A stretch of DNA of 64,000 nt from Physcia stellaris (taxonomy: Eukaryota; Ascomycota; Lecanoromycetes; Caliciales; Physciaceae), in NCBI GenBank assembly GCA_018902385.1, contig JABSSW010000022.1:648485-712484 (forward strand), read 5' to 3'. Positions 1 to 64,000 of the stretch are shown here, piece by piece (position 1 is the first letter of the stretch; each line of letters starts with the position of its first letter). Under the pieces are notes generated by a model. It worked only from the letters and a program-made list of their open reading frames with translations. It ran no database searches and was not told the DNA's origin. A program made the translations under genes and the position numbers.

Positions 1-832
1 AATAAGAGTTTGAATCCACCGGAGATATCAAGTGGTCTAAAGGAGATATTTGAATGCGAGGATTGTAAGAGACCGAATGCGCAGGTAAGTAAATGGGACA
101 TTTGTCCATGGCATTTGCTGATCAGATGAGGAGCAGACAGCCAACTTCTGGGTGATAGCTCATGCAGTGGGAGACTTCCACTCTCGGCATGGGGTACTTC
201 CTTTACCTGGAACGGTCCCGGACATGAAAGCCCAATCAGCAGATTACATCCAATTGCAGAACATCTACAAAGCCAAAGCGCGAAAGGATCTTGCTGAGGT
301 GATTGAGAAGGTCCGCTCAGTCGAGGGCGAGTTCATGAAGGATGCTTTGATCGACGAGCGAGAGATCGAAGCCTTCTGTAAAGGAGCGGCATCAGTGAAA
401 TTGATAAAGGGTCGACCACTCCAATTGGCTCTGAAGCCGACTGAGATAGACTGGAGCGACACGGCAAAGTCGCTGATTCAAGAACTTGAAGACGAGAGCT
501 CTCTATTACCTCTATGTTTGGGCTTCATGGCCTACGACTGTGTGGGTACAAGAGATCAGGAGTCCATGAGGTCATATTGCAATGAAACTATCGAACGTCT
601 GCAGAAGCAATCGGGAAGATCTGTTGAAGTGGACGTTGCCATGGAGCGGACGGACAAGGTCATTGCAGAACTGGTTCGAGCTGATGGGGGAGAGCTACAT
701 AACATCTCGGCCTTGACTGGAGGAATGATTGCACAAGAGGTCATTAAGGTCATCACGAAGCAGTACATACCTTTCGACAACACATGCGTATTTGATGGCA
801 TAGCGAGTAAAGCGGGGGTCTTTAGGGTCTAA
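1..832 (+). CDS. ULA1: NEDD8-activating enzyme E1 regulatory subunit (Ula1/APP-BP1), C-terminal part
   Basis: This is the 3' portion of the regulatory half of the heterodimeric E1 that adenylates NEDD8/Rub1 before its transfer to Ubc12 for cullin neddylation. Exon 1..84 runs in from the window edge (ends ...CKRPNAQ), the intron is 85..136 (GTAAGT...GCAG, phase 0), and the last exon is 137..832. Across the junction the protein reads TANFWVIAHAV, matching the family motif at this place. Further family signatures follow: GTVPDM, YIQLQNIYKAKA, and near the C-terminus LTGGMIAQEVIKVITKQY and the hydrophobic end GVFRV. The catalytic Cys belongs to the partner Uba3, so none is expected here. About 260 residues are present, roughly half of the usual length; the start lies outside the window. 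Confidence 0.95.
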
Positions 833-1249
833 GGATGATCTCTGGAGGTCTTGCATAACATAAATCTAGCATAGCGGGTGGAGTTTAAATACGTACTTAG
901 AGCCTGATCTACTATCGTAGGTCTCTTCATTCGATCAAGCGTCACCTTAAGATATGTGTTCCAGATATTTGCGCATAGAAGGATCTTATCTTATCTCCGA
1001 GCTTTACCTAACCCACCTAGCGTGTTTCGGATATCGGATAAAGTGTCCGGTCTCAGCCCCGCGTCATAAGCAAGTCGTGATCATGCTCCTGTCCTGATTT
1101 GGCCGTTTGGACCATTGGGTCGGTATTTGATGACACTTTAACGCATTTCAACGCTGTCAATCCTACCGACTACCCTTATCAACGGAACCAAGAGCCTGTG
1201 ATATGGCAACAACATTGGAACCTCCTTGACAGATGTCAGAAATTCAAGA
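833..1249. other. Intergenic region between ULA1 and the RING ligase gene
   Basis: About 420 bp of ordinary composition holding the ULA1 3' flank and the presumed promoter and 5' UTR of the next gene. No open frame of recognisable character, RNA gene or repeat was seen. Confidence 0.6.
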
Positions 1250-4223
1250 ATGAGCTCCAGCAGTGCGGTCTTGGGGCTTGCCTCCAACGGAACCGCAGCA
1301 ATTCCAATTCCTTCACCAACCGGAGACCTTTTGCCCTCTACTTTTGGTCACATCAAAGATGCAGTCTCAAGCACACTCCCATACTTCAATCCATCCCCAA
1401 AGGACTTGGTCATGGCCGTTCCACGTCTACTGGCTCACCTTGGATTCTTCGCATTTGTTGTTGTACCGGAACGGATAGACTACTTATTTCATTTACCAAA
1501 TGGTGGTAGTGCGATCGCAGAAGCTACTGCCAATCGGACACAGGCCATGGTATCTGCGGCTATCTCAAGTGCTGCGACCATGTCATCCTCAGCAGGAGGA
1601 CCAGCTGCTACGGAAACTGCAAAAGCCGGCTTATTGAGTCAAATGGGTTTCCAGCATGTGCGAAGCTTTGGAGGCGTATTCTCATATCTGACCAGTAGAT
1701 GGGCGTTGGGAACTGTTACACTGGTGAGCAATTCACAGTGGGGCGATGCAAGGAGTGCACGATGCTGATACGAGCTAGGCTGTTGTACTTAATCGAACTA
1801 CAGTGTACGCGTCGGCCAGACGCCCCATCTATCTTCGTTGGTATATTCGAATAGCCTTAAGAATAATACCAATATGGCTCTTCTGTTCTCAGATATCGTC
1901 ACTCCTACAAGCCATACACTGTCAAACATCACCGGAATACTCGAGTCTAAAGTATGGTGGTAACGCTACACAAAGAGATCTTGACTTTTCTGGCGATGCT
2001 GGCCTGCTTCATGGCCTAAGCTCAATAATGCTACTTTGGCAGAGTGACCAGGAATCCTGTGTTGCGACGGGCATGATCCGAGAAAGCGAGCTATCCCCGC
2101 CTTCAGTAGGATCTCTGTCCCTGCTGTGGCCTTTATTCAAAACACTCTGCCTCAGTCAGTGGGTAGACACTGCTTCAGCTGCTCTACAGGGGTTCAAACC
2201 ATTGACGGAGACTGGAATGTCGATATTCGAGCATTCCCTTGCCTTTGCAGAGTCGGAAGCTATGGTATCGAGCCAACTCGGCTTGTCACCTTGGGGATTC
2301 CCGAAAACAAATATTGCCAAAAATGCAACCGCCTCCGCCGGTACCAATGCGCAAATCGACTTAGTACCGATCAGTGCTCTTTACAACAGGATGAATACAG
2401 CGCCAGAGGTGCTGCTGATTGGGCTTATATCATCGCTTAATTGCTTGACGGCCCACATACTCGGAGTCCTAGGTCTGCAGGGTAGGTATAGATTGCTAAA
2501 TACTGGTGTTTGGGGCTTATGTTTCATGTTATCTCTCTTCTGGGGCTTTCTCAGCTTCAAGCCTGAATCAGGCTTCGATGCTATCATTCTGCGATTTCCA
2601 ACTGTCTACATCGTAGGTTTTATACCGCATCTGCTTATCCTGGTCGGAATCTTGATCTGCAGCTGTATTTACACGCTTGCGCTTTTTCTTGTAGTCCTTT
2701 CTCCCAATCCTGGAGGACCTGAGTCGCCCACGCTACAAGAGAGGATTCAGGCCGCACACGACAATCTCCAAGCTCATGGACAGATGCAGAACTTCCAAAT
2801 CCGTTTGCACGATGATTTCTATTCGACTTTACTCAGAGTAGGGTTTTCTGTCCTTACCGTTGCTAGCGAAGCTGTCTATCTGAACGAAGGGCAGAAGATC
2901 GGCGTAGGTGCATTGACATGGCTGGAGAATGAGCGGCTGAAAGAGCTTGAAGAAGCCAAGCAGTCCTTTAGTAACACCCTATCCAGCGGTGTTGCTGATG
3001 GAATAACTCTTACCGAGGACTCAGTATCCCAATCACCGAGGGATGCACGCGTCTGGACCAGTGGGTACGGCCGGGAGAGAACCACAAAACTGCTCAAAGC
3101 AGGATCTTACACATACGCTACCAGGACTGGCGCCGGTGGTGTGGGCGCTTTTCAGCGAGGTGGACGCTACATCATGGTTTGGGAGTTCTTCAACGGTGTC
3201 TTCTGGTTATCGATGGCGTGGTTTGCCACTGTGCTCTCGAAGACTTTATTTCCTATTGGGATCAACTGGCGTCCTAGTTGGGCGACAAGGCCATCGAGTC
3301 AAGTAGCGGGCCCCGTTAAAATTCAGTCGCACACGAAGCAGCCTGAGTCACTGGAATTTTGGATCCTTTCTGAGGACGGCCATCTCTCGCTCCCGAAAGA
3401 CAATGACGTCGACGTAGAGGGGGAGACCAAAAAGCGATTGAAGGTTGTGAGTGACTTTTGGGGCGAAACGGAGGAGCGAAAGCTGGACAACACACTCTAC
3501 GATTGGTGGAAAAACGGTGGTTGGTGGGGCGAGAAAGATGAGAGCGGTACTTACCAGCAACTCGATTTCGATGACGAAGACACCACAAGCGTCATGTCAA
3601 TGTCTACCAACCACGATACCGCCTCTGAATGGGAGAGCGAAGACGATGGGTCTCGAACGCCAACTCAGCTTCGTCCAAGCCATCAAACACCCCCTTCGCC
3701 TGGTCTCCCGATGGACCATGCTATTGATCCTTCCTACCTCGCTCAGCTCCTTGATCCCAAGAACTCCGAGCAGCGTCAGGAGGCGCGCATGTTGGCCGCT
3801 CATCTCAGTAGTGACCGTATCCTCACACGCTCTCAGTACCAACACGACCAAAAATTCGAAAAAGCCCATGTCCTAACGTCGACTCGACATCGTCCGCCAG
3901 GCTTTGTTCCCTCCTCTCCCAACGGCCGCTTGACACCTCAGGAGGAAGCCGAGGTACTTGAATACCTGATCATATCTCGTCGAGCTGCAGCTACAAACTC
4001 CGCCAAAGAAGGGGCGTCTTGGCGTGATGGAGCAGAAGGGTTAGGCGCAGGAGGCCCGCAGTGCGTGGTTTGTCAGAGCGCGCCGAGGACGGTACTATCC
4101 TGGCCCTGTCGCTGTCTCAGTCTTTGCGAGGACTGTAGGGTTTCGCTGGCGATGAACAATTTTGGGACTTGCGTTTGCTGCCGCACAGATATCGTTGGCT
4201 TTTCGAGATTATATGTACCGTAA
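1250..4223 (+). CDS. Multi-pass membrane RING-type E3 ubiquitin ligase, ASI1/ASI3-like
   Basis: Predicted 972-residue protein from two exons, 1250..1723 and 1779..4223. The intron is 1724..1778 (GTGAGC...GCTAG, phase 0); the join reads GTVTL|AVVLNRTTVY and opens a frame that is closed just upstream. Several hydrophobic segments lie in the first two thirds (around HLGFFAFVVV, IIPIWLFCSQI, VLLIGLISSLNCL, LCFMLSLFWGF, LLILVGILICSCIY). The C-terminal 55 residues carry an all-Cys RING variant: CVVC, PCRCLSLCEDC and CVCC, ending GFSRLYVP. In yeast, Asi1/Asi3 form an inner nuclear membrane ligase that degrades mislocalised proteins; that role and site are inferred from the RING and topology. The ATG at 1250 opens a Ser-rich N-terminus; a start nine codons further up is only TTG. 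An acidic, disordered stretch (about residues 690-800) precedes the RING. Confidence 0.85.
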
Positions 4224-6818
4224 CGTTGGGGAAGGGGGGCATGGTTGGGTCGTGGTTTATTACGCATAGCGATGGCTGCATGTTAGATTTCATAGGTGTT
4301 ACAGCCTCAATAGGAGAGGATGGTGTCTTACTTGGGATGTATATCTGGTGTTCCCGCGACGACTTTTCACCTGTGTTTGCGTATTCGTTGGTCTTTCTAC
4401 TTGGTTTTCTACTTTACAACTCAGGCCCCAATCACAGCATTTCCACCCCTTATTATCTTGGCTGGCAGCATACGGACCCCCCAGTTCGGTAAATGGACCC
4501 CCCTTTGCCGAAAAAGTGGCCCACATCTTCCGCCAAAGTCCGATTGTGTCATACAAGAATGACCTTTTTGTCAGAGATACCTTATCCCAATCGATCTACT
4601 ATCTACCCACCTCACTACCTCCCTCCCTAGCTGCCTACGTGCCTGCTTCTCTTCAGCCTTCTCCCACTTTGCACGACACTCTCGAATCCGATATTAATTA
4701 AACATTGCCATTTACGAGTGATTCAATGCAATCAAGCGTCTCGTCGTCGTCATCAGAAGGAGTCTCGAAAGCAATGAGTCGATTTGTAAGAACTTAAAAG
4801 GCTCGAATCTGACGAGGATGTGATCGCGACAACAGTATCGCAATTAACCCATGCTACCTAAGTCTTCGATTTTCGCCGAATGGATGCTGTAGACGATGAC
4901 GGAATCAATAAAGAATGTGGGCGGACGAGCAAGAAGAATGGGCAGTTGGAATGGAGACATTTGATGATTTTGAGCTGACTGGAGAGCGAACAATCGATGA
5001 AAATTCTCTCTTTCTTGTCGATACATTTTAGAGTGTGATAGCTGAGAGACGCGTATCGCTGGAGTGATTTGATTCTGATGTTAGAGTCAGGAGGGTCGAA
5101 TGGCTCGTATACAGCTGTTCAAGTCCCCTTCTGCCCACTCATCCCATCCTCGGGAATTTCTCTTCCTGAGGTCAAATTCTGCCCCACCTCTCCCACCAAA
5201 GCAGGTATGTAAACAATTCTGGGCTCTGGAAGGGTCAGTGGTGAAGCCTGCAGTGCGTACGTGAATGTGAATTCGGGTACCTAGGCTTCATCGCTACTTT
5301 CCTATGGTGCATCATCTCAACATCCCCTTAGCCTACTTCCTCACATTCTCCCCTCAAAGTGTCCGCTCTATCGCTTCGAGGGATGCGGGGAGGCCATGGA
5401 ATCAGGGAGATGGGGGTGGATTACGAGAGCTGAGGCGAGATGATGATGGGAAGGGGTTAGGTTGTCGGGATGGCGGACTTGATTTTTTGGATTTGGGGAT
5501 TTGTCTGTGTTAATGTGTTTATAGAAGTAGAGATTGAGAGGATATGTACTTATACTTGGACATGGTGTAATTAGGGGCGGATGCACGGTTGAGAGGAGGT
5601 TTACGGGTGGCGAGTGGGATTGATGCTATCGAGTGGGAGTTGTAAGAGATGCTTTGTGGTGCAGCTCACGTGGATATGTATTGAGCTTTTTGTTCCTTTG
5701 GAAATATCGTTGCTTTATCTTTCGCTTCTACAAATCATCCAATTTTGGAAGTTGTTGAGAGGTTTTAGTTTGGCTGGGGAGAATTTGTCTTATACTTGAT
5801 ATATGCTGTCTTCTTTTTTCGTTTTTTGACTTCATAGATATTGGGGTCGTTTAGATAGGAGCGTGGATGACATTAGGGTGTTAGAGGATTATCTTGAAGC
5901 GTTTTAGTCATGATCACGCACTCGCTCAAAGATCTTTTCATATCTCCAAACTCCCTCCGTAATACATACCATCTTGTTATTTCGAAGGGACTACCAAGAT
6001 TTCATCCTCATCCACTTACTTCCCGCATCTAATTTCCTCAGAGGCGAGTAGATATCAAAAAGGGCCTATTGATAGGGTACTTGACGAATAATAGACGATA
6101 TCAAGGAACCACGCGCGAGACGTCCCCGTTCATTCAATCCGCTCGCTGCAGACCGTCGCCCACTGTCTCATGAATAACTGCGCCAGGAAAGCCAGGAAGG
6201 ATGGAGCACCAATGAGCACACGCTTCGAACTGTGTCTATGCCCTCCGAGCAACGGACCATCAGAGAAACAGCTCCTCGCCGCTCACAAGCCATATCGGTG
6301 GTATGGACGTCGTTCATTTGGCGAGCGTGAGAGTGGATGGTTTTAGTGGAGTGTGGATGTCTGGTCGAGGTGGATTGACAGGCTGTGTAGCGCAAGAGGG
6401 ATATTCAGGGTGATGTCACTGGATCTCGCGGAGGCGCTCGTGGACGCGGTTTGCTTTGTAGGAGGGTGGACTGTGCATAAAGCATTCGGAAGGCTCGGAA
6501 TAGCCATTCCCGAAGGTAGCGGGGCAGACAAAGGGGGTTTTGCGAAGATGGAACCGGAGAGATAGATGTGGAATCGAGCGAAGGAGAATTGTAGGACAGA
6601 CAGGAAGCAGGACTCTGCCGGCGGCGTCTCTGGCGAAAAGAGTCTGGGAAGGATCCTCATGGTCCCTGGAGATGAGTCCAGGTTCCACCTCTTATCTTAC
6701 TGTCCTTCCTCTAAACCCCCATTCCCCACCCCCATTTCAGTATCTTTTATCAAGATCGGCACAAATTTCCATTTCCCTCAGCCTAATATTACTCCCTGAA
6801 ATCCAAGGTTGAATGATC
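4224..6818. other. Gene-poor intergenic region
   Basis: About 2.6 kb with only short unsupported open frames (60-117 codons) on both strands, none with family motifs, splice-joined partners or consistent third-position bias. The DNA has normal composition, without the AT-rich signature seen later. It presumably contains 3' UTRs. No tRNA, transposon ends or tandem repeat was recognised. Confidence 0.55.
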
Positions 6819-7929
6819 CTATCTTTCACCGGCATTTGTTTGATTCGTTTCCATCACTCGAGCACTCGTTACATTCACTACATCTTCCATGGCTGCATGC
6901 TGATCGTCAACCAGCTCTGGACCAAGATTCCCTCCCTCCAAAAGCTCTCTTTCATTCTGAGGCAGAATTGGCCATTTCGTGCACTTCGCAGACACCACTA
7001 AATGATGCTCAGTCAACACTCCATCCTCACGATCCCCCGACCCAATCGAAAGAGAAAAAAAATTTGACTTACTATAAGCGTAATAGACCCAATTTTCCGC
7101 ATTTTCAAATGCCTCTGCAGGACTCAGCTTCCAAGCCTTGTTGATATTGTAAACCTGCTCTTTAGAGTGCAGCACCTCATAGCCGGGCTGGGCGTAGAGA
7201 TAGTAATACACCAATTCGTGAAATATGGACCAGATCTGGGTTTGCGAGATGCTCTCTCCGGTTACGTCTTCTTCTGTTGATTTTGGAATGAAATGAGTCG
7301 AGAGACGATCTACGGTTGGGCAGGCATCGCTGGCTGGGTGAGAGGGGAGCTCGAAAAATCCGGGACAGAGCATGATCCATGGTTTGGGATACAGATAGAA
7401 TGAGATCGCCCCTTCATTTTGCTCGCAATTGTCATATGCATCGTGAGTTATTCCTTCGGGACTTGTGAGCCCCATGAGCCCCGGTGATACGCAGACGAAA
7501 GTGGGATTTCCGTTGTTGAACATCGGCTCCGGGGGATATTGGGCATTTCCGATCGTGATGTTGGTGATGACATTGGCGACCAATTGGGCTTGAGATGAAT
7601 CCTTGATAAAGAACTCGTAAGCTGTGCTGCGATGGGATAAAGTGCCTCTTGCGTCGTGGATGACGGGAAGCAGTGTATGCCTGAGGTTTTGAAGGGCGGT
7701 ATTTAGTAGAGCTGCCTGCCCATGATTGCAATTCAAAAACTGGTAATTACCGCTTTTGCCTACTAAGACGTCTAGAATGGATCAGGGATTGTCAGAATGC
7801 ATCATCGAGCTAATTATAGAGTAAGAACTTGCCGCTCCGTGGCAAATTATTCTGTTTTCTCTCGGAAGCGACCATTGCAAGAGTGCATGTTCCGAAAGTA
7901 ACGAGATTTGAGACCAATGCGAACTTCAT
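6819..7929 (-). CDS. Secreted M35-like (aspzincin/deuterolysin-type) metalloprotease homologue with altered zinc motif
   Basis: Three minus-strand exons are inferred: 7929..7833, 7771..7073 and 6997..6819, giving 324 residues. Intron 1 (7832..7772) has a GC donor (GCAAGT) and a CTAG acceptor; intron 2 (7072..6998) is GTAAGT...TTTAG. Residues 1-20 form a signal peptide (MKFALVSNLVTFGTCTLAMV). The zincin helix is IFHELVYYY at residues 215-223: His217 and Glu218 are present, but the second zinc-binding His of HExxH is Tyr221 (TAT, plus-strand 7206..7208). The downstream NAENWVYYAY and, after intron 2, VSAKCTKWP resemble the NADNYxYF...C ending of secreted fungal M35-like proteins, which supports the splice. 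It probably is or was a secreted endopeptidase; without the His, activity is doubtful. Confidence 0.75.
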
Positions 7930-8718
7930 GTTGATTGAATTTTCGTATTTTGAGGGAACGCAAGAAAGACATAATAACATCAAGGAATGCATCCTTATAT
8001 CATGATTGACTGCTGGCTACAGCACGACTTTGGATCGTCTACGCGGTGGGGTGTGATCGCGTGTCGCGAGTGACTGTCGAAGCTTCCGCAGCATGGCACC
8101 GGCTCAAAGACCGCCCAATTGTCTCACCATCATGTCCTTCGATAACGTTGGTCTTGGGTAGTCCTTTAATCTTTTGTAAAGGGCTGGTGGTGCATTAAAA
8201 GGATGTACCAACAGGATACCACAGCGCGGGCGATAAGTTCGTGCATTCGATGGGAGCACCGAAACGACAAGAACATATAGTAGTAGTAGCTCGACTTGAC
8301 AAAGAGATCAATTTCAAGAACTCTTCCATGTCACACACAATTCTTGACAACAGAAGGAGAACAGCCTTTTCACTCTCTCTCGAAAGAGCAAAGGACTGGC
8401 AAACAATTGAGAAAATCAAAACTTCAAACAACAAGACCCTACGCCCAGGCCCAAAATCCGGTGCTTTTAAGGCCAGGCGATACCCTCGATCCCGGACTCG
8501 AGCCATGGCTTTTATGTCGAAAGGATCCTTTCTGGGCGGCTAGGGCCAAGGACTTCGGAAGTCTGTCATGACCGCGTGTCGCGAACGGTTGACGAAACTT
8601 CCCGCAATATAGCAGCAGTTCCAAAAATGAACATATGTTTCACCAAGAGAGGCAGGCCGGAGTTGCTAGCGAAAAGAATCCGAGAGTCGTTTCCGGATCA
8701 TTGTATTGGAGAAGCCCA
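7930..8718. other. Intergenic region upstream of the protease gene
   Basis: Presumed promoter of the minus-strand protease gene plus non-coding DNA. An imperfect direct repeat of about 48 bp occurs at 8053..8100 and 8568..8615; both copies contain CGCGTGTCGCGA and then a GACGAA/GTCGAA...CCCGCA/CCGCA stretch. A 15-mer, CAACAGGATACCACA, occurs near 8209 and again near 9308. No gene is supported. Confidence 0.5.
8053..8615. repeat. Pair of ~48 bp imperfect direct repeats
   Basis: The segments 8053..8100 and 8568..8615 align with the shared core CGCGTGTCGCGA and similar downstream sequence, separated by about 470 bp of unrelated DNA. They could be ends of a degenerate element or a local duplication. 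Neither coding nor terminal inverted repeats are evident. Confidence 0.35.
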
Positions 8719-9118
8719 GTGTGCCCGTTCATACACCAATAAGTTCATTGGCCAATCAACGTACGTTCATTCGTCAATCAACGCGTTCATTGCTCAATAC
8801 ACGAAATTTTCAGTTGAAACGTCAATTTTCAGTTCATTGAACAATAAACACGTTGATTGCGAAAGAAACGTTAATATTTTAATAATTGCGAAATCGTAAT
8901 AGTTACTGTTTTCGTCGAAATGTACTGCGAATACTAGAAACAAATTAGCGCAATTTTCAAGTTTTTTGAAATTTACGATGTATTTGGCAATGAACGAGAT
9001 GATTTGTCAATGATTTGAATATTGATCAATGAACGCGTTTATTGGCCAACAGACGTTCATTGACAAATGAACGACGTTGATTGGCCAATGCTCGTCATTG
9101 GCCAATCAACGGGCACAC
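8719..9118. mobile_element. MITE-like element with ~80 bp imperfect terminal inverted repeats
   Basis: The left end starts GTGTGCCCGTTCATACACC and the reverse complement of the right end starts GTGTGCCCGTTGATTGGCC. Homology continues about 80 bp inward through repeated motifs such as CATTGGCCAATCAACG and CGCGTTCATTG. The 400 bp interior has no coding capacity, as expected of a non-autonomous DNA element. The palindromic core TTGGCCAA recurs several times. No convincing target-site duplication is visible (flanks CCCA and CTTA), so the superfamily is undetermined. Confidence 0.6.
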
Positions 9119-10160
9119 CTTAGGATATGAATGTCAGAATACTTTCCTTAAGCCCTCTAGCGTCTTGGCACTAGGATAAATCGCCCACCACCTCCATAGC
9201 AATTACATCCTCAAGCGCCATAATGTATCAACAATGAAAGATTAGCTCAGTCGTGAGTACGTCGATTATGGAAACAGGAAAAGTAATTCTGTGGAGAGAG
9301 GCGGTACTCAACAGGATACCACACGTCCGCCAGTGAGGGCTGCGAATTTGCGACTTGTTGATGGGTAGGATGTCTGAGCTGCTTTGCGCATGATGGAGTC
9401 AGTCACCACATAAGCATCCTAAGTAACCGTTACTATTTACATCCAACGAAATAAATCTCGACATCAGGATCGATTATGCGTCATTTTGAGAAACGTATGT
9501 ATTTCGAGAAGATGATCGGTATTTCACATGTATATTCTATGCATATTAATCAAACTCGTACATAAAGCAAAACTATCTAACCAAAAAGCAGGCTAACTAT
9601 GTTGAATTATGTTCATAAGAATCATTAAACATTAAGGACCCTCATAAGATATTAACTGTCAAAGCTTCTAATATGCAGAGAAAGAAAGATCAACTTGGGG
9701 GAGAAAACATACATATATTTATAGACCTCTCTTTAGCAGGGCTGATTGATGAAGATAGCTGCTGTGAGCTTGACGGATCTGTTTCATGAACAAGCGATGT
9801 GGATGGGAGATTCACAGAAGATATTCAATAGAGTTTAGTCAAATCTTCGATTCATGCGTCGACGATTTGCTATACATTGAGTTGATTCTTAATTCAAGAG
9901 ATAGGGAACATCTAATTCATTAGGAATGAACTTTGTAGTGACAGCATTGTTGCAGCAATATTCGATGTTGTGCTAAAACAATCTTGGATATCATTCTGAT
10001 ACTGTGATTAAAGAACCGACTGGTGTGATGACGTCCTGAAAAGGAGCCCTGAAACCCAGTATCAATTCTAGTGTAGGAACTTCTGGTGCTTGTAACTCTC
10101 TATGAAAAAGGCGCAACTGAAACTGTATCGATCAAGTATTAGACCGGTCGTGATGTATTG
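9119..10160. other. Intergenic region
   Basis: About 1 kb of non-coding DNA between two MITE-like elements. No gene-like frame, RNA gene or further repeat was recognised apart from the short CAACAGGATACCACA motif near 9308. Confidence 0.5.
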
Positions 10161-10393
10161 TATCCCATGGTCTGGTCTGGTGCTATCTTGCCTCCCATGC
10201 GTCGCCACCGATACACTCAATATGATAAATCGCTTACCCGTGTTTGGCACAAAGCATATGAAAACGTCATGAAGACGGTATCAACATGACATGTAAACAA
10301 CATCATCTTCTGATTTCGCCCCCAAGCCGGGTAATCGTAGATCTGTCGGTGTATCCTAAATATTAGCACCACTTATTACCAGACCATGGGATA
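10161..10393. mobile_element. TA-flanked MITE copy 1
   Basis: A 233 bp element starting TATCCCATGGTCTGGT and ending in its inverted copy ACCAGACCATGGGATA. Terminal TA on both sides is consistent with a TA target-site duplication of Tc1/mariner or pogo-type elements. The interior has no coding capacity. It shares an interior core (ACCCGTGTTTGGCACAA and AGCACCACTTATTACC) with the copy at 10789..10975. Confidence 0.65.
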
Positions 10394-10788
10394 TGTAGAA
10401 GTGCTTTGGTCCACTAATTGGTGCGTCAAAATCTCAGAGGAAATCTCCTTCCCGAGCATCTCCTCTGGACTAGGGACCAAAAATAGTTACAAGCAATTCA
10501 TGACAGCGTCTGTTAGCGAGTGACATATACGTCATGCTTATGAGAATCGTTCTATTGGACACAAAGACAGCGTAGTCTGATAAAAAGACTACGAGCTCGT
10601 TGTGAACCTTCGAAATTGTAGCTCGCAAGCAGAGCTTGTTGAAATGATCATGCGCTTGACTACGTGATGCTAACATCCAACTGCTTAAAGGGTTACGACA
10701 TCGATAAGCCAGCGACTACACAAGCTCCATGGCTCCTTGCGACCCCGATTACGAAGCTGTCATGAAGAAAGGATTCACAGGTCCGATA

Positions 10789-10975
10789 TATCCCATGATC
10801 TGGTGTGGTGCTATCCCTCCCCCAAGCATCGCCACCAATACCTCCAATATGACAAAACGCGTACCCGTGTTTGGCACAAGGCATATGAAAACAACATGAT
10901 CGTCTAACTTCGTCCTAACCCGGGTAATCGTGGTATCCTAAAAGTTAGCACCACTTATTACCAGACCATGGGATA
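10789..10975. mobile_element. TA-flanked MITE copy 2
   Basis: A 187 bp relative of the element about 400 bp upstream in the window, in the same orientation. It begins TATCCCATGATCTGGT and ends ACCAGACCATGGGATA. It shares the interior blocks ACCCGTGTTTGGCACAA and TTAGCACCACTTATTACC but has a shorter middle. The two copies are diverged, so neither looks recent. Confidence 0.65.
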
Positions 10976-12678
10976 ATAGCATAGCAAAGAAGGAGCCGAA
11001 TGGGAGAAAATTGGAATTCTGATCCATTATGGAGAATAATTACGCCTTGTCAAAGGAATAAGGAGACTGTCTGGTGGTTATAAGCTATTCAAGGTGAGAG
11101 ACGGGATTACTGAGAAGTGAAGAGAGAATGCAATATCTTCCACTGGTCTGAATAATGGATGACGCCACTCGGCACTCAAATACCTGTCTCAGAGAGTGGG
11201 TTCGTGTGCGGGGCGCATCGGGAGAGAACACTCTTCGGTCCCCAACAGTGCATTCTAGTCACCTTCACGTACTGGTCACCGCTGATCATACTAATTTTCA
11301 CGGTCTAGTATGCGATATACCCCTTTTCAGGTTTGTCGTCGTCATGATGATGAAGGATAAGACGTCACATCATTTCGCAGAGCTTATCATACATCTCTTC
11401 GTCGTTTTCAATTTTTGTCTTCAGTTTCCTCTCTTTACAAAATTTTGTGGTAAATGTTGGAATATCATGGTTGCATCATTGTCTGGTTCGTTTTTAACTA
11501 GGAGGTAGGAGCTATTTACATATGTGGCCATGTCATAACTGCAGATCCCTGACAACGTGCCAGCAACGTGTCAAGCATCCTAGCGTATTTCTAACAGTAA
11601 AGCTGTTAATCGTGCTCTGATCCGTATTTCTGACACGCATCAGAGCATGTTTGGTATTTCCATCACGCAATGAGACTTGCAAAAGCTGAAATAAAGAGAG
11701 CGAGAAAAGGAAAGAGACGGCCCAGTAAAGTGATATTTCAAGTGAACGGCTCTCTCTTATTATGACATGGAGTTTAGGGGGAAAAGTAGGAAGTACTATT
11801 GAACTTTGGGCGGGACTGCAAGATCTCACCGCATATTGACCACCCTACTATGACGTAGTACTGAAGCAGTAAGGAGGCGGTCTCGTCTATGCAGGGTCAT
11901 CACGAAAGAGGTAAGAGACCGTCTACTCGTCCGTGGCGATGGCTAGAGCGTACGAGTACTGTGAGCTGTCGAAAAGTATAATGTACCGTCCCGATGCAAC
12001 TCGGCTTTCGCTGAAAGCGTGGCGGCCTGCTTTTTGTTTAGTGATTGGTTGCGTGTTAGTTTGTTACCGTACTTATCATATCATAGTTCCTGTACTACTT
12101 TTTGTAATATTTGGATTCTTATTGTCAGTTAGTCGCGGAAACACCCCCATGCTGTTCACGGGAGAATTTAATACTGATTACCAGCTTTAAAATGACTTGT
12201 ATGATTCACTTTCTGACTACCTTAGTTGGTGTCCCTGTACAATACCCAAATGTTCTGCTCTTCTCTCTTCTATGCCCAAGGAAAGTCTTAGTGACCTCGG
12301 CCACTCAGAGTTATTAGCACTCGTGTCTATGCCTGTCCGTCGACCGATTGATAAAATACAATGAAATATATGGGTGACTACCACTGCATTACTCTAAAAT
12401 CTTGCTTGTCTTGTAGGATACATGCAGGTCGAAGCACTTTTGTGTGCGAGTGCCAACGCGCTAAACCCAATTGGCCGGTCCATACAACTGAATCCTGAAT
12501 GCAGCACCTGCGGAGGCTGTACATTTCAACAAAGGAGAAGGAAACACCTAGGAATAAGTCAGCAGGGGTACAACGCTTTGATAGAGCGGGCAACGGGCCC
12601 TTGATCTCAAATTAAGCCGACTAAGTTGACTGTGAATGATGAATGTTCCGGCGCGATTTACGTGTTCTAGTGTGTCGT
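10976..12678. other. Intergenic region
   Basis: About 1.7 kb without a recognisable gene. Open frames of 60-117 codons occur on both strands but lack family motifs, sensible splice partners or codon bias. The right end contains the presumed 3' UTR of the minus-strand zinc-finger gene. Confidence 0.5.
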
Positions 12679-13860
12679 CTAGCTTGGAGGATGCTTTTGA
12701 TGGATCCTGCTATGACGCTTGAGATGGTCCTTGCGTCGTGTATGATATTGGCATATGCTACACACTAGCATTGGCAATGAAAGTGACTCCAGGTCAGCGT
12801 GAACGGTGCGTTGATGGCGTCGCAGATCTTTGGGTGTCGTGAAATGGCTGAGGCAATTTTTGACGTTGCAACCGTGTCGTCTATGTGTGTTCGCATGATT
12901 TCTGATACGTTTTTCAGTTAAGCGAATACTTTCAGTAAGTCCTTATTCGACTTACAAAAGCTGTGCAGCGGACGCAAAAAGCTGACTGCACACCGCACAT
13001 CTTTGGATGTTAGCTGCTGGAGATATAGGTACGGGAGCTGCTTGGGCCGTGATGGATGAACTAGGCCAAGTTTTATCTGGGGTACATATATCCATGGGAG
13101 ACTTGGCTGATGGGGCTGAGCTGGAGGCCATTGATGAAGGCGTTGGATTTGCCAATGATCGATCATCGATAGTAGGCAGGTGGCTACTCGAAGCGGCGTC
13201 GTCATTACGATCCAGGGATAAGGAATGGTGGAGCAAGCTAGTGACATTTGTCGAATTTCCTAGTTGCGGTTGTGTACCACGCAGCGATAGACCTCCCAGG
13301 TCGCCTAGACACCTTGATTTTACCCTTTCAAGGTTCCAGGCTTGGTCACAGTGGGAGATTCCATGATCGGATGGGTCATGAAGCGGCGGAGGAAAACCGG
13401 GCTGCGATAATCCACAATCCACAAAACCCACATCCAGATATTGAGCATCAAAGAAGGCTGGCTCAACTGTGGCTTCTTGGGGTCCTGCGTTTCCTTCGGA
13501 TCTCGTTGAGACTGAAGAACTATCCACTCCCAAGCTCCAAGCCTCGTCATGATTTGAACAGGTTTGACTAGATGGGTCGTCACCCAGCGAAAAAGAAATG
13601 GGATAAGATCTTTTGCATTCTGCAAAGACTAGATCTAGATCCTGAGTAGAGAAACGATTTAAATCATAGAGAAAAGCTGGTTCATGGGTGGCTTTTTGGA
13701 CTTCAGGGTCCTCCTCAGGTAAGATTGAAAAGCTAGGCAATGCAGGGCCACACGGCAACGACCGTCCCTGGCGCGGGGCAGATCCGGTGTCATGCTTGTT
13801 AGCTTGATATTGAGTCCTTGTCTGAGTCTGTAGAAAGGTATCAGTCCCGATGTGCGCCAT
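12679..13860 (-). CDS. C2H2 zinc-finger protein, probable transcription factor
   Basis: Two minus-strand exons, 13860..12956 and 12901..12679, give 375 residues. The intron is 12955..12902 (GTAAGT donor, CTTAAC branch-like site, ATCAG acceptor, phase 2) and splits the first finger. After splicing there are three complete fingers: C288-x2-C291-x12-H304-x3-H308, C313-x4-C318-x12-H331-x4-H336 and C349-x2-C352-x12-H365-x3-H369. The last reads DHLKRHSRIH, a typical DNA-contact helix. The first 280 residues are Ser/Pro/Asp-rich, low in structure and unrecognised. Without the intron the protein stops inside finger 1, so perfect spacing in all three fingers validates the join. The ATG at 13860 lies inside a tandemly repeated segment, so the true N-terminus is uncertain. 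Targets are unknown; a nuclear location is inferred. Confidence 0.75.
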
Positions 13861-14235
13861 TATCCACCGATTCGGGACAAGAATGAGGAAACAAAGAAAA
13901 TCACCTTTTCCTCAGGGTCATACGGCAACGACGTCCCTGGCGCGGGGCAGATCCGGTGTCACGGTTGTGAGCTTGATATTGAGTCCTTGTCTGAGTCTGT
14001 AGAAAGGTTGGATCAGCACCACCAATAGGGTCCATTATCCAGGGATGGACAGAAATAAGGGGGAAAAGAATCACCTTTTCCACTGGGTCATGCTGCAATA
14101 ACAATCCGTGGCGCGGTGCAGATCCAGTCTCACGGTTGTGAGCTTAATGTTGAGTCCTTGTCTGTAGAAAGACAAATAGTGCCGTGGAATACCTGGGCCT
14201 CATTAGGGAATAAAGCAAATAATCACCTAAGTTCG
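13745..14235. repeat. Three tandem ~170 bp imperfect repeats over the 5' end of the zinc-finger gene
   Basis: The landmark GAGTCCTTGTCTG occurs at 13812, 13981 and 14152 (periods 169 and 171 bp). Each unit also carries a GGCGCGG-GCAGATCC block, TGTAGAAAG and AATCACC. Read on the minus strand, each unit has a CTACAG acceptor-like site, a Gln/Thr-rich coding piece (units 1 and 2 read TQTRTQYQA) and an AAAAG|GTGATT donor-like site, so the repeat unit resembles a duplicated 5' exon. Unit 1 holds the inferred start codon. Unit 3 is the most diverged. Exon length in unit 2 (92 nt) does not keep frame with unit 1, so the extra copies are probably not coding additions. Confidence 0.65.
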
Positions 14236-15523
14236 ACTGCGGGTCCCACCAAGTCGGTTACGATTTTCCTGTAATGTCTAAATGTCGTGGAGTTTCTAAG
14301 AGGCATAGCAATTAGTTTCATATGATGATATCATCCTCCAATAAGGGATCCACGCATTTTACAGTGTGTGATAACAATTCGAGAGAATGATCTAAGCGCA
14401 AAGGGGACAAACCTCCACGCAAGCGCAAAGCCGAATTTTCTGAAGGTGACCACAGAAGCGGTACCTGCGTATTGGCACGGAGGTTTGATGTATCCCCCGG
14501 GGCAATTTAATGATAAGATGGTATATATACTGGGCCCGACGAACTAAGGCCCAGCTTCCCTCGTAAAGTACTACGATGCTTGCGTATGAAAGGAAAGTGG
14601 ACGATTCGAAGACTGTAGTAGGGGAAAAGAGTCTGGGGAAATGCTTTGGAAAAACGCAGCTTATAAGGACTGAATGGCACCAACAACAAGGCTGAAGCTT
14701 GGCGAACAGCCTTAAGCGATTGGTGGCCTCCGACAATCTGCATGATATGCTCCACATGCAGCTTTAGCCTGGTCTTTCCCTCTAAGGCACTGTCAGACGT
14801 ATCTTGCTGCTTTCTCTATTGGCTGTCCCTGAAGGCCTCACAAGTGATCAGCCTTCCAACAAGCGACAATTACCATCAATCTGACATTGTGGATCCTGCT
14901 CATCGTACCAAATTCCGGCTGCTTGTGTTCCGAGACCGAGCGGAAGACTGTTTGGTGGCCCCAGGAGTATGCCTGATCGCGTGGTCGTAGCGTGCAATTG
15001 GACTTCCATTTTCGATCCTCGGCGCCGTACTCAGAATCATTGTTTGAGGCCTCTTCCAGGACAAGTATCTCACCTGTAGGATGACGTTACCAAAGTTGAG
15101 CAAACTGTGAAGGCAGCAATCTGTCGGATTCGAGACTTCGTAAGCCTTTGTGACTATGGGAGACCGCTCCTTTCAAACCTATCGTCATGGACAGATTTCA
15201 CGTCACCCAAGAGACGACAGCTCTCTGAAACGATAGCATCGCAGAAAAGAGGCCCTACGGTTGAGGCCCCTTTCTTGGAGTTTGTGTGCATGGCAGTGAG
15301 GCCCGTCCGTATTAGCTGTTCAGTTTGCATTCGGGGAAAAACATTGGTAATAAGATCATGTATTCGAGGCATATAAACTCGATGGCTCATCCCTCGAAAT
15401 CCTTGGTTATGCTTCCCAGAATCTTGAATCTCCGAAAAGGGATTTCAACTGCCCATAAAATCGGAGGAGCGTTCAGACGAAGAGACCTGTTTACATTCTA
15501 TCTTATCCAACTTGATTGTCGCA
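14236..15523. other. Intergenic region
   Basis: About 1.3 kb with scattered short open frames on both strands, none recognisable. It is likely promoter DNA of the flanking divergent genes. No transposon ends or RNA genes were seen. Confidence 0.5.
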
Positions 15524-15994
15524 ATGTCTAATCAGCCTCCAAAACGAGATGCCTTTACCGCACCCGGTTCTCAAACTCAAGCACGGCTTCAAAGCAGGGT
15601 CGCACTTCAATCCAACTGCTTCGATGACTCCAGAAACACACTAGATTCAAGCTCCAAAGGTACTATCTTCGACCTCAGCTCATTCGTTGATCATTGAAGC
15701 TGAGAAAGTGTAGGATCCCTAGGTAGCACTAGGGTTCAAAGTTCCTCCCAAGCACATTCGATTGAGCGTGTAGGGACGTTGTTAGATGACAGCAGCAAAG
15801 GAGGTTCTCGCTGCGAGCTGAGTCCTATGGCTCGATGGGAGCAGCAGCAGGAACGAGACGGACCGTGGCACGCGATCGGTGGCGTATATGTTGATTCGAG
15901 AAATGGCGACGGGCGGACCAATGGGCAAAGTAGAACAGCGAAGGGTCTTGAATCAGATAGCCGCAGCGTGGCTGCCACGAAAGGGAGCAGGTAG
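15524..15994 (+). CDS. Hypothetical small serine-rich protein (two exons)
   Basis: Inferred 135-residue protein from exons 15524..15659 and 15723..15994. The intron 15660..15722 has donor AAAG|GTACTA, acceptor CCCTAG, phase 1. It keeps one frame open to a TAG and joins SSKG|STRVQSSS. The sequence is hydrophilic, rich in Ser, Arg and Gln, with no signal peptide, membrane segment or known domain; a short motif is echoed across the junction (LDSSSKG and LLDDSSKGG). Nothing identifies its function. The case rests on compatible splice phases and a protein-like composition, so a chance frame remains possible. Confidence 0.35.
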
Positions 15995-16901
15995 ATAGGT
16001 TATTTGGATGATAGCGATGGACGACGATATTGTCGCGGGTCCTACGGGTGAATCGAAACGCCGGAACCTAATCGATCTAGTCTCCAGCAATTTCGATCAT
16101 TGTGCATGCAGTAGCACGGTACTCCCTGATCTATGAACTGTGGAGTGTGTCATGGTACGACCCTAAAATCGGTGATGTAACTGTTTGTGAGGCTTTGCAG
16201 TGAAATGCTCGTGGCTCTCGGTCCGAATGAGAAAAGGAAAGGACCACTCGCCCAAGACATAATCGAGTACCGAGACAAACGGAATCTTTACCGAATTATA
16301 ATTACCTGTATCTGGTATGTTTGGTTTATGTGTGGTGTTTAGGTCTGATGGGTTTTTGGAGTCGGACTACCTTGTCTTCAATGTGTGGTTGCCACTCAAC
16401 TCTGCCCGGCCTTAGTGGACTGGAGAGGGAATAACATTGAAGGAAGGAATTACAAGATGACAGCTAGGTGTAGTATCATGATCTCAGAGGTAGACAAACT
16501 CTACTAACGCCCGTAGGACTTAGCATTTTGCCTCTGCATGAAATAGTGTCAATCGATCGTGTCAGATGGATTATCCAGCTGGCCACCTAGTTGAACATAG
16601 GCAACGTCTTGAATGTCAAGGTAGCTAGAATATCTTTATCGTTTCTCGATGTCGAGCCAACGGACCTTTTTAGCTAGGGAGGTGCTGTAGCGAATCGCTC
16701 GAGATAGCACTCCACACGAGACACAGTGTGACGAGGAGCAATTGACTAAGTGGAGGGTAGGCGGGCTGTCAACCGGCTTCCTGGATAATTTAAAAAGCTA
16801 ATTTTCAGGCCGTCAAGGACATTCCGTACATCAAGACCCGGTTGTTGTCAGAAAGCTCGCTCGCAAGTGTGCGTATGATAACAATTTCCGTTACAAATGA
16901 T
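15995..16901. other. Intergenic region
   Basis: About 0.9 kb with no supported gene. It should include the 3' flanks of the two converging neighbours. No repeat or RNA gene was seen. Confidence 0.5.
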
Positions 16902-17483
16902 CTAGCTTGTTGATGAGTTTGCAGCAGATGTCCTATCAAAGGGTAATAACTCCACAGGCCTCGGGCCTTTCGGCGGCCTTCCAACAGAGACATAAAAGGT
17001 TCCAGCCGATCCGATCTCCTGAAGGCCTCCATATGGTATAGGGTTGTCCTTGACGCAATCTGTTATCACCCTTCGCGCTATGCGTGCGACATCAGCGTAA
17101 CTGAAAATTTCTGTGTCTTCTTTGTTTGCGCAGCTGACGAAGATGACGCATTCGCCTGTTCCCCATCCTTTAGGAAGGACGACGACGTCGAAAAAAGGGC
17201 TCGAACTTTTGCTGAATTTGAAAGGAGTTGTAAAGTGCCGCTCACGGACAAGTACCCCCAGCGCTCTGTTACAGTCCGCAACATTCGTGGTAACAATTCC
17301 AGGATGTGAAGTTTGCGTAAAGCAGAACGGCGCCACCGAAATTTGACTGGCGTTCGAAGGCGGCTGAGCTGTCAAAGAGATTCGGTGATGACGTTCAGAA
17401 GGGAGTGCTTGAGTCAATAGATTCAAGCACAAATCGAGGAAGACGTTGATAGCCACACTGAGCGCAATTCGCGAGAGGATCAT
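16902..17483 (-). CDS. Small secreted cysteine-containing protein
   Basis: Single-exon protein of 193 residues with an N-terminal hydrophobic leader (about residues 1-26, ending ...LNLLTQA). The mature part shows a pattern shared by many small secreted fungal proteins of unknown function: DCNRALGVL, then LPKGWGTGECVIFVSC, then ADVARIARRVITDC, then GGLQEIGSAGTFYVSVG. Five mature cysteines (PFCF, DCN, GEC, SCA, DCV) could form disulfides. The family layout (Cys, P..W..G.C.V, Cys, GG...G.F.V.V) is recognised from memory, without a database match. An extracellular or effector-like role is inference. The ATG at 17483 is chosen because it places the leader at the N-terminus. Confidence 0.7.
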   Translation of the reverse strand: MILSRIALSVAINVFLDLCLNLLTQALPSERHHRISLTAQPPSNASQISVAPFCFTQTSHPGIVTTNVADCNRALGVLVRERHFTTPFKFSKSSSPFFDVVVLPKGWGTGECVIFVSCANKEDTEIFSYADVARIARRVITDCVKDNPIPYGGLQEIGSAGTFYVSVGRPPKGPRPVELLPFDRTSAANSSTS

Positions 17484-18535
17484 CGCGATGCTGCAGCTCT
17501 ATCTATACCTACTCGAACTCGTAACACTTCTTCACTGTAAGTCTTTGAAATGTAACAAGACTCCCGCATCGCTTCCACAATCATGCGGCTATAGACGCCT
17601 ATCTTGCGACATTGGGAAGCGACATCCACTTCGTAGCTGGAGCTAGATTGTATTGAGGTACTTCTCCCACTGGCGCAGAGAATTACCCGCTATCGAGAAG
17701 GACCTACGTTGTACGGCCGATCCTTGATAATACTAGAGAGGTAAAAAATTGATTCAGTGCCACCGCGTTTCCCCAAATTGAACATCGAAAGGAGTATCAC
17801 CATAGCAAATAGACTCGTGAATGATTACACATCATTTGTCATTGAAGAATTTTGAGAAACGTCCAAGCCATGATTGGATTTTTGATGTACATTGCGGCGG
17901 CCGTAGATTTCGAGGATGAAATCTACTTATAAATGGCTCATCGATCCTGAGCATCTGTTCGTAGGCCTAATAAAGTAGAGTGAGCGAGGCTGAACATTAG
18001 ACGAAATCCAAGCATCCATCTGACTTTGGGATTTTTCGGAGGCTTTGATCTTTTTCGAGATCTTGGGGCTCACTCCTTGCCAAATGCTTGAATTAGGCGA
18101 GACTCTTGATCATTGATGACACGACCACCCTACTTTGTTCCCTGCAATATGTACTCCGAAATGGGTACTCAGAGTAGGGACGGCTGAATGGCATGCAAGA
18201 ATACTGGGACGGTGGGGGCATTATCCATCATTTCAGCATTCTTGCATCATTGCTCTATTATGAGCCTGAGACCATAGTAGCTTCAGTCCATGGATACATA
18301 GCGATACTATAAGGATCTTGCGAAAGCAGCCATTGTTGCCGTTCAAGTAGGAGCAGGATCGAAAGCGAAAATGGAAGAGAATTGGAAGGGAAATCGCGGG
18401 CTTGGCAGGCTAGCCGTTCTAAAGTGAAATGTAACACGTGATATCGACCCTCTACGCGTGTTTTAGGCCTGCACTCTTTCCATCTCGGCCTCACGTTGAG
18501 TTTGTGAGAGTGGTCGGTTCTTTCAGCTGTGGACA
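17484..18535. other. Divergent intergenic region before ORC6
   Basis: About 1 kb between the minus-strand secreted-protein gene and plus-strand ORC6, so it should hold both promoters. No convincing gene, RNA or repeat was recognised. Confidence 0.5.
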
Positions 18536-19778
18536 ATGGACAGATCAATAACTCAGGCTTTGACTGGGTTGGTTCCCACCATCTCAGGTCCACTGCCGAA
18601 GGAGCTCGTGGAACTCGCAATTTCGCTACTTGCTCAATCTCGAAACAAGGCTAGTAGCCTCAAAGCGGAGGAGGAGATCGCAAGGTCATACGCCTGTGCG
18701 AACTTGGCTTGTGAAAGGCTTGAAGATCCTTCCCATTGACAAATTGGCAATGTATCTAATTGGCAATAGACTTAAGCTGAGCCTAGGGCTACCAAAGATT
18801 GAGCCGCGACCACCATGTCCGCCTCGGGTCTACCAGAAGCTTTACAAACATCTCGACAGCGTATTGACCGCTGGCACGCGGCGGAGTGGTAGGCCGGCCC
18901 GAGCTCCTATAGCTGGGTCGACGCCTACAAGCTCCCCAGCCAGGCCCAGGGCGCCAGCAAGATCAACACTGCTGAAGCCTACCACTCCCCACAGGAAAGC
19001 AGGATCCCAGGTGACGCTTGCATCTGATGCACCTAAGTGGGTGATGCCTACCATCCGTCATTTATGCAGAGCGCTTGGCGCCCCTGCAGCTCCGCATCAT
19101 GTTTATGCTGGAGTATCTTCAATCCTCACACTACCAGCTCCACGCGTAGATGAGGCGACTACTACTGAAGAGCCAGGAAATCTGAATATTTCGGCCTTGA
19201 TTATCGTTGTGTATCTGCTTGTTGTTACGCGACTGACTGGCAATGAAATGCCAGCTCGGGAGTTCACCCGCCTAAGAGGACTAGCCATTGCTTCGATTAA
19301 AGACTCCAATATAACAGAGGCAGTGGAAGAAGTCGCTGACAGTGATCATGTAATCCTGTCAATCGCTGGTTGGATGAGAGATATTGGTGTCAAGGGTTGG
19401 ACTGAGCTTGATTGGTTCGCGAATGTCGGCGAAGGAACCGGTTTGGGTTTGGCGGAGGCCGTGTCAGATGACGAGGGAAACGACTCCGAGATCGAGAAGG
19501 CTGGTCATCGAGGGACAAATTCTATTGCCGAGCGCGTTGACCTCGATCTTGATGATGAAGATCTAAGCATCCTAAAACCAGGATTAGGTACTATGGTAAG
19601 TTCAAGCCGAATTCCCTCAACTTTCAATGACCCGAGTCGCTAAGCTTGGCAGATGCAGGATCGAGTAGATTACTTGAGCGAGAGCAATATGCGTGAGTAT
19701 CAGGCTTGGAAAAAGGATATCCTACTGCGATGTGACGAGATTGAAAACGCTCGGAAGATGGACTTGTCAGCAGACTAA
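18536..19778 (+). CDS. ORC6: Origin recognition complex subunit 6
   Basis: Orc6 is part of the complex that marks replication origins and helps load MCM. Three exons are inferred: 18536..18717, 18770..19595 and 19653..19778, giving 377 residues. The N-terminus (ITQALTGLVPTISGPLPKEL, then EEEIARSYACANLACERL) is the TFIIB-like domain typical of fungal Orc6; the exon 1-2 join yields ACERLKLSLGLPKIEPRPPC, as expected for the family. That join needs a non-canonical intron, 18718..18769, with donor AG|GCTTGA (GC) and acceptor ATAG. The second intron, 19596..19652, is canonical (GTAAGT...GGCAG). The C-terminal exon gives MQDRVDYLSE and WKKDILLRC, matching the conserved tail. The middle (residues about 90-150) is a basic Ser/Pro linker. 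It converges on RPR2/SNM1 with a 20 bp gap. Confidence 0.9.
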
Positions 19779-19798
19779 AAGTTTGAATGATGCCGTCT

Positions 19799-20407
19799 TT
19801 ATCCTTGTTTCATGAAATCCATAAGATCCAGTCCGAATGCAGGAGTTGACTCGTGACTCTCTTTCGACCGCTCGACCAAAGCCTGCAAGCCTCCCTTCTT
19901 TCGTGATTTTCCTCTTTTAGTACTGGAATTTGGAGCCACAGTCTCAGTAAAGGAATTATGGTCGATCCCTGTCATTATAGGTGTTTTGGACTTAGTAGGC
20001 GTCCTATGATTCTGATGTCCTTCCAGTCTTTGTCTCTCCAATGGGCGAATAGCTATCTTAGATACCCGGAAGCACGATAGACATGTAGTTTCGAGTATCT
20101 TCGTTGCTTGTAATGGCTTCTTCAAAGCGGCATGATTCTTGCGTTTGGAATTCTGTGGAGCCTTTTTCGACCTTCTGCCGCCGTTGATAGTAGTTTTACT
20201 AGTCACTCCTGGAATTGAGAAAGTGCCACAGGCTTGACAAGCGTCCTGTCGGTCATTCCTGGAATCATTCGGACCAAATTCATCTGCAATCGCAGCCCGC
20301 TGTAACATGATATGGGCGGAAACCCCGGGAGCTTTTCCTGCATAGGTTTGCGCTGCCTTTGCAAGAAAATTGAGCTTAGCCATAGTAGCTGCGCTTTCGT
20401 ACTGCAT
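19799..20407 (-). CDS. RNase P/MRP protein subunit, Rpr2/Snm1/Rpp21 family
   Basis: A 202-residue basic protein. Its N-terminal helical part (KLNFLAKAAQTYAG, then AHIMLQRAAIADEFG) is followed by two zinc-ligand pairs, CQACG and CLSC, about 50 residues apart with a Lys/Arg-rich insert. This is the layout of fungal Rpr2/Snm1/Rpp21 proteins, which bind the RNA of RNase P (pre-tRNA 5' processing) or RNase MRP (pre-rRNA cleavage). Family is firmer than the choice between Rpr2 and Snm1. The C-terminus is basic and ends DLMDFMKQG. An internal Met at 20383 (MAKLNF) is an alternative start. The gene is convergent with ORC6 and divergent from DBR1, about 300 bp away. Confidence 0.8.
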   Translation of the reverse strand: MQYESAATMAKLNFLAKAAQTYAGKAPGVSAHIMLQRAAIADEFGPNDSRNDRQDACQACGTFSIPGVTSKTTINGGRRSKKAPQNSKRKNHAALKKPLQATKILETTCLSCFRVSKIAIRPLERQRLEGHQNHRTPTKSKTPIMTGIDHNSFTETVAPNSSTKRGKSRKKGGLQALVERSKESHESTPAFGLDLMDFMKQG

Positions 20408-20711
20408 TTTTTAGATATGTCACTGAAGTCCAAACACTAGACTATGCTGAGGAATCAAACATCAGATGCAGTTGGGAGAGACCCAGAGACTTTGTCAAAT
20501 ACTCAAGGAGTCGAGACTCGAGACGACTCGAGAGGAACCTGGGGAGATTCACTAACGATGCTAGCGGCAGATCTCCTGCAGCCCTAGCCGTGACCCACTT
20601 TTGTTTCCGCTTGGCATTTACTAAAATTGAAGCTCCCAATGGGCTGAATCCAAGCCAGACCAGCTCCATCAGGCGCTCCATTGTACCTTGCCAACAGCTC
20701 CAACCTACAAG

Positions 20712-22420
20712 ATGCGAATAGCAGTCGAAGGCTGCGTGCGTCCCCCCTCACCCCCTCATAATTCCCCGAACCCACACCCCACTAACCCACCACCCCAGGG
20801 CCACGGCACGCTCCACTCAATCTACGCCTCCATCGCCAAAACCTGCGAGCTCAACAACTGGCTCGACGGCATCTCCCTGCTCATCATCGGCGGCGACTTC
20901 CAAGCCGTGCGCAACTCCCACGACCTGCCCACCATGTCCGTGCCCGCCAAATACCGCGCCATCGGCGATTTCCACGAGTACTACTCCGGCCGCCGCCGCG
21001 CGCCCTACCTTACCCTTTTCGTAGGCGGCAACCACGAAGCCTCAGGGTATTTAAGGGAGCTCTACTATGGGGGCTGGGTGGCGCCGAATATCTACTACCT
21101 TGGTGCTGCGTCCGTGGTCAGGTTTGGGGAGCTGCGGATTATGGGTATGAGTGGGATTTGGAATGGGCCGGATTATCGGAAGGCGCTGTTTGAGAGACTG
21201 CCGTATGGGGGGAGGGAGGTGAGGAGTGTGTATCATACTAGAGAGTGGGATGTGAGGAAGTTGTTGCAGGTGAGGGAGCAGGTTGATGTGGGCGTCAGTC
21301 ATGATTGGCCGAGGGGCGTGGAGTGGGATGGGGATTGGAAGGGGTTATTTAAGAGGAAGGATCTGTTCGAGAAGGATGCTAGGGAGGGGAAGTTGGGGAG
21401 TGAAGCTGCCAGGTGCGTGATGGATCGGCTGAGGCCAAGGTGGTGGCTTAGTGCGCATTTGCACTGTAAGTACAGTGCTGTGGTGAAGCATGACCAGGCC
21501 GGGAAAGTGAAGAGCGACGGTGAGCAAATTGGGGCGAACGAGAGCGTGCTCAACGGAAAGGGGAATCGAATGAGATTCCTGTAGAGGGGAAATTGGAGGA
21601 TGACGAAGTAGAGGCACTCGCCGCGCCCGTAAGAAATGTTGATGAGATAGACCTTGATATGGACGAGGAGGAAGAAGTCGATGCAACTCCTCGACCGAGC
21701 AAAGGTCAGAATCATATTCAATCCACAGCTCAATCTTCAGACATCGTTCCCGAAGACCTTCGTGCACAACTACCAGCTTCGTTTGCAAAACCAGAACCAC
21801 CACCCCCATCCAAATCGCTTCCTCAGCCGCCAGATATCAAGAACAAGACTACCCATTTTCTCGCACTTGACAAGTGCATTCCGCATCGCAAATTCCTGCA
21901 GATACTGGACGTTGATTCTGTAAGGCAATCTACATCCAAGAAAGGCCCTCCGCAGTTGTCCTATGATAAGGAGTGGCTAGCTATCACCCGTGTCTTCGCC
22001 GCTGAAGGCGATCCGACCTCAAATTTCCCAAAGGACAGGGGCCAGGCTCATTACGCACCTCTCATAGACGCTGAGAACGAGTGGATAGAGCAGAACCTGG
22101 TTCAGACCGGCCGAATGGTTATCCCGGAGAACTTCGAGCGCACAGCACCGGTCTATGATCCTGCAGTAGGGCTGTATCCTAAGGAACAGTCAAAGGAATA
22201 TACCAATCCTCAGACAATAGCCTTTTGTGACTTGCTTCAGATTGTCAACCACTTCGACGCTTCGGAGGAAGAGAGGGAGGAGAGGAGGCGGCATGCGCCA
22301 CAGGAAGATCGGAATCAAGGCGGCAGGGGTGGAGGGGCTGGGTGGAGAGGAGGTAGAGGCCATGGCGGCCGTGGTGGCGGAGGTGGTAGGGGGAGGGGTA
22401 GAGGACGAGGTTATCGATGA
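20712..22420 (+). CDS. DBR1: Lariat RNA debranching enzyme
   Basis: Dbr1 hydrolyses the 2'-5' branch of excised intron lariats in the nucleus. Exons 20712..20735, 20799..21519 and 21585..22420 give 526 residues. A tiny first exon encodes MRIAVEGC and joins GHGTLHSIY across intron 20736..20798 (GTGCGT...CCCCAG). Intron 2, 21520..21584, is GTGAGC...TGTAG with a CTCAAC branch-like site. All metallophosphoesterase ligands are present: Cys8, His10, Asp41 (GGDFQ), Asn86-His87 (GGNHE), His176 (VSHDWPRG), His228 and His230 (SAHLH). Cys8 in place of the usual Asp is a Dbr1 hallmark. The Dbr1 C-terminal domain follows (TTHFLALDKCIPHRKFLQIL). The last 40 residues are an RGG-type Gly/Arg tail, likely RNA-binding. 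An acidic linker (DEIDLDMDEEEE) separates the two domains. Confidence 0.93.
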
Positions 22421-22621
22421 TATCTTGAAAATCCCACAAGAGTAACCCCAATGGATTAGACACGGCCAATCGTATTAAGACCATCCAAGCAGTACTGCGG
22501 ATATTCGGATCCGTGAGCAAAGCCACCTATGAGCACTACAAGTTATATCATTGTCAATCAGCTCGCAGTACAGGCCCTCCTTGGTGGGATTGCTGAGTTC
22601 TAAGCAATACCTCAACACTTT

Positions 22622-23827
22622 TCAATACCAAATACACCTGGTGCGATGATGAGGAATCGACACAACACCATTGGCTTCTTGCTCTTTCATGGTATCGTAT
22701 AAGAAAAAGTCGATCAAGATGGCATTGACAGGTACCTTAGGATGATGGAGCACGATCTGCCGTCGAATCAGCTCCACACACCAGATGCTGCAGCCGCGCA
22801 GCTGCACCTCCCATGGATCACCACTCTTGATCAGCTTGGCTTGCTGAACGTGGTGATCTAGTGGAGGACTGTATTGCAGGCAGCCTAGCGAGTGGAGCAT
22901 TTGCGGTATTCGATAGTCGGCGAACATGGTGATCTTATCAATATCATGGAAATTGCCGTAACTTTCGCCCTCAAAACATGCCCATAAATCGGCAACGAGG
23001 ATCTGTGCTCGCTTATAAAAGCGGACCGTTTTGCCTTCAAACCTAGCTTCGTCACGAAAACATGGGAAGTTGTTGACGAGAAGATTCACCAGTGCAGCTG
23101 CCGAGCCATGGGCTTCCTCGATGCAGCTAATGAAGGTGCCGTCAAATCGCTGGATACTGGTCAGCTTAGTCTTTTGCCTCAAGCGTAAAAACACTTACGT
23201 CGGCGAGAACTTGACCAGCCTCTCGGATGCAAGTAATACGCTTGTCCAGCAAGGGCATCTCCTCCGATGTAGAAGATCTGAAGGTGTGCTTAAAGATATC
23301 ATTCAGGCAATCTTCACATTGGCTAACCCAGTAATTAGGGCTGGTAATGGGGATACCTGGATGGGTGGTGAGCATACCAAGTCTACAATGACATGAATCT
23401 TGATCACACCTTCTTCCAACGCTCGCTGTAGAGCCGCGACGAGACTCCAGTATCCGGTCCACTTCTTGCCCTTGTATTCGATGGCGAACCTTTGCTCTTC
23501 ATCATTGCTATCAGACCAAAAGCAAAAATTCAGAAGGTCTAGAACAAAGATGAAATCCACAGTGTTTGTATTCTTCACTTTGGGATGAAGCTCGTGCTGA
23601 GACCATGACTTGTAGCTGTACTGTTTCTCCTGCATCAACCGCCAGATAGTAACAGCGGCCGCTTTGGTGCTGTGCATGTCGATAGCCACATCAACAGAGT
23701 TGTCGTAAACATACTCCGCGCTCTCTAGGACCCGTGTTTCTGGCGGGCCATTGACAGCCCCATTATCCAGGCCCAAAGACTGTTGCAGGAGTGCTAGGAG
23801 TTCAAAGTCTGCTTCGTCGTCTGACAT
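22622..23827 (-). CDS. Queuosine 5'-phosphate N-glycosylase/hydrolase (queuosine salvage, former DUF2419)
   Basis: This family frees queuine base from queuosine 5'-phosphate so that it can be reused in tRNA. Exons 23827..23410, 23356..23199 and 23149..22622 give 367 residues. Intron 1 (23409..23357, GTGTGA...CCAG, phase 1) joins LEEG|IPITSPNYW; intron 2 (23198..23150, GTAAGT...CCAG, phase 0) joins VLAD|RFDGTF. Family motifs in order are DFIFVLDLLNFCFWSD (residues 91-106), YKGKKWTGYWSLVAAL, FYKRAQILVADLWACFEG, FHDIDKITMFADYRIPQ and RGCSIWCVELIRRQ. Length and motif order match eukaryotic homologues (C9orf64/QNG1). Eukaryotes cannot make queuine, so this implies salvage of an environmental or bacterial micronutrient. 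Its upstream side faces the large retrotransposon. Confidence 0.9.
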
Positions 23828-24208
23828 GATTAGATAGCTTCAAGGAAATCTATGAAGGACGCAGTCTACGCCAGTACTTCAACAAAACTTCTAGAATACG
23901 ATGTAAATCGCATAAGGAAACATGACAGGCTCTCCGATGCAGCAAAAGGCCACCCAATTACCGTCCACCGAAACCAAACCGGGCAACGACAGCAAGCGAA
24001 CGAGATCAATGCATCCAACCGTAGATGTAAGCTTTCAAAACCACTTCGGACCGGACAGGCTTCTGCTTGGGATGACAGATACAACTGGGGCAATGAGCGT
24101 GTTGATTGAGTACGGAGAGAATGTAGAACACCGAGTAAGGTACCTGGGTATCTTAATCATGTGAATTCTGTCCAGAATTGGACGAACTGTTTGTGGCGGC
24201 CCACAGGC
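23828..24208. other. Intergenic DNA left of the LTR retrotransposon
   Basis: Promoter side of the minus-strand queuosine-salvage gene. Composition is normal until the 4 bp target site at 24209. Short unsupported frames only. Confidence 0.5.
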
Positions 24209-24212
24209 GTGA
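24209..24212. repeat. Left target-site duplication GTGA
   Basis: GTGA lies directly left of the left LTR and is repeated directly right of the right LTR at 32973..32976. It is a 4 bp perfect match. Confidence 0.65.
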
Positions 24213-24360
24213 TGAAGAATTAGTCACTGGTGGATAGAAATCAATGGCTAGAATCAAAATGCATTGTATGGTGGTGAAAGGAAATCTCTGATGACCAAAT
24301 GGCCATTTATGCTACTGCTAAACTAGACTAATTGAGAAAGATGCATTTTGCACTTCATCA
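24213..24360 (-). repeat. 3' LTR (left copy)
   Basis: This 148 bp LTR aligns end to end with the right copy, with one single-base indel. Differences are about 24 transitions, all explained by C-to-T before T or C on one strand. The terminal stretch ATGCATTTTGCACTTCATCA is identical in both copies. It is much less AT-rich than the interior. Confidence 0.8.
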
Positions 24361-26648
24361 GCTCACATAATAACAAAAAAGAATTTACGATCTCGTAAAT
24401 AATTTCGAAATAATCATCGAAATGTGTGTAATTTCAATATTCAGTTTTTTAAATTTAATCGATCAAAACTCGTAACATCGATTCATTCATAACTCATAAT
24501 TTTTCATTGTTTTTTCATCGTTTCGTTCATCAACTTGTTGAAATTTTTCTTGAGAAAATTGTAATTCGTGACTAGATTAATTTTCATTTTTTGTTTAATT
24601 TCATTGATTTGTCGATCAATTTGTGATTGATTTAATATGAATTCAGTTTTTTTTCAGTTTTTTTTTTTTCAATTTTTGAAACGTTGTTTTTTGAATTGTT
24701 GTTTCATTTTTGTTTTTCATGTACTTTGCTTGATTTTCAGATATTTCGTTCAATATTTTTTCGATCACTCATTTTTCATTTTGATTTTCGTCGCAAACGT
24801 AATCATGATTATAATTTTAATTTCGAATTCAAAATCGCATTTCGAGCATTGACATGAATGCGCGTCTATTAAAATCAAAAAATTGAATGATATCTTTTTT
24901 GACGATTTAGATTGATTTTTCAATTTTATGTGACATCGATCGTACTTCATGTGAATGATTTTTGACTCAATTTCGTTGAAATGATCGTGTTTTTTTTGAT
25001 TTTCATTCGTGATTTCGTCATCGATTTTCATAGTTTTTTTGATTTTTTCATTGTTCGTGATCATGATTTTTGAAAAGAAAAAGTTTAACAATTTGTCAAT
25101 GATATAACAAACATCGAGAATCATCGTTTTGTCATCGATGATTTGTTGATTAAATTGCGAAACATAATTTTCATAAATTAAGAAATTCTTTTTAATGAAT
25201 TCGCATATTTTCGTCAACATGCTAACATTGTGAATCAGATTGATGTTCGCTAATTGAAAATCATTTTTCAAAAAAACGAAATCGATTAAAAAATCGTGAA
25301 TTATTTTCGTCAATCGTATTTTTTCGACAACAATGTGTTTTTTTTTCGTTTTGACTTGATTTTTGATCATTGCATCTAAATTCTGTTTGATGTTGATCAA
25401 ATAAATGTTGTAATTAATGAAATGAATTTTGTTTTCAACGACGAACAGCTGATTTAGTCTTAAATCTTGATTGAGATTTAAAAATTCTGAAAATACGACA
25501 CTTGCAAATCCGATGAACAGACTAGCATACGATTCAAGCTTGATTTCGAACATCTCGTCGAATATTTTGATGAACACATTTTTCAAGTACTGATAAACTA
25601 GATTTCAAAAATGAATGATTTTTTTTTTTCGATTTGAGCTAGTTGATAGATACATCGTGCTGAATTCACAGCGAAAAATTACGAACAAATCGATTTTCGA
25701 ATTTCGTTGAAATTCAATTTTGATTATTTTGATCACATCTTTTTCGTGTGATGTCATTAATTCTTGTTTGTTAGTCAATTTAGTTTTTTTTTTGTTTAGT
25801 TCAGTTAATTTCGACTCGTTGATTCGCTTATGATTTTTGTAAAAATTGATTTAGATGTGATTACTTTCTCGAAAATGTCGTATTCGTCGTCAAGTAATTC
25901 GTCATTTTCAACTTTTTCGCTCTTTATGATTTGGCTAGTTTTTTTGCGATTTCTAGTCTGAATTTGTAATTTCGAAAAAATAGATAGATTTTGTTTTGTG
26001 AGTCGCTTTCGTGCTTCGATACGTTTAGTTTTTTTTCGATTTTCTTTGCTGTCAGCTTCGATCAGTACATTGATTTTACTGTCGATCATTTTATTTGATC
26101 GATGTTAAAAAGATGTTTCGTAAAATCGCTAATGTATATCGTTTGAAACAATTGCAAAGTGAAATTGTAAAACAAAGCGAAATGTGAATGTTTGATGAGT
26201 TGCAAAGTGAAAATGTGAAATGAATTGTAAAGTGAAAGTTGAATAATTTCATCGCGACTAATCAAGCGCGTTAATTCCGATAGAAAAATGTTGTAACGAA
26301 GAGCGAAATCGATTCGTATTCGCTGAAAAAGACGACGACAACGAAAAGCGAAATCGATTCGTATTCGCTTGAAATTTTTATTTTTTTGCTAATTTAACGT
26401 CATTGCGAACGATGTGTAATTTTTTTTTAGTTGATGATTAAACATAGTGTCCGTTGCTCAAATCTGATGATGATTCGTATATTGTCGTAAACTTCGCTGA
26501 TCGAAATCAATAAATTTGTCAAAATTGATCGTTGATGATAAGTTATAATATCATCGATATGATATTTTTTTGATTTTTTTTCGTGAATTGACTTGATGTG
26601 AACGCTTTGTTCATGATGAGTTCAATCTAGCATTATACGAAGTTTTAA
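24361..26648 (-). pseudogene. Accessory coding region downstream of integrase (unknown product, decayed)
   Basis: About 2.3 kb separate the integrase end from the 3' LTR. A 94-codon frame (26089..25805) and a 273-codon frame (25586..24765) lie on the coding strand. The second is extended on both sides by TGA-only interruptions: upstream through a TGA just before 25586, and downstream to about 24.4 kb as a Lys-rich, possibly coiled-coil tail. In such AT-rich DNA TAA would be expected often, so a frame broken only by TGA suggests former coding. One C-rich patch (DAHSCQCSKCDFEF) could be metal-binding. No relation to a known retroelement protein was recognised; it could also belong to an older insertion. 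Confidence 0.4.
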
Positions 26649-28439
26649 TCATTTCGGCTTCAATTTTCTTTCATGTTTTTTATCGACTTGATGATTTTTG
26701 ACTAAAATCAAATCGTCAAAATTGAATATTTTTTGCTGTCGTTGCTTTTTTCCTTGATAGTCATGAATATAGTTGATTGTTTCGCTAGCTAGCAATTTGT
26801 TTTTTTTTTTTAGTGCGATATATATTTGATATTGATGAGTTGACAAAGACTGTTCAGCATTTGTTGAGTTTGAAAAAGTTATTGAATTTATATCGAAGTG
26901 ATATTGTTTGAGCTCGAATTTTAGCATCAGCATAGTCGGGAAATAATTTAATGTTTTGATTGACTTGATATTCATTGTAAGAATATGATTTCGAATAAAC
27001 AGAAATCACGAGTTTGTTGTTTTTCGATTTATACAATTTTTTGCAATAAAATTCAACATTTTTTGAATTGCTCGTTTCAAAAGGTCAGTCGATGAGAAAT
27101 GCGATATTGAATTTGTAAAATGACTAGTGTCATGTTCAGTAAACATTGCGCTAACATCGTTGTTAACGAAATGAAAATCATTGTCAGTGTACGTTCTTTT
27201 TGATCATTCGAAAATTGAACAAATATGCTTTCGTAAAAAGTTTAGCGTTTTCAAGACAATATGTGTGCGATAAATTTTTGTTCAATTGAATCTGTTTCAA
27301 TAATTTCGTCTTAGACAGACATACTGAACATTTGTGACTGAACAAGAAGACGATATAGATTTTAGTCAATTTAAGTCGATCATGATCATTGACTGAAAAT
27401 GCTGAATGCTAAGCGAAATTCGTTGAATTGGCTTTTTTAATCGACATTGACAGAAATGACAATTTTTACATCACGTTTCGATATTTTTTATTTTTGTAAG
27501 TCAATAAGTTCGTTTTATCAAAAAATCAAGTGTTAAGGCTGACGAGAAATGATCGTGATTTTCGTGAACTACTTTGAAAAATCGTGATATTTCTTTTTCG
27601 ACTATGCAAATGTTATTTTTCCCGTTTGTTTTCCGATAAAATAAATGAATTGTAGTAGCGTGTGAAGATAAAATGTAAACATTGATTTTATTTCCGAGAA
27701 TTTTTATTTTTCTAGCGGTCAATTTTTGCTTCTTCAAATTATCTGGTTTTTTTTCGAAATACTTCATCAGCTGACTATACATTGAAAACTTATAATACTT
27801 ATTCAGTTTCTCAAAAGACAAAATAGATAACGATTCTGTTTTCCGTTCAACTTCTGATTTTCGCTCATTATCAATTTCAGATGAATGATCAAATTGTTCA
27901 TTCGACAAATAAATGTTAGAGTTTCGTAAGTTCACGTTTAGCACTGACATAGTCAAACGTTTCTTTTTCGAATAAGTAATTACATTTTGCAATCTAATGA
28001 GCATTCGACTAAGTTCATCGACAATATCTATGTGTTGATCTTTATTGAGTCGATGATGTAATTTGAGATCGAACTTTCTCAACATGTCTAGTCATGAAAT
28101 TACTTTTTTTTTTTCTGTTTGTTTTGTGGCGAACATTGATTTTAACGTTTCATGATCAGTATACATCATTATTGGAAATTTGTTGTTCATGACTAGTCAT
28201 CTAATTTCGACTAAACTTTTCATTATGACATAACATTCACGTTCAGAATTCGAATATCGTGTTTCTGCGTCGTTCAGGCGATAAGACAGAAACATGAGCA
28301 TTTTTTCATGAATTAGCAATTTCGAAATAATTTCAATTTTTGTTTCAATATCTTGCAGTTGAAATAAACAAACTCTCAATTTCGTTTCGTTAGCATTCGT
28401 GATCAAATGAAACTGAAATGCTGAATTTGTTTTTGTCAT
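26649..28439 (-). pseudogene. RNase H and integrase portion of the Gypsy pol, broken by TGA codons
   Basis: The RNase H domain begins near 28439 and contains MLMFLSYRLNDAETRYSNSE and ERECYVIMKSL, then a TGA (28199..28197) where the family has Trp. It continues with MMYTDHETLKSMFATKQ, another TGA (28094..28092) inside ISxLDMLRKFDL, and HHRLNKDQHIDIVDELSRM. The integrase zinc finger region lies near 27.2-27.4 kb (CSVCLSKTKLL). The integrase end KHERKLKPK is followed by TGA (26651..26649), where Gypsy integrases read KPxW. The protein is non-functional. Frame breaks beyond the TGAs, mostly in A/T runs, are also present. Confidence 0.75.
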
Positions 28440-28760
28440 GACATTATTAATTATAATTTCTTTAATCGATTCGAATGTTTTTTGTTGACTTGCTTCTCAA
28501 TCGAAAATATTTTTTTTTACATATTTGCGTTGAATGATTGATCGTTTTATTCGAAACGTTTTATGTGACTTGATCAGATTTTCGTCGCATGATTTCATTT
28601 TTGTATCATGATTTTTTTTGAACTTGAATTCGTTTGATTTCAGCATGAGATAGATTTTTTTCATTTTTAGCACTAGCTTCGCTTTTTCGAATATAAAGAT
28701 TCGTAAAAAAAACGTCAATCATAAGAACGCATTTAATTTTTTTCGATTCTTAAAAACAAA

Positions 28761-29607
28761 TCAATTCAAAATCTTGTTGCGATGCTTGAAAGTTGATTTC
28801 AAACTTTTTGCATTTTTTTCAAATTTTAGAAGATTTAATTTGTTCGAAAACAAATACGTTTTAGAATCAAATAAATATATTGAGTCAAATACACATTTGA
28901 AGAAATATTGAATGTGCAAAAAATTAAACAAAATTTCGTAATTTGTAATTGACGCTTCGTGATCATTCATAAAAATTGCGAAAATTAATTCGTCATGATC
29001 ATCAATCATTGTGACTATTCTGATCACGTCGACGTCGTTGAATGACAATGAGTCAAATATCAAATCCGAAAATTGCGCATAGATAAACGAACTTTTTTAA
29101 GATTTTGATTCATTCTTAGATATACTCACTGATCGTTGAAAATAATAAATTCAATCTTATTTTCATCATTTTTCTTGATTGAAATCGCTCAATAATCATT
29201 TGCTGCGTCCGAACAAAAGTAAATCGAAAACTTGAATTTCAAAAAAATAATTATAATTTTTTCATGTGATGCATAGAATAAGCTGATTTGATAATGTACT
29301 TGTTGATGAATATAAAATTATGAATCACTCGCAATAGCTCTGACTCTTTCTTTTTGAAAGAAAATTTGATTTTAGCTTTTCATGAGCTGTTTTTTCTGAT
29401 TATAATGTCTGCATTTTCTAATTCTGGAAAAATTCGATTTGCGAATTTTTTCTTTTTGAAAATGTACTTAGATAACGTATTCCGAATTGATTTCGCATTC
29501 GAAATAAAATCGATTGAATGTTTAATAAGATTTGTAACTCGTATGTCTTTAACTGTTATCGCAAAACATTTTTTCCAAATGTAAACTAGTCGTTTCGTTT
29601 TAGTCAT
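28761..29607 (-). pseudogene. Reverse transcriptase portion of the Gypsy pol, with mutated catalytic box
   Basis: The N-terminal RT region near 29.6-29.3 kb reads HSIDFISNAKSIRNTLSKY, ANRIFPELENADIIIR and FPFKKKES, matching the conserved entry into the RT palm. The catalytic box lies in the 29063..28761 frame, where IFMNDHEAS replaces the family's F/Y-x-D-D; the first Asp is Asn (28967..28965, AAT). The change GAT to AAT fits the GG-to-GA pattern seen across the element. Polymerase activity must be lost. Confidence 0.7.
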
Positions 29608-30107
29608 TTTTTTTTTTGTATCAGCGTCTAATTCTATAGTAATTTCACTTTTTTCGAATCACTTTTCAATAACATTCATGTTTTCATTATTTAGTTCTCG
29701 TTGTATTGATTTTCTTTGCGTCGAGAAGTCACTTTTTGTATCTAGCGAATATTTAGATAAGATAAATTCTGTTTTCGTAATCACGAAAGTAAAAATAGTG
29801 ATAATCGTCATGAACGCTAACGACTGTTGACTAAATATATTAAAATTATCCTGATCAATTTTGCGACATTCACGTTTCAGCGAATGATCATTCGTTGAGT
29901 ACGTATTCAGTTTAATTGCTCATTTAAAAGCAATTGACAAACAGCGTCGATCAAATCGCTAATCTCGTCGTCGTTATTCACTTTTATCGTTGATAAATCA
30001 ACATGAATTGAAAAGATTTGAGTTGACACTTTTCGTTTTTTTTCATTTCTTTCAATTATGATTATTTCGTTTGTGTCATAATGCGAATTAAAAGTTACTT
30101 TTTTCAT

Positions 30108-30797
30108 TCATGAAATGCTCAGTAGCAAATCATAAATCTGATTGTTCACGATATACGTTCTAATCACAGTTTTTATCTTTTCGACATTAACAGAAAGTAC
30201 GATGTAATTTGTGAGCGTTTCAACGTGATTCGTGATTAAATTAACTCGAAAATGATCGTTTGTTCGTACAAAGAATGCAAATTTCATGACTAAGAATTTT
30301 TGACGACTAATCAATTTCATCATCGACTTTTCATCTATCAATGTTCTTGACAGTTTCACATTGTTTATTCAAGAAATAATCATCAGAGATTGTGATTGCT
30401 CATCATTTTCGTGAGCATGAATTATAATGACTGATGATTTTGTCTTAATTTTTGTGATCGTTATAGTCAATGACGTCGTCGTTTCTTGTTGATTTCGACT
30501 TTGCTCATTAGCTTTTCGAACTCGATATTTCGCAATAAATTTTTGCATGCTTTCTGTCAACTTTAATCTGATCACATCGAACTTGTCGAGAAATTGTTTC
30601 AACGACAAAATCAAGAGCAAATTCATGATGATGTTTACGTTGAATCGATTAACTTCGAATAAATCTCGAATAGAATCGAAAATCTTTGAAGATTTGTACG
30701 AAATCAAGTGAATTAAATTTTCTTTTTTATTGAGTTTGATTGACGACGAATTTCGAAATTCATATTGAGTTGAATTTTGCGATATCGACTGAGACAA
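30108..30797 (-). pseudogene. Gag C-terminus/linker and retropepsin portion, decayed
   Basis: A 142-codon frame (30797..30369) continues from gag with a polar linker. The frame 30359..30108 has the character of the C-terminal half of a retroviral-type aspartic protease and ends IVNNQIYDLLLS, resembling the family's YDLLLG ending that precedes a PW motif. The catalytic DTG could not be identified. Confidence 0.5.
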
Positions 30798-30824
30798 TTG
30801 TGAGAAAGATGATCGATTATTTCT

Positions 30825-32603
30825 TCAAGAAATTGATTGCAAAATCGATTGATAAATGAACGTAAATTCATTTTCGTCAATCTTATTTTCCGAAATATTC
30901 ATTTTTTTTGATTTTTGATTTTTTTTATTTTTTTCATCATCATTTTGATTTTTCGCATTGAACACATATTTTACGTTTTTTTTCGAAATCTTAGCTGACG
31001 AATTCAATCGAAATTTTGATTTCTTGATTTCGAAAAACGACGTCGTCGTTGCTTGATTAATTTTCTGTTTGTTTTTAACATTTTGCGCAATCATGATTGT
31101 GATCAAATATGATTTCTGTGCTGATAAAATACAAATCACTGATGAGAAAAAGTTTCGATCATTATTCTCGTCGTCGATGTGATAATTTTTCATTTTAGTT
31201 TTTTTCAAAATCGACAATGATGATGCTAAAATTACGACATTCGACATTGTTGATTTAAATTCATGTTGTGATTTATTGACAGCTTGACTATGAAATGATT
31301 GACTAGAAATAGCACTCAGTCGAGTCAATTCATTCGAAAAAAATGACTGACTAAAAACAGATGAATATTTCGCTTGTCGTTGAAATTGTATTTGATTAAT
31401 TGATATCATTGCGTGATTGATGACTTTCGTGATTTTAAACGTTTGATTTGATTGATCTGAACAATGTGAAACGTAATGATTTGATTGTTTGCATATGTAA
31501 CAAATTATATGTGCAAAATTTTTGTCGCTTTGTTGCGTACTCGTAAATCTTCGCTGATCAAAATTCGTAAACTGATCAGAATTGAAATTCAGCGAACGTA
31601 ATGCCTGAAACATCGCTGAAAAAGCTTGATTACTATTAATTAGAATTTGTCTAAGCAATTCATCATTGATTTGATCAAGATTTGTTGTATGAAACAGCAT
31701 CATTTGCATAGTCTTTTTGTATTTCGAATCAAATGAATTGAGCTTGTCTATTTCACTGTAGATTGTTTTAATCAATTTATTCACAGCGATAAAATTGTAA
31801 TTTTGTTTTTTTTGACATTCGAAATTTATTTGCTTTCTTTTCGAAACGTTTTTCATATTTCGCAAGATAGTCATTTCGACATCAATTTCGTCGTTAAATA
31901 GTTTTCGCGAAATATCTGAAGCTCGTTTGATATAATCGGAAATCAATTTTTGATTTTTTTGTTTCAGTTGAATCAATTGCATTTTTAGTTCAAACTTTTT
32001 AGTTTGAGCATTTTTCACGAAAATTTCATAATATTTTAAGAAGAATTTCAGCAATTTAAATCAATTTTGTTTGAAATCTGATTTCAGATTTCTGTATCAA
32101 GCATGAGCATCATTTTTCAAATTCTGACGAAACAGCATTCGTTTGAATTTATTAGTCGTAATCTCATCGACGTCAATTGTTTTGAAATTCCGTTCGTATG
32201 CTCAATTTATGTTTTCAATGTATTTTTTCGAATTTTTTCTTTCGTCTCGAAATTTTTTAAAGAATCGAATTTTGATTGAAATCATCATGAATAGAATTGA
32301 ATTTGCCGAATTGAAAATGATTGATTTAAGAAAATTTAGCTCGAATTTTGACTTGTTAAATGAAATTTTTTTCGAAAAAGCAAATTCTTTTAGCGATGAC
32401 GAGATTTTTTCGAAATTATTTTCAAAAAAAGCTGTGTAAAATTGATTTTGATCGAATGAATAGAAAAAATCACGCTTGAAAAGTGATTTAGTTTTGCTAG
32501 CAATCGTTTGTCTAGCAAAAAAAAAAGTGATTTTTTTTTTAAATTTTGATGTAATTTGCAAGTCTTTTTCGAAAAATGAGAAATGAAATATTCGATTCGT
32601 CAT
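30825..32603 (-). pseudogene. Retrotransposon gag with CCHC zinc knuckle, interrupted by TGA at Trp sites
   Basis: Two frames (32603..32202 and 32054..30825, 133 and 409 codons) belong to one gag reading. Between them the only interruptions are TGA codons at places that read as Trp in context (ENIN-x-AYE, AHA-x-YRN, KQN-x-FKLL). The long frame contains a basic/helical capsid-like region and a CCHC knuckle, C-x2-C-x4-H-x4-C (CYICKQSNHYVSHC). Many CAA Gln codons survive, which would not be so under CpA-directed RIP. The protein is rich in Asn, Lys, Phe and Ile, as expected after strong GC-to-AT change. Confidence 0.75.
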
Positions 32604-32825
32604 AAGTTATTCGATTTTTCGATAGCTTTTAGTTTTGCTCAGTCAAGTTTTTTTGACTATGACAAAATGCACGTAACGATGATTAAATGAGAAGATTTTT
32701 TTTCGATCAAATTCTTCTGACCGAAACAACACGAGTAAAATGCAAAATGAATGAAAAATTTTCAAACACGTATTTTTGTTTGAGTCTGCAGCATCAATCT
32801 GCTACAATTTCTGTTCGATTTTCAC

Positions 32826-32972
32826 TGAAAAACTAGTCATTGATGAATAGAAATCAATGACTAGAATCAGGATGCATTGTATGATGATGGAAAAAGTTCC
32901 TGATGGCCAGGTGGCCACTTATGCTACTGCTAGGCTAGGCTAATTGAGGAAGATGCATTTTGCACTTCATCA
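32826..32972 (-). repeat. 5' LTR (right copy)
   Basis: This 147 bp LTR is the partner of 24213..24360. It starts TGAAAAACTAGTC and ends TTGCACTTCATCA, followed by the GTGA duplication. It lies upstream of gag for minus-strand transcription, so it is the 5' LTR. Confidence 0.8.
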
Positions 32973-32976
32973 GTGA
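32973..32976. repeat. Right target-site duplication GTGA
   Basis: Direct copy of the GTGA left of the element at 24209..24212. It marks the end of the insertion and return to normal composition. Confidence 0.65.
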
Positions 32977-33030
32977 TCTGCATTGAGCTTCGCGCTAGCC
33001 TTAAGGCTGCATCTGGATATGACATTTTAA

Positions 33031-33059
33031 CGATTTACCGATCGAGCCGATTTACCGAT
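33031..33059. promoter_or_regulatory. Duplicated 12-mer CGATTTACCGAT upstream of UBA2
   Basis: CGATTTACCGAT occurs at 33031..33042 and again at 33048..33059, 17 bp apart and about 160-190 bp before the UBA2 start. It lies between the retrotransposon and the gene. A paired protein-binding site is one possibility; it may equally be a chance tandem duplication. Confidence 0.3.
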
Positions 33060-33217
33060 GCCGAATAGACCCCGTCAGTGCGTATGGTACCCCTGCTACA
33101 TTTCATCTTCACTTCACTCTCCTGCCCAATTCACCATCTCTATGCGCCCACCCTCTATTTCAACTCTGTCAATCCTCTCCTCACTTGCATTCCTCTACAT
33201 GACCACATCTTACAGCC

Positions 33218-35490
33218 ATGGGTCGGGACCGGTATCCAAAGCAATCGCTGGGGGCGCTACACGGCCGCATCAAGCAGGTTTGTTTGCTTGTCCTTCGTCT
33301 GACCTCTGCCCGCTGAACGGTACCATCACAGTCGCGTATATTGATGGTGGGAGCTGGTGGAATTGGATGTGAACTGCTCAAGAACCTAGTCCTTACCGGC
33401 TTCGGTGAGGTTCACATCGTGGATCTTGACACGATCGATCTAAGCAACCTCAATCGCCAATTCCTTTTCCGCCATGAACATATCAAGAAGTCGAAAGCTA
33501 TTGTACGCGGCATCTACCTCGTCCCAACCAAACCATAGATCCTAACGCTGACCACTGAACGCGCTAGGTCGCGAAAGAGTCCGCCTCCAAATTCAACCCT
33601 CACATCAAGCTCGAAGCACACCATGCAAACATCAAAGATCCTCGATTCAATATAGAATGGTTTCAACGCTTCAATATAGTCTTCAATGCGCTGGACAACC
33701 TCGATGCTCGACGGCATGTCAACAAAATGTGCCTGGCGGCGAACGTTCCCTTGATAGAAAGTGGAACAACGGGTTTCAATGGGCAGGTCCAAGTCATAAA
33801 GAAGGTACGTGGCTGATAGCCGAGATCATGCGAGCAGCACTCAAGATAATCAGGGCGAAACCGAATGCTACGATTGCAATACAAAGGAGGTGCCGAAGAG
33901 CTTCCCTGTTTGCACGATCAGAAGTACACCTAGCCAACCGATACATTGCATAGTCTGGGCCAAAAGTTATCTGTTCAACGAGATCTTCGGAACAAGTGAG
34001 GATGAAGCTCCCGAGCTAGATACTTCTGAAGATTCGGAAAATGCCAAAGAGATCGAAAATCTACGCAAAGAATCGCAAGCCTTGTCGGAAATTAAGCAAT
34101 CAATGAATTCTCCACAATTCCCTCGCAAAATTTTTCAAAAGGTATTCAAGGATGACATTGACCGACTACGAAGCATGGAGGATATGTGGAAGACGAGAAA
34201 GCCGCCGCAAGCGCTGGACTTTGATGAGATTTCCAAAGCAGCTTCGGAAATTCATGCTTCAATCTGCCACCAGGATCAGATTACTTGGAATATTGCCCAA
34301 AACTTCAGCGTATTCTGTGAAAGGTATGAATGCGAGAGTTACGCGTTTGATCGGATGTTAATAACTCTTGACAGCTTGCATCGCCTAAGTTCACGCTTAT
34401 TAGAGCTGCAGAGAAAGGGCGCTCAAATATCCGCTCCTGCTGTTTTAACCTTCGACAAAGATGACGATGATACACTAGACTTCGTAGCAGCCAGCGCCAA
34501 CCTACGGTCAATTGTCTTTGATATCGAGCCTCGATCGAAATTCGACATCAAGCGTGCGTAGATCCCCCAATTATGTGTAATGCGTGACACTAATCTCGCG
34601 GCAGAGATGGCGGGCAACATTATACCAGCTATCGCTACCACAAACGCAATGACAGCATCATTGTGCGTACTGCAAGCTTTCAAAGTCATGCGGGAGGATC
34701 TGGGCAAAGCGAAGATGGTTTGTATCTATCTCGACCTTACATTATCAAGCTGCTAACCGTATTTCAGGTTTTTCTCACTCGTTCTACTGATCGCGTAATA
34801 ACCACCGACAATCTACGTCCTCCAAATCCAAATTGCAATGTCTGTGGCGTAACGCAAACCCAGCTTCTCATCGATCCTACCCGTGCAACCCTGAATGACC
34901 TTGTCGAGGACGTCCTTAAGAACCAGCTCCAATATGGCGAAGAGTTCAGCGTCTCCAGCGAAGCAGGCACCCTGTACGATCCCGAGCTTGATGACAACCT
35001 TTCCAAAACCTTTGCAGATCTTGGCATTAAGACCGATAGCTTCTTAACTGTCATTGATGACGATGACGAGAATCCAAGGGTCAATCTTTCATTATCGATA
35101 TCTGAGAAGTACACGATCCTTGCCGAGCTTCCAAGATGTATTTTGCTAATGAAACGCTACAGACCCCTACCTGCAGACTCTAAACCTGTCATCCTCCCAC
35201 AAAGGCTTGAAATCGCACGCAAGCTGAAGGTAGTGGAAGACTCACAACCGGACGGTCCTCTGATGAATGGCCTATCAAAGCAAGCAGTGAACGGCAACAA
35301 CGCGAAGCGGAAACGAAGCCCTGAGGACTCAGTCCTCGATCAAGAACAGCTTCTAAAACGCAAACGCGATGACACGGATTCGTCTATCAACCCCGTCACC
35401 TCTAAGAAGTCGAAGATCACGGATGATGGAAACGACGCGATTGTCCTGGACGATTCTAGTGGAGGCGCTATCGTCATTGACGATGATTGA
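33218..35490 (+). CDS. UBA2: SUMO-activating enzyme subunit 2 (E1 catalytic subunit)
   Basis: Uba2 pairs with Aos1 to adenylate SUMO and carry it as a thioester before transfer to Ubc9. Six exons are inferred: 33218..33277, 33332..33502, 33568..33804, 33854..34553, 34605..34717 and 34768..35490 (667 residues). All five introns (49-65 bp) are GT-AG with matching phase. The adenylation fold has [14 protein letters not shown] (residues 26-39) and [16 protein letters not shown]. The catalytic Cys is Cys176 in [16 protein letters not shown]. Zinc pairs are CYDC (161/164) and CNVC. A ubiquitin-like fold domain follows ([17 protein letters not shown]). The C-terminus is basic ([10 protein letters not shown], nuclear localisation) and ends in IVLDD and IVIDDD, which resemble SUMO-interacting motifs. 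Confidence 0.95.
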
Positions 35491-36336
35491 ATCTGATCTT
35501 GGGATAACGGCGTTTAGACAACAGACTTTTCACCTATACAGCAATTTCACGTCGCATTCTGGCTCTTCGCCAAAGCCTTGGGGTTGACACGATATACGAG
35601 AAGGCGTATGAGACAGGAATGGAGTGGCGCATAATCGACTGGATAGAGTCTTTCATTCCATAGTACCCTGGGCCAGGATGGGCTCAATAGGCAGGAAATG
35701 GATCGTCAACTGGTGACAAGTGGGTGGCAATAGTCAAGACTTTGCTTTGGGATCTAAAGCTGGATAGCGAGGTGATCTGGAGCTTGGTGGCTATAAGTAG
35801 CTAGATCAAGAGGCTAATGGCTCCAAGATACGTCATTGCAGCAGTTTCTCAATGCTCTTATCAAATTCACAACAGTGAGCAGGTGGCTCATCCTTACACA
35901 GTCAAGCATACGGACATTACTTCTTCTTCGTTTTAGTCCTGCCAGTCAAAGGCATAATCGTCTCTAGAGGATCTCAATTGTCTTTCTCTAGTCCTGAATC
36001 TAGCCCATTTGTTCAACAGACTCCTTGGCGAATAGATGTGAAAGCGTTCACAACCCTAACATTTCTTAGGATATTTGTCCATAGTCTCCATACTTCCCTT
36101 CAGCGTCTTCTCCGGACGTCAGACAAGTCGATTTATTTGCTGTTCGTACATTCCATTTATGGGTTAGCCGATGTATTGGAAAATCTCTATCTCGAATTAT
36201 CCCTATTGTGCCCCATACTGCTCTACCAACCATCTTATATTCGGTGTACGTAAATCTGATCTCTCGGAAATTAATTCCGACTTCTCACACAGCTGGCTCC
36301 TATCATTTCTTTCATATTTTTCATAGAAAATGCAAC
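35491..36336. other. Intergenic region between UBA2 and TRM12
   Basis: About 0.85 kb with no supported gene. It should contain the UBA2 3' UTR and the TRM12 promoter. Confidence 0.5.
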
Positions 36337-37845
36337 ATGTCCCTGGTAAAGAAAGATTCTCCCAGCGCCACGCTAGCTCTGGTTGTCCCTCAGCGTCTCG
36401 TAAAGACCGTAAAAGACGGATTGGATCAACTTGGAAAACTAGACAGGAGTATGAAGATTCGACCATTAGAATCACAAGATCATATTCACATAGGAGTAGG
36501 AAGTGGACCTGAATTGGGTGATGAAAAATTGTTCATAGTCCCGAGTACTCAGATTCTGGATGATCCTTCCGTACAAGGTTGCAAAGACGCACAGGCACAA
36601 CTACTACAGTTGATGAAGCTCGAAATGTGTGCATCACAGCTTTCGTATCACATCATGCAGCCCAAAAATCATGGAAGGCGTGCCAAAGATGCTCAGGGTA
36701 TGAACAAAATGGGTCGAGTGGTCAACGACTGGCTCTTACTCCTACCGAGCACACTCCGAGAAACATTCTTCAGTAAAGCAGCATTTGCAACCAATTGGTC
36801 CTACACCATCTACCCACCTCTACTTCTATTTCCGCCAAATACATTCGCCAAAGAGCCCTGGCCAGCGCTATTGACAGCCGACCTCCAACCCCAGCGTCAG
36901 CAGCTATACGCTTCTATCTGCAAAGCCTTCAAAGTAACACATATTGCCCTTAATGGGCCAGTCCCAGGCACCTCTCTTGACGCCACTCCCAACATCCTCC
37001 GCTCGCCCACCAAATTAATTCCTCTTTACGGAGACTTCGGTTCCAATCTTCCGCCACCGCCTGAACACGATCCTACCGCTGATGACTTCAGGGATGCATT
37101 CTGGTGCTCGACGACGCAGAACGGGATCTTTCAGACGTGGGCACCGCGGTATACGATGTTCTCTCAAGGGAATCTCTCAGAGAAAACTAGAGTCCTGCAA
37201 CTAAAATCGTTGAGGAGAGATGGTCTCGGCGGCGTCGAGCCCAAAGAGATTAGTGCTGTGGACTTGTATGCAGGAATTGGGTACTTTGCTTTCTCGTATG
37301 CTAAAGCTGGCGTCGGGAAGGTGTTGTGCTGGGAGATCAATGGGTGGAGCGTCGAGGGACTGAGGCGAGGAGCTGATGAAAATAAATGGAAGTGTAAGGT
37401 CATCACGGACGAACAAGTACGCGCAAATCTTGACGAAATGGCAAGGATAGAGGTGGGAAAGCTCGATCTTCAAGGCGAACAGTTGATTGTTTTCAAAGAG
37501 AGCAATCAGAAAGCACCTGAGAGGATTGAAGCACTGAGATCCCAGATTCCACCTGTTCGACATGTCAATTGCGGATTCTTACCTAGTTCGTCCGGCAGCT
37601 GGGAGACTGCTGTGCGGCTCCTTGATCCATTACAAGGCGGCTGGATCCACGCACACGAGAATGTGAATGCTAAAGAGATAGAAATGAGGAAGCTTGAGGT
37701 GATTGAGACATTCAGGGCTATTGCAAACAATATAGGCTTTTCAGAAAGCGCCTCTTGTGTGGCCTGCGAGCAAGTGGAGGTTGTCAAGAGCTATGGTCCT
37801 GGAATCTATCATTGCGTCTTCGACATCGCTGTCCTGCCAATCTAG
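36337..37845 (+). CDS. TRM12: tRNA wybutosine-synthesizing protein 2 (TYW2/Trm12)
   Basis: This enzyme transfers the 3-amino-3-carboxypropyl group of S-adenosylmethionine during wybutosine formation at position 37 of tRNA-Phe. It is a single exon of 502 residues. The SAM-binding motif is VDLYAGIGYFAFSYAKAG (residues about 307-324), followed by VLCWEINGWSVEGLRRGA. The conserved HVNCGFLPSS and GGWIHAHENVNAKEI replace the NPPY-type motif of ordinary methyltransferases, as in TYW2. An N-terminal domain contains MGRVVNDWLLLLPSTLRE. The frame is open further upstream, but the Met at 36337 (MSLVKKD) best suits the family; the upstream extension looks like 5' UTR. Confidence 0.92.
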   Translation: MSLVKKDSPSATLALVVPQRLVKTVKDGLDQLGKLDRSMKIRPLESQDHIHIGVGSGPELGDEKLFIVPSTQILDDPSVQGCKDAQAQLLQLMKLEMCASQLSYHIMQPKNHGRRAKDAQGMNKMGRVVNDWLLLLPSTLRETFFSKAAFATNWSYTIYPPLLLFPPNTFAKEPWPALLTADLQPQRQQLYASICKAFKVTHIALNGPVPGTSLDATPNILRSPTKLIPLYGDFGSNLPPPPEHDPTADDFRDAFWCSTTQNGIFQTWAPRYTMFSQGNLSEKTRVLQLKSLRRDGLGGVEPKEISAVDLYAGIGYFAFSYAKAGVGKVLCWEINGWSVEGLRRGADENKWKCKVITDEQVRANLDEMARIEVGKLDLQGEQLIVFKESNQKAPERIEALRSQIPPVRHVNCGFLPSSSGSWETAVRLLDPLQGGWIHAHENVNAKEIEMRKLEVIETFRAIANNIGFSESASCVACEQVEVVKSYGPGIYHCVFDIAVLPI

Positions 37846-38043
37846 CTATCTGGAGCCGTAGATACGTCTATCATTTCTTGAGCCGACCAAGCCAGTAGCA
37901 GGAGACTAACGTACAGCACAAAGTACGTCACTGGATAGTGTACGAGGAAATTCTGGCCAGCAGTATCCCAGAATCTCGTCCAGCAGAATAACACCGTAAC
38001 GGTGAAGAAGAAGATCCGATTGCGACTGTAAGGCTCAGAGGTG

Positions 38044-38803
38044 TTACGGGACCCGCCGAAACTTCTGAGGGATGTTCTGTTCCACAATCGGCATCCGGTC
38101 CAGCTCCTGCTGGCGGTCGGCCGCATCCTCCATGGCGTCATGTTTGGCGAAATGGGCGATATCTTCCGGGTGGGTGAGGTCTTCCTCGCGAGTATCTGCA
38201 AAGCAGGCCCGCATTAGACATACTTCAACGTCTTTCTCGATAGCGCAAACCCGGCTGGCCGATATGGGAGTGGAGCATGTGACTTACTCTCATCATGGTA
38301 CTTCTCGAAATGGTGGATCTCGTATTCATACTCATCATCTCCATGATGCCCCGGCCCTAGTCCGAAATCCTTTAACCTCTGCCCCTCCCTCCACGTATCC
38401 ATAAACTCCGTCCTCGTGATGTAGCCGTCGTGATCCCTGTCGAACCGATCGAGTACGTCGTGAATGACTTCTCGCCGCTTCTCATCCGATACGTCCTTCG
38501 CGCTCTCGTCGTTGAGACCGTAGGTCCGAGCGATTTCGTCGGGTGTCCACGTTAGTGAGGAGTCGTAGTCGTGTAAGGAGAAGAAGGCGCCGGCATCGAA
38601 GTTCGATATGTGATGTTCCTCTGCCGGGTGATCAGTGAGTCTCTGAGGAGGTTGTAATTGAGGATCTGGTGGATACCTGCTAGATGACGAGCAGCCCAGT
38701 CAGCGTCACCGCTGAGCGGTTCTTGGTCGTGGCCGTGAGCGAGTGCGCCCAGGGCTGGGATTACGGCGACGGCTACGAGGGTAAGTAGTTGATTTGGGAG
38801 CAT
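38044..38803 (-). CDS. Secretory-pathway EF-hand calcium-binding protein
   Basis: Exons 38803..38677, 38620..38288 and 38195..38044 give 203 residues. Introns are 38676..38621 (GTATCC...GGCAG) and 38287..38196 (GTAAGT...TGCAG), both phase 1. Residues 1-22 are a signal peptide (LLTLVAVAVIPALGALAHG). Two EF-hand loops are visible: residues 60-71 (DYDSSLTWTPDE) and the canonical 103-114 (DRDHDGYITRTE). The C-terminal part (HFAKHDAMEDAADRQQELDR, IPQKFRR) is charged and helical. It resembles fungal single-domain relatives of nucleobindin/calumenin; location in the ER/Golgi lumen or secretion is inferred. No HDEL-type retention signal is present. Confidence 0.8.
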
Positions 38804-39213
38804 GGTTATTGAAATCTAATGAAGGATAGATGCGATTTTGTTTCTGTTGTGTAGCTGTCGGTAGTAATCTCTGTTCTCTAGGGGGGTGGTTGTCTCTCCG
38901 CCAGGCTTGGCATTTCTCCGATACGGGCTGACACTCCCAAGGCGGCGGTGGTACCCTTGATATCTACCTTTTTCGTAGCTGCAGCGGTTCATTGTTTATT
39001 CTTTGATTTTGCTATTCATAATTATGGGCTCTTCCGACAAGATGCACTCAGAAATAGAGCAGATCATGAACCATTACCCAACACCGGAGCGAGGCACCGC
39101 CTCGATTCATCCCGTCTCTTCCTCCCGTAAGAAGCCTTCCTGGACGCGGGAAGCACTGTGCCTTTGAAGTTGATGCATTTGAGCACGAACGGAGTCTCTG
39201 AAAGACTCTGTAC
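38804..39213. other. Divergent intergenic region
   Basis: About 410 bp shared upstream of the minus-strand EF-hand gene and the plus-strand LOG-like gene. No additional gene was recognised. Confidence 0.5.
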
Positions 39214-39960
39214 ATGGCGTCTGTACCTGCTAAGCGATCGCCTACCCGCATCTGTGTCTTCACTTCTACGACGACTTGCCATTCTCCTCTGCTCAAAAAT
39301 GCGGCTCGAGACCTCGCACAAACGTTTCACGAGCATTCCATCCAACTGGTCTACGGTGGCGGCACGACGGGTCTGATGGGCGAGCTCGCAGCAACGCTCG
39401 TAAAACTGAGTGGAAAAGACAAAGGCGTTATCCCTGCTTCGATTATAACGCTGGAGCGCCCCCATGGCGCCGCCAGTGCTGAGCAAGACACAAAAGACAA
39501 ATTAAGGAAAAGATGGACAGGGCCCCTGGACTTCGTCTCACGTCTGCAGAAGCCCACAGCTACATCCTCTAGCCCTTCGAAATTGGCACTCCTCAGCGAA
39601 GAAAAATACGGCATGACCACCGTCGTACCCTCTCTTTCCGCTCGCAAACAAGTTATGTGCACCTTTACTTCTTCCGGTGCCCCAGGCTCGGGCTTCGTCG
39701 CTTTGAGCGGGGTTCGGGGCGATGGACGAGCTTATGGAGATGATCACACTGCGGCAGCAGGGGGTGCATAGATGTAGGATATGTCTCTACAATGTGGACG
39801 GCTTCTGGGACCTGATCTTAGCGTGGATGGAGTCTGCTATCCAGAGGGGGTTATCAGAGAAGAGATAGGGGATTGGGTGGGAGAGGCGAGAACTGGGGAG
39901 GAGTGTGTGAAGTGGCTTGCCCAAGGCAAGGGCTTCAGAGGATATGAGGTACTGAGATAG
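39214..39960 (+). pseudogene. LOG-family (cytokinin riboside 5'-monophosphate phosphoribohydrolase-like) gene with two frameshifts
   Basis: The first frame encodes the LOG N-terminal fold: ICVFTSTTTCHSPL, LVYGGGTTGLMGELA, GVIPASI, TTVVPSLSARKQ and GSGFVALSG. At the signature PGGxGTxxE the frame breaks in a G run (39709..39712). The continuation FGAMDELMEMITLRQQG, LYNVDGFWDLILAWMESAI is in another frame. A second break in a G5 run (39846..39850) is needed to reach VIREEIGDWVGEARTGEECV, ending at 39960. The first break looks like loss of 2 bp, which also removes a Gly of the motif; the second like loss of 1 bp. LOG enzymes release free cytokinin bases from nucleotides. Either the gene is dead or both homopolymer sites are sequencing errors. 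Confidence 0.75.
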
Positions 39961-40502
39961 TAGAGGACTGAGTTCCGGGTAGGTCGGTCTTGTGACTATT
40001 TGAAAAGTTAGTCGGCATCAAGCACAACTTGGTACAGTATGTGTGAGAGGGATCAGCTCGGCCAGTACTTGGTTGAGTTCGGCAGGCTCCCGCAAGGTAC
40101 GTACTACTTCTATTCATCTCCATATCCATATTCTTCGTTCTCTCGCGCGGACAAGATTGAGTACCGATTTCAACATGAAGCGATGCTAGCCGAATTGAGA
40201 AAACTGCCAAAGGTATTCACGGCTCATTCAGACCATACTCAAACAAAGGTACCCAAACATGGATGTTTCAAGTCGACGAGAAGTCAGCATACCTTTCTGT
40301 CAGAAACGAGTGTCTTTAGAAACTATCATGACCACGTAAGGATCCGCCACAACGCATATTTCAAGACAACGCACACCACAACAAAGCTTCTGACTCCATG
40401 GTTCCCCGGACGCCACCATACACAGTACGGCCGCCAAATTCCGTCCCTATGCTTTCTACTCCACCAATCTTCTACTACCTCCCAGTTTCATCATCGCCAA
40501 AG

Positions 40503-41000
40503 ATGGACGGTCTATCAAAATCCACACCCCAAGCAACAATGTCGCCTCCACCAAGCGCGCGAACCGCCCTCCTCCGCACCCCCTCCAACGGATCCACAAG
40601 ACGCACATACACGTCCTTCCCAGCACCCAGCATCTCATCCTCCACCTCACTCACCACCATCTCCCAGACTACCATCTCTAAGCTCCTCCTCGCCCTCCCC
40701 TACATCTGCATCCCTTCGGCTTTGATGTTCACCATTTACCTCCTCAAGACCCCTGCTCCTGCTCTCCCACCCTCCTCAACCCCACCACCAGCCCTTTCCT
40801 CCACAGCAGCCCGGAAACCCATACTTTGCGCTCTACCAGCGCTAGCGGTCTTCTGGCTCGTGGTGCATATCTTTGAACCCGTGGAAGAGAGGATCTTGAG
40901 GGCGGAGTGGATCAAGGACCGGATGAGGAAGAATTTTAGGAATTGTTGCGCTTTTTCGGCAGGCGTGCTTTGTGCTGTGGCTGTGGGGTTGGCGCTGTGA
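40503..41000 (+). CDS. Small membrane protein of unknown function
   Basis: A 165-residue frame with strong preference for C-ending codons, unlike the alternative frame over the same DNA. The N-terminal 60 residues are Ser/Thr/Pro-rich. Three hydrophobic segments follow: LLLALPYICIPSALMFTIYL, ILCALPALAVFWLVVHIF and CAFSAGVLCAVAVGLAL. Between the second and third is a charged loop (EPVEERILRAEWIKDRMRK). The family is not recognised. The frame is open further up to an ATG at 40398, so the start may be earlier. Confidence 0.5.
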   Translation: MDGLSKSTPQATMSPPPSARTALLRTPSNGSTRRTYTSFPAPSISSSTSLTTISQTTISKLLLALPYICIPSALMFTIYLLKTPAPALPPSSTPPPALSSTAARKPILCALPALAVFWLVVHIFEPVEERILRAEWIKDRMRKNFRNCCAFSAGVLCAVAVGLAL

Positions 41001-41076
41001 TATAGATTTAGGTGATCTGTGGCCTTAAGCCTTGGATTTGCTATAGTTGGGGGAGGAGGGAGCGAGGGAGCGAGGG

Positions 41077-41124
41077 AGGAAGGCACAGGGAGGAAGGCAC
41101 AGGGAGGAAGGCACAGGGAGGAAG
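41077..41124. repeat. 14 bp minisatellite, 3.4 copies
   Basis: The unit AGGAAGGCACAGGG repeats perfectly three times, with a partial fourth (AGGAAG). It is preceded by a short GAGGGAGC duplication. It lies just downstream of the small membrane protein gene. Confidence 0.9.
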
Positions 41125-42778
41125 AAAGAGAAATAGGGCATGATCGGGCGATAATGTTTAATGAGGCGGGGCGAGTTGAGAGGTCCGATTTTTGGGACAT
41201 CTGGGGTATTACACCGAGATTTGTCAGTTGTTGCGATGATACCCAATACTAATGCGGAAAGTTCTCCATCTCCCTTCATCCTATTCCTTCCTAAGCTCAT
41301 CTCCGCTTACTAGCCCCTCCCCCCAACAACCTCTCTTTTCCTCCTTATCAATTGTCAAATGTTCAAAGATTAAGATCACCAGATGGACAGGTTTCAAAAA
41401 GCATAGAGATGAGAATGAGGAATGCGTGCGATCCCGGAAATCGCAGAGTCATGCAATTACTGATTCAGTGACCCTGGGAAGAGATAATAAAGTTCACAAA
41501 AGCAGCAACTTTACCGCCAACCCCTTTATGAGTCTGTGGTTTCTCAAGAAGTTGGATAGAAGAACAAAAAAGAAACATACAAGCATAGAGTACTGGAAAA
41601 GCCAGAATGAATCTGACCAAAACTCTGAAAATACCAAGCTACCTTAATCTCGGACAGGGGTAGATCTATCCGGATATGTTTAGCAACCGAGGCGACAGGA
41701 ATTCGCGGCTACCCGACGTTGCTGGTTTTTGCAACCAGTTGTCTGCCATGAGACAAATCTAAGGACCGATACCCAGTGGAGAGAAAGGCAAATGGAACTC
41801 ATCCCGATCTAGAGGAGTCACGCCGGTGACTCAAGAAAATAAAAGCAAACGAGGGTCTGTTCTTTGACTGCAGAACCCATCATGGAGACTCCAAGCAAGC
41901 AACGCAGCCTACCGTATGCAAGACACCTTACCTTGATGTGCTTCTCAAATACTTTTCAATTTCTGTGGTCTTGGTCCTCAGCATATAGATTGATACGCGT
42001 CACACGGCGCATCTCAGTTGGCATTGCTAGAACCGTTCATACGCGGGCCAAGACCTTTACATCTTCTCTCGAAGCAGGGATCGAGAAAAGATAGTACGTA
42101 ATTGCATTCACTCCACGGAAGTCTTGATGATCATATGGCAATGCCAGGGACGAAAAACAAATGCATGAATTGAAGACAAATCGAGGCATCCAGAGCAGCA
42201 GACTAACATCTTCAGCAAACTTTGCACCTTCCATCATCTGGAAGCGCTAGAGGCAGATCGCAATTTCCTCCTGACTTGTGCACCATTTAGCCTGTCTAAA
42301 TCTGGCTTAGCAGCTTGATAGGAATCCCAACATGGCAATCCAAACTGCGCTACCCAAATGCATCCTCCACATCTGGAAAACCCTCAATTTACCCATTACC
42401 CAGGCCGAAGCTCATTCTGCCGTCGGAGCTGACCAAGACCAATCATTGGAGAAATCAAGAGAGCCTTAGGGTAGGAGTCAGTGAATCCTTCAACGAATTA
42501 TTTTCACCCATAGCTGATCGGCCCCGTCTCTCGTGATGGCTCGTGCTGTATCGATTCGTCTGATCTTCGTACAGGAGTAGTATTCGTAGTGTCTCTGTCT
42601 CCTTCTCTTCCATATTATATCAGACTGTCATTTGCGTTTCCTTCGCTCGTTCAGCGTCGTTCCTTGATAGACTACTTCTACGTTCTCCATCTTTCTCTGT
42701 ACCATTTGTTACATTCGAACAATTTACTTCAATTTTTGAATTTCGCACCCCAAGTCTTTCCCATCATCATATACCAAC
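41125..42778. other. Intergenic region upstream of the Ser/Thr-rich protein gene
   Basis: About 1.65 kb with no supported gene; frames up to 131 codons are low-quality. The last 200 bp are pyrimidine-rich (runs of CT), as is common in fungal promoters and 5' UTRs of highly expressed genes. Confidence 0.5.
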
Positions 42779-44527
42779 ATGTTTTGGGCTTTCCACGTAT
42801 TAACATATCTTCTTACCGCACCACTGGTGTCTGGAGCAGCATTTCCCGAGGCATCAACGAAGCAGTGCGCTCATACACACTGTGCTAATGCACTCCAAGC
42901 ATACAAGTCAGACTCTCATCATTTCTGCTATAATTCTCCACTCCGAGCGGATTGCAACGCCCACCAGAGCTGCGATCATTGCCGAGCGATTGCCAGCCAG
43001 CTCCGACGAGACTGTGACCATGAGCCTTGCCTGACTGTCACCGTTACAAAGCCACGAGTGACGATCACCTATACAAAAGCGCCACTCACGGTCACCAAAA
43101 GTGCAGTTACCGTGACGAAACCGGCTGTGACTATATCTGCTGCTACAATAACTATCACGAAACCTGCCTCAACCATTACCAGATCTGCGATCACGGTCAC
43201 TCGGAATCCAATCACTATCACGCAATCTGCTCTGACCGTCACCGAGCCAGCGAGCACACTTACAGTCACTCAAGCACCTGATCATGTTTTGACGACAAAG
43301 GTAGATCCTGTCACTCTCACCGTCACTGAGAGCTTGGCCAATCTTTCCCCAATAAGCTGCCCCTTACTGCCAAAGGCTTCAGTAGAAACGATTACCTTCA
43401 CGGCATCAGCTTCCCTCGCAGCCTGCCCGAGTGCCTGTCCTACAGAACCTTCAGAGCCGACGACGTCCAGCTCCCTATCTCTGGGTATCAGTAATGCGTC
43501 TCCTGCGTCGTCTACGAGCACACCCGCTCCTGTCGTGAGCATCTCGTCTGGTTTTCTCAGCAGCATCGCATCTGCTACATCCTTGACCGACGCAGCCTCT
43601 TATATTTCGTCGGTTGATAGTTCCTTGGCGATACCTACAAGCTCGTCTGTAACAAGCACAGGCTCTGGCGCAGCAGGAGTAACCAGCGTGACTCAGTCGA
43701 TCACAGCTTCCATTACTGAGCCTGAGGGTACTTCCACTATCCCAGCAGCAGCTATGACTACCAGCGTGGAAAAAGCCACATCCACGAGCATACCAGCAAT
43801 TATCTCTACGACTGCATCAGCAATTCTCTCCGCTTCATCATCTTCCGCGGAGACTACTGGCAAGCCCGCAGCCTCTACCACCACTATACCTACAATCAGC
43901 TCTACAAGCGAACCGCCGGACGCCACCACAAGCACCGAACTCAGCAGCACCAGCTCCCCAGCCCCAACAACAACCAGCACACCCGCAACCCCAACTCCCA
44001 GCACCTCACCCTGCATCCCCTCCCCAACGCAAGCAATCACCAACCCCTCCTTCGAAGACGACCTCAGCAACACAGGCACCTACACCGCCCCCTGGGTCTT
44101 CAGCGGCAACGGCAACGTCCAATCCAACACCAACAACGCCTACCAATCCTACGACGGCACCCACTTCGCAGTCCTCTACGGCCGCAGCACAACCACCACC
44201 TCCGTCTCCCAGTCCCTGGACAACCTTATCCCTGCCAAAGAGTATCAACTCACATTCCACTACAACGTCGAGCAGGCGAGCCCGCAGGCCATCTGCAGGC
44301 TCACCGTTACCGCAGGTGGAGCGGTGCTGGATACGTTGACGAGTCCCACGGTTAGGACGGGGGGGTATTTGGCGAGGAGTGTGCTGTTTACGCCGCGGGG
44401 TAGCCAGGAGGTGGTGCAGTTCACGCTGGTGTGCCCGCGGTTTGTGCAGTTGTCGGCGCAGAGCAATTATGCGCTGGACGCGATTACTTTGACGAGTACT
44501 GATGATGGTTGTACTGGCGAGGGGTGA
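42779..44527 (+). CDS. Large Ser/Thr-rich secreted cell-surface protein with C-terminal carbohydrate-binding-like domain
   Basis: Single exon of 582 residues. A signal peptide occupies residues 1-20 (MFWAFHVLTYLLTAPLVSGA). A Cys-rich head follows, about residues 28-82 (CAHTHCANAL, NSPLRADCNAHQSCDHC, CDHEPC). Then come roughly ten short repeats of a TVTKxxVTITxx type (about 85-190). A Ser/Thr/Pro-rich region (to about 410), likely heavily O-glycosylated, comes next. The C-terminal 160 residues look like a compact beta domain: NPSFEDD, APWVFSGNGNV, SVSQSLDNLIPAKEYQLTF and YALDAITLTS, resembling CBM4/9-type jelly rolls. No GPI-anchor signal is obvious at the C-terminus (TDDGCTGEG). An adhesin or wall-associated role is inferred from architecture. 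Confidence 0.8.
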   Translation: MFWAFHVLTYLLTAPLVSGAAFPEASTKQCAHTHCANALQAYKSDSHHFCYNSPLRADCNAHQSCDHCRAIASQLRRDCDHEPCLTVTVTKPRVTITYTKAPLTVTKSAVTVTKPAVTISAATITITKPASTITRSAITVTRNPITITQSALTVTEPASTLTVTQAPDHVLTTKVDPVTLTVTESLANLSPISCPLLPKASVETITFTASASLAACPSACPTEPSEPTTSSSLSLGISNASPASSTSTPAPVVSISSGFLSSIASATSLTDAASYISSVDSSLAIPTSSSVTSTGSGAAGVTSVTQSITASITEPEGTSTIPAAAMTTSVEKATSTSIPAIISTTASAILSASSSSAETTGKPAASTTTIPTISSTSEPPDATTSTELSSTSSPAPTTTSTPATPTPSTSPCIPSPTQAITNPSFEDDLSNTGTYTAPWVFSGNGNVQSNTNNAYQSYDGTHFAVLYGRSTTTTSVSQSLDNLIPAKEYQLTFHYNVEQASPQAICRLTVTAGGAVLDTLTSPTVRTGGYLARSVLFTPRGSQEVVQFTLVCPRFVQLSAQSNYALDAITLTSTDDGCTGEG

Positions 44528-45009
44528 TTGAAGTGGGTTGGGTGATGGGCTTGGAGTTGGTGCATGGCAGCGGCGTCGTGTGGTGCGTTGTCGGGTATTT
44601 ACTCGTCGATTGGTAAATGTATAATGATAATCAGGTCTAGAGATAGATGGATGTACGTTTCATATCACCTCCGGACTGGTACTGTTTCGTCTAATTTGTA
44701 TAGCTGGTCTCGGCTACACCTCCCACAACATGGAAAGTGATTCCATCCAGGTGAGCAAGTCCAGGAGCTAAAAGTGTGCCTACCATGCTTCCAAACATCG
44801 CCGCACTATGTCGAGGTACAACTACGGTCCGATTCGGTTCGGATGCTTTTGAATAGCCCGAAGGGAGGGAAATACAGATCTCGTTACTCTCCCAGCATCT
44901 TGACTCTCCGCCTTCTTATCATGCGCTTTCTTACACTAAATCGAGCCATGATGGTATTAGTAGATTCCAAGCTGGCAATTACCCGCACTCACAAATCGGG
45001 AAGGAAGTT
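44528..45009. other. Intergenic region
   Basis: About 480 bp after the Ser/Thr-rich gene; presumed 3' UTR and spacer. No supported gene. Confidence 0.45.
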
Positions 45010-45321
45010 ATGTGTGTCTTGCGCAGGTATGCCGATCCCAATTATGACAAATCTCCTCATGGCCCTTTCCAATCGCCTCAACTCCGATTGCATTTGTGGC
45101 GAATCAGGAATGACGAGGAACGCATTGCTCAGGTTCTATCCTCGATGGTTGTTGTCTGGCTTGGATCTACTGTAGATGTTGAGAACTGCCTTGATAGAGC
45201 CACTTCTTGCTCTAAAAGCCCTGGTCAACCGGACGATGATAAACTGTGGGAGAAGCTTTATCTGGATAAGCGTGACGTCCCACCGCCGCTGTGGGATGGG
45301 AGGAAGTCAATTGATTTTTGA
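45010..45321 (+). CDS. Hypothetical protein or exon, unrecognised
   Basis: A 103-codon frame with protein-like composition (LWRIRNDEERIAQVLSSMVV, DDDKLWEKLYLDKRDVPPPL). The true start may be upstream through an unresolved exon. It is not recognised as any family, has no signal peptide and could be a gene fragment. Confidence 0.25.
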   Translation: MCVLRRYADPNYDKSPHGPFQSPQLRLHLWRIRNDEERIAQVLSSMVVVWLGSTVDVENCLDRATSCSKSPGQPDDDKLWEKLYLDKRDVPPPLWDGRKSIDF

Positions 45322-45730
45322 GCAGAGCCTGGTTTCGAGTGTGATTGGGTCACGTTGAGTGCAGATAGGTTTGGGGGGGGGAGGAGTGGGGTTGATTCAT
45401 GGGCTCCAAGGTCCTTGATTTTAGATACAGATACCGTTTGATAAGATACCTCCATTTTCAACCCATCCCCTGAATTCCCCTTTCAAAGCCGGCGTTTGCA
45501 ATAGGGGTGACTGTTGGTCTGCTAGCGAGCGCGCCAGTGACCAAGAAGTACTGTAACCGAGCTCTTTGGGAAGTTATTCCGGACCGACGCATCCAATCCA
45601 CAGGCTCGTTCTTCTCGGTTTGGGGGGGACCTCCCACAGTGTCTGGTATCAACATCACCTCCTTGCAAGCCATATCATCACTTTACTTACACCAAGCTCC
45701 ATGACCCAAACGCCATGCAGTATCAAGATT

Positions 45731-45960
45731 TCAAACTTTGCGGCCCCAAGCATTGATGCTGTTCTCACCGCGAGGTTTAGAGGCGAGGACGTCCTCAACA
45801 GCCAAGCGAACACTGACCATACGCATGTTGTCGAGGCCGGTAAGCTGAGGGGCATTGACGAGGACGATGATGTCGTGCATAAATCGGTCTCGTGAGTGAC
45901 TGCGGTCTTGAAGAGGCCGTTCTTGTAGTCCATGAGCTGCACAACGCGTAGGATGATGTT
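45731..45960 (-). pseudogene. Frameshifted coding remnant, possibly a 3' exon of the neighbouring secreted-protein gene
   Basis: Two overlapping minus-strand frames look strongly coding on either side of one break. The first reads ILRVVQLMDYKNGLF and KTAVTHETD with mostly C/G-ending codons. The second reads FMHDIIVLVNAPQLTGL and RMVSVRLAVEDVLASKP to a TGA at 45731. A single missing T in a TTT run at the junction would unite them. The segment lies 140 bp downstream of the 46098..46796 gene on the same strand, with a GTAAGT near that gene's stop and a CTACAG just before this remnant, but the phases do not fit cleanly. Function is unknown. Confidence 0.4.
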
Positions 45961-46097
45961 CTTTCCTGTAGATCACTGAATAAGCACTGTGTGATAGGGT
46001 GGGAGTGGACAATGCTTCTGTAGGTATAAGGCATTTGTTAAAGACAGTACCTTATGGCCTCAGAGTAAGGGGCAAAAGGTCGAAATTGTGATTGTAC

Positions 46098-46796
46098 TTA
46101 CACCACATCCAAGAACTGAGCGTTATCATCCTCATAACCCACAATTGCTGAGGACGAAGCCTTGCGACGGAGAGGGCTACCATCGTCGTAATTACGCGGA
46201 AGCTCGAGGTGCTTCACAGTCATGAGCATGCTCCGCAAGAAATATGGTCGTTCGCCTACCTGCGGAATCGCCATACGGCTTTCCGTAGATCCACTCTGGG
46301 CCGGCTCCGCCAGATTCTCTGAAATAGGCGAGCCCACTACGTTCTTCACGCCCCCATAGCGGTATACTTGTCCGTGGTATCTGATCTCGGTGGGGTAGAC
46401 AACCTTGAATGGAAATTTCGGTTGTCCTAGTAGGACACCGCTGATCCCGATACCTTCATAATTCCGAGTGCGGACCATCATCGGTGGTCCATCCTGGTCA
46501 AAATGCTCTACGGGCTGTCCCTGGCATGATTCCTGAGGGTGCTTGTAAACCAGGTACTCATCGCGTGGAAACCAATGCATGTGGATGCCTCGACGGATCG
46601 TCGCTACGTCGGCGGTGAATCTCTCGTTATGGCTCGGGGGCACAAATATGTCGAGAGGTACGCAGCATTGAAGGGAGTCCATGAAGCATTCTTGCTCAAT
46701 ATGTGCAGAGTTCATATCATAGTAGTGAACAGTAGACATAACTGCATGGGTGACAGCCACGAAAAGTAACAATCGTACGACAAATTTGCGAACCAT
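46098..46796 (-). CDS. Secreted protein of unknown function
   Basis: A 232-residue frame starting MVRKFVVRLLLFVAVTHAVM, a clear signal peptide. The mature part contains an early Cys cluster (ECFMDSLQCCVPLDIF) and a later PQESCQGQP; the rest is polar without recognised motifs. The stop overlaps a GTGTAAGT donor-like sequence (QFLDVV, then TAA), so the gene may continue by splicing into the coding remnant at 45960..45731. It lies about 650 bp from the start of the AT-rich transposon block, a setting typical of fast-evolving secreted proteins in fungi; an effector role is only a possibility. Confidence 0.55.
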   Translation of the reverse strand: MVRKFVVRLLLFVAVTHAVMSTVHYYDMNSAHIEQECFMDSLQCCVPLDIFVPPSHNERFTADVATIRRGIHMHWFPRDEYLVYKHPQESCQGQPVEHFDQDGPPMMVRTRNYEGIGISGVLLGQPKFPFKVVYPTEIRYHGQVYRYGGVKNVVGSPISENLAEPAQSGSTESRMAIPQVGERPYFLRSMLMTVKHLELPRNYDDGSPLRRKASSSAIVGYEDDNAQFLDVV

Positions 46797-47440
46797 GGCG
46801 CAGATTATCGAGTCAGTTCAAAGGTGAAGGCGTGTGTCTAGTTCAAATCCGAACTCTTGGTCTTCGAGGACCTTCTTTATATGAGTAGAGCCATCATGTC
46901 GCACAATTGTGAACCTTGCCGCCATGACTGCTGACTGGTCCTAGCCTTCATGACGATGCGCAGCTTGGATCTCGAATTATCGTTCCTGTGGGTGTCGATG
47001 GAATCTGAGCACTGGACCTCTGCTTGGTCCCTGACACGGACAATTCGCGTGCGATCTTTGAATAAGTCTGTTCGCGGAAGTCATAGCGGTATTCCGCGAG
47101 GCACCAAAATAAGTCGGTCAACTGGCGCGATAAGGATGCCCGATATCCAGCAGATTAGTGGACTGGTCAAAGTGTCTCTTCATGGAGACGATGTTTCGTG
47201 AGAAAGTCAAGCCTCGATGATAGAATATTGATTGGATCGGCAAAGCTGCTGGTACTGTACTCGTACATGCAACATGGCGTGGAAGCGATAAGCAGATGAT
47301 TTGCTTTGAGCTGCCGTACTACTCCTCATACACACCGTCCTAGTGGTGACGCTTAAAACAGGTGCTCAATCGCTCATCAAGGAAAGCTTTTATCCCTTGC
47401 ACTGATATCCCCTCCGCATCCAATTAGTGAAATTTAGCGT
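46797..47440. other. Intergenic DNA and transition to the AT-rich block
   Basis: Promoter side of the secreted-protein gene. Composition is normal until about 47,440, where it turns abruptly AT-rich. No LTR end or target duplication could be assigned to the boundary. Confidence 0.5.
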
Positions 47441-49766
47441 GTTTTCACGCGATCTTTCTTTTCCCATTTCAATCATCATTATTTCATCAAATTTACGTGT
47501 ATATGTGTATAATTCAGTGAAAAAATTCGATAGTATATAAACATTCAATAATTGAAATATGATTACATTCGAAATTCGTTTGAAATCATTAAATCATTTT
47601 CAAATGTTTCGAAACGTTTTCAAATTTTTTTATTGATCAAAACATTCGTATGACATTTTTTTCGAATTATGATAATTTTTGAAATATTCATGTGACACGC
47701 ATAAATTCATTTTACATATTATACAATAATTAAACGTTTTGCAATTCGAACGATGTGTGACGAACGTGTATCGATTTCAACATCTGAAATCAACATTTGA
47801 TCAATCATTAAAATTAACATTTTTATTTTATCACATTCAATGACAAAATCGAATTTCGTTTATGATCAAATTTTTTACATATGTTTTGTCAAACTTTTTG
47901 TATTTGTTTTTTCATTTCGATATTTTCGTGTAATTATGTAATAATATTATATTTCTGCATAACATTTCACATTATATCGAAATCATTCACGTCATGTTCG
48001 TTTAAAATACGCGAACATCAAATAAACAAAACATTTTGTTTTTCAATAAAGTTCAAATGATAATGAAACATAATAGATTCGTATCGTTCGATTATTCGAA
48101 AAAAACATCGAAACAAACAACAGTGAATTCGTTGTGAATGTAAACAGAAACGAAACATAATAAATTCGTTCGTTTGCGTCGTTTGATTTTCAGAACAGAC
48201 GAATTTACGCGATAATTTTGATTCACAAACAAAATTTTCTTTTTTCAACGTTGATTTAGATTCGTTTTATCACTTTTGACGAAACATTCGTGTTTGAAAT
48301 TCAGAAAATCATCAAATCAAATTTAAATCATCAAGAAAACATCATATCTGAATCAGAAATCGAATCAGAAATTTCGTCGTTGAATCAGAAATCAAATTTT
48401 TGATCATCAATATTCGAAACATTTTTTTCATTCGAAAATTTTTCGAAATTTTATCAAACTTTTTTCGCAAATCGATTGTTTTTTTTTATCAACTCGATAG
48501 TTTCAATATCGAGTCAGAAAACGAGTCGATATTTCGTTAAAAAATCATTTAATTTTTCATCAACATTTGATATTGCAATCAATTCTTTTGTTCGAAAAAC
48601 AATTCGAAAACGTTTTTGTTGACTTTAATAAAATCATTTCTTTTTTCGATTTTTGCGAAAAATTCAATATCAACTCTTCGAAATTTCATATCGAAAAAAA
48701 TTACATCAAATATTTTCGAACGAATTTTTCATTTTCTCGATCGAATTTGAATCATTTATTTGTTTCGAAAAATTTTCAGAATTTTCATCAAAATTTTTAG
48801 CGAATCGATCATTTTTTCGAATTTCGATAATAACATCAATATTCGAGTCAGAAAATCAATCAATTTTTCGACAAAATTTTCAATATTGACAATTTCATAT
48901 CGATACATGAATCATTTTTGATTTTTGAAAATTTTCAAAAATTGTATTTGTTTGATCATCAAATCGATTTAAATTTTCGTCATTTGTGATGAAGTCAATA
49001 ACATTCGAAATTCAAATTTCAAATCAATTTTTCAGATTTTTCATATTTTCGTTCATTATTTCGATAAAAAATCAATATTGAAACTATTTGTCTTTTTCGA
49101 AATCATTGCGAAATCATATTCATTTATTTAGTCAGTCAACGTTTTTTTCAGATTTTTGCGATGTTTTCGATATTTTCGCTGTTTTCGAATTTCGATTTTT
49201 TCGATTCTTTTCGAAATATCGATTTTTTCAATTCGAGTTTGTCATGTTCTGATTCGGAAATCAGACAATTCAATGATGTCACGAGTTTGTTACGAAATTT
49301 TGAACATTGTCAAACGTTATATCGATATCGACGAACAAAATTGCTCGAATACATGCTTTGAATTCTCAATGATTTCGTTTGAAAATGATACAAAAAACGA
49401 TCGCATTTCAATTTTCTGTTTCGTTTTGAAATGATTTTAACGAAAGCATTTTTTTCGCAAAAACAACGAAAATTGAAAGCAATAATTCAAAAACGAACAA
49501 AACGTATTGTTCGAAAAGTCGCAAAACGAACTGAATTAAACACGATTACTGTAAAATCAACATCAAAATTTCACGATATTGATACGTTTGATTCATCAAT
49601 TTGTAATGAATCAGATTTCGAACAATATAACGAAATCGCGAACTTTTTGCAACATTTTGAGCAATGTCAACATTTATATCGCAAGTCGAATTTGTTAAAT
49701 TTATTGTCGAAATGTTTGTGTAATTTCGCGTTTGAATGATTCAAAATTCAATTTGAATTTATTTCG

Positions 49767-51593
49767 TTGAAACGCTTCGATAGAATTTTAACGAAAACGT
49801 TTTCAAAAACGTTTATACGACGTGTTTCAAAAAATTCGAATTTTCACTTAAGTACATTCGATGTTATATCAGAATCGATCGAAATTTTATCAGATTTTGA
49901 AATTACAAACGTTCGAATAATTTGCAAACTTTGCAAACAGAATTTCAATTTCAACAACGAATTATACGAACATATTCGCAATCATGAAATTTCGAAATTC
50001 GTCAAGAATTCGCATCTTTCGATCAATGCAATCAATTTAGTATGCGAAATCGAAAAAAAATCATTCGTTTCGCAAAAATCGCATGAATCATTCACAAAAT
50101 TTCAGAAATCGATATTCGAATTTGCAATAACAATTGAAACAATCATTTTATTGAAACGTTCGATTTTTCAATCTTTTACACTCGAAATTGCATCGAAATC
50201 GATGAAAAAATTATCAACGTGTCGACATTGCGACGAAATTTTCAATTTCAAAAAATCGTTTCGCGAACATAAACGCGAACAACATGCAAAAAAGTTTGTT
50301 ATTAATTCGTTTTTTCGATTTCGTGCATTCAAATCAGTATGCAAAACAAAAGAAAAATCAACAATCAAGAATGTGACGATTTTGTTTGTTTCGCAAAAGT
50401 TGCAAATTCTTGTTCAGAAATTTCAAAAAATCGATGTTCAGAAACGTTCAATCGTCAATTCACATTTTTCGATCGATACAATCAAATCAACGTGTGAAAC
50501 AAAAAAGACATCAACAATTGTTTGTTCGTTTTCGTCGTTGAAATCATCAATTTCTATTGCAATATCAAAACAGATATTTGAATCAACATTAATTTTCGAA
50601 ATAATCATTTCACAAAAAAGTTTTCATTTTTCAATTCATATATCAGAAATTGTATCAAAATCGAAAAAAAATGAATCAATTCAATGTTTTTTTATTTCGT
50701 CGAAATCATCATTTCAAACGTTCGAATCAGAACATCAAGAAATTTTTATTCAGAAATTTTCAAAATTTTGTTCGTTTTTCATTAACGAATTCGTCGAGAA
50801 ATCAATTGTCACATGCATATCGTTTTCGCAAAAATCATCGATTTTTTTTGCAACATCAAGAAATCTGATATCAAATATGAAAACAATTTCGCAAATCGAT
50901 TCGTCGAAACGTTCGAATTTTTTGATTATGACATTCGAAATCACGTTCGAATATACGAAAAGTACATCAAATTCGATTGCAAAAATCGCAAAAATCGCAA
51001 AAATTTTCGCAAAATCGATCGCGAATATTCGAATTCAAATTGTTCGTTTTCGCATAAAATTAGAAATTGAACGAACAATTTTTCAATTATCAACATTCGA
51101 ATTTGCATCAAAATCGATGAAAAGATTTTCGATTAAACAAATCGTTTGCGTTCGAATTTGCAAACGTTGCAAACAAAATTTCAATTTCAATAACAAATTT
51201 CACGAGCATATACGTCATTATGTTCGAAAATCGATCAAAAGTTTTGATTTTCGAATTTTTACATCAAAATTTACATATAAAATCAAAAAGAAATCAACAA
51301 TTGAATGTTTTTTTGTTTCGTTCGTTTCGTTTATTTTCTTTGCAACATCACGAAGTCAAATATTTTCGACGAAAATAATTTCGCAATTTTTATCATCGAA
51401 ATGTTCGAATTTTTCGATTGCGACATACAAAATTAAATCAAAGTCGATAAAAAGCGCAATCGTCGTTTGTTCGTTCGTTTTTTCATTTATTTTTTCAACA
51501 TTTGTTCGAAAACATCAAAAATTTTACATTCAAAAATTTTATCTGATTGTGAATGATTTGAATCGCATGTTTGTTGAAAAATTAAATCGTTGA
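49767..51593 (+). CDS. C2H2-finger repeat protein of a decayed transposon (608 codons)
   Basis: An unbroken 608-codon frame, remarkable in DNA this AT-rich. At least two C2H2-like units and a degenerate third are visible: CKLCKQNFNFNNELYEHIRN plus H (about residues 53-75), CRHCDEIFNFKKSFREH with a following H, and CKRCKQNFNFNNKFHEHIRH. Other short blocks repeat (FEFAxxxE, KxKKKSTIxCxFVS). It ends LIVNDLNRMFVEKLNR. Similar finger-repeat ORFs accompany Ty3/Gypsy elements in several ascomycetes, recalled from general knowledge rather than matched. The frame contains no Trp at all, which may explain why it survives: under the local mutation rule TGG is the codon that turns into a stop. A function beyond nucleic-acid binding cannot be given. 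Confidence 0.45.
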   Translation: MKRFDRILTKTFSKTFIRRVSKNSNFHLSTFDVISESIEILSDFEITNVRIICKLCKQNFNFNNELYEHIRNHEISKFVKNSHLSINAINLVCEIEKKSFVSQKSHESFTKFQKSIFEFAITIETIILLKRSIFQSFTLEIASKSMKKLSTCRHCDEIFNFKKSFREHKREQHAKKFVINSFFRFRAFKSVCKTKEKSTIKNVTILFVSQKLQILVQKFQKIDVQKRSIVNSHFSIDTIKSTCETKKTSTIVCSFSSLKSSISIAISKQIFESTLIFEIIISQKSFHFSIHISEIVSKSKKNESIQCFFISSKSSFQTFESEHQEIFIQKFSKFCSFFINEFVEKSIVTCISFSQKSSIFFATSRNLISNMKTISQIDSSKRSNFLIMTFEITFEYTKSTSNSIAKIAKIAKIFAKSIANIRIQIVRFRIKLEIERTIFQLSTFEFASKSMKRFSIKQIVCVRICKRCKQNFNFNNKFHEHIRHYVRKSIKSFDFRIFTSKFTYKIKKKSTIECFFVSFVSFIFFATSRSQIFSTKIISQFLSSKCSNFSIATYKIKSKSIKSAIVVCSFVFSFIFSTFVRKHQKFYIQKFYLIVNDLNRMFVEKLNR

Positions 51594-51698
51594 ATTTGCA
51601 ACAACATCATAATCGTCGTTTTTTTTAACAGAATTTCGATATTCGTCAATTTCGTTCGATCAAATTTTATTTCATTATCGAAAATTTGTTCGAAATGT

Positions 51699-52299
51699 TT
51701 GATGAGAAATTCAAAAAAAAAAATTTATTTCAAAGTCAAAACAACGTATTTTTTTAAACATTTTCAAATTAAATGCAAATCATTGTTTATTTCAAATTTA
51801 CAATCAATCAAAAATCGTCAATTGATCAAATTTCGAAAAATTCAAAATCGAAAATTTCGAAACAACACATGTTTGCGAAATCAATTCGCATTGTTTTCAG
51901 CAAAATTTTGTTTAAAAAATCGATCAAATTATCATACAAATTGTTTCATGTTTTCGACGAAATTTTTTTTTCATTTTCATATTTTTTCGTTTTTTTTCGA
52001 TTTTTTTTTTGTTTTCGCATTCGTTTCGATCGTTTTCGTTGCACGAATGAATTGTATTAACGTTTATTAACAAATCATTTCGATCATTAATCGTGTTAAT
52101 ATTGAATTTATCGTTTCGAAACGAAATTGAAAAAAAACGAAAAATAGATTGTTCGAATATTCAGTCACGAAACATCAAAAATTCGAATTTTCAATGTTTT
52201 ACATTCAAAATCACGTACAAAATCAAAAAAAAATCAACAATCGTTTGTTCGTTTGTTTCGTCAATTTTTTCGTTTTGCAATATTTACATCGATATTTGA
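51699..52299 (+). pseudogene. Downstream continuation of the C2H2-repeat transposon ORF, frameshifted
   Basis: Overlapping frames (51699..52070 and 51773..52060, then 52093..52299) continue the same coding character: NQKSSIDQISKNSKSKISKQ, KSIKLSYKLFHVFDEIF and RMNCINVY. The last frame repeats a block of the 608-codon protein (FTFKITYKIKKKSTIVCSFV, compared with FTSKFTYKIKKKSTIECFFV). The breaks lie in A/T runs. Confidence 0.4.
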
Positions 52300-54399
52300 A
52301 TCAATATCATCGAAATGTTCGCATTTTTCTATTGCGACATTCAATATCATATCAAAATCAATGAAAAAATTATCAATTTCATTTTTTCGAACATTCGTAT
52401 CAAAACATTAAAATTTTTATTTCATTATTCATGATTTGATTGTAAAATGTCATGCATTGATATAATATTAATACATAATTACACGAAAATTTCTAAATAA
52501 AAAACAAATACACGAAAATTTGCAAAAACATATATAAAAAATTTGATTTTTTGAATGCGTCAAGACGAATTTCGATCTTAACATTCGATGATAAAATAAC
52601 GATATTAACACGATGTTAATTTTGTTCAGATGTTGAATTCGATGCACGTTCGTCACATTATTTTTCGTTTTTCGTCAATTTCGTTTCGAAACGATTAATT
52701 GATTTTTTTTTTTGAACGTTTTGCGCGATGTAAATATGTTTTTGAATGACGTCGAATTGATTGATCGTCGAAACAAAAAAATAAACGCGAAACGTCGCGA
52801 AAAAAATTTCGTCAACGAAATAAATTCGTTTAAATTTCGAAAACATTCATATGATTATATTTTGAAATAAACAATTTGAATTTATTAATAAAATCGTCGT
52901 GACAATTTTTAATGCATTGATATTTTCGAACATGCGAAAATCGATGTGTACATTGCATGCGACAAAACGTGAATGCAATAAATATTTTAAAAAATGATCA
53001 ATTCATGCAATTCGTTAAAAATAATTTCGACGAACATTAATAAACAAATCATTGTGAATTCGATTTCGCGTATCGACAATTTTGAAAATTTTTGCAACAT
53101 CAAATTGATATCACGAAACGAACAATTTGATCAAATTGATGAAATTTTTGTCATCACGATTAACACGTCAACGTTATCGCATATAAAACAACTGATTCGT
53201 ACAATGCATTCAACAAAATATACATGTATTAAATTTTTTAAAAAACAAACATTTTGTACGAATTTTATAAATAATTTCGCGTGTCATTAATAAACAATTG
53301 AAAATTTTGTTGACGAATTTGTAAATATTCGAATTTTTTGACAATTTGTTGTTTATTCATATCATTGCATGACATTTTACATTATCATTCATTGTTCAAT
53401 AAAATTTGACGACAATTTTTGAAAATGTTTTTGACACGATTCAATTTTTCATGCGACGTAAATTTTGACTGTAAATAACGCAAAATGACAACGAAACGAA
53501 TGACAAAAAAATTATTGACGATCATTTGAAAATGAATTGTAACGAATTCGATAACAATTTTTTGATCGATCATAAACAATCAAATTCACGATTTAATCAT
53601 TTCGCAAAACAAATTTTGTTGTTTTTGAATTAATTTCGTGAAAAACATCGACGATATTTTGAACATTTTGAAATTTATCGTCGTCGACATAATATCAAAT
53701 GCGATCGTGAAAATTTCAATTCGATCATTTACAACGATATTGAAAACGATGATAATGATATCGAAATTGCAATATGTCGTCGAATTTTCATTCGAACGTT
53801 TCATTTGCGATAACAAATTTCGAAAAATCGTTGTGTTGTTTTTTCAACGAATCGTTGAAAATTTTTTTTAACAATCAAAAATGAAAAATTGAATGAATAT
53901 GCATGTTATCAAACAATTCGAACTCGTAAACAATATTTCGTTTTTTGACAACGAAATATGAATTTAATTTTTTGTCATTCAATTTATCAAATGAACGAAT
54001 CGTTTTGATGTAACGACGATTTAATTACACAAAATTTTCTATTTCAAAATTGATAAAAAGACGAAATTTGTTGATTCGAATTGTCATTTTTTGTTTGACA
54101 TCGACAACGTTAATTTTAGTTCATTCGATAATGCGATTTATTTTTTCGACAATGAATTCGTTTTGTTTAATTAACAAACGTTTTTTAATGATTTCGTAAT
54201 CATTCAAATTTGAATCAAAAATCATTCGAAAATAATAATATTTATTGATAAAAAAAAAATGAATTCAATAATTGCGAAAACGTCATTGTTGTCAACGAAT
54301 TTCATGATGTCGATTTAATCAATTCAATCGTTTTGACGATAATTGCAATACAAACGTAAACGAATTTCAATGTTTTGATTAATTTGTTCGATTTGATTA

Positions 54400-55212
54400 T
54401 CGATTTGAAATTGAAACGTCGTGAACAATTTACATTTGATTTTTAAACGTTTGCAAAAAAAATTTCAAACGCGATTCACAAATTGATCATTTCGATTCGA
54501 AACGATTGAAAAAAAATAAATCATGCGTGCGAAATACGTAATGAAACAATATTTTGACGCAAATTTCGATTGTCAATTTGTCATCATCGATCACGCAAAA
54601 AACATAATGTCGTTTTTTAATTAATCGATCGATAATAATGCAAATAACGTTGTTTTTTTTTAATTCAAATAATTCGATTATGAAATTTATCGAAATATTT
54701 ATTCATCGTTGATTAAATATTGACAATGATGTTAACAATTCATGACGATCATCGTGTGAAAATTTAAATCGTTGACATTTGTGACAATTACGAATATAAC
54801 GTTTGATAAACAATCGCATATTAAATCAATAATAATAACGTTTAATGAATTTTTCAATGCGATTCATGTTTGAATGAACACAAAAAAATTGATCGTGAAC
54901 ATCGCGAATTATTTCAATCATAAAATTTAAACGATTTGACATTTATAAATTTTCGTTTTTGAAAAAAACGTCGTTTCGATCGAAACATTTTTGCAAATTT
55001 ATTTTTTCGTTGATGATTTGTTCATCGATCAAAATTTGACGATAATTAATGCAATTTTCATTTTTTCGATTGATTTGCATAATTCGTTCGTACAAATCGT
55101 TTTGAACGTCAATCGAACACAATTGCAATCGAAAAAACGACAACAAAATTTGTTTTTTATAAAGTTTTCGTTCGTCGTCATCGACAAAACGAAATTCAAA
55201 CATTCGAATCAA
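54400..55212 (-). pseudogene. Integrase remnant of the minus-strand Gypsy element
   Basis: The frame 55212..54943 holds the pre-integrase region. Beyond it, read by hand, is the H2C2 zinc-binding domain: VHDQFFCVHSNMNRIEKF, KRYYY then TGA (54828..54826, family YYW), and RNCHKCQRFK. The start of the catalytic core, FNQR then TGA (54705..54703) then INISINFIIELFE, matches the family's PWxxISxDFIxxLP. Further left the core is too decayed to follow. Confidence 0.6.
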
Positions 55213-55392
55213 AACGTTTGTTTTAACATTTTTGATTTCGAATTAATATTGAATTTTGATATTGTAATCGATCAAAATTTCGACTTAACGCATTTGACGA
55301 AAAATGAATTTTTTGTTCGTCATGAAAATTTTCAAATTTTTATGATCGATGTAAATTTCGACGAATTTATCGATATTTTCAAATTTTGATTT

Positions 55393-55700
55393 TCAATGTT
55401 TTAAACATCGTATAATGATCAAAAATTTTTTGTCATATATTTCGTAATTGCATTCGACAAAAATCATTTTTTTGTTGAAAAAAGTCATCGAATGAAACAT
55501 TTCGTCGTCGTCGTATTGAAATAAAATTTCATTTAAATATCAATTCGAAAAATTTATTTTTAAAATCGTTTTACGATTGCGATCGTAATGTCGAAAAATT
55601 GAAATTTCGATCATTTGTTTTTTCAAGATTTCGAACGTTTCATTAACGAAATCAATTCATTCGAAATCAGTTTTTTTTTTGATTATTCGAATCAAAAATT
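55393..55700 (-). pseudogene. RNase H remnant of the minus-strand Gypsy element
   Basis: Read by hand on the minus strand: IDFVNETFEILKKQM, then ISIFRHYDRNRKTIL, a TGA, then YLNEILFQYDDDEMFHSMTF and FVECNYEIYDKKFLIIIRCL followed by KH and TGA at 55395..55393, where Gypsy RNase H reads ..EEW... Three TGAs fall at Trp positions and no TAA or TAG interrupts. The catalytic Asp is replaced (KINFSN instead of ..TDAS..). Confidence 0.6.
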
Positions 55701-55791
55701 TGACGAATTTCGAAAATGTTTTGATGAAACGTCGATAAAAATTGCAAAAATTTACAAATGTTTGCATTTTTTTGATACACGTTAAACGAAT

Positions 55792-56706
55792 TCAATCGAC
55801 AATGTTTTGTATTTTTTTAAAATTCATGCGTAAATTTTTCGTTGATAATATGACTTTTAAAAATGAAATTTTCGTTTTAAAAAATTCGCATTTTTTGATA
55901 TCGATTTGAAATTCGACTTTTTTTAATTTTTGAAATATTTGAATGAAATGTCGTTCATGTTTTTTTCGAATTTTATTATAAATGAAAATATCGTTCAAAT
56001 ATATTTGACAAAAATGATTGATATATTCGAACAACAAATCGTTTATGTAATGTTGTCAATTGATTGAATCATTGATTAATTCGAAAAACAATACGTGATA
56101 TTTGTAAATGTTCAATGAACATATAAAAATTGTAAAATTTTCGTTTTGTGAATTTATTCGAAATTTGTTGAAAATCGATATAATGTTTAATTTAAACAAA
56201 AATTTACAATCGATAATTTTAACGAAAATTTTTTCGATTAATGAAATAAAATAATTATTACGTTTGATTATGATGTTCAATTTTCGATAATTCATACATA
56301 AACGAAATTAATCGTTTGATTTGACAACGAATAAAATAAACGAAATATAAAATGTTTTGTTTGAATTGATAAATTTTTTTTGAAAATTTTCATGAAAATA
56401 TTTTTGTAAAATTTCGAATTTTTTAAATGATAGAAAATAAATTCGATTTCGAAACAATTGAATCGATTTTTCAATCAATTCGATTTTGTGATCGTAAAAT
56501 TTATGAAAAAATAATTTATCGATTTTTTTGAAATTGAATACGCTTTCGAATCGTTTAAAAAAGTCAGAAATTTTACGTTTTAATTTTTCAATGATTGTTT
56601 TTATAATTTTAAACGTTTTTTTTGAATTCATATCGAGATCGAATTTCGTTTGAATTAGATTTTCTTTAACGTTGTCAATAATTTCATTTAGTTTTTTCAT
56701 GATCAA
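55792..56706 (-). pseudogene. Gypsy reverse transcriptase with YxDD changed to YLND
   Basis: Frames 56706..56308, 56295..56056 and 56037..55792 read in order through the RT: YDHKIELIEKS, KKFINSNKTFYISFILFVV, FRINSQNENFTIF and the catalytic box QIYLNDIFIYN. The box should be YLDD; the first Asp is Asn (55995..55993), again a GG-context change. The last frame ends IQNIVD then TGA (55794..55792), where Trp is expected before the connection domain. Confidence 0.7.
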
Positions 56707-57587
56707 CGAAAACGTCTTGATTTTTTTTTTCTTTTTGTAAGAAATAAGAATTCAAAATTTCCGAAAATGCGATTCGCATTTCGTCAAGCAATTCGATTAT
56801 CGAAATTCGAATGATTTCGAAAAAAATCAATTTCAATCATTTTACAACTCGATCAACGATAAATTCAACAAATTCATATTTTCAATCGAAATCGATCGAA
56901 TTCGTACGATTGAACAAATAAAATGTAAATAAAAAACAATTGCAAAACGTAATCTGTTTTGTAACGATTAATAAATCAATATATTACATTTCAAATTATA
57001 CATTTTTGATGTCAATAATTCATTAAACTATATTATTTTTAATACGAATTTTACATTCTAATCGCTATCATATTTCAGAATGATGTCATTCGTGTATATT
57101 TAACAGAACACAATTTTGTTGTTTCGTATACATCATGTCGAGTTTTGATAATGATTTGTTTTTTCAATTTGTCGAGAATGTTGATTTATTTTTTTGACTG
57201 ATTTATTACAAGCAACAAATCGAAAAAAATCACAAAAAAAAAATCAAATTTCAAATTCGAATTGTCGAACGTTCGAAATTTGCAATTTCTATTTTATTTA
57301 CTTTTGTTTTTGATTTTGTTTGAAAATTTTTTGTCATGAAAATTATCGAGACAACATCGAATCAATACGAAAAAAAAAATTACAAAAAATGAAAAAAATA
57401 TTGCAAACAAATGAAAAATCAATTTACGCAAAACAACGTGAATCACATGATTCAATTTTCGAATTTAATCAAAATCGCATATATTGAAATTTATTTTAAA
57501 TCAAATAACAATGCGAACAAATTTTGAAACGCAAAAATCGATTTTCATTCAAACAAACAATACATTTGAAACGAATTCAAAATTTTT

Positions 57588-58135
57588 TTGAAAAACGACA
57601 TCGAACGAACAATCACGTTGCAACAAAATTTTTTGAAAAAATATCGCAAACACAAACAAAATCACAATCAATCGATTAAAAATTACAATGTCGAACGAAT
57701 AAATATGTTTGTTGAATTAAAATTCGAATTCAAATTTACGAAAACAATAAAATTCAACGATTTTCGTAACGAATTACGTTTGAAATTTCGCTGCATGCTT
57801 TTTAAAAAAAAGAAAATTTTCACGAAAACGAAATTGTTTGAACGATTCAAACGTATGAAAAACGTTCAAATTTTAAAAAAAAAATTCAAAAATTTCAAAA
57901 AACGTAAAATTTCGTTCGATATTGACAGTTTCGAAAACGAAAACGAGAAATTCAAAATTGCGAAATTCAAAAATAAAAAAATCAAAAATATTAACAAAAT
58001 CAATTCGAATCACGAATCAATCAAGTCGAAAAATATTCGAATGTATCGTTGATTCGTTAACGAATTCAAAAAAATTCAAAACAAAAATAATTGTATAAAT
58101 TGTAACAAATCAAATCATCAAATCGAAATTTGCAC
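57588..58135 (+). pseudogene. Gag of copy A with CCHC zinc knuckle
   Basis: A 154-codon frame (57588..58052) rich in Lys, Phe and Asn, followed in another frame by a CCHC knuckle, C-x2-C-x4-H-x4-C (CINCNKSNHQIEIC, 58092..58133). Nearly identical to the gag of copy B. The frame break lies in an A run. The start codon is a guess; upstream homology was not recognised. Confidence 0.55.
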
Positions 58136-58395
58136 AAACAAAAAAAACAAAATCATTTTCGTTGATCAAATTTTTGAACAATCAAAAAACTAATCGATTT
58201 GATGATTTTCGTTCAAATCGTTAAAAAAAAAAAATTTTCGAATTTCGATTTCGATACGTCGTTTTTTTCAAACATGAGCAAGAATCATGTTAACAAAAAA
58301 AAAACGACGCAAAAAATTTAAAAAATTCGTGATTCGTAAATGCGTCAAAATCAAAATTAACATACAAAACGAAAACAAAATTTGAAACGAATCGA

Positions 58396-59102
58396 AAACA
58401 ATGTTCGATATAAAAACGAAAATTAATTTGATAAATCATGTTTATGCGAAAAAAATTGAATTTTCGTCGTTTTGAAATTTTAAATTGTAATGCAATAACA
58501 ATTGACAATTATCGTTTGAAAACGTATAACGTTTATTTCGTACAATTCGAAATGTTAAACGTCAAAAAAATCAATCGTTTTTTCGAAAAATCGTTTTTGA
58601 TCGTGAATTTGAATTGAAATTTAACGTTAAACATGTTTTGAATACAATTTTCGAAAATCAAAATGAATTGAAACGACAACAATATCAAAATTTGACGTTG
58701 CAAAAAAAAACATTTCATTTTTATCACGAATCGTATCGAAAACATTGAATCAAAACAATTGACAAAAAACGTCATCAATAACGAAATCGAAACGTATTTC
58801 ATGTTCGTACGAATGTATATTGACAAACAATTCGACATGCATGAAATGCACGTTTCAAAACGAATTCAAATAGAATTTGTTTTGACGAAAATGAAAAAAA
58901 ATTCGATATCAAAATCACGCTTTTCGAAATTCTGAAAACGTATGAAAAATTCGATAACGAAAATAAAATTTACGAATTATCGAATCATGATTCAAACGAT
59001 CATGTTATTGATTTAAAAAAAAACAAAAAATCGTCGCATGAATTAATTTATTTTTTGTTTGAAAATGAATTTCGAATATTACGTGTTTACATCGAAAAAT
59101 AT
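58396..59102 (+). pseudogene. Protease and RT-entry remnant of copy A
   Basis: Collinear with 60777..61470 of copy B. It carries the protease-like KTKINLINHVYAKK with an extra A in an A run that shifts frame relative to copy B. It also carries the later FMFVRMYIDKQFDMHEMHV-type block. It ends where copy B starts. Confidence 0.5.
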
Positions 59103-59964
59103 TGTAAGAAATAAAAATTCAGAATTTTCGAAAATGCGATTCGCATCTCGTCAAGCAATTCGATTATCGAAATTCGAATAATTTCGAAAAAAATCAATTT
59201 CAATCATTTTACAACTCGATCAACGATAAATTCAACAAATTCATATTGTCAATCGAAATCGTTCGAATTCGTACGATTGAATAAATAAAATGTGAATAAA
59301 AAACAATTGCAAAACGTAATTTGTTCTGTAACGATTAATAAATCAATATATTACATTTCAAATTATACATTTTTGATGTCAATAATTCATTAAATTATAT
59401 TATTTTTAATACGAATTTTACATTTTAATCGTTATCGTATTTCAGAGTGATGTCACTCGTGTATATTTAACAAAATACAATTTTGTTGTTTCGCATACAT
59501 CATGTCGAGTTTTGATAATGATTTGTTTTTGAATTTGTCGAAAATGTTGACGTATTTTTTGATTGATTTATTACAAACAACAAATCGAAAAAATCAAAAA
59601 AAAAATCAAATTGCAAATTCGAAATATTGAGCGTTCGAAATCTGTAATTTTTATTTCATTTGTTTTTATTTCATTTATTTTTGTTTTTGATTTTGTTTGA
59701 AAATTTTTCGTCATGAAAATTATCGAAATGATTTCGAATCAATATGAAGAAAAAAATTACAAAAAATGAAAAAAATATTACAAACAAATGAAAAATCAAT
59801 TCACGCAAAACAACGTAAATTACATAATTCAATTTTCGAATTTAATCAAAATCGCATACGTTAATATTTATTTTAAATCAAATAACAATGAAAACAAATT
59901 TTGAAACGCAAAAATCGATTTTCATTCAAACAAACAATACATTTGAAACGAATTCAAAATTTTT

Positions 59965-60509
59965 TTGAAAAACGACATCGAACGAACAATCACGTTGCAA
60001 CAAAATTTTTTGAAAAAATATCGCAAACACAAACAAAATCACAATCAATCGATTAAAAATTACAATGTCGAACGAATAAATATGTTTGTTGAATTAAAAT
60101 TCGAATTCAAATTCACGAAAACAATGAAATTCAACGATTTTCGTAACGAATTACGTTTGAAATTTCGCTGCATGTTTTTTAAAAAAAAGAAAATTTTCAC
60201 GAAAACGAAATTGTTTGAACGATTCAAACGTATGAAAAACGTTCAAATTTTAAAAAAAAAATTCAAAAATTTCAAAAAACGTAAAATTTCGTTCGATATT
60301 GACAGTTTCGAAAACGAAAACGAGAAATTCAAAATTGCGAAATTCAAAAATAAAAAATCAAAAATATTAACAAAATCAATTCGAATCACGAATCAATCAA
60401 GTCGAAAAATATTCGAATGTATCGTTGATTCGTTAACGAATTCAAAAAAATTCAAAACAAAAATAATTGTATAAATTGTAACAAATCAAATCATCAAATC
60501 GAAATTTGC
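59965..60509 (+). pseudogene. Gag of copy B with CCHC zinc knuckle
   Basis: A 169-codon frame matching the copy A gag almost residue for residue through KRKISFDIDSFENENEKFK. A small indel then gives a different C-terminus, and the CCHC knuckle (60468..60509) sits in another frame. Lys-rich, probably nucleic-acid binding before decay. Confidence 0.55.
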
Positions 60510-60776
60510 ACAAACAAAAAAAACAAAATCATTTTCGTTGATCAAATTTTTGAACAATCAAAAAACTAATCGATTTGATGATTTTCGTTCAAATCGTTAA
60601 AAAAAAAAAATTTTCGAATTTCGATTTCGATACGTCGTTTTTTTCAAACATGAGCAAGAATCATGTTAACAAAAAAAAAACGACGCAAAAAATTTAAAAA
60701 ATTCGTGATTCGTAAATGCGTCAAAATCAAAATTAACATACAGAACGAAAACAAGATTTGAAACGAATCGAAAACA

Positions 60777-61552
60777 ATGCTCGATACAAAAACGAAAATT
60801 AATTTGATAAATCATGTTTATACGAAAAAATTGAATTTTCGTCGTTTTGAAATTTTAAATTGTGATGCAATAACAATTGACAATCATCGTTTGAAAACGT
60901 ATGACGTTTATTTCGTACAATTCGAAATGTCAAACGTCAAAAAAATTAATCGTTTTTTCGAAAAATCGTTTTTGATCGTGAATTTGAATTGAAATTTAAC
61001 GTTAAACATGTTTTGAATACAATTTTCGAAAATCAAAATAAATTGAAACGATGACAATATCAAAATTTGACGTTACAAAAAAAACATTTTATTTTTATCA
61101 CAAATCGTATCGAAAACATCGAATCAAAACAATTGATCATAAACGTTATCGACAAAAAAATCGAAACGTATTTCATGTTCGTACGAATGTATATTGACAA
61201 ACAATTCGACATGCATGAAATGCACGTTTCAAAACGAATTCAAATAAAATTTGTTTTGATTGAAATGAAAAAAAAATTCGATATCAAAATCACGTTTTTC
61301 GATATTTTGAAAACGTATAAAAAATTCGATAACGAAAATAAAATTTACGAATTATCGAATCATGATTCAAACGATCATATTATTGATTTAAAAAAAAACA
61401 AAAAATCGTCGCATGAATCAATTTATTCATTATTCGAAAATGAATTTCGAATATTACGTGTTTACATCGAAAAACATTTAATTAACGATTTCATTCGATT
61501 TTCACAATTTTTTGCAAAAACGTTCATTTTGTTCGTCAAAAAAAAACGATAA
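60777..61552 (+). pseudogene. Protease and RT N-terminal portion of copy B
   Basis: The frame at 60777 begins MLDTKTKINLINHVY, which matches the retropepsin DTG-A-xINLI active-site region with the Gly changed. It continues AITIDNHRLKTYDVYFVQF. The frame 61067..61552 holds the protease-RT connector and RT entry: NDHIIDLKKNKKSSHESIYS, ENEFRILRVYIEKHLINDF and FILFVKKK. It then breaks in an A run. Confidence 0.65.
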
Positions 61553-62410
61553 TTTACGATTATGTGTGAATTACAAAAATTTTAATGTTTTCACGATAAA
61601 AAATAAATATTTTTTATCGTTAATCGATGAAAATCTAAATAAATTCAACAAAATCGTCAAATATATCAACATCGATTTGATTGCTGTTTATCATCGATTG
61701 CGTATCAAACATGAAAATGAATAAAAACAATTTTTCGTATTCGATATGATCATTTCGAATATAACGTATTTTTTCGATTTCATTAACGTTTCGACGACGT
61801 TTCAAAATTTTATCAATAAAATTTTGCGATTCGTCTCGATATTAACGTTATAATATATTTGAACGATATAATAATTTATTCGATAAACGTCGAAATTCAT
61901 GTCGACGATGTCAAATGAATTTTTGATCGTTTAAAAAAAATAAATTATATATTGTTTTTGAAAAATGCAAATGATTCGTTGACGAAATAAATTTTTTTGA
62001 ATTCGTCGTTTTTTTTTCAAAAAATAAAAATGCAAAACAAAAAAATCGAAATTATTCAACAATGATTTGTATTTCGCAACGTTTTCGACATCATGCAATT
62101 TTTCGACATCGTTAATTTTTATCGACGATTCATTAAACATTTCAATAAAATTGTTGAATTTTTGATCGTTATGCTAAAAAAATCGCAAAAATTTCGAAAA
62201 AATATTCGTAAACGCAAACGAAATCAAAATCGAAATCGCAACAAATTATCGAATATTTACATTTTTTTGATCAACGAAACATTGAAAATTTTCAAACGAT
62301 TTCGCAAAACATTTATCGAAACATTAATTTTACGTCATTTCGATTTCGAACGTGTTATTCGAATCGAAATCGACGTATTCGACAAAATCATCGAAATCAT
62401 TTTATGTTAA
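61512..62410 (+). pseudogene. RT core and RNase H start of copy B
   Basis: The frame 61512..61724 continues NLRLCVNYKNFNVFTIKNKY and IDLIAVYHRLRIKHENE, then TGA (61722..61724) at the invariant Trp of the RT motif EWKTAF; IKTIFRIRYDHFEYNV follows. The fingers/palm beyond are shredded. The frame 62093..62410 gives the RT connection and RNase H start: FFDIVNFYRRFIKHFNKI, FRKTFIETLILRHFDFE and RIEIDVFDKIIEIILC. Confidence 0.65.
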
Positions 62411-63299
62411 CAAAACGACGAAAATCATTGACATTTTGTTGCGTATTTTTCGCGCAAAATGATTTCGATTGAATACGATTACGAAATTCATAACAAAAAA
62501 TTGTTGATTATTGTGATTTCGTTCAAACAATGAAAACATTATTTCGAAAACGCAAAAAAACAAATTTTTGTTTTTATTGATTATCGCAATTTGAAACAAT
62601 TTATGATTATAATTAAATTGTCGTCACGTCAAATTCGATGAATTCAAAAATTGAATCGATAGAATTTTTTAATCAATTATCGTTTCGATAACAAAAATTT
62701 TGTTGACGAATTTTCAAAACGATTTGATCACATGATGATTATTAAAAAAAACGTCGAAAACAATCGTCAAATTTTGAAACAATTGCAAAAATTATTGATC
62801 GCAAACTCGAAACGTTTCGAAAAAATACGAATAAATGCGATCAAAATTATGAATGCGATGCATGTCATGAAACGATTTATAAATGCGATGCATAACATGA
62901 AACGTCGATCGCATTTAAATAATTTAAAAATCGAATCAATTAACGTTGTTTCAAAAACATTTGATTCAAAAAATTCAAAACGAAATCGAATTTCAATCAA
63001 CGTTGTTTCGAAAACATTCGATTCAAAAAATTCAAAAAATTCGAAACATTCGATTGAACAAAAATTAAACGTGACATTCATAAAATGAAAAATTTTTGTA
63101 TTAAAATTAACGATTGTATTTGAATGCGCAATATATAAAATTCGAATACAAATTGCTTTACGAAAAAAAACGATATATAACGATAAATTAACACAATCAT
63201 TGTTGAATTTCGTTCGTGATTTGATCGTTAAAAATCAATTCGTTTTTGAAATATGTCGAAAATTAATTATTTCGAAAACGAAAACAAATCATTGATAAC

Positions 63300-63560
63300 A
63301 CAAAAATGAATTTTTGTATTACGACGACGTCGTTTACATTTCAAAAAATTTGCGTGAAAACGTTATTCGTGTCAATCACGATAATTCGTTCGTTAATCAT
63401 TTCGACATCGAACGAACGTTAAAATTGATACGTCGAAAATATTATTGATCGAATCAAAATTTTATTGAAATTTTTAAAATGCGACAACAAATCAAAAAAC
63501 ATTGTAAAACATGCGTCGTTTGCAAACGAAACAAAATTTCACAACACAAATCATACGACG
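63300..63560 (+). pseudogene. Integrase H2C2 domain remnant of copy B
   Basis: Read by hand: LRENVIRVNHDNSFVNHFDI, IRRKYY then TGA (63446..63448, family YYW), and HCKTCVVCKRNK. The His pair and Cys pair of the integrase zinc-binding domain are intact. The catalytic core would lie to the right, beyond recognisable sequence. The preceding 62732..63088 frame is an unassigned linker with an internally repeated INVVSKTFDSKNS. Confidence 0.55.
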
Positions 63561-64000
63561 AGTTTTTTTTTTCAATTTTTGAATTTAAATGAATTGATTT
63601 TTTCATGAATTTCGTGACGAAACTTTTTTCAAATAAAACGTGAAATGAAACGATTTACGATTCGATTTTAATGATTGTAAATCGTTTAACGAAAATGATT
63701 TATTATATATCAATAATTAAAACGATTTTCGCAAAAATTTGATCGAAATTTTATTTCGCGAAATCATTCGATTTCACGATTTTTCGTCAATCGTTATCGA
63801 CAAAAATTTCATTTTACATTCAAATATAACGACGCGTTGTGTTACGTTTTGAAAATCAAACGTAAATTGTCAATCGTTTTCATTTTCAAATCGATGAACA
63901 AATCGAACGAATGAACAACGTCATAAAACAATTTTTTCGCGTTTCGTCAATTTCGAACAAAATGATTGAATAAAATTGTTGTTCATGATCGAATTCGTTT
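63561..64000. other. AT-rich DNA at the right window edge
   Basis: Continuation of copy B, probably the integrase core, but too decayed to recognise. Same depletion of CC, CT, GG and AG. Confidence 0.4.

Follow-up and report, generated by a model that had tools for sequence, protein, structure and literature searches.

Repeated DNA in the ascomycete Physcia stellaris carries C-to-T mutations whose 3'-neighbour preference is the reverse of that of Neurospora RIP: cytosine is lost before C or T (CpY) and kept before A or G. We studied a 64,000-bp stretch of contig JABSSW010000022.1 (the window), in which two AT-rich blocks, here called block 1 and block 2, are affected (Table 1). The mutation spectrum, the order in which its targets disappear, its confinement to repeats across the stretches we examined and the thinning of mutations at the ends of one repeat family are direct observations. 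Judging from sequence, we think it probable that they reflect a RIP-type defence with a reversed 3'-neighbour preference, whose mutator would be one RID-like methyltransferase of the sexual cycle.

The CpY depletion is confirmed and goes far beyond chance. In block 2 (16,560 bp, 25.2% GC), C/(C+T) on both strands is 0.48-0.55 where A or G follows, versus 0.001-0.04 where the next base is C or T. Observed/expected dinucleotide ratios, computed from each block's own base frequencies, give the same picture: CC occurs 3 times (0.01), GG once (0.00), CT 81 times (0.10) and AG 123 times (0.16), with CA at 1.30 and CG at 3.85. The corresponding ratios in block 1 (28.6% GC) are 0.13 for CC, 0.07 for GG, 0.62 for CT, 0.68 for AG and 2.19 for CG. 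Control gene DNA of the window (1-24360 and 32826-47440), in contrast, shows no CC or CT depletion (CC/GG 0.93-0.98, CT/AG 1.03-1.08), and the borders between blocks and gene DNA are abrupt, within about 100-200 bp. Both the ratios and C/(C+T) by 3' base thus agree with the claim of the first-pass annotation that two AT blocks are affected and the gene DNA between them is normal. It had also called TpA low, which holds at 0.39 in block 2 and 0.46 in block 1 against 0.72 in gene DNA. Its hand counts were reproduced on the plus strand of 55381-55740 (18 CA, 24 CG, 0 CT, 0 CC) and in 31021-31200 (CT 7, CC 0); for the minus strand of 55381-55740 the absence of GG was right, and AG occurs three times, not twice. 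A pure base-composition effect was rejected, as the ratios already allow for the base frequencies of each block and depletion does not extend to CA and CG.

Table 1. Features of the window, with strand where one applies.
Feature	Position	Strand	Remark
Unaffected gene DNA, control	1-24000		C/(C+T) 0.41-0.60 before every base
GTGA beside left LTR, candidate 4-bp target-site duplication	24209-24212		Could be chance
Left LTR of block 1, TG...CA ends	24213-24360		Partly CpY-mutated
AT-rich block 1, LTR retrotransposon interior	24361-32825		CpC almost gone, CpT mutated in part; CpA and CpG retained
411-aa open frame surviving in block 1	30828-32060	-	Weak hint of a zinc knuckle (E 0.32)
Right LTR of block 1	32826-32972		Partly CpY-mutated, fewer mutations toward outer edge
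GTGA beside right LTR, candidate 4-bp target-site duplication	32973-32976		Matches 24209-24212; could be chance
Unaffected gene DNA between blocks, control	33000-47200		C/(C+T) 0.42-0.63 before every base
AT-rich block 2, high-copy repeats	47441-64000		Extends past window end; almost no CpC or CpT left, CpA and CpG retained
Element-like unit with 107-bp inverted arms	47865-52547		Arms 47865-47971 and 52441-52547, 80% complementary
617-aa open frame in CpY-exhausted DNA	49740-51590	+	
Tandem pair of about 2.37-kb units	56735-61478		Units start at 56735 and 59102; 92-99% identical by segment

Such blocks escape the standard RIP indices, as had been predicted. In the two blocks, TpA/ApT is 0.47 and 0.41, and (CpA+TpG)/(ApC+GpT) is 1.50 and 1.38; both indices lie on the RIP-negative side of the quoted limits of 0.89 and 1.03 (PMC3828140). 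The CpA preference and TpA excess of Neurospora-type RIP are absent from the blocks and from their genomic copies. For mutation of the CpY type, TpA- or CpA-based indices return false negatives.

Comparison of genomic copies identifies the targets directly. Block 1 was aligned over seven copies, the window's included (two short ones of the 9 matches were omitted), and cells were counted from pairs of copies, which are not independent. C/T differences affect 215 of 279 CpC cells (77%) and 3798 of 4560 CpT cells (83%), compared with 1109 of 9984 at CpA (11%) and 525 of 6749 at CpG (8%). For the block 2 family we used 30 of the 40 listed matches, those with DNA, two of the 30 lying in the window; no CpC remains there to compare, and the differing cells number 7985/8508 at CpT, 6528/53750 at CpA and 2697/59265 at CpG. 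The differences therefore fall mostly at CpC and CpT and not at CpA or CpG, one of two points on which the first-pass annotation had let its claim depend; on the other, CC/CT depletion equal to that of unaffected DNA, the gene DNA of the window speaks for the claim as well. The partly mutated blocks and the copies also bear out its proposed order, CpC first and then CpT; CpA follows only slowly. CpA is not wholly immune: its C fraction falls from about 0.55 to 0.41 in the most mutated copies, and it declines together with CpT (Spearman 0.74, 44 loci of related families), so the specificity is graded rather than absolute. CpG keeps its C fraction, with T in 44 of 2820 CpG cells of the 30 block 2 family copies. 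Methylation and deamination at CpG (DNMT1/Masc2, DNMT5) were rejected, since CpG cytosines are retained.

The two LTRs of block 1 record the same process within one insertion. They differ by 23 transitions, all of the CpY type, and by 0 transversions; the left LTR is the mutated side at 14 of the 23 differences, and the cytosines kept in both comprise 27 CpA, 15 CpT and 3 CpC. Beyond the window, the spectrum recurs on many contigs and in several repeat families. CpY-depleted segments of 500 bp were found in three of six arbitrarily placed 10-kb stretches (25 of 120 segments), and the C fraction at CpA was 0.35-0.64 in all 25. Within block 2, both 55381-55740 (best 40 of 344) and 58001-59500 (best 40 of 397) have at least 40 genome matches. 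An artefact or compositional origin (satellite, assembly error, contaminant or mutational AT bias) might be suspected of blocks that are very AT-rich and repetitive, but CA and CG are intact, both strands, many contigs and several families are involved, and the LTR pair shows the CpY pattern within a single insertion; we give this reading almost no weight.

Ultraviolet or APOBEC/AID-type damage is a highly improbable cause as well. CC and CT are indeed dipyrimidines, as would suit ultraviolet light; yet block 2 keeps TCA (1022 of 1807) and TCG (1195 of 2308), which both agents would strike, and nearby gene DNA is spared. The 5' neighbour has a modest effect at CpT in the block 1 copies (mutated fraction 0.73 at TCT, 0.72 at ACT and 0.56 at GCT; 12 of 34 at CCT), and the 5' dependence and TpC targeting of such spectra are not seen. 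Both spectra were rejected on the trinucleotide counts. An APOBEC_N profile search gave no match in the genome, nor any in the control genomes.

The distribution of mutations resembles RIP. C:G-to-T:A transitions are concentrated in repeated DNA, and in the copies fetched both strands are affected and unique flanks spared. The ends of block 1 were analysed in six copies; the seventh, cut by a contig end, was excluded from this test and from the 5'-neighbour and strand-run tests. At the right end, the fraction of unmutated CpY cells is 0.24-0.31 in the interior (500-bp bins) and climbs to 0.65, then 0.85 and 0.88 over the final three 25-bp bins. For the left end, 5 further places were fetched (the other listed matches are short pieces), and the successive 25-bp bins of the left LTR give 0.60, 0.60, 0.38, 0.36, 0.47 and 0.43, that is, 0.60 in the outer 50 bp and 0.36-0.47 in the inner part, with the element interior mostly at 0.17-0.33. 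The end effect is weaker and more uneven at the left LTR than at the right end, and the left LTR of the window's own copy, taken alone, shows a step at the LTR boundary and no gradient. Processive action might show as a strand-run pattern among residual sites; none of the six copies, which are near saturation, had one (shuffle p 0.33-0.91), a point against the RIP-type reading. Two RIP pathways have been summarised (PMC12543289); fewer mutations at element ends and normal neighbouring gene DNA fit RID-type, repeat-limited mutation.

Candidate enzymes are present for a methyltransferase pathway, one of the two options (deaminase or methyltransferase) of the first-pass annotation. Searching the genome with PF00145 yielded four matches, which fall in three genes; we read these as one DIM-2 and two RID-like genes (RIDa and RIDb). 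RIDa and RIDb have open frames after inferred splicing, and both match PF00145 and DNMT1 chains. Only 41-52 residues separate their two DNMT1-matching blocks, versus 189-207 in DNMT1; in DNMT1, the target-recognition domain usually lies in this stretch. Most C5-methyltransferases have an ENV motif, at the position of which RIDa carries EQT and RIDb EET. We tentatively take the two proteins to be RID-like on their architecture and their DNMT1-type match. They resemble the DNMT1-like Masc1/RID subfamily in their PF00145 and DNMT1 matches and very short recognition stretch, and RIDa also in its EQT; RIDb stands apart through its EET and its short length (513 aa). The main exon of the DIM-2 orthologue matches PDB entries 9bap and 9baq with 630 bits. 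The gene aligns with 9bap_A, which we take to be Neurospora DIM-2 (its PDB molecule name is generic), 1456 residues, E 4.6e-188, across regulatory and catalytic parts, as expected of the DIM-2 family. The genome also has a MAT alpha-box gene, which together with the RID-like and DIM-2 genes suggests a filamentous ascomycete.

With a DIM-2 orthologue in the genome, DIM-2 rather than RID could be the mutator: heterochromatin would direct methylation to the CpC and CpT cytosines of repeats, which would then deaminate, in mitotic or premeiotic cells. Slow accumulation of this kind matches the graded loss. In Neurospora, DIM-2 reportedly methylates CpT by preference (PMC13297926), and Zymoseptoria Dim2 raises mitotic C-to-T changes (PMC8016269). 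However, the mutation context of the Zymoseptoria enzyme is CpA, with CT sites almost unmethylated (PMC8016269), and the sharp edges and fewer end mutations seen here favour homology-limited mutation over spreading heterochromatin. On balance, we regard DIM-2 as an unlikely mutator, with some chance of being the right one.

The mutation is probably RID-driven. Repeated DNA would be recognised by homology, and cytosines before a pyrimidine would be changed to T on both strands of the repeat copies, in the order CpC, CpT and, very slowly, CpA, with CpG essentially immune. The mutator would be one of the two RID-like DNA methyltransferases, presumably active during the sexual cycle, like RID of Neurospora. 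Because these proteins have a short recognition stretch, reading the 3' base would have to fall to the catalytic core or to a partner. Neurospora RID prefers CpA, which counts against this reading; the proteins found here would have to prefer CpY. More tentatively, one of them, perhaps the short RIDb, might be homology-guided with an intrinsic CpC>CpT, CpG-blind and nearly CpA-blind specificity, lacking a conventional target-recognition domain. If so, the specificity of RIP would be a trait of the enzyme that is open to evolution, up to full reversal, and genomes that TpA-based indices classify as lacking RIP may carry the CpY form. A mutator outside the known DNMT families, such as a deaminase with a 3'-pyrimidine preference acting on paired repeats, with or without RID, is favoured by the lack of most of the usual recognition region in the RID-like proteins; moreover, we know of no eukaryotic C5-methyltransferase with a CpC-first, CpG-blind specificity. 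Against it, no candidate gene was found and no deaminase identified in the genome, and RID-like genes with open frames are present, so we think such a mutator quite improbable.

Set beside known systems, the repeats of P. stellaris share with the RID-dependent RIP of Neurospora crassa its C:G-to-T:A changes on both strands of repeat copies, its spared flanking gene DNA and the presence of RID-like and DIM-2 genes. They differ in that Neurospora RIP prefers CpA and makes TpA, whereas the mutation seen here nearly spares CpA, exhausts CpC and CpT and leaves TpA low. A CpT bias alone is already known in other ascomycetes (PMC4352252, PMC2621366). CpT-biased RIP-like signatures are described in Botrytis, Sclerotinia and Magnaporthe (PMC4352252), in Anisogramma (PMC10998396) and in some Colletotrichum truncatum families (PMC6180176). 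Transposon C-to-T changes at CpT are common ground, in ascomycetes that have RID genes (one or two copies according to PMC4352252; Anisogramma has two); those fungi show CpA signatures or CpA-loss indices as well, unlike the largely intact CpA here, and the term CpC, the first target here, is absent from the main texts of all three papers. With RIPCAL, CpT changes were reported for Neurospora Tad1 and, in Stagonospora nodorum, for short rDNA repeats (PMC2621366). CpT-to-TpT is dominant in these cases too, and the S. nodorum repeats lack evidence of CpA changes; the authors doubt that those changes are RIP, and the accessible text describes neither a CpC-first order nor the whole-block transposon saturation seen here. 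Transposons of Microbotryum, rusts and truffle are likewise enriched in C-to-T changes, of the CpG type (PMC4352252), a specificity opposite to that of our blocks, where CpG is best preserved. We found no description of a CpC-first, CpA-sparing RIP in the openly licensed literature searched. Surveying 1,239 fungal species, a 2025 study concluded that RIP-like defences share a CpA preference (PMC12543289); with CpC and CpT gone and CpA and CpG kept, the present genome is a clean counter-example. This suggests that the 3'-neighbour preference of repeat-directed mutation is reversible, and the determinant of RIP specificity becomes testable by comparing RID proteins.

The reversed preference also alters the outcome for transposons. 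Classical RIP is expected to give TAA and TAG stops (PMC3828140). Here, the 287 listed reverse-transcriptase matches (drawn from the best 150 of 165 and the best 150 of 527, some being pieces of one element) hold 791 stops, of which 651 are TGA, 134 TAA and 6 TAG; a few of the domains have no stop. The TGA excess is expected of CpY mutation, which turns TGG into TGA, and CpA-type RIP predicts no such excess. Tryptophan codons are the sole codons that a CpY mutator can turn into stops, so elements keep long frames even when heavily mutated. Ten open frames of the blocks, the 411-aa and 617-aa frames included, gave no Pfam match above the curated cut-off, and their matches below it look like chance. 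Survival of the 617-aa frame fits a mutator sparing CAA, CAG and CGA codons.

Mutation of cytosines that precede C or T (CpY) in the two AT-rich blocks is real and strong. In block 2 (16,560 bases), exact dinucleotide counts are 3 CC, 1 GG, 81 CT and 123 AG, giving observed/expected ratios, with expectation taken from the block's own base composition, of 0.01, 0.00, 0.10 and 0.16, with CA at 1.30 and CG at 3.85. Block 1 is less extreme (CC 0.13, GG 0.07, CT 0.62, AG 0.68, CG 2.19). These counts bear out the first-pass annotation, which had described CC and CT as depleted and CA and CG as kept. Dinucleotide content is ordinary in the gene DNA that precedes block 1 and in that separating the two blocks, as had been claimed for the latter, and the edges between mutated and gene DNA are sharp. 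The pattern is measured most cleanly by splitting the fraction C/(C+T) on each strand according to the 3' neighbour (see table).

Coordinates of the features analysed, with the C/(C+T) fraction by 3' neighbour (plus/minus strand) where it applies
Feature	Position	Description
Gene DNA	1-24000, 33000-47200	C/(C+T) 0.41-0.63 in all contexts
Block 1	24361-32825	C/(C+T) before A 0.48/0.57; G 0.38/0.46; C 0.03/0.02; T 0.14/0.21
Block 2	47441-64000	C/(C+T) before A 0.55/0.48; G 0.55/0.48; C 0.002/0.001; T 0.027/0.036
Left LTR of block 1	24213-24360	147-148-bp direct repeat, TG...CA ends, flanking GTGA
Right LTR of block 1	32826-32972	147-148-bp direct repeat, TG...CA ends, flanking GTGA
RIDa	locus L015	RID-like, ~935 residues; predicted splice model, one intron removed, N-terminus not fixed
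RIDb	2906-4558 of locus L013 (G000:C6)	RID-like, 513 aa; open after removing two inferred introns
DIM-2-like protein	locus L014	about 1,225 residues; predicted splice model

UV-type and APOBEC-type spectra are excluded because TCA (1022/1807) and TCG (1195/2308) are retained in block 2. Mutation at CpT depends modestly on the 5' neighbour, the mutated fraction among block 1 copies being 0.73 for TCT, 0.72 for ACT, 0.56 for GCT and 12/34 for CCT. The window also holds a 169-bp tandem repeat (2.5 copies, 81% matches, 13743-14164) in gene DNA of normal composition and a perfect 14-bp tandem repeat (3.7 copies, 41073-41124), AGGGAGGAAGGCAC.

The direct repeats bounding block 1 are the long terminal repeats (LTRs) of a single retrotransposon, and such repeats are expected to be identical when an element inserts. 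The pair now differs by 23 transitions and one single-base gap. Every transition is of the CpY type, the mutated base lying in the left LTR in 14 cases and in the right LTR in 9, and transversions are absent; the cytosines retained in both are 27 CpA, 15 CpT and 3 CpC. One insertion therefore yields a mutation spectrum with polarity, independently of other copies.

Copies elsewhere in the assembly (43,974,083 bases, 147 contigs), in which the window occupies G000:C22:648485-712484, give the same picture. Nine genomic matches were found for a 1.5-kb piece of block 1; seven of them, the window's own copy included, were aligned. Block 2 is highly repeated, with at least 40 matches for each of two queries (the best 40 of 344 and of 397 candidates). 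Pairwise C/T differences among the block 1 copies fall at 215/279 CpC, 3798/4560 CpT, 1109/9984 CpA and 525/6749 CpG cells, and differing cells among 30 block 2 copies (two in the window), from which CpC has already gone, are 7985/8508 CpT, 6528/53750 CpA and 2697/59265 CpG, compared cells in both sets sharing ancestry and not being independent. The alignment check proposed at first pass thus places the changes mainly at CpC and CpT.

Attack proceeds from CpC to CpT to CpA, and CpG is spared. Averages of the C fraction over 44 loci, drawn from two groups of families, are 0.004 at CpC, 0.041 at CpT, 0.499 at CpA and 0.500 at CpG. In partly mutated 500-bp windows of one sampled 10-kb stretch (L058), CpT stands at 0.19-0.27 while CpC is at 0.01-0.08, in agreement with the earlier suggestion that CpC is hit first and CpT next. 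The accompanying claim that C is kept before A or G holds for CpG, which is not attacked, but not fully for CpA: its fraction drops to about 0.41-0.47 in the copies lowest in CpT and declines together with CpT (Spearman 0.74, 44 loci), and a slow secondary activity at CpA therefore exists.

Stop codons carry the same signature. A CpY mutator creates stops only by turning TGG into TGA, and converts existing TAG to TAA; classical CpA-directed repeat-induced point mutation (RIP) yields TAA and TAG. Among the matches listed, some of them pieces of one element, 137 RVT_2 domains hold 401 TGA, 101 TAA and 3 TAG, and 150 RVT_1 domains hold 250 TGA, 33 TAA and 3 TAG. TGA is a codon that classical RIP does not produce, according to the cited section of PMC3828140. 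The TAA share (134/791 stops) may reflect conversion of former TAG or slow mutation at CpA, and the stop-free domains (4/137 RVT_2, 10/150 RVT_1 among the matches listed) may mark elements that are recent or have escaped mutation. Each frame of block 2 contains 3 to 7 TAG codons, far fewer than TAA or TGA codons, as expected if ApG mutates to ApA.

Six 10-kb stretches placed at arbitrary positions were divided into 120 windows of 500 bp; the CpC fraction is below 0.15, our threshold for CpY depletion, in 25/120 windows, confined to 3/6 stretches, with CpA at 0.35-0.64 in all 25; this suggests that about a fifth of the genome is affected, from a sample too small to fix a genome fraction. No exact copy of a 20-base LSU primer site was found in the assembly, and the rDNA array may therefore be missing or different there.

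Mutation thins at element ends, as seen in both window LTRs and loci L016-L021 and L061-L065 (retrotransposon copies). In six copies, the share of unmutated CpY cells rises from 0.24-0.31 per 500-bp bin in the interior to 0.65, 0.85 and 0.88 over the final three 25-bp bins at the right end. At the left end the effect is present, but weaker and uneven: in the window and five other copies, the bins of the LTR stand at 0.60, 0.60, 0.38, 0.36, 0.47 and 0.43, and most bins inside its boundary at 0.17-0.33 (one small bin 0.50), the window's copy alone showing a step and no gradient. Such thinning at the ends of homologous tracts, past which gene DNA is normal, agrees with repeat-guided mutation and offers a possible read-out of the mutator's reach relative to the end of homology. 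Strand runs among residual sites gave no signal.

The process resembles RIP in being C-to-T, on both strands, in repeats, with the copies examined affected and thinning at the ends; it differs from usual RIP in its dinucleotide rule and its stop-codon outcome. On these grounds we class it as a RIP-type defence whose 3'-neighbour preference is reversed, a reading that the data support. The sections consulted of earlier studies describe CpT alongside CpA signatures, or RIP indices showing CpA loss, in Botrytis, Sclerotinia and Magnaporthe (PMC4352252), Anisogramma (PMC10998396) and Colletotrichum truncatum (PMC6180176); changes at CpT that outweigh those at CpA in Neurospora Tad1, together with short Stagonospora nodorum rDNA repeats that show CpT changes and none at CpA, for which the authors doubt RIP (both PMC2621366); dominant CpT and ApG in RIP-capable fungi analysed by alignment (PMC7882544); CpA plus double CpC-to-TpT changes in Monilinia (PMC8959702); and less preferred CpA, yet high TpA, in Monacrosporium haptotylum (PMC3828140). 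A kingdom-wide survey, in the part cited, decides for CpA (PMC12543289). No description of a CpC-first, CpA-sparing RIP was found in the literature searched. The pattern is of high interest because it contradicts the general statement about RIP and the usual indices are blind to it.

PF00145 has four matches across the genome, in three genes. RIDa and RIDb share 41% identity over the catalytic part and a splice position adjoining the PGE motif; two apparent in-frame TGA codons of RIDb fall within inferred introns. The gap between the two DNMT1-matching blocks is 41 residues in RIDa vs 189 in chain 5gut, and 52 in RIDb vs 207 in chain 5guv. At what we take to be the ENV motif position, RIDa has EQT and RIDb EET, and RIDb could be a specialised paralogue. 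The third gene is DIM-2-like, its main exon matching chains 9bap and 9baq at E values under 1e-187. We infer that the mutator is, of several options, most likely a RID-like protein. As far as the cited portion reports, the Neurospora RID pathway acts on repeats themselves, and a k-mer shift in crosses needed RID, not DIM-2 (PMC12543289). DIM-2 stays the chief rival because a passage of PMC13297926 reports that it favours CpT, although the Zymoseptoria enzyme is associated with CpA in the cited part of PMC8016269. The CpY-specific genome-defence pathway first proposed is supported, with a RID-like protein as its probable enzyme and with the slow loss at CpA as an exception to strict specificity. 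The genome also carries a MAT alpha-box gene.
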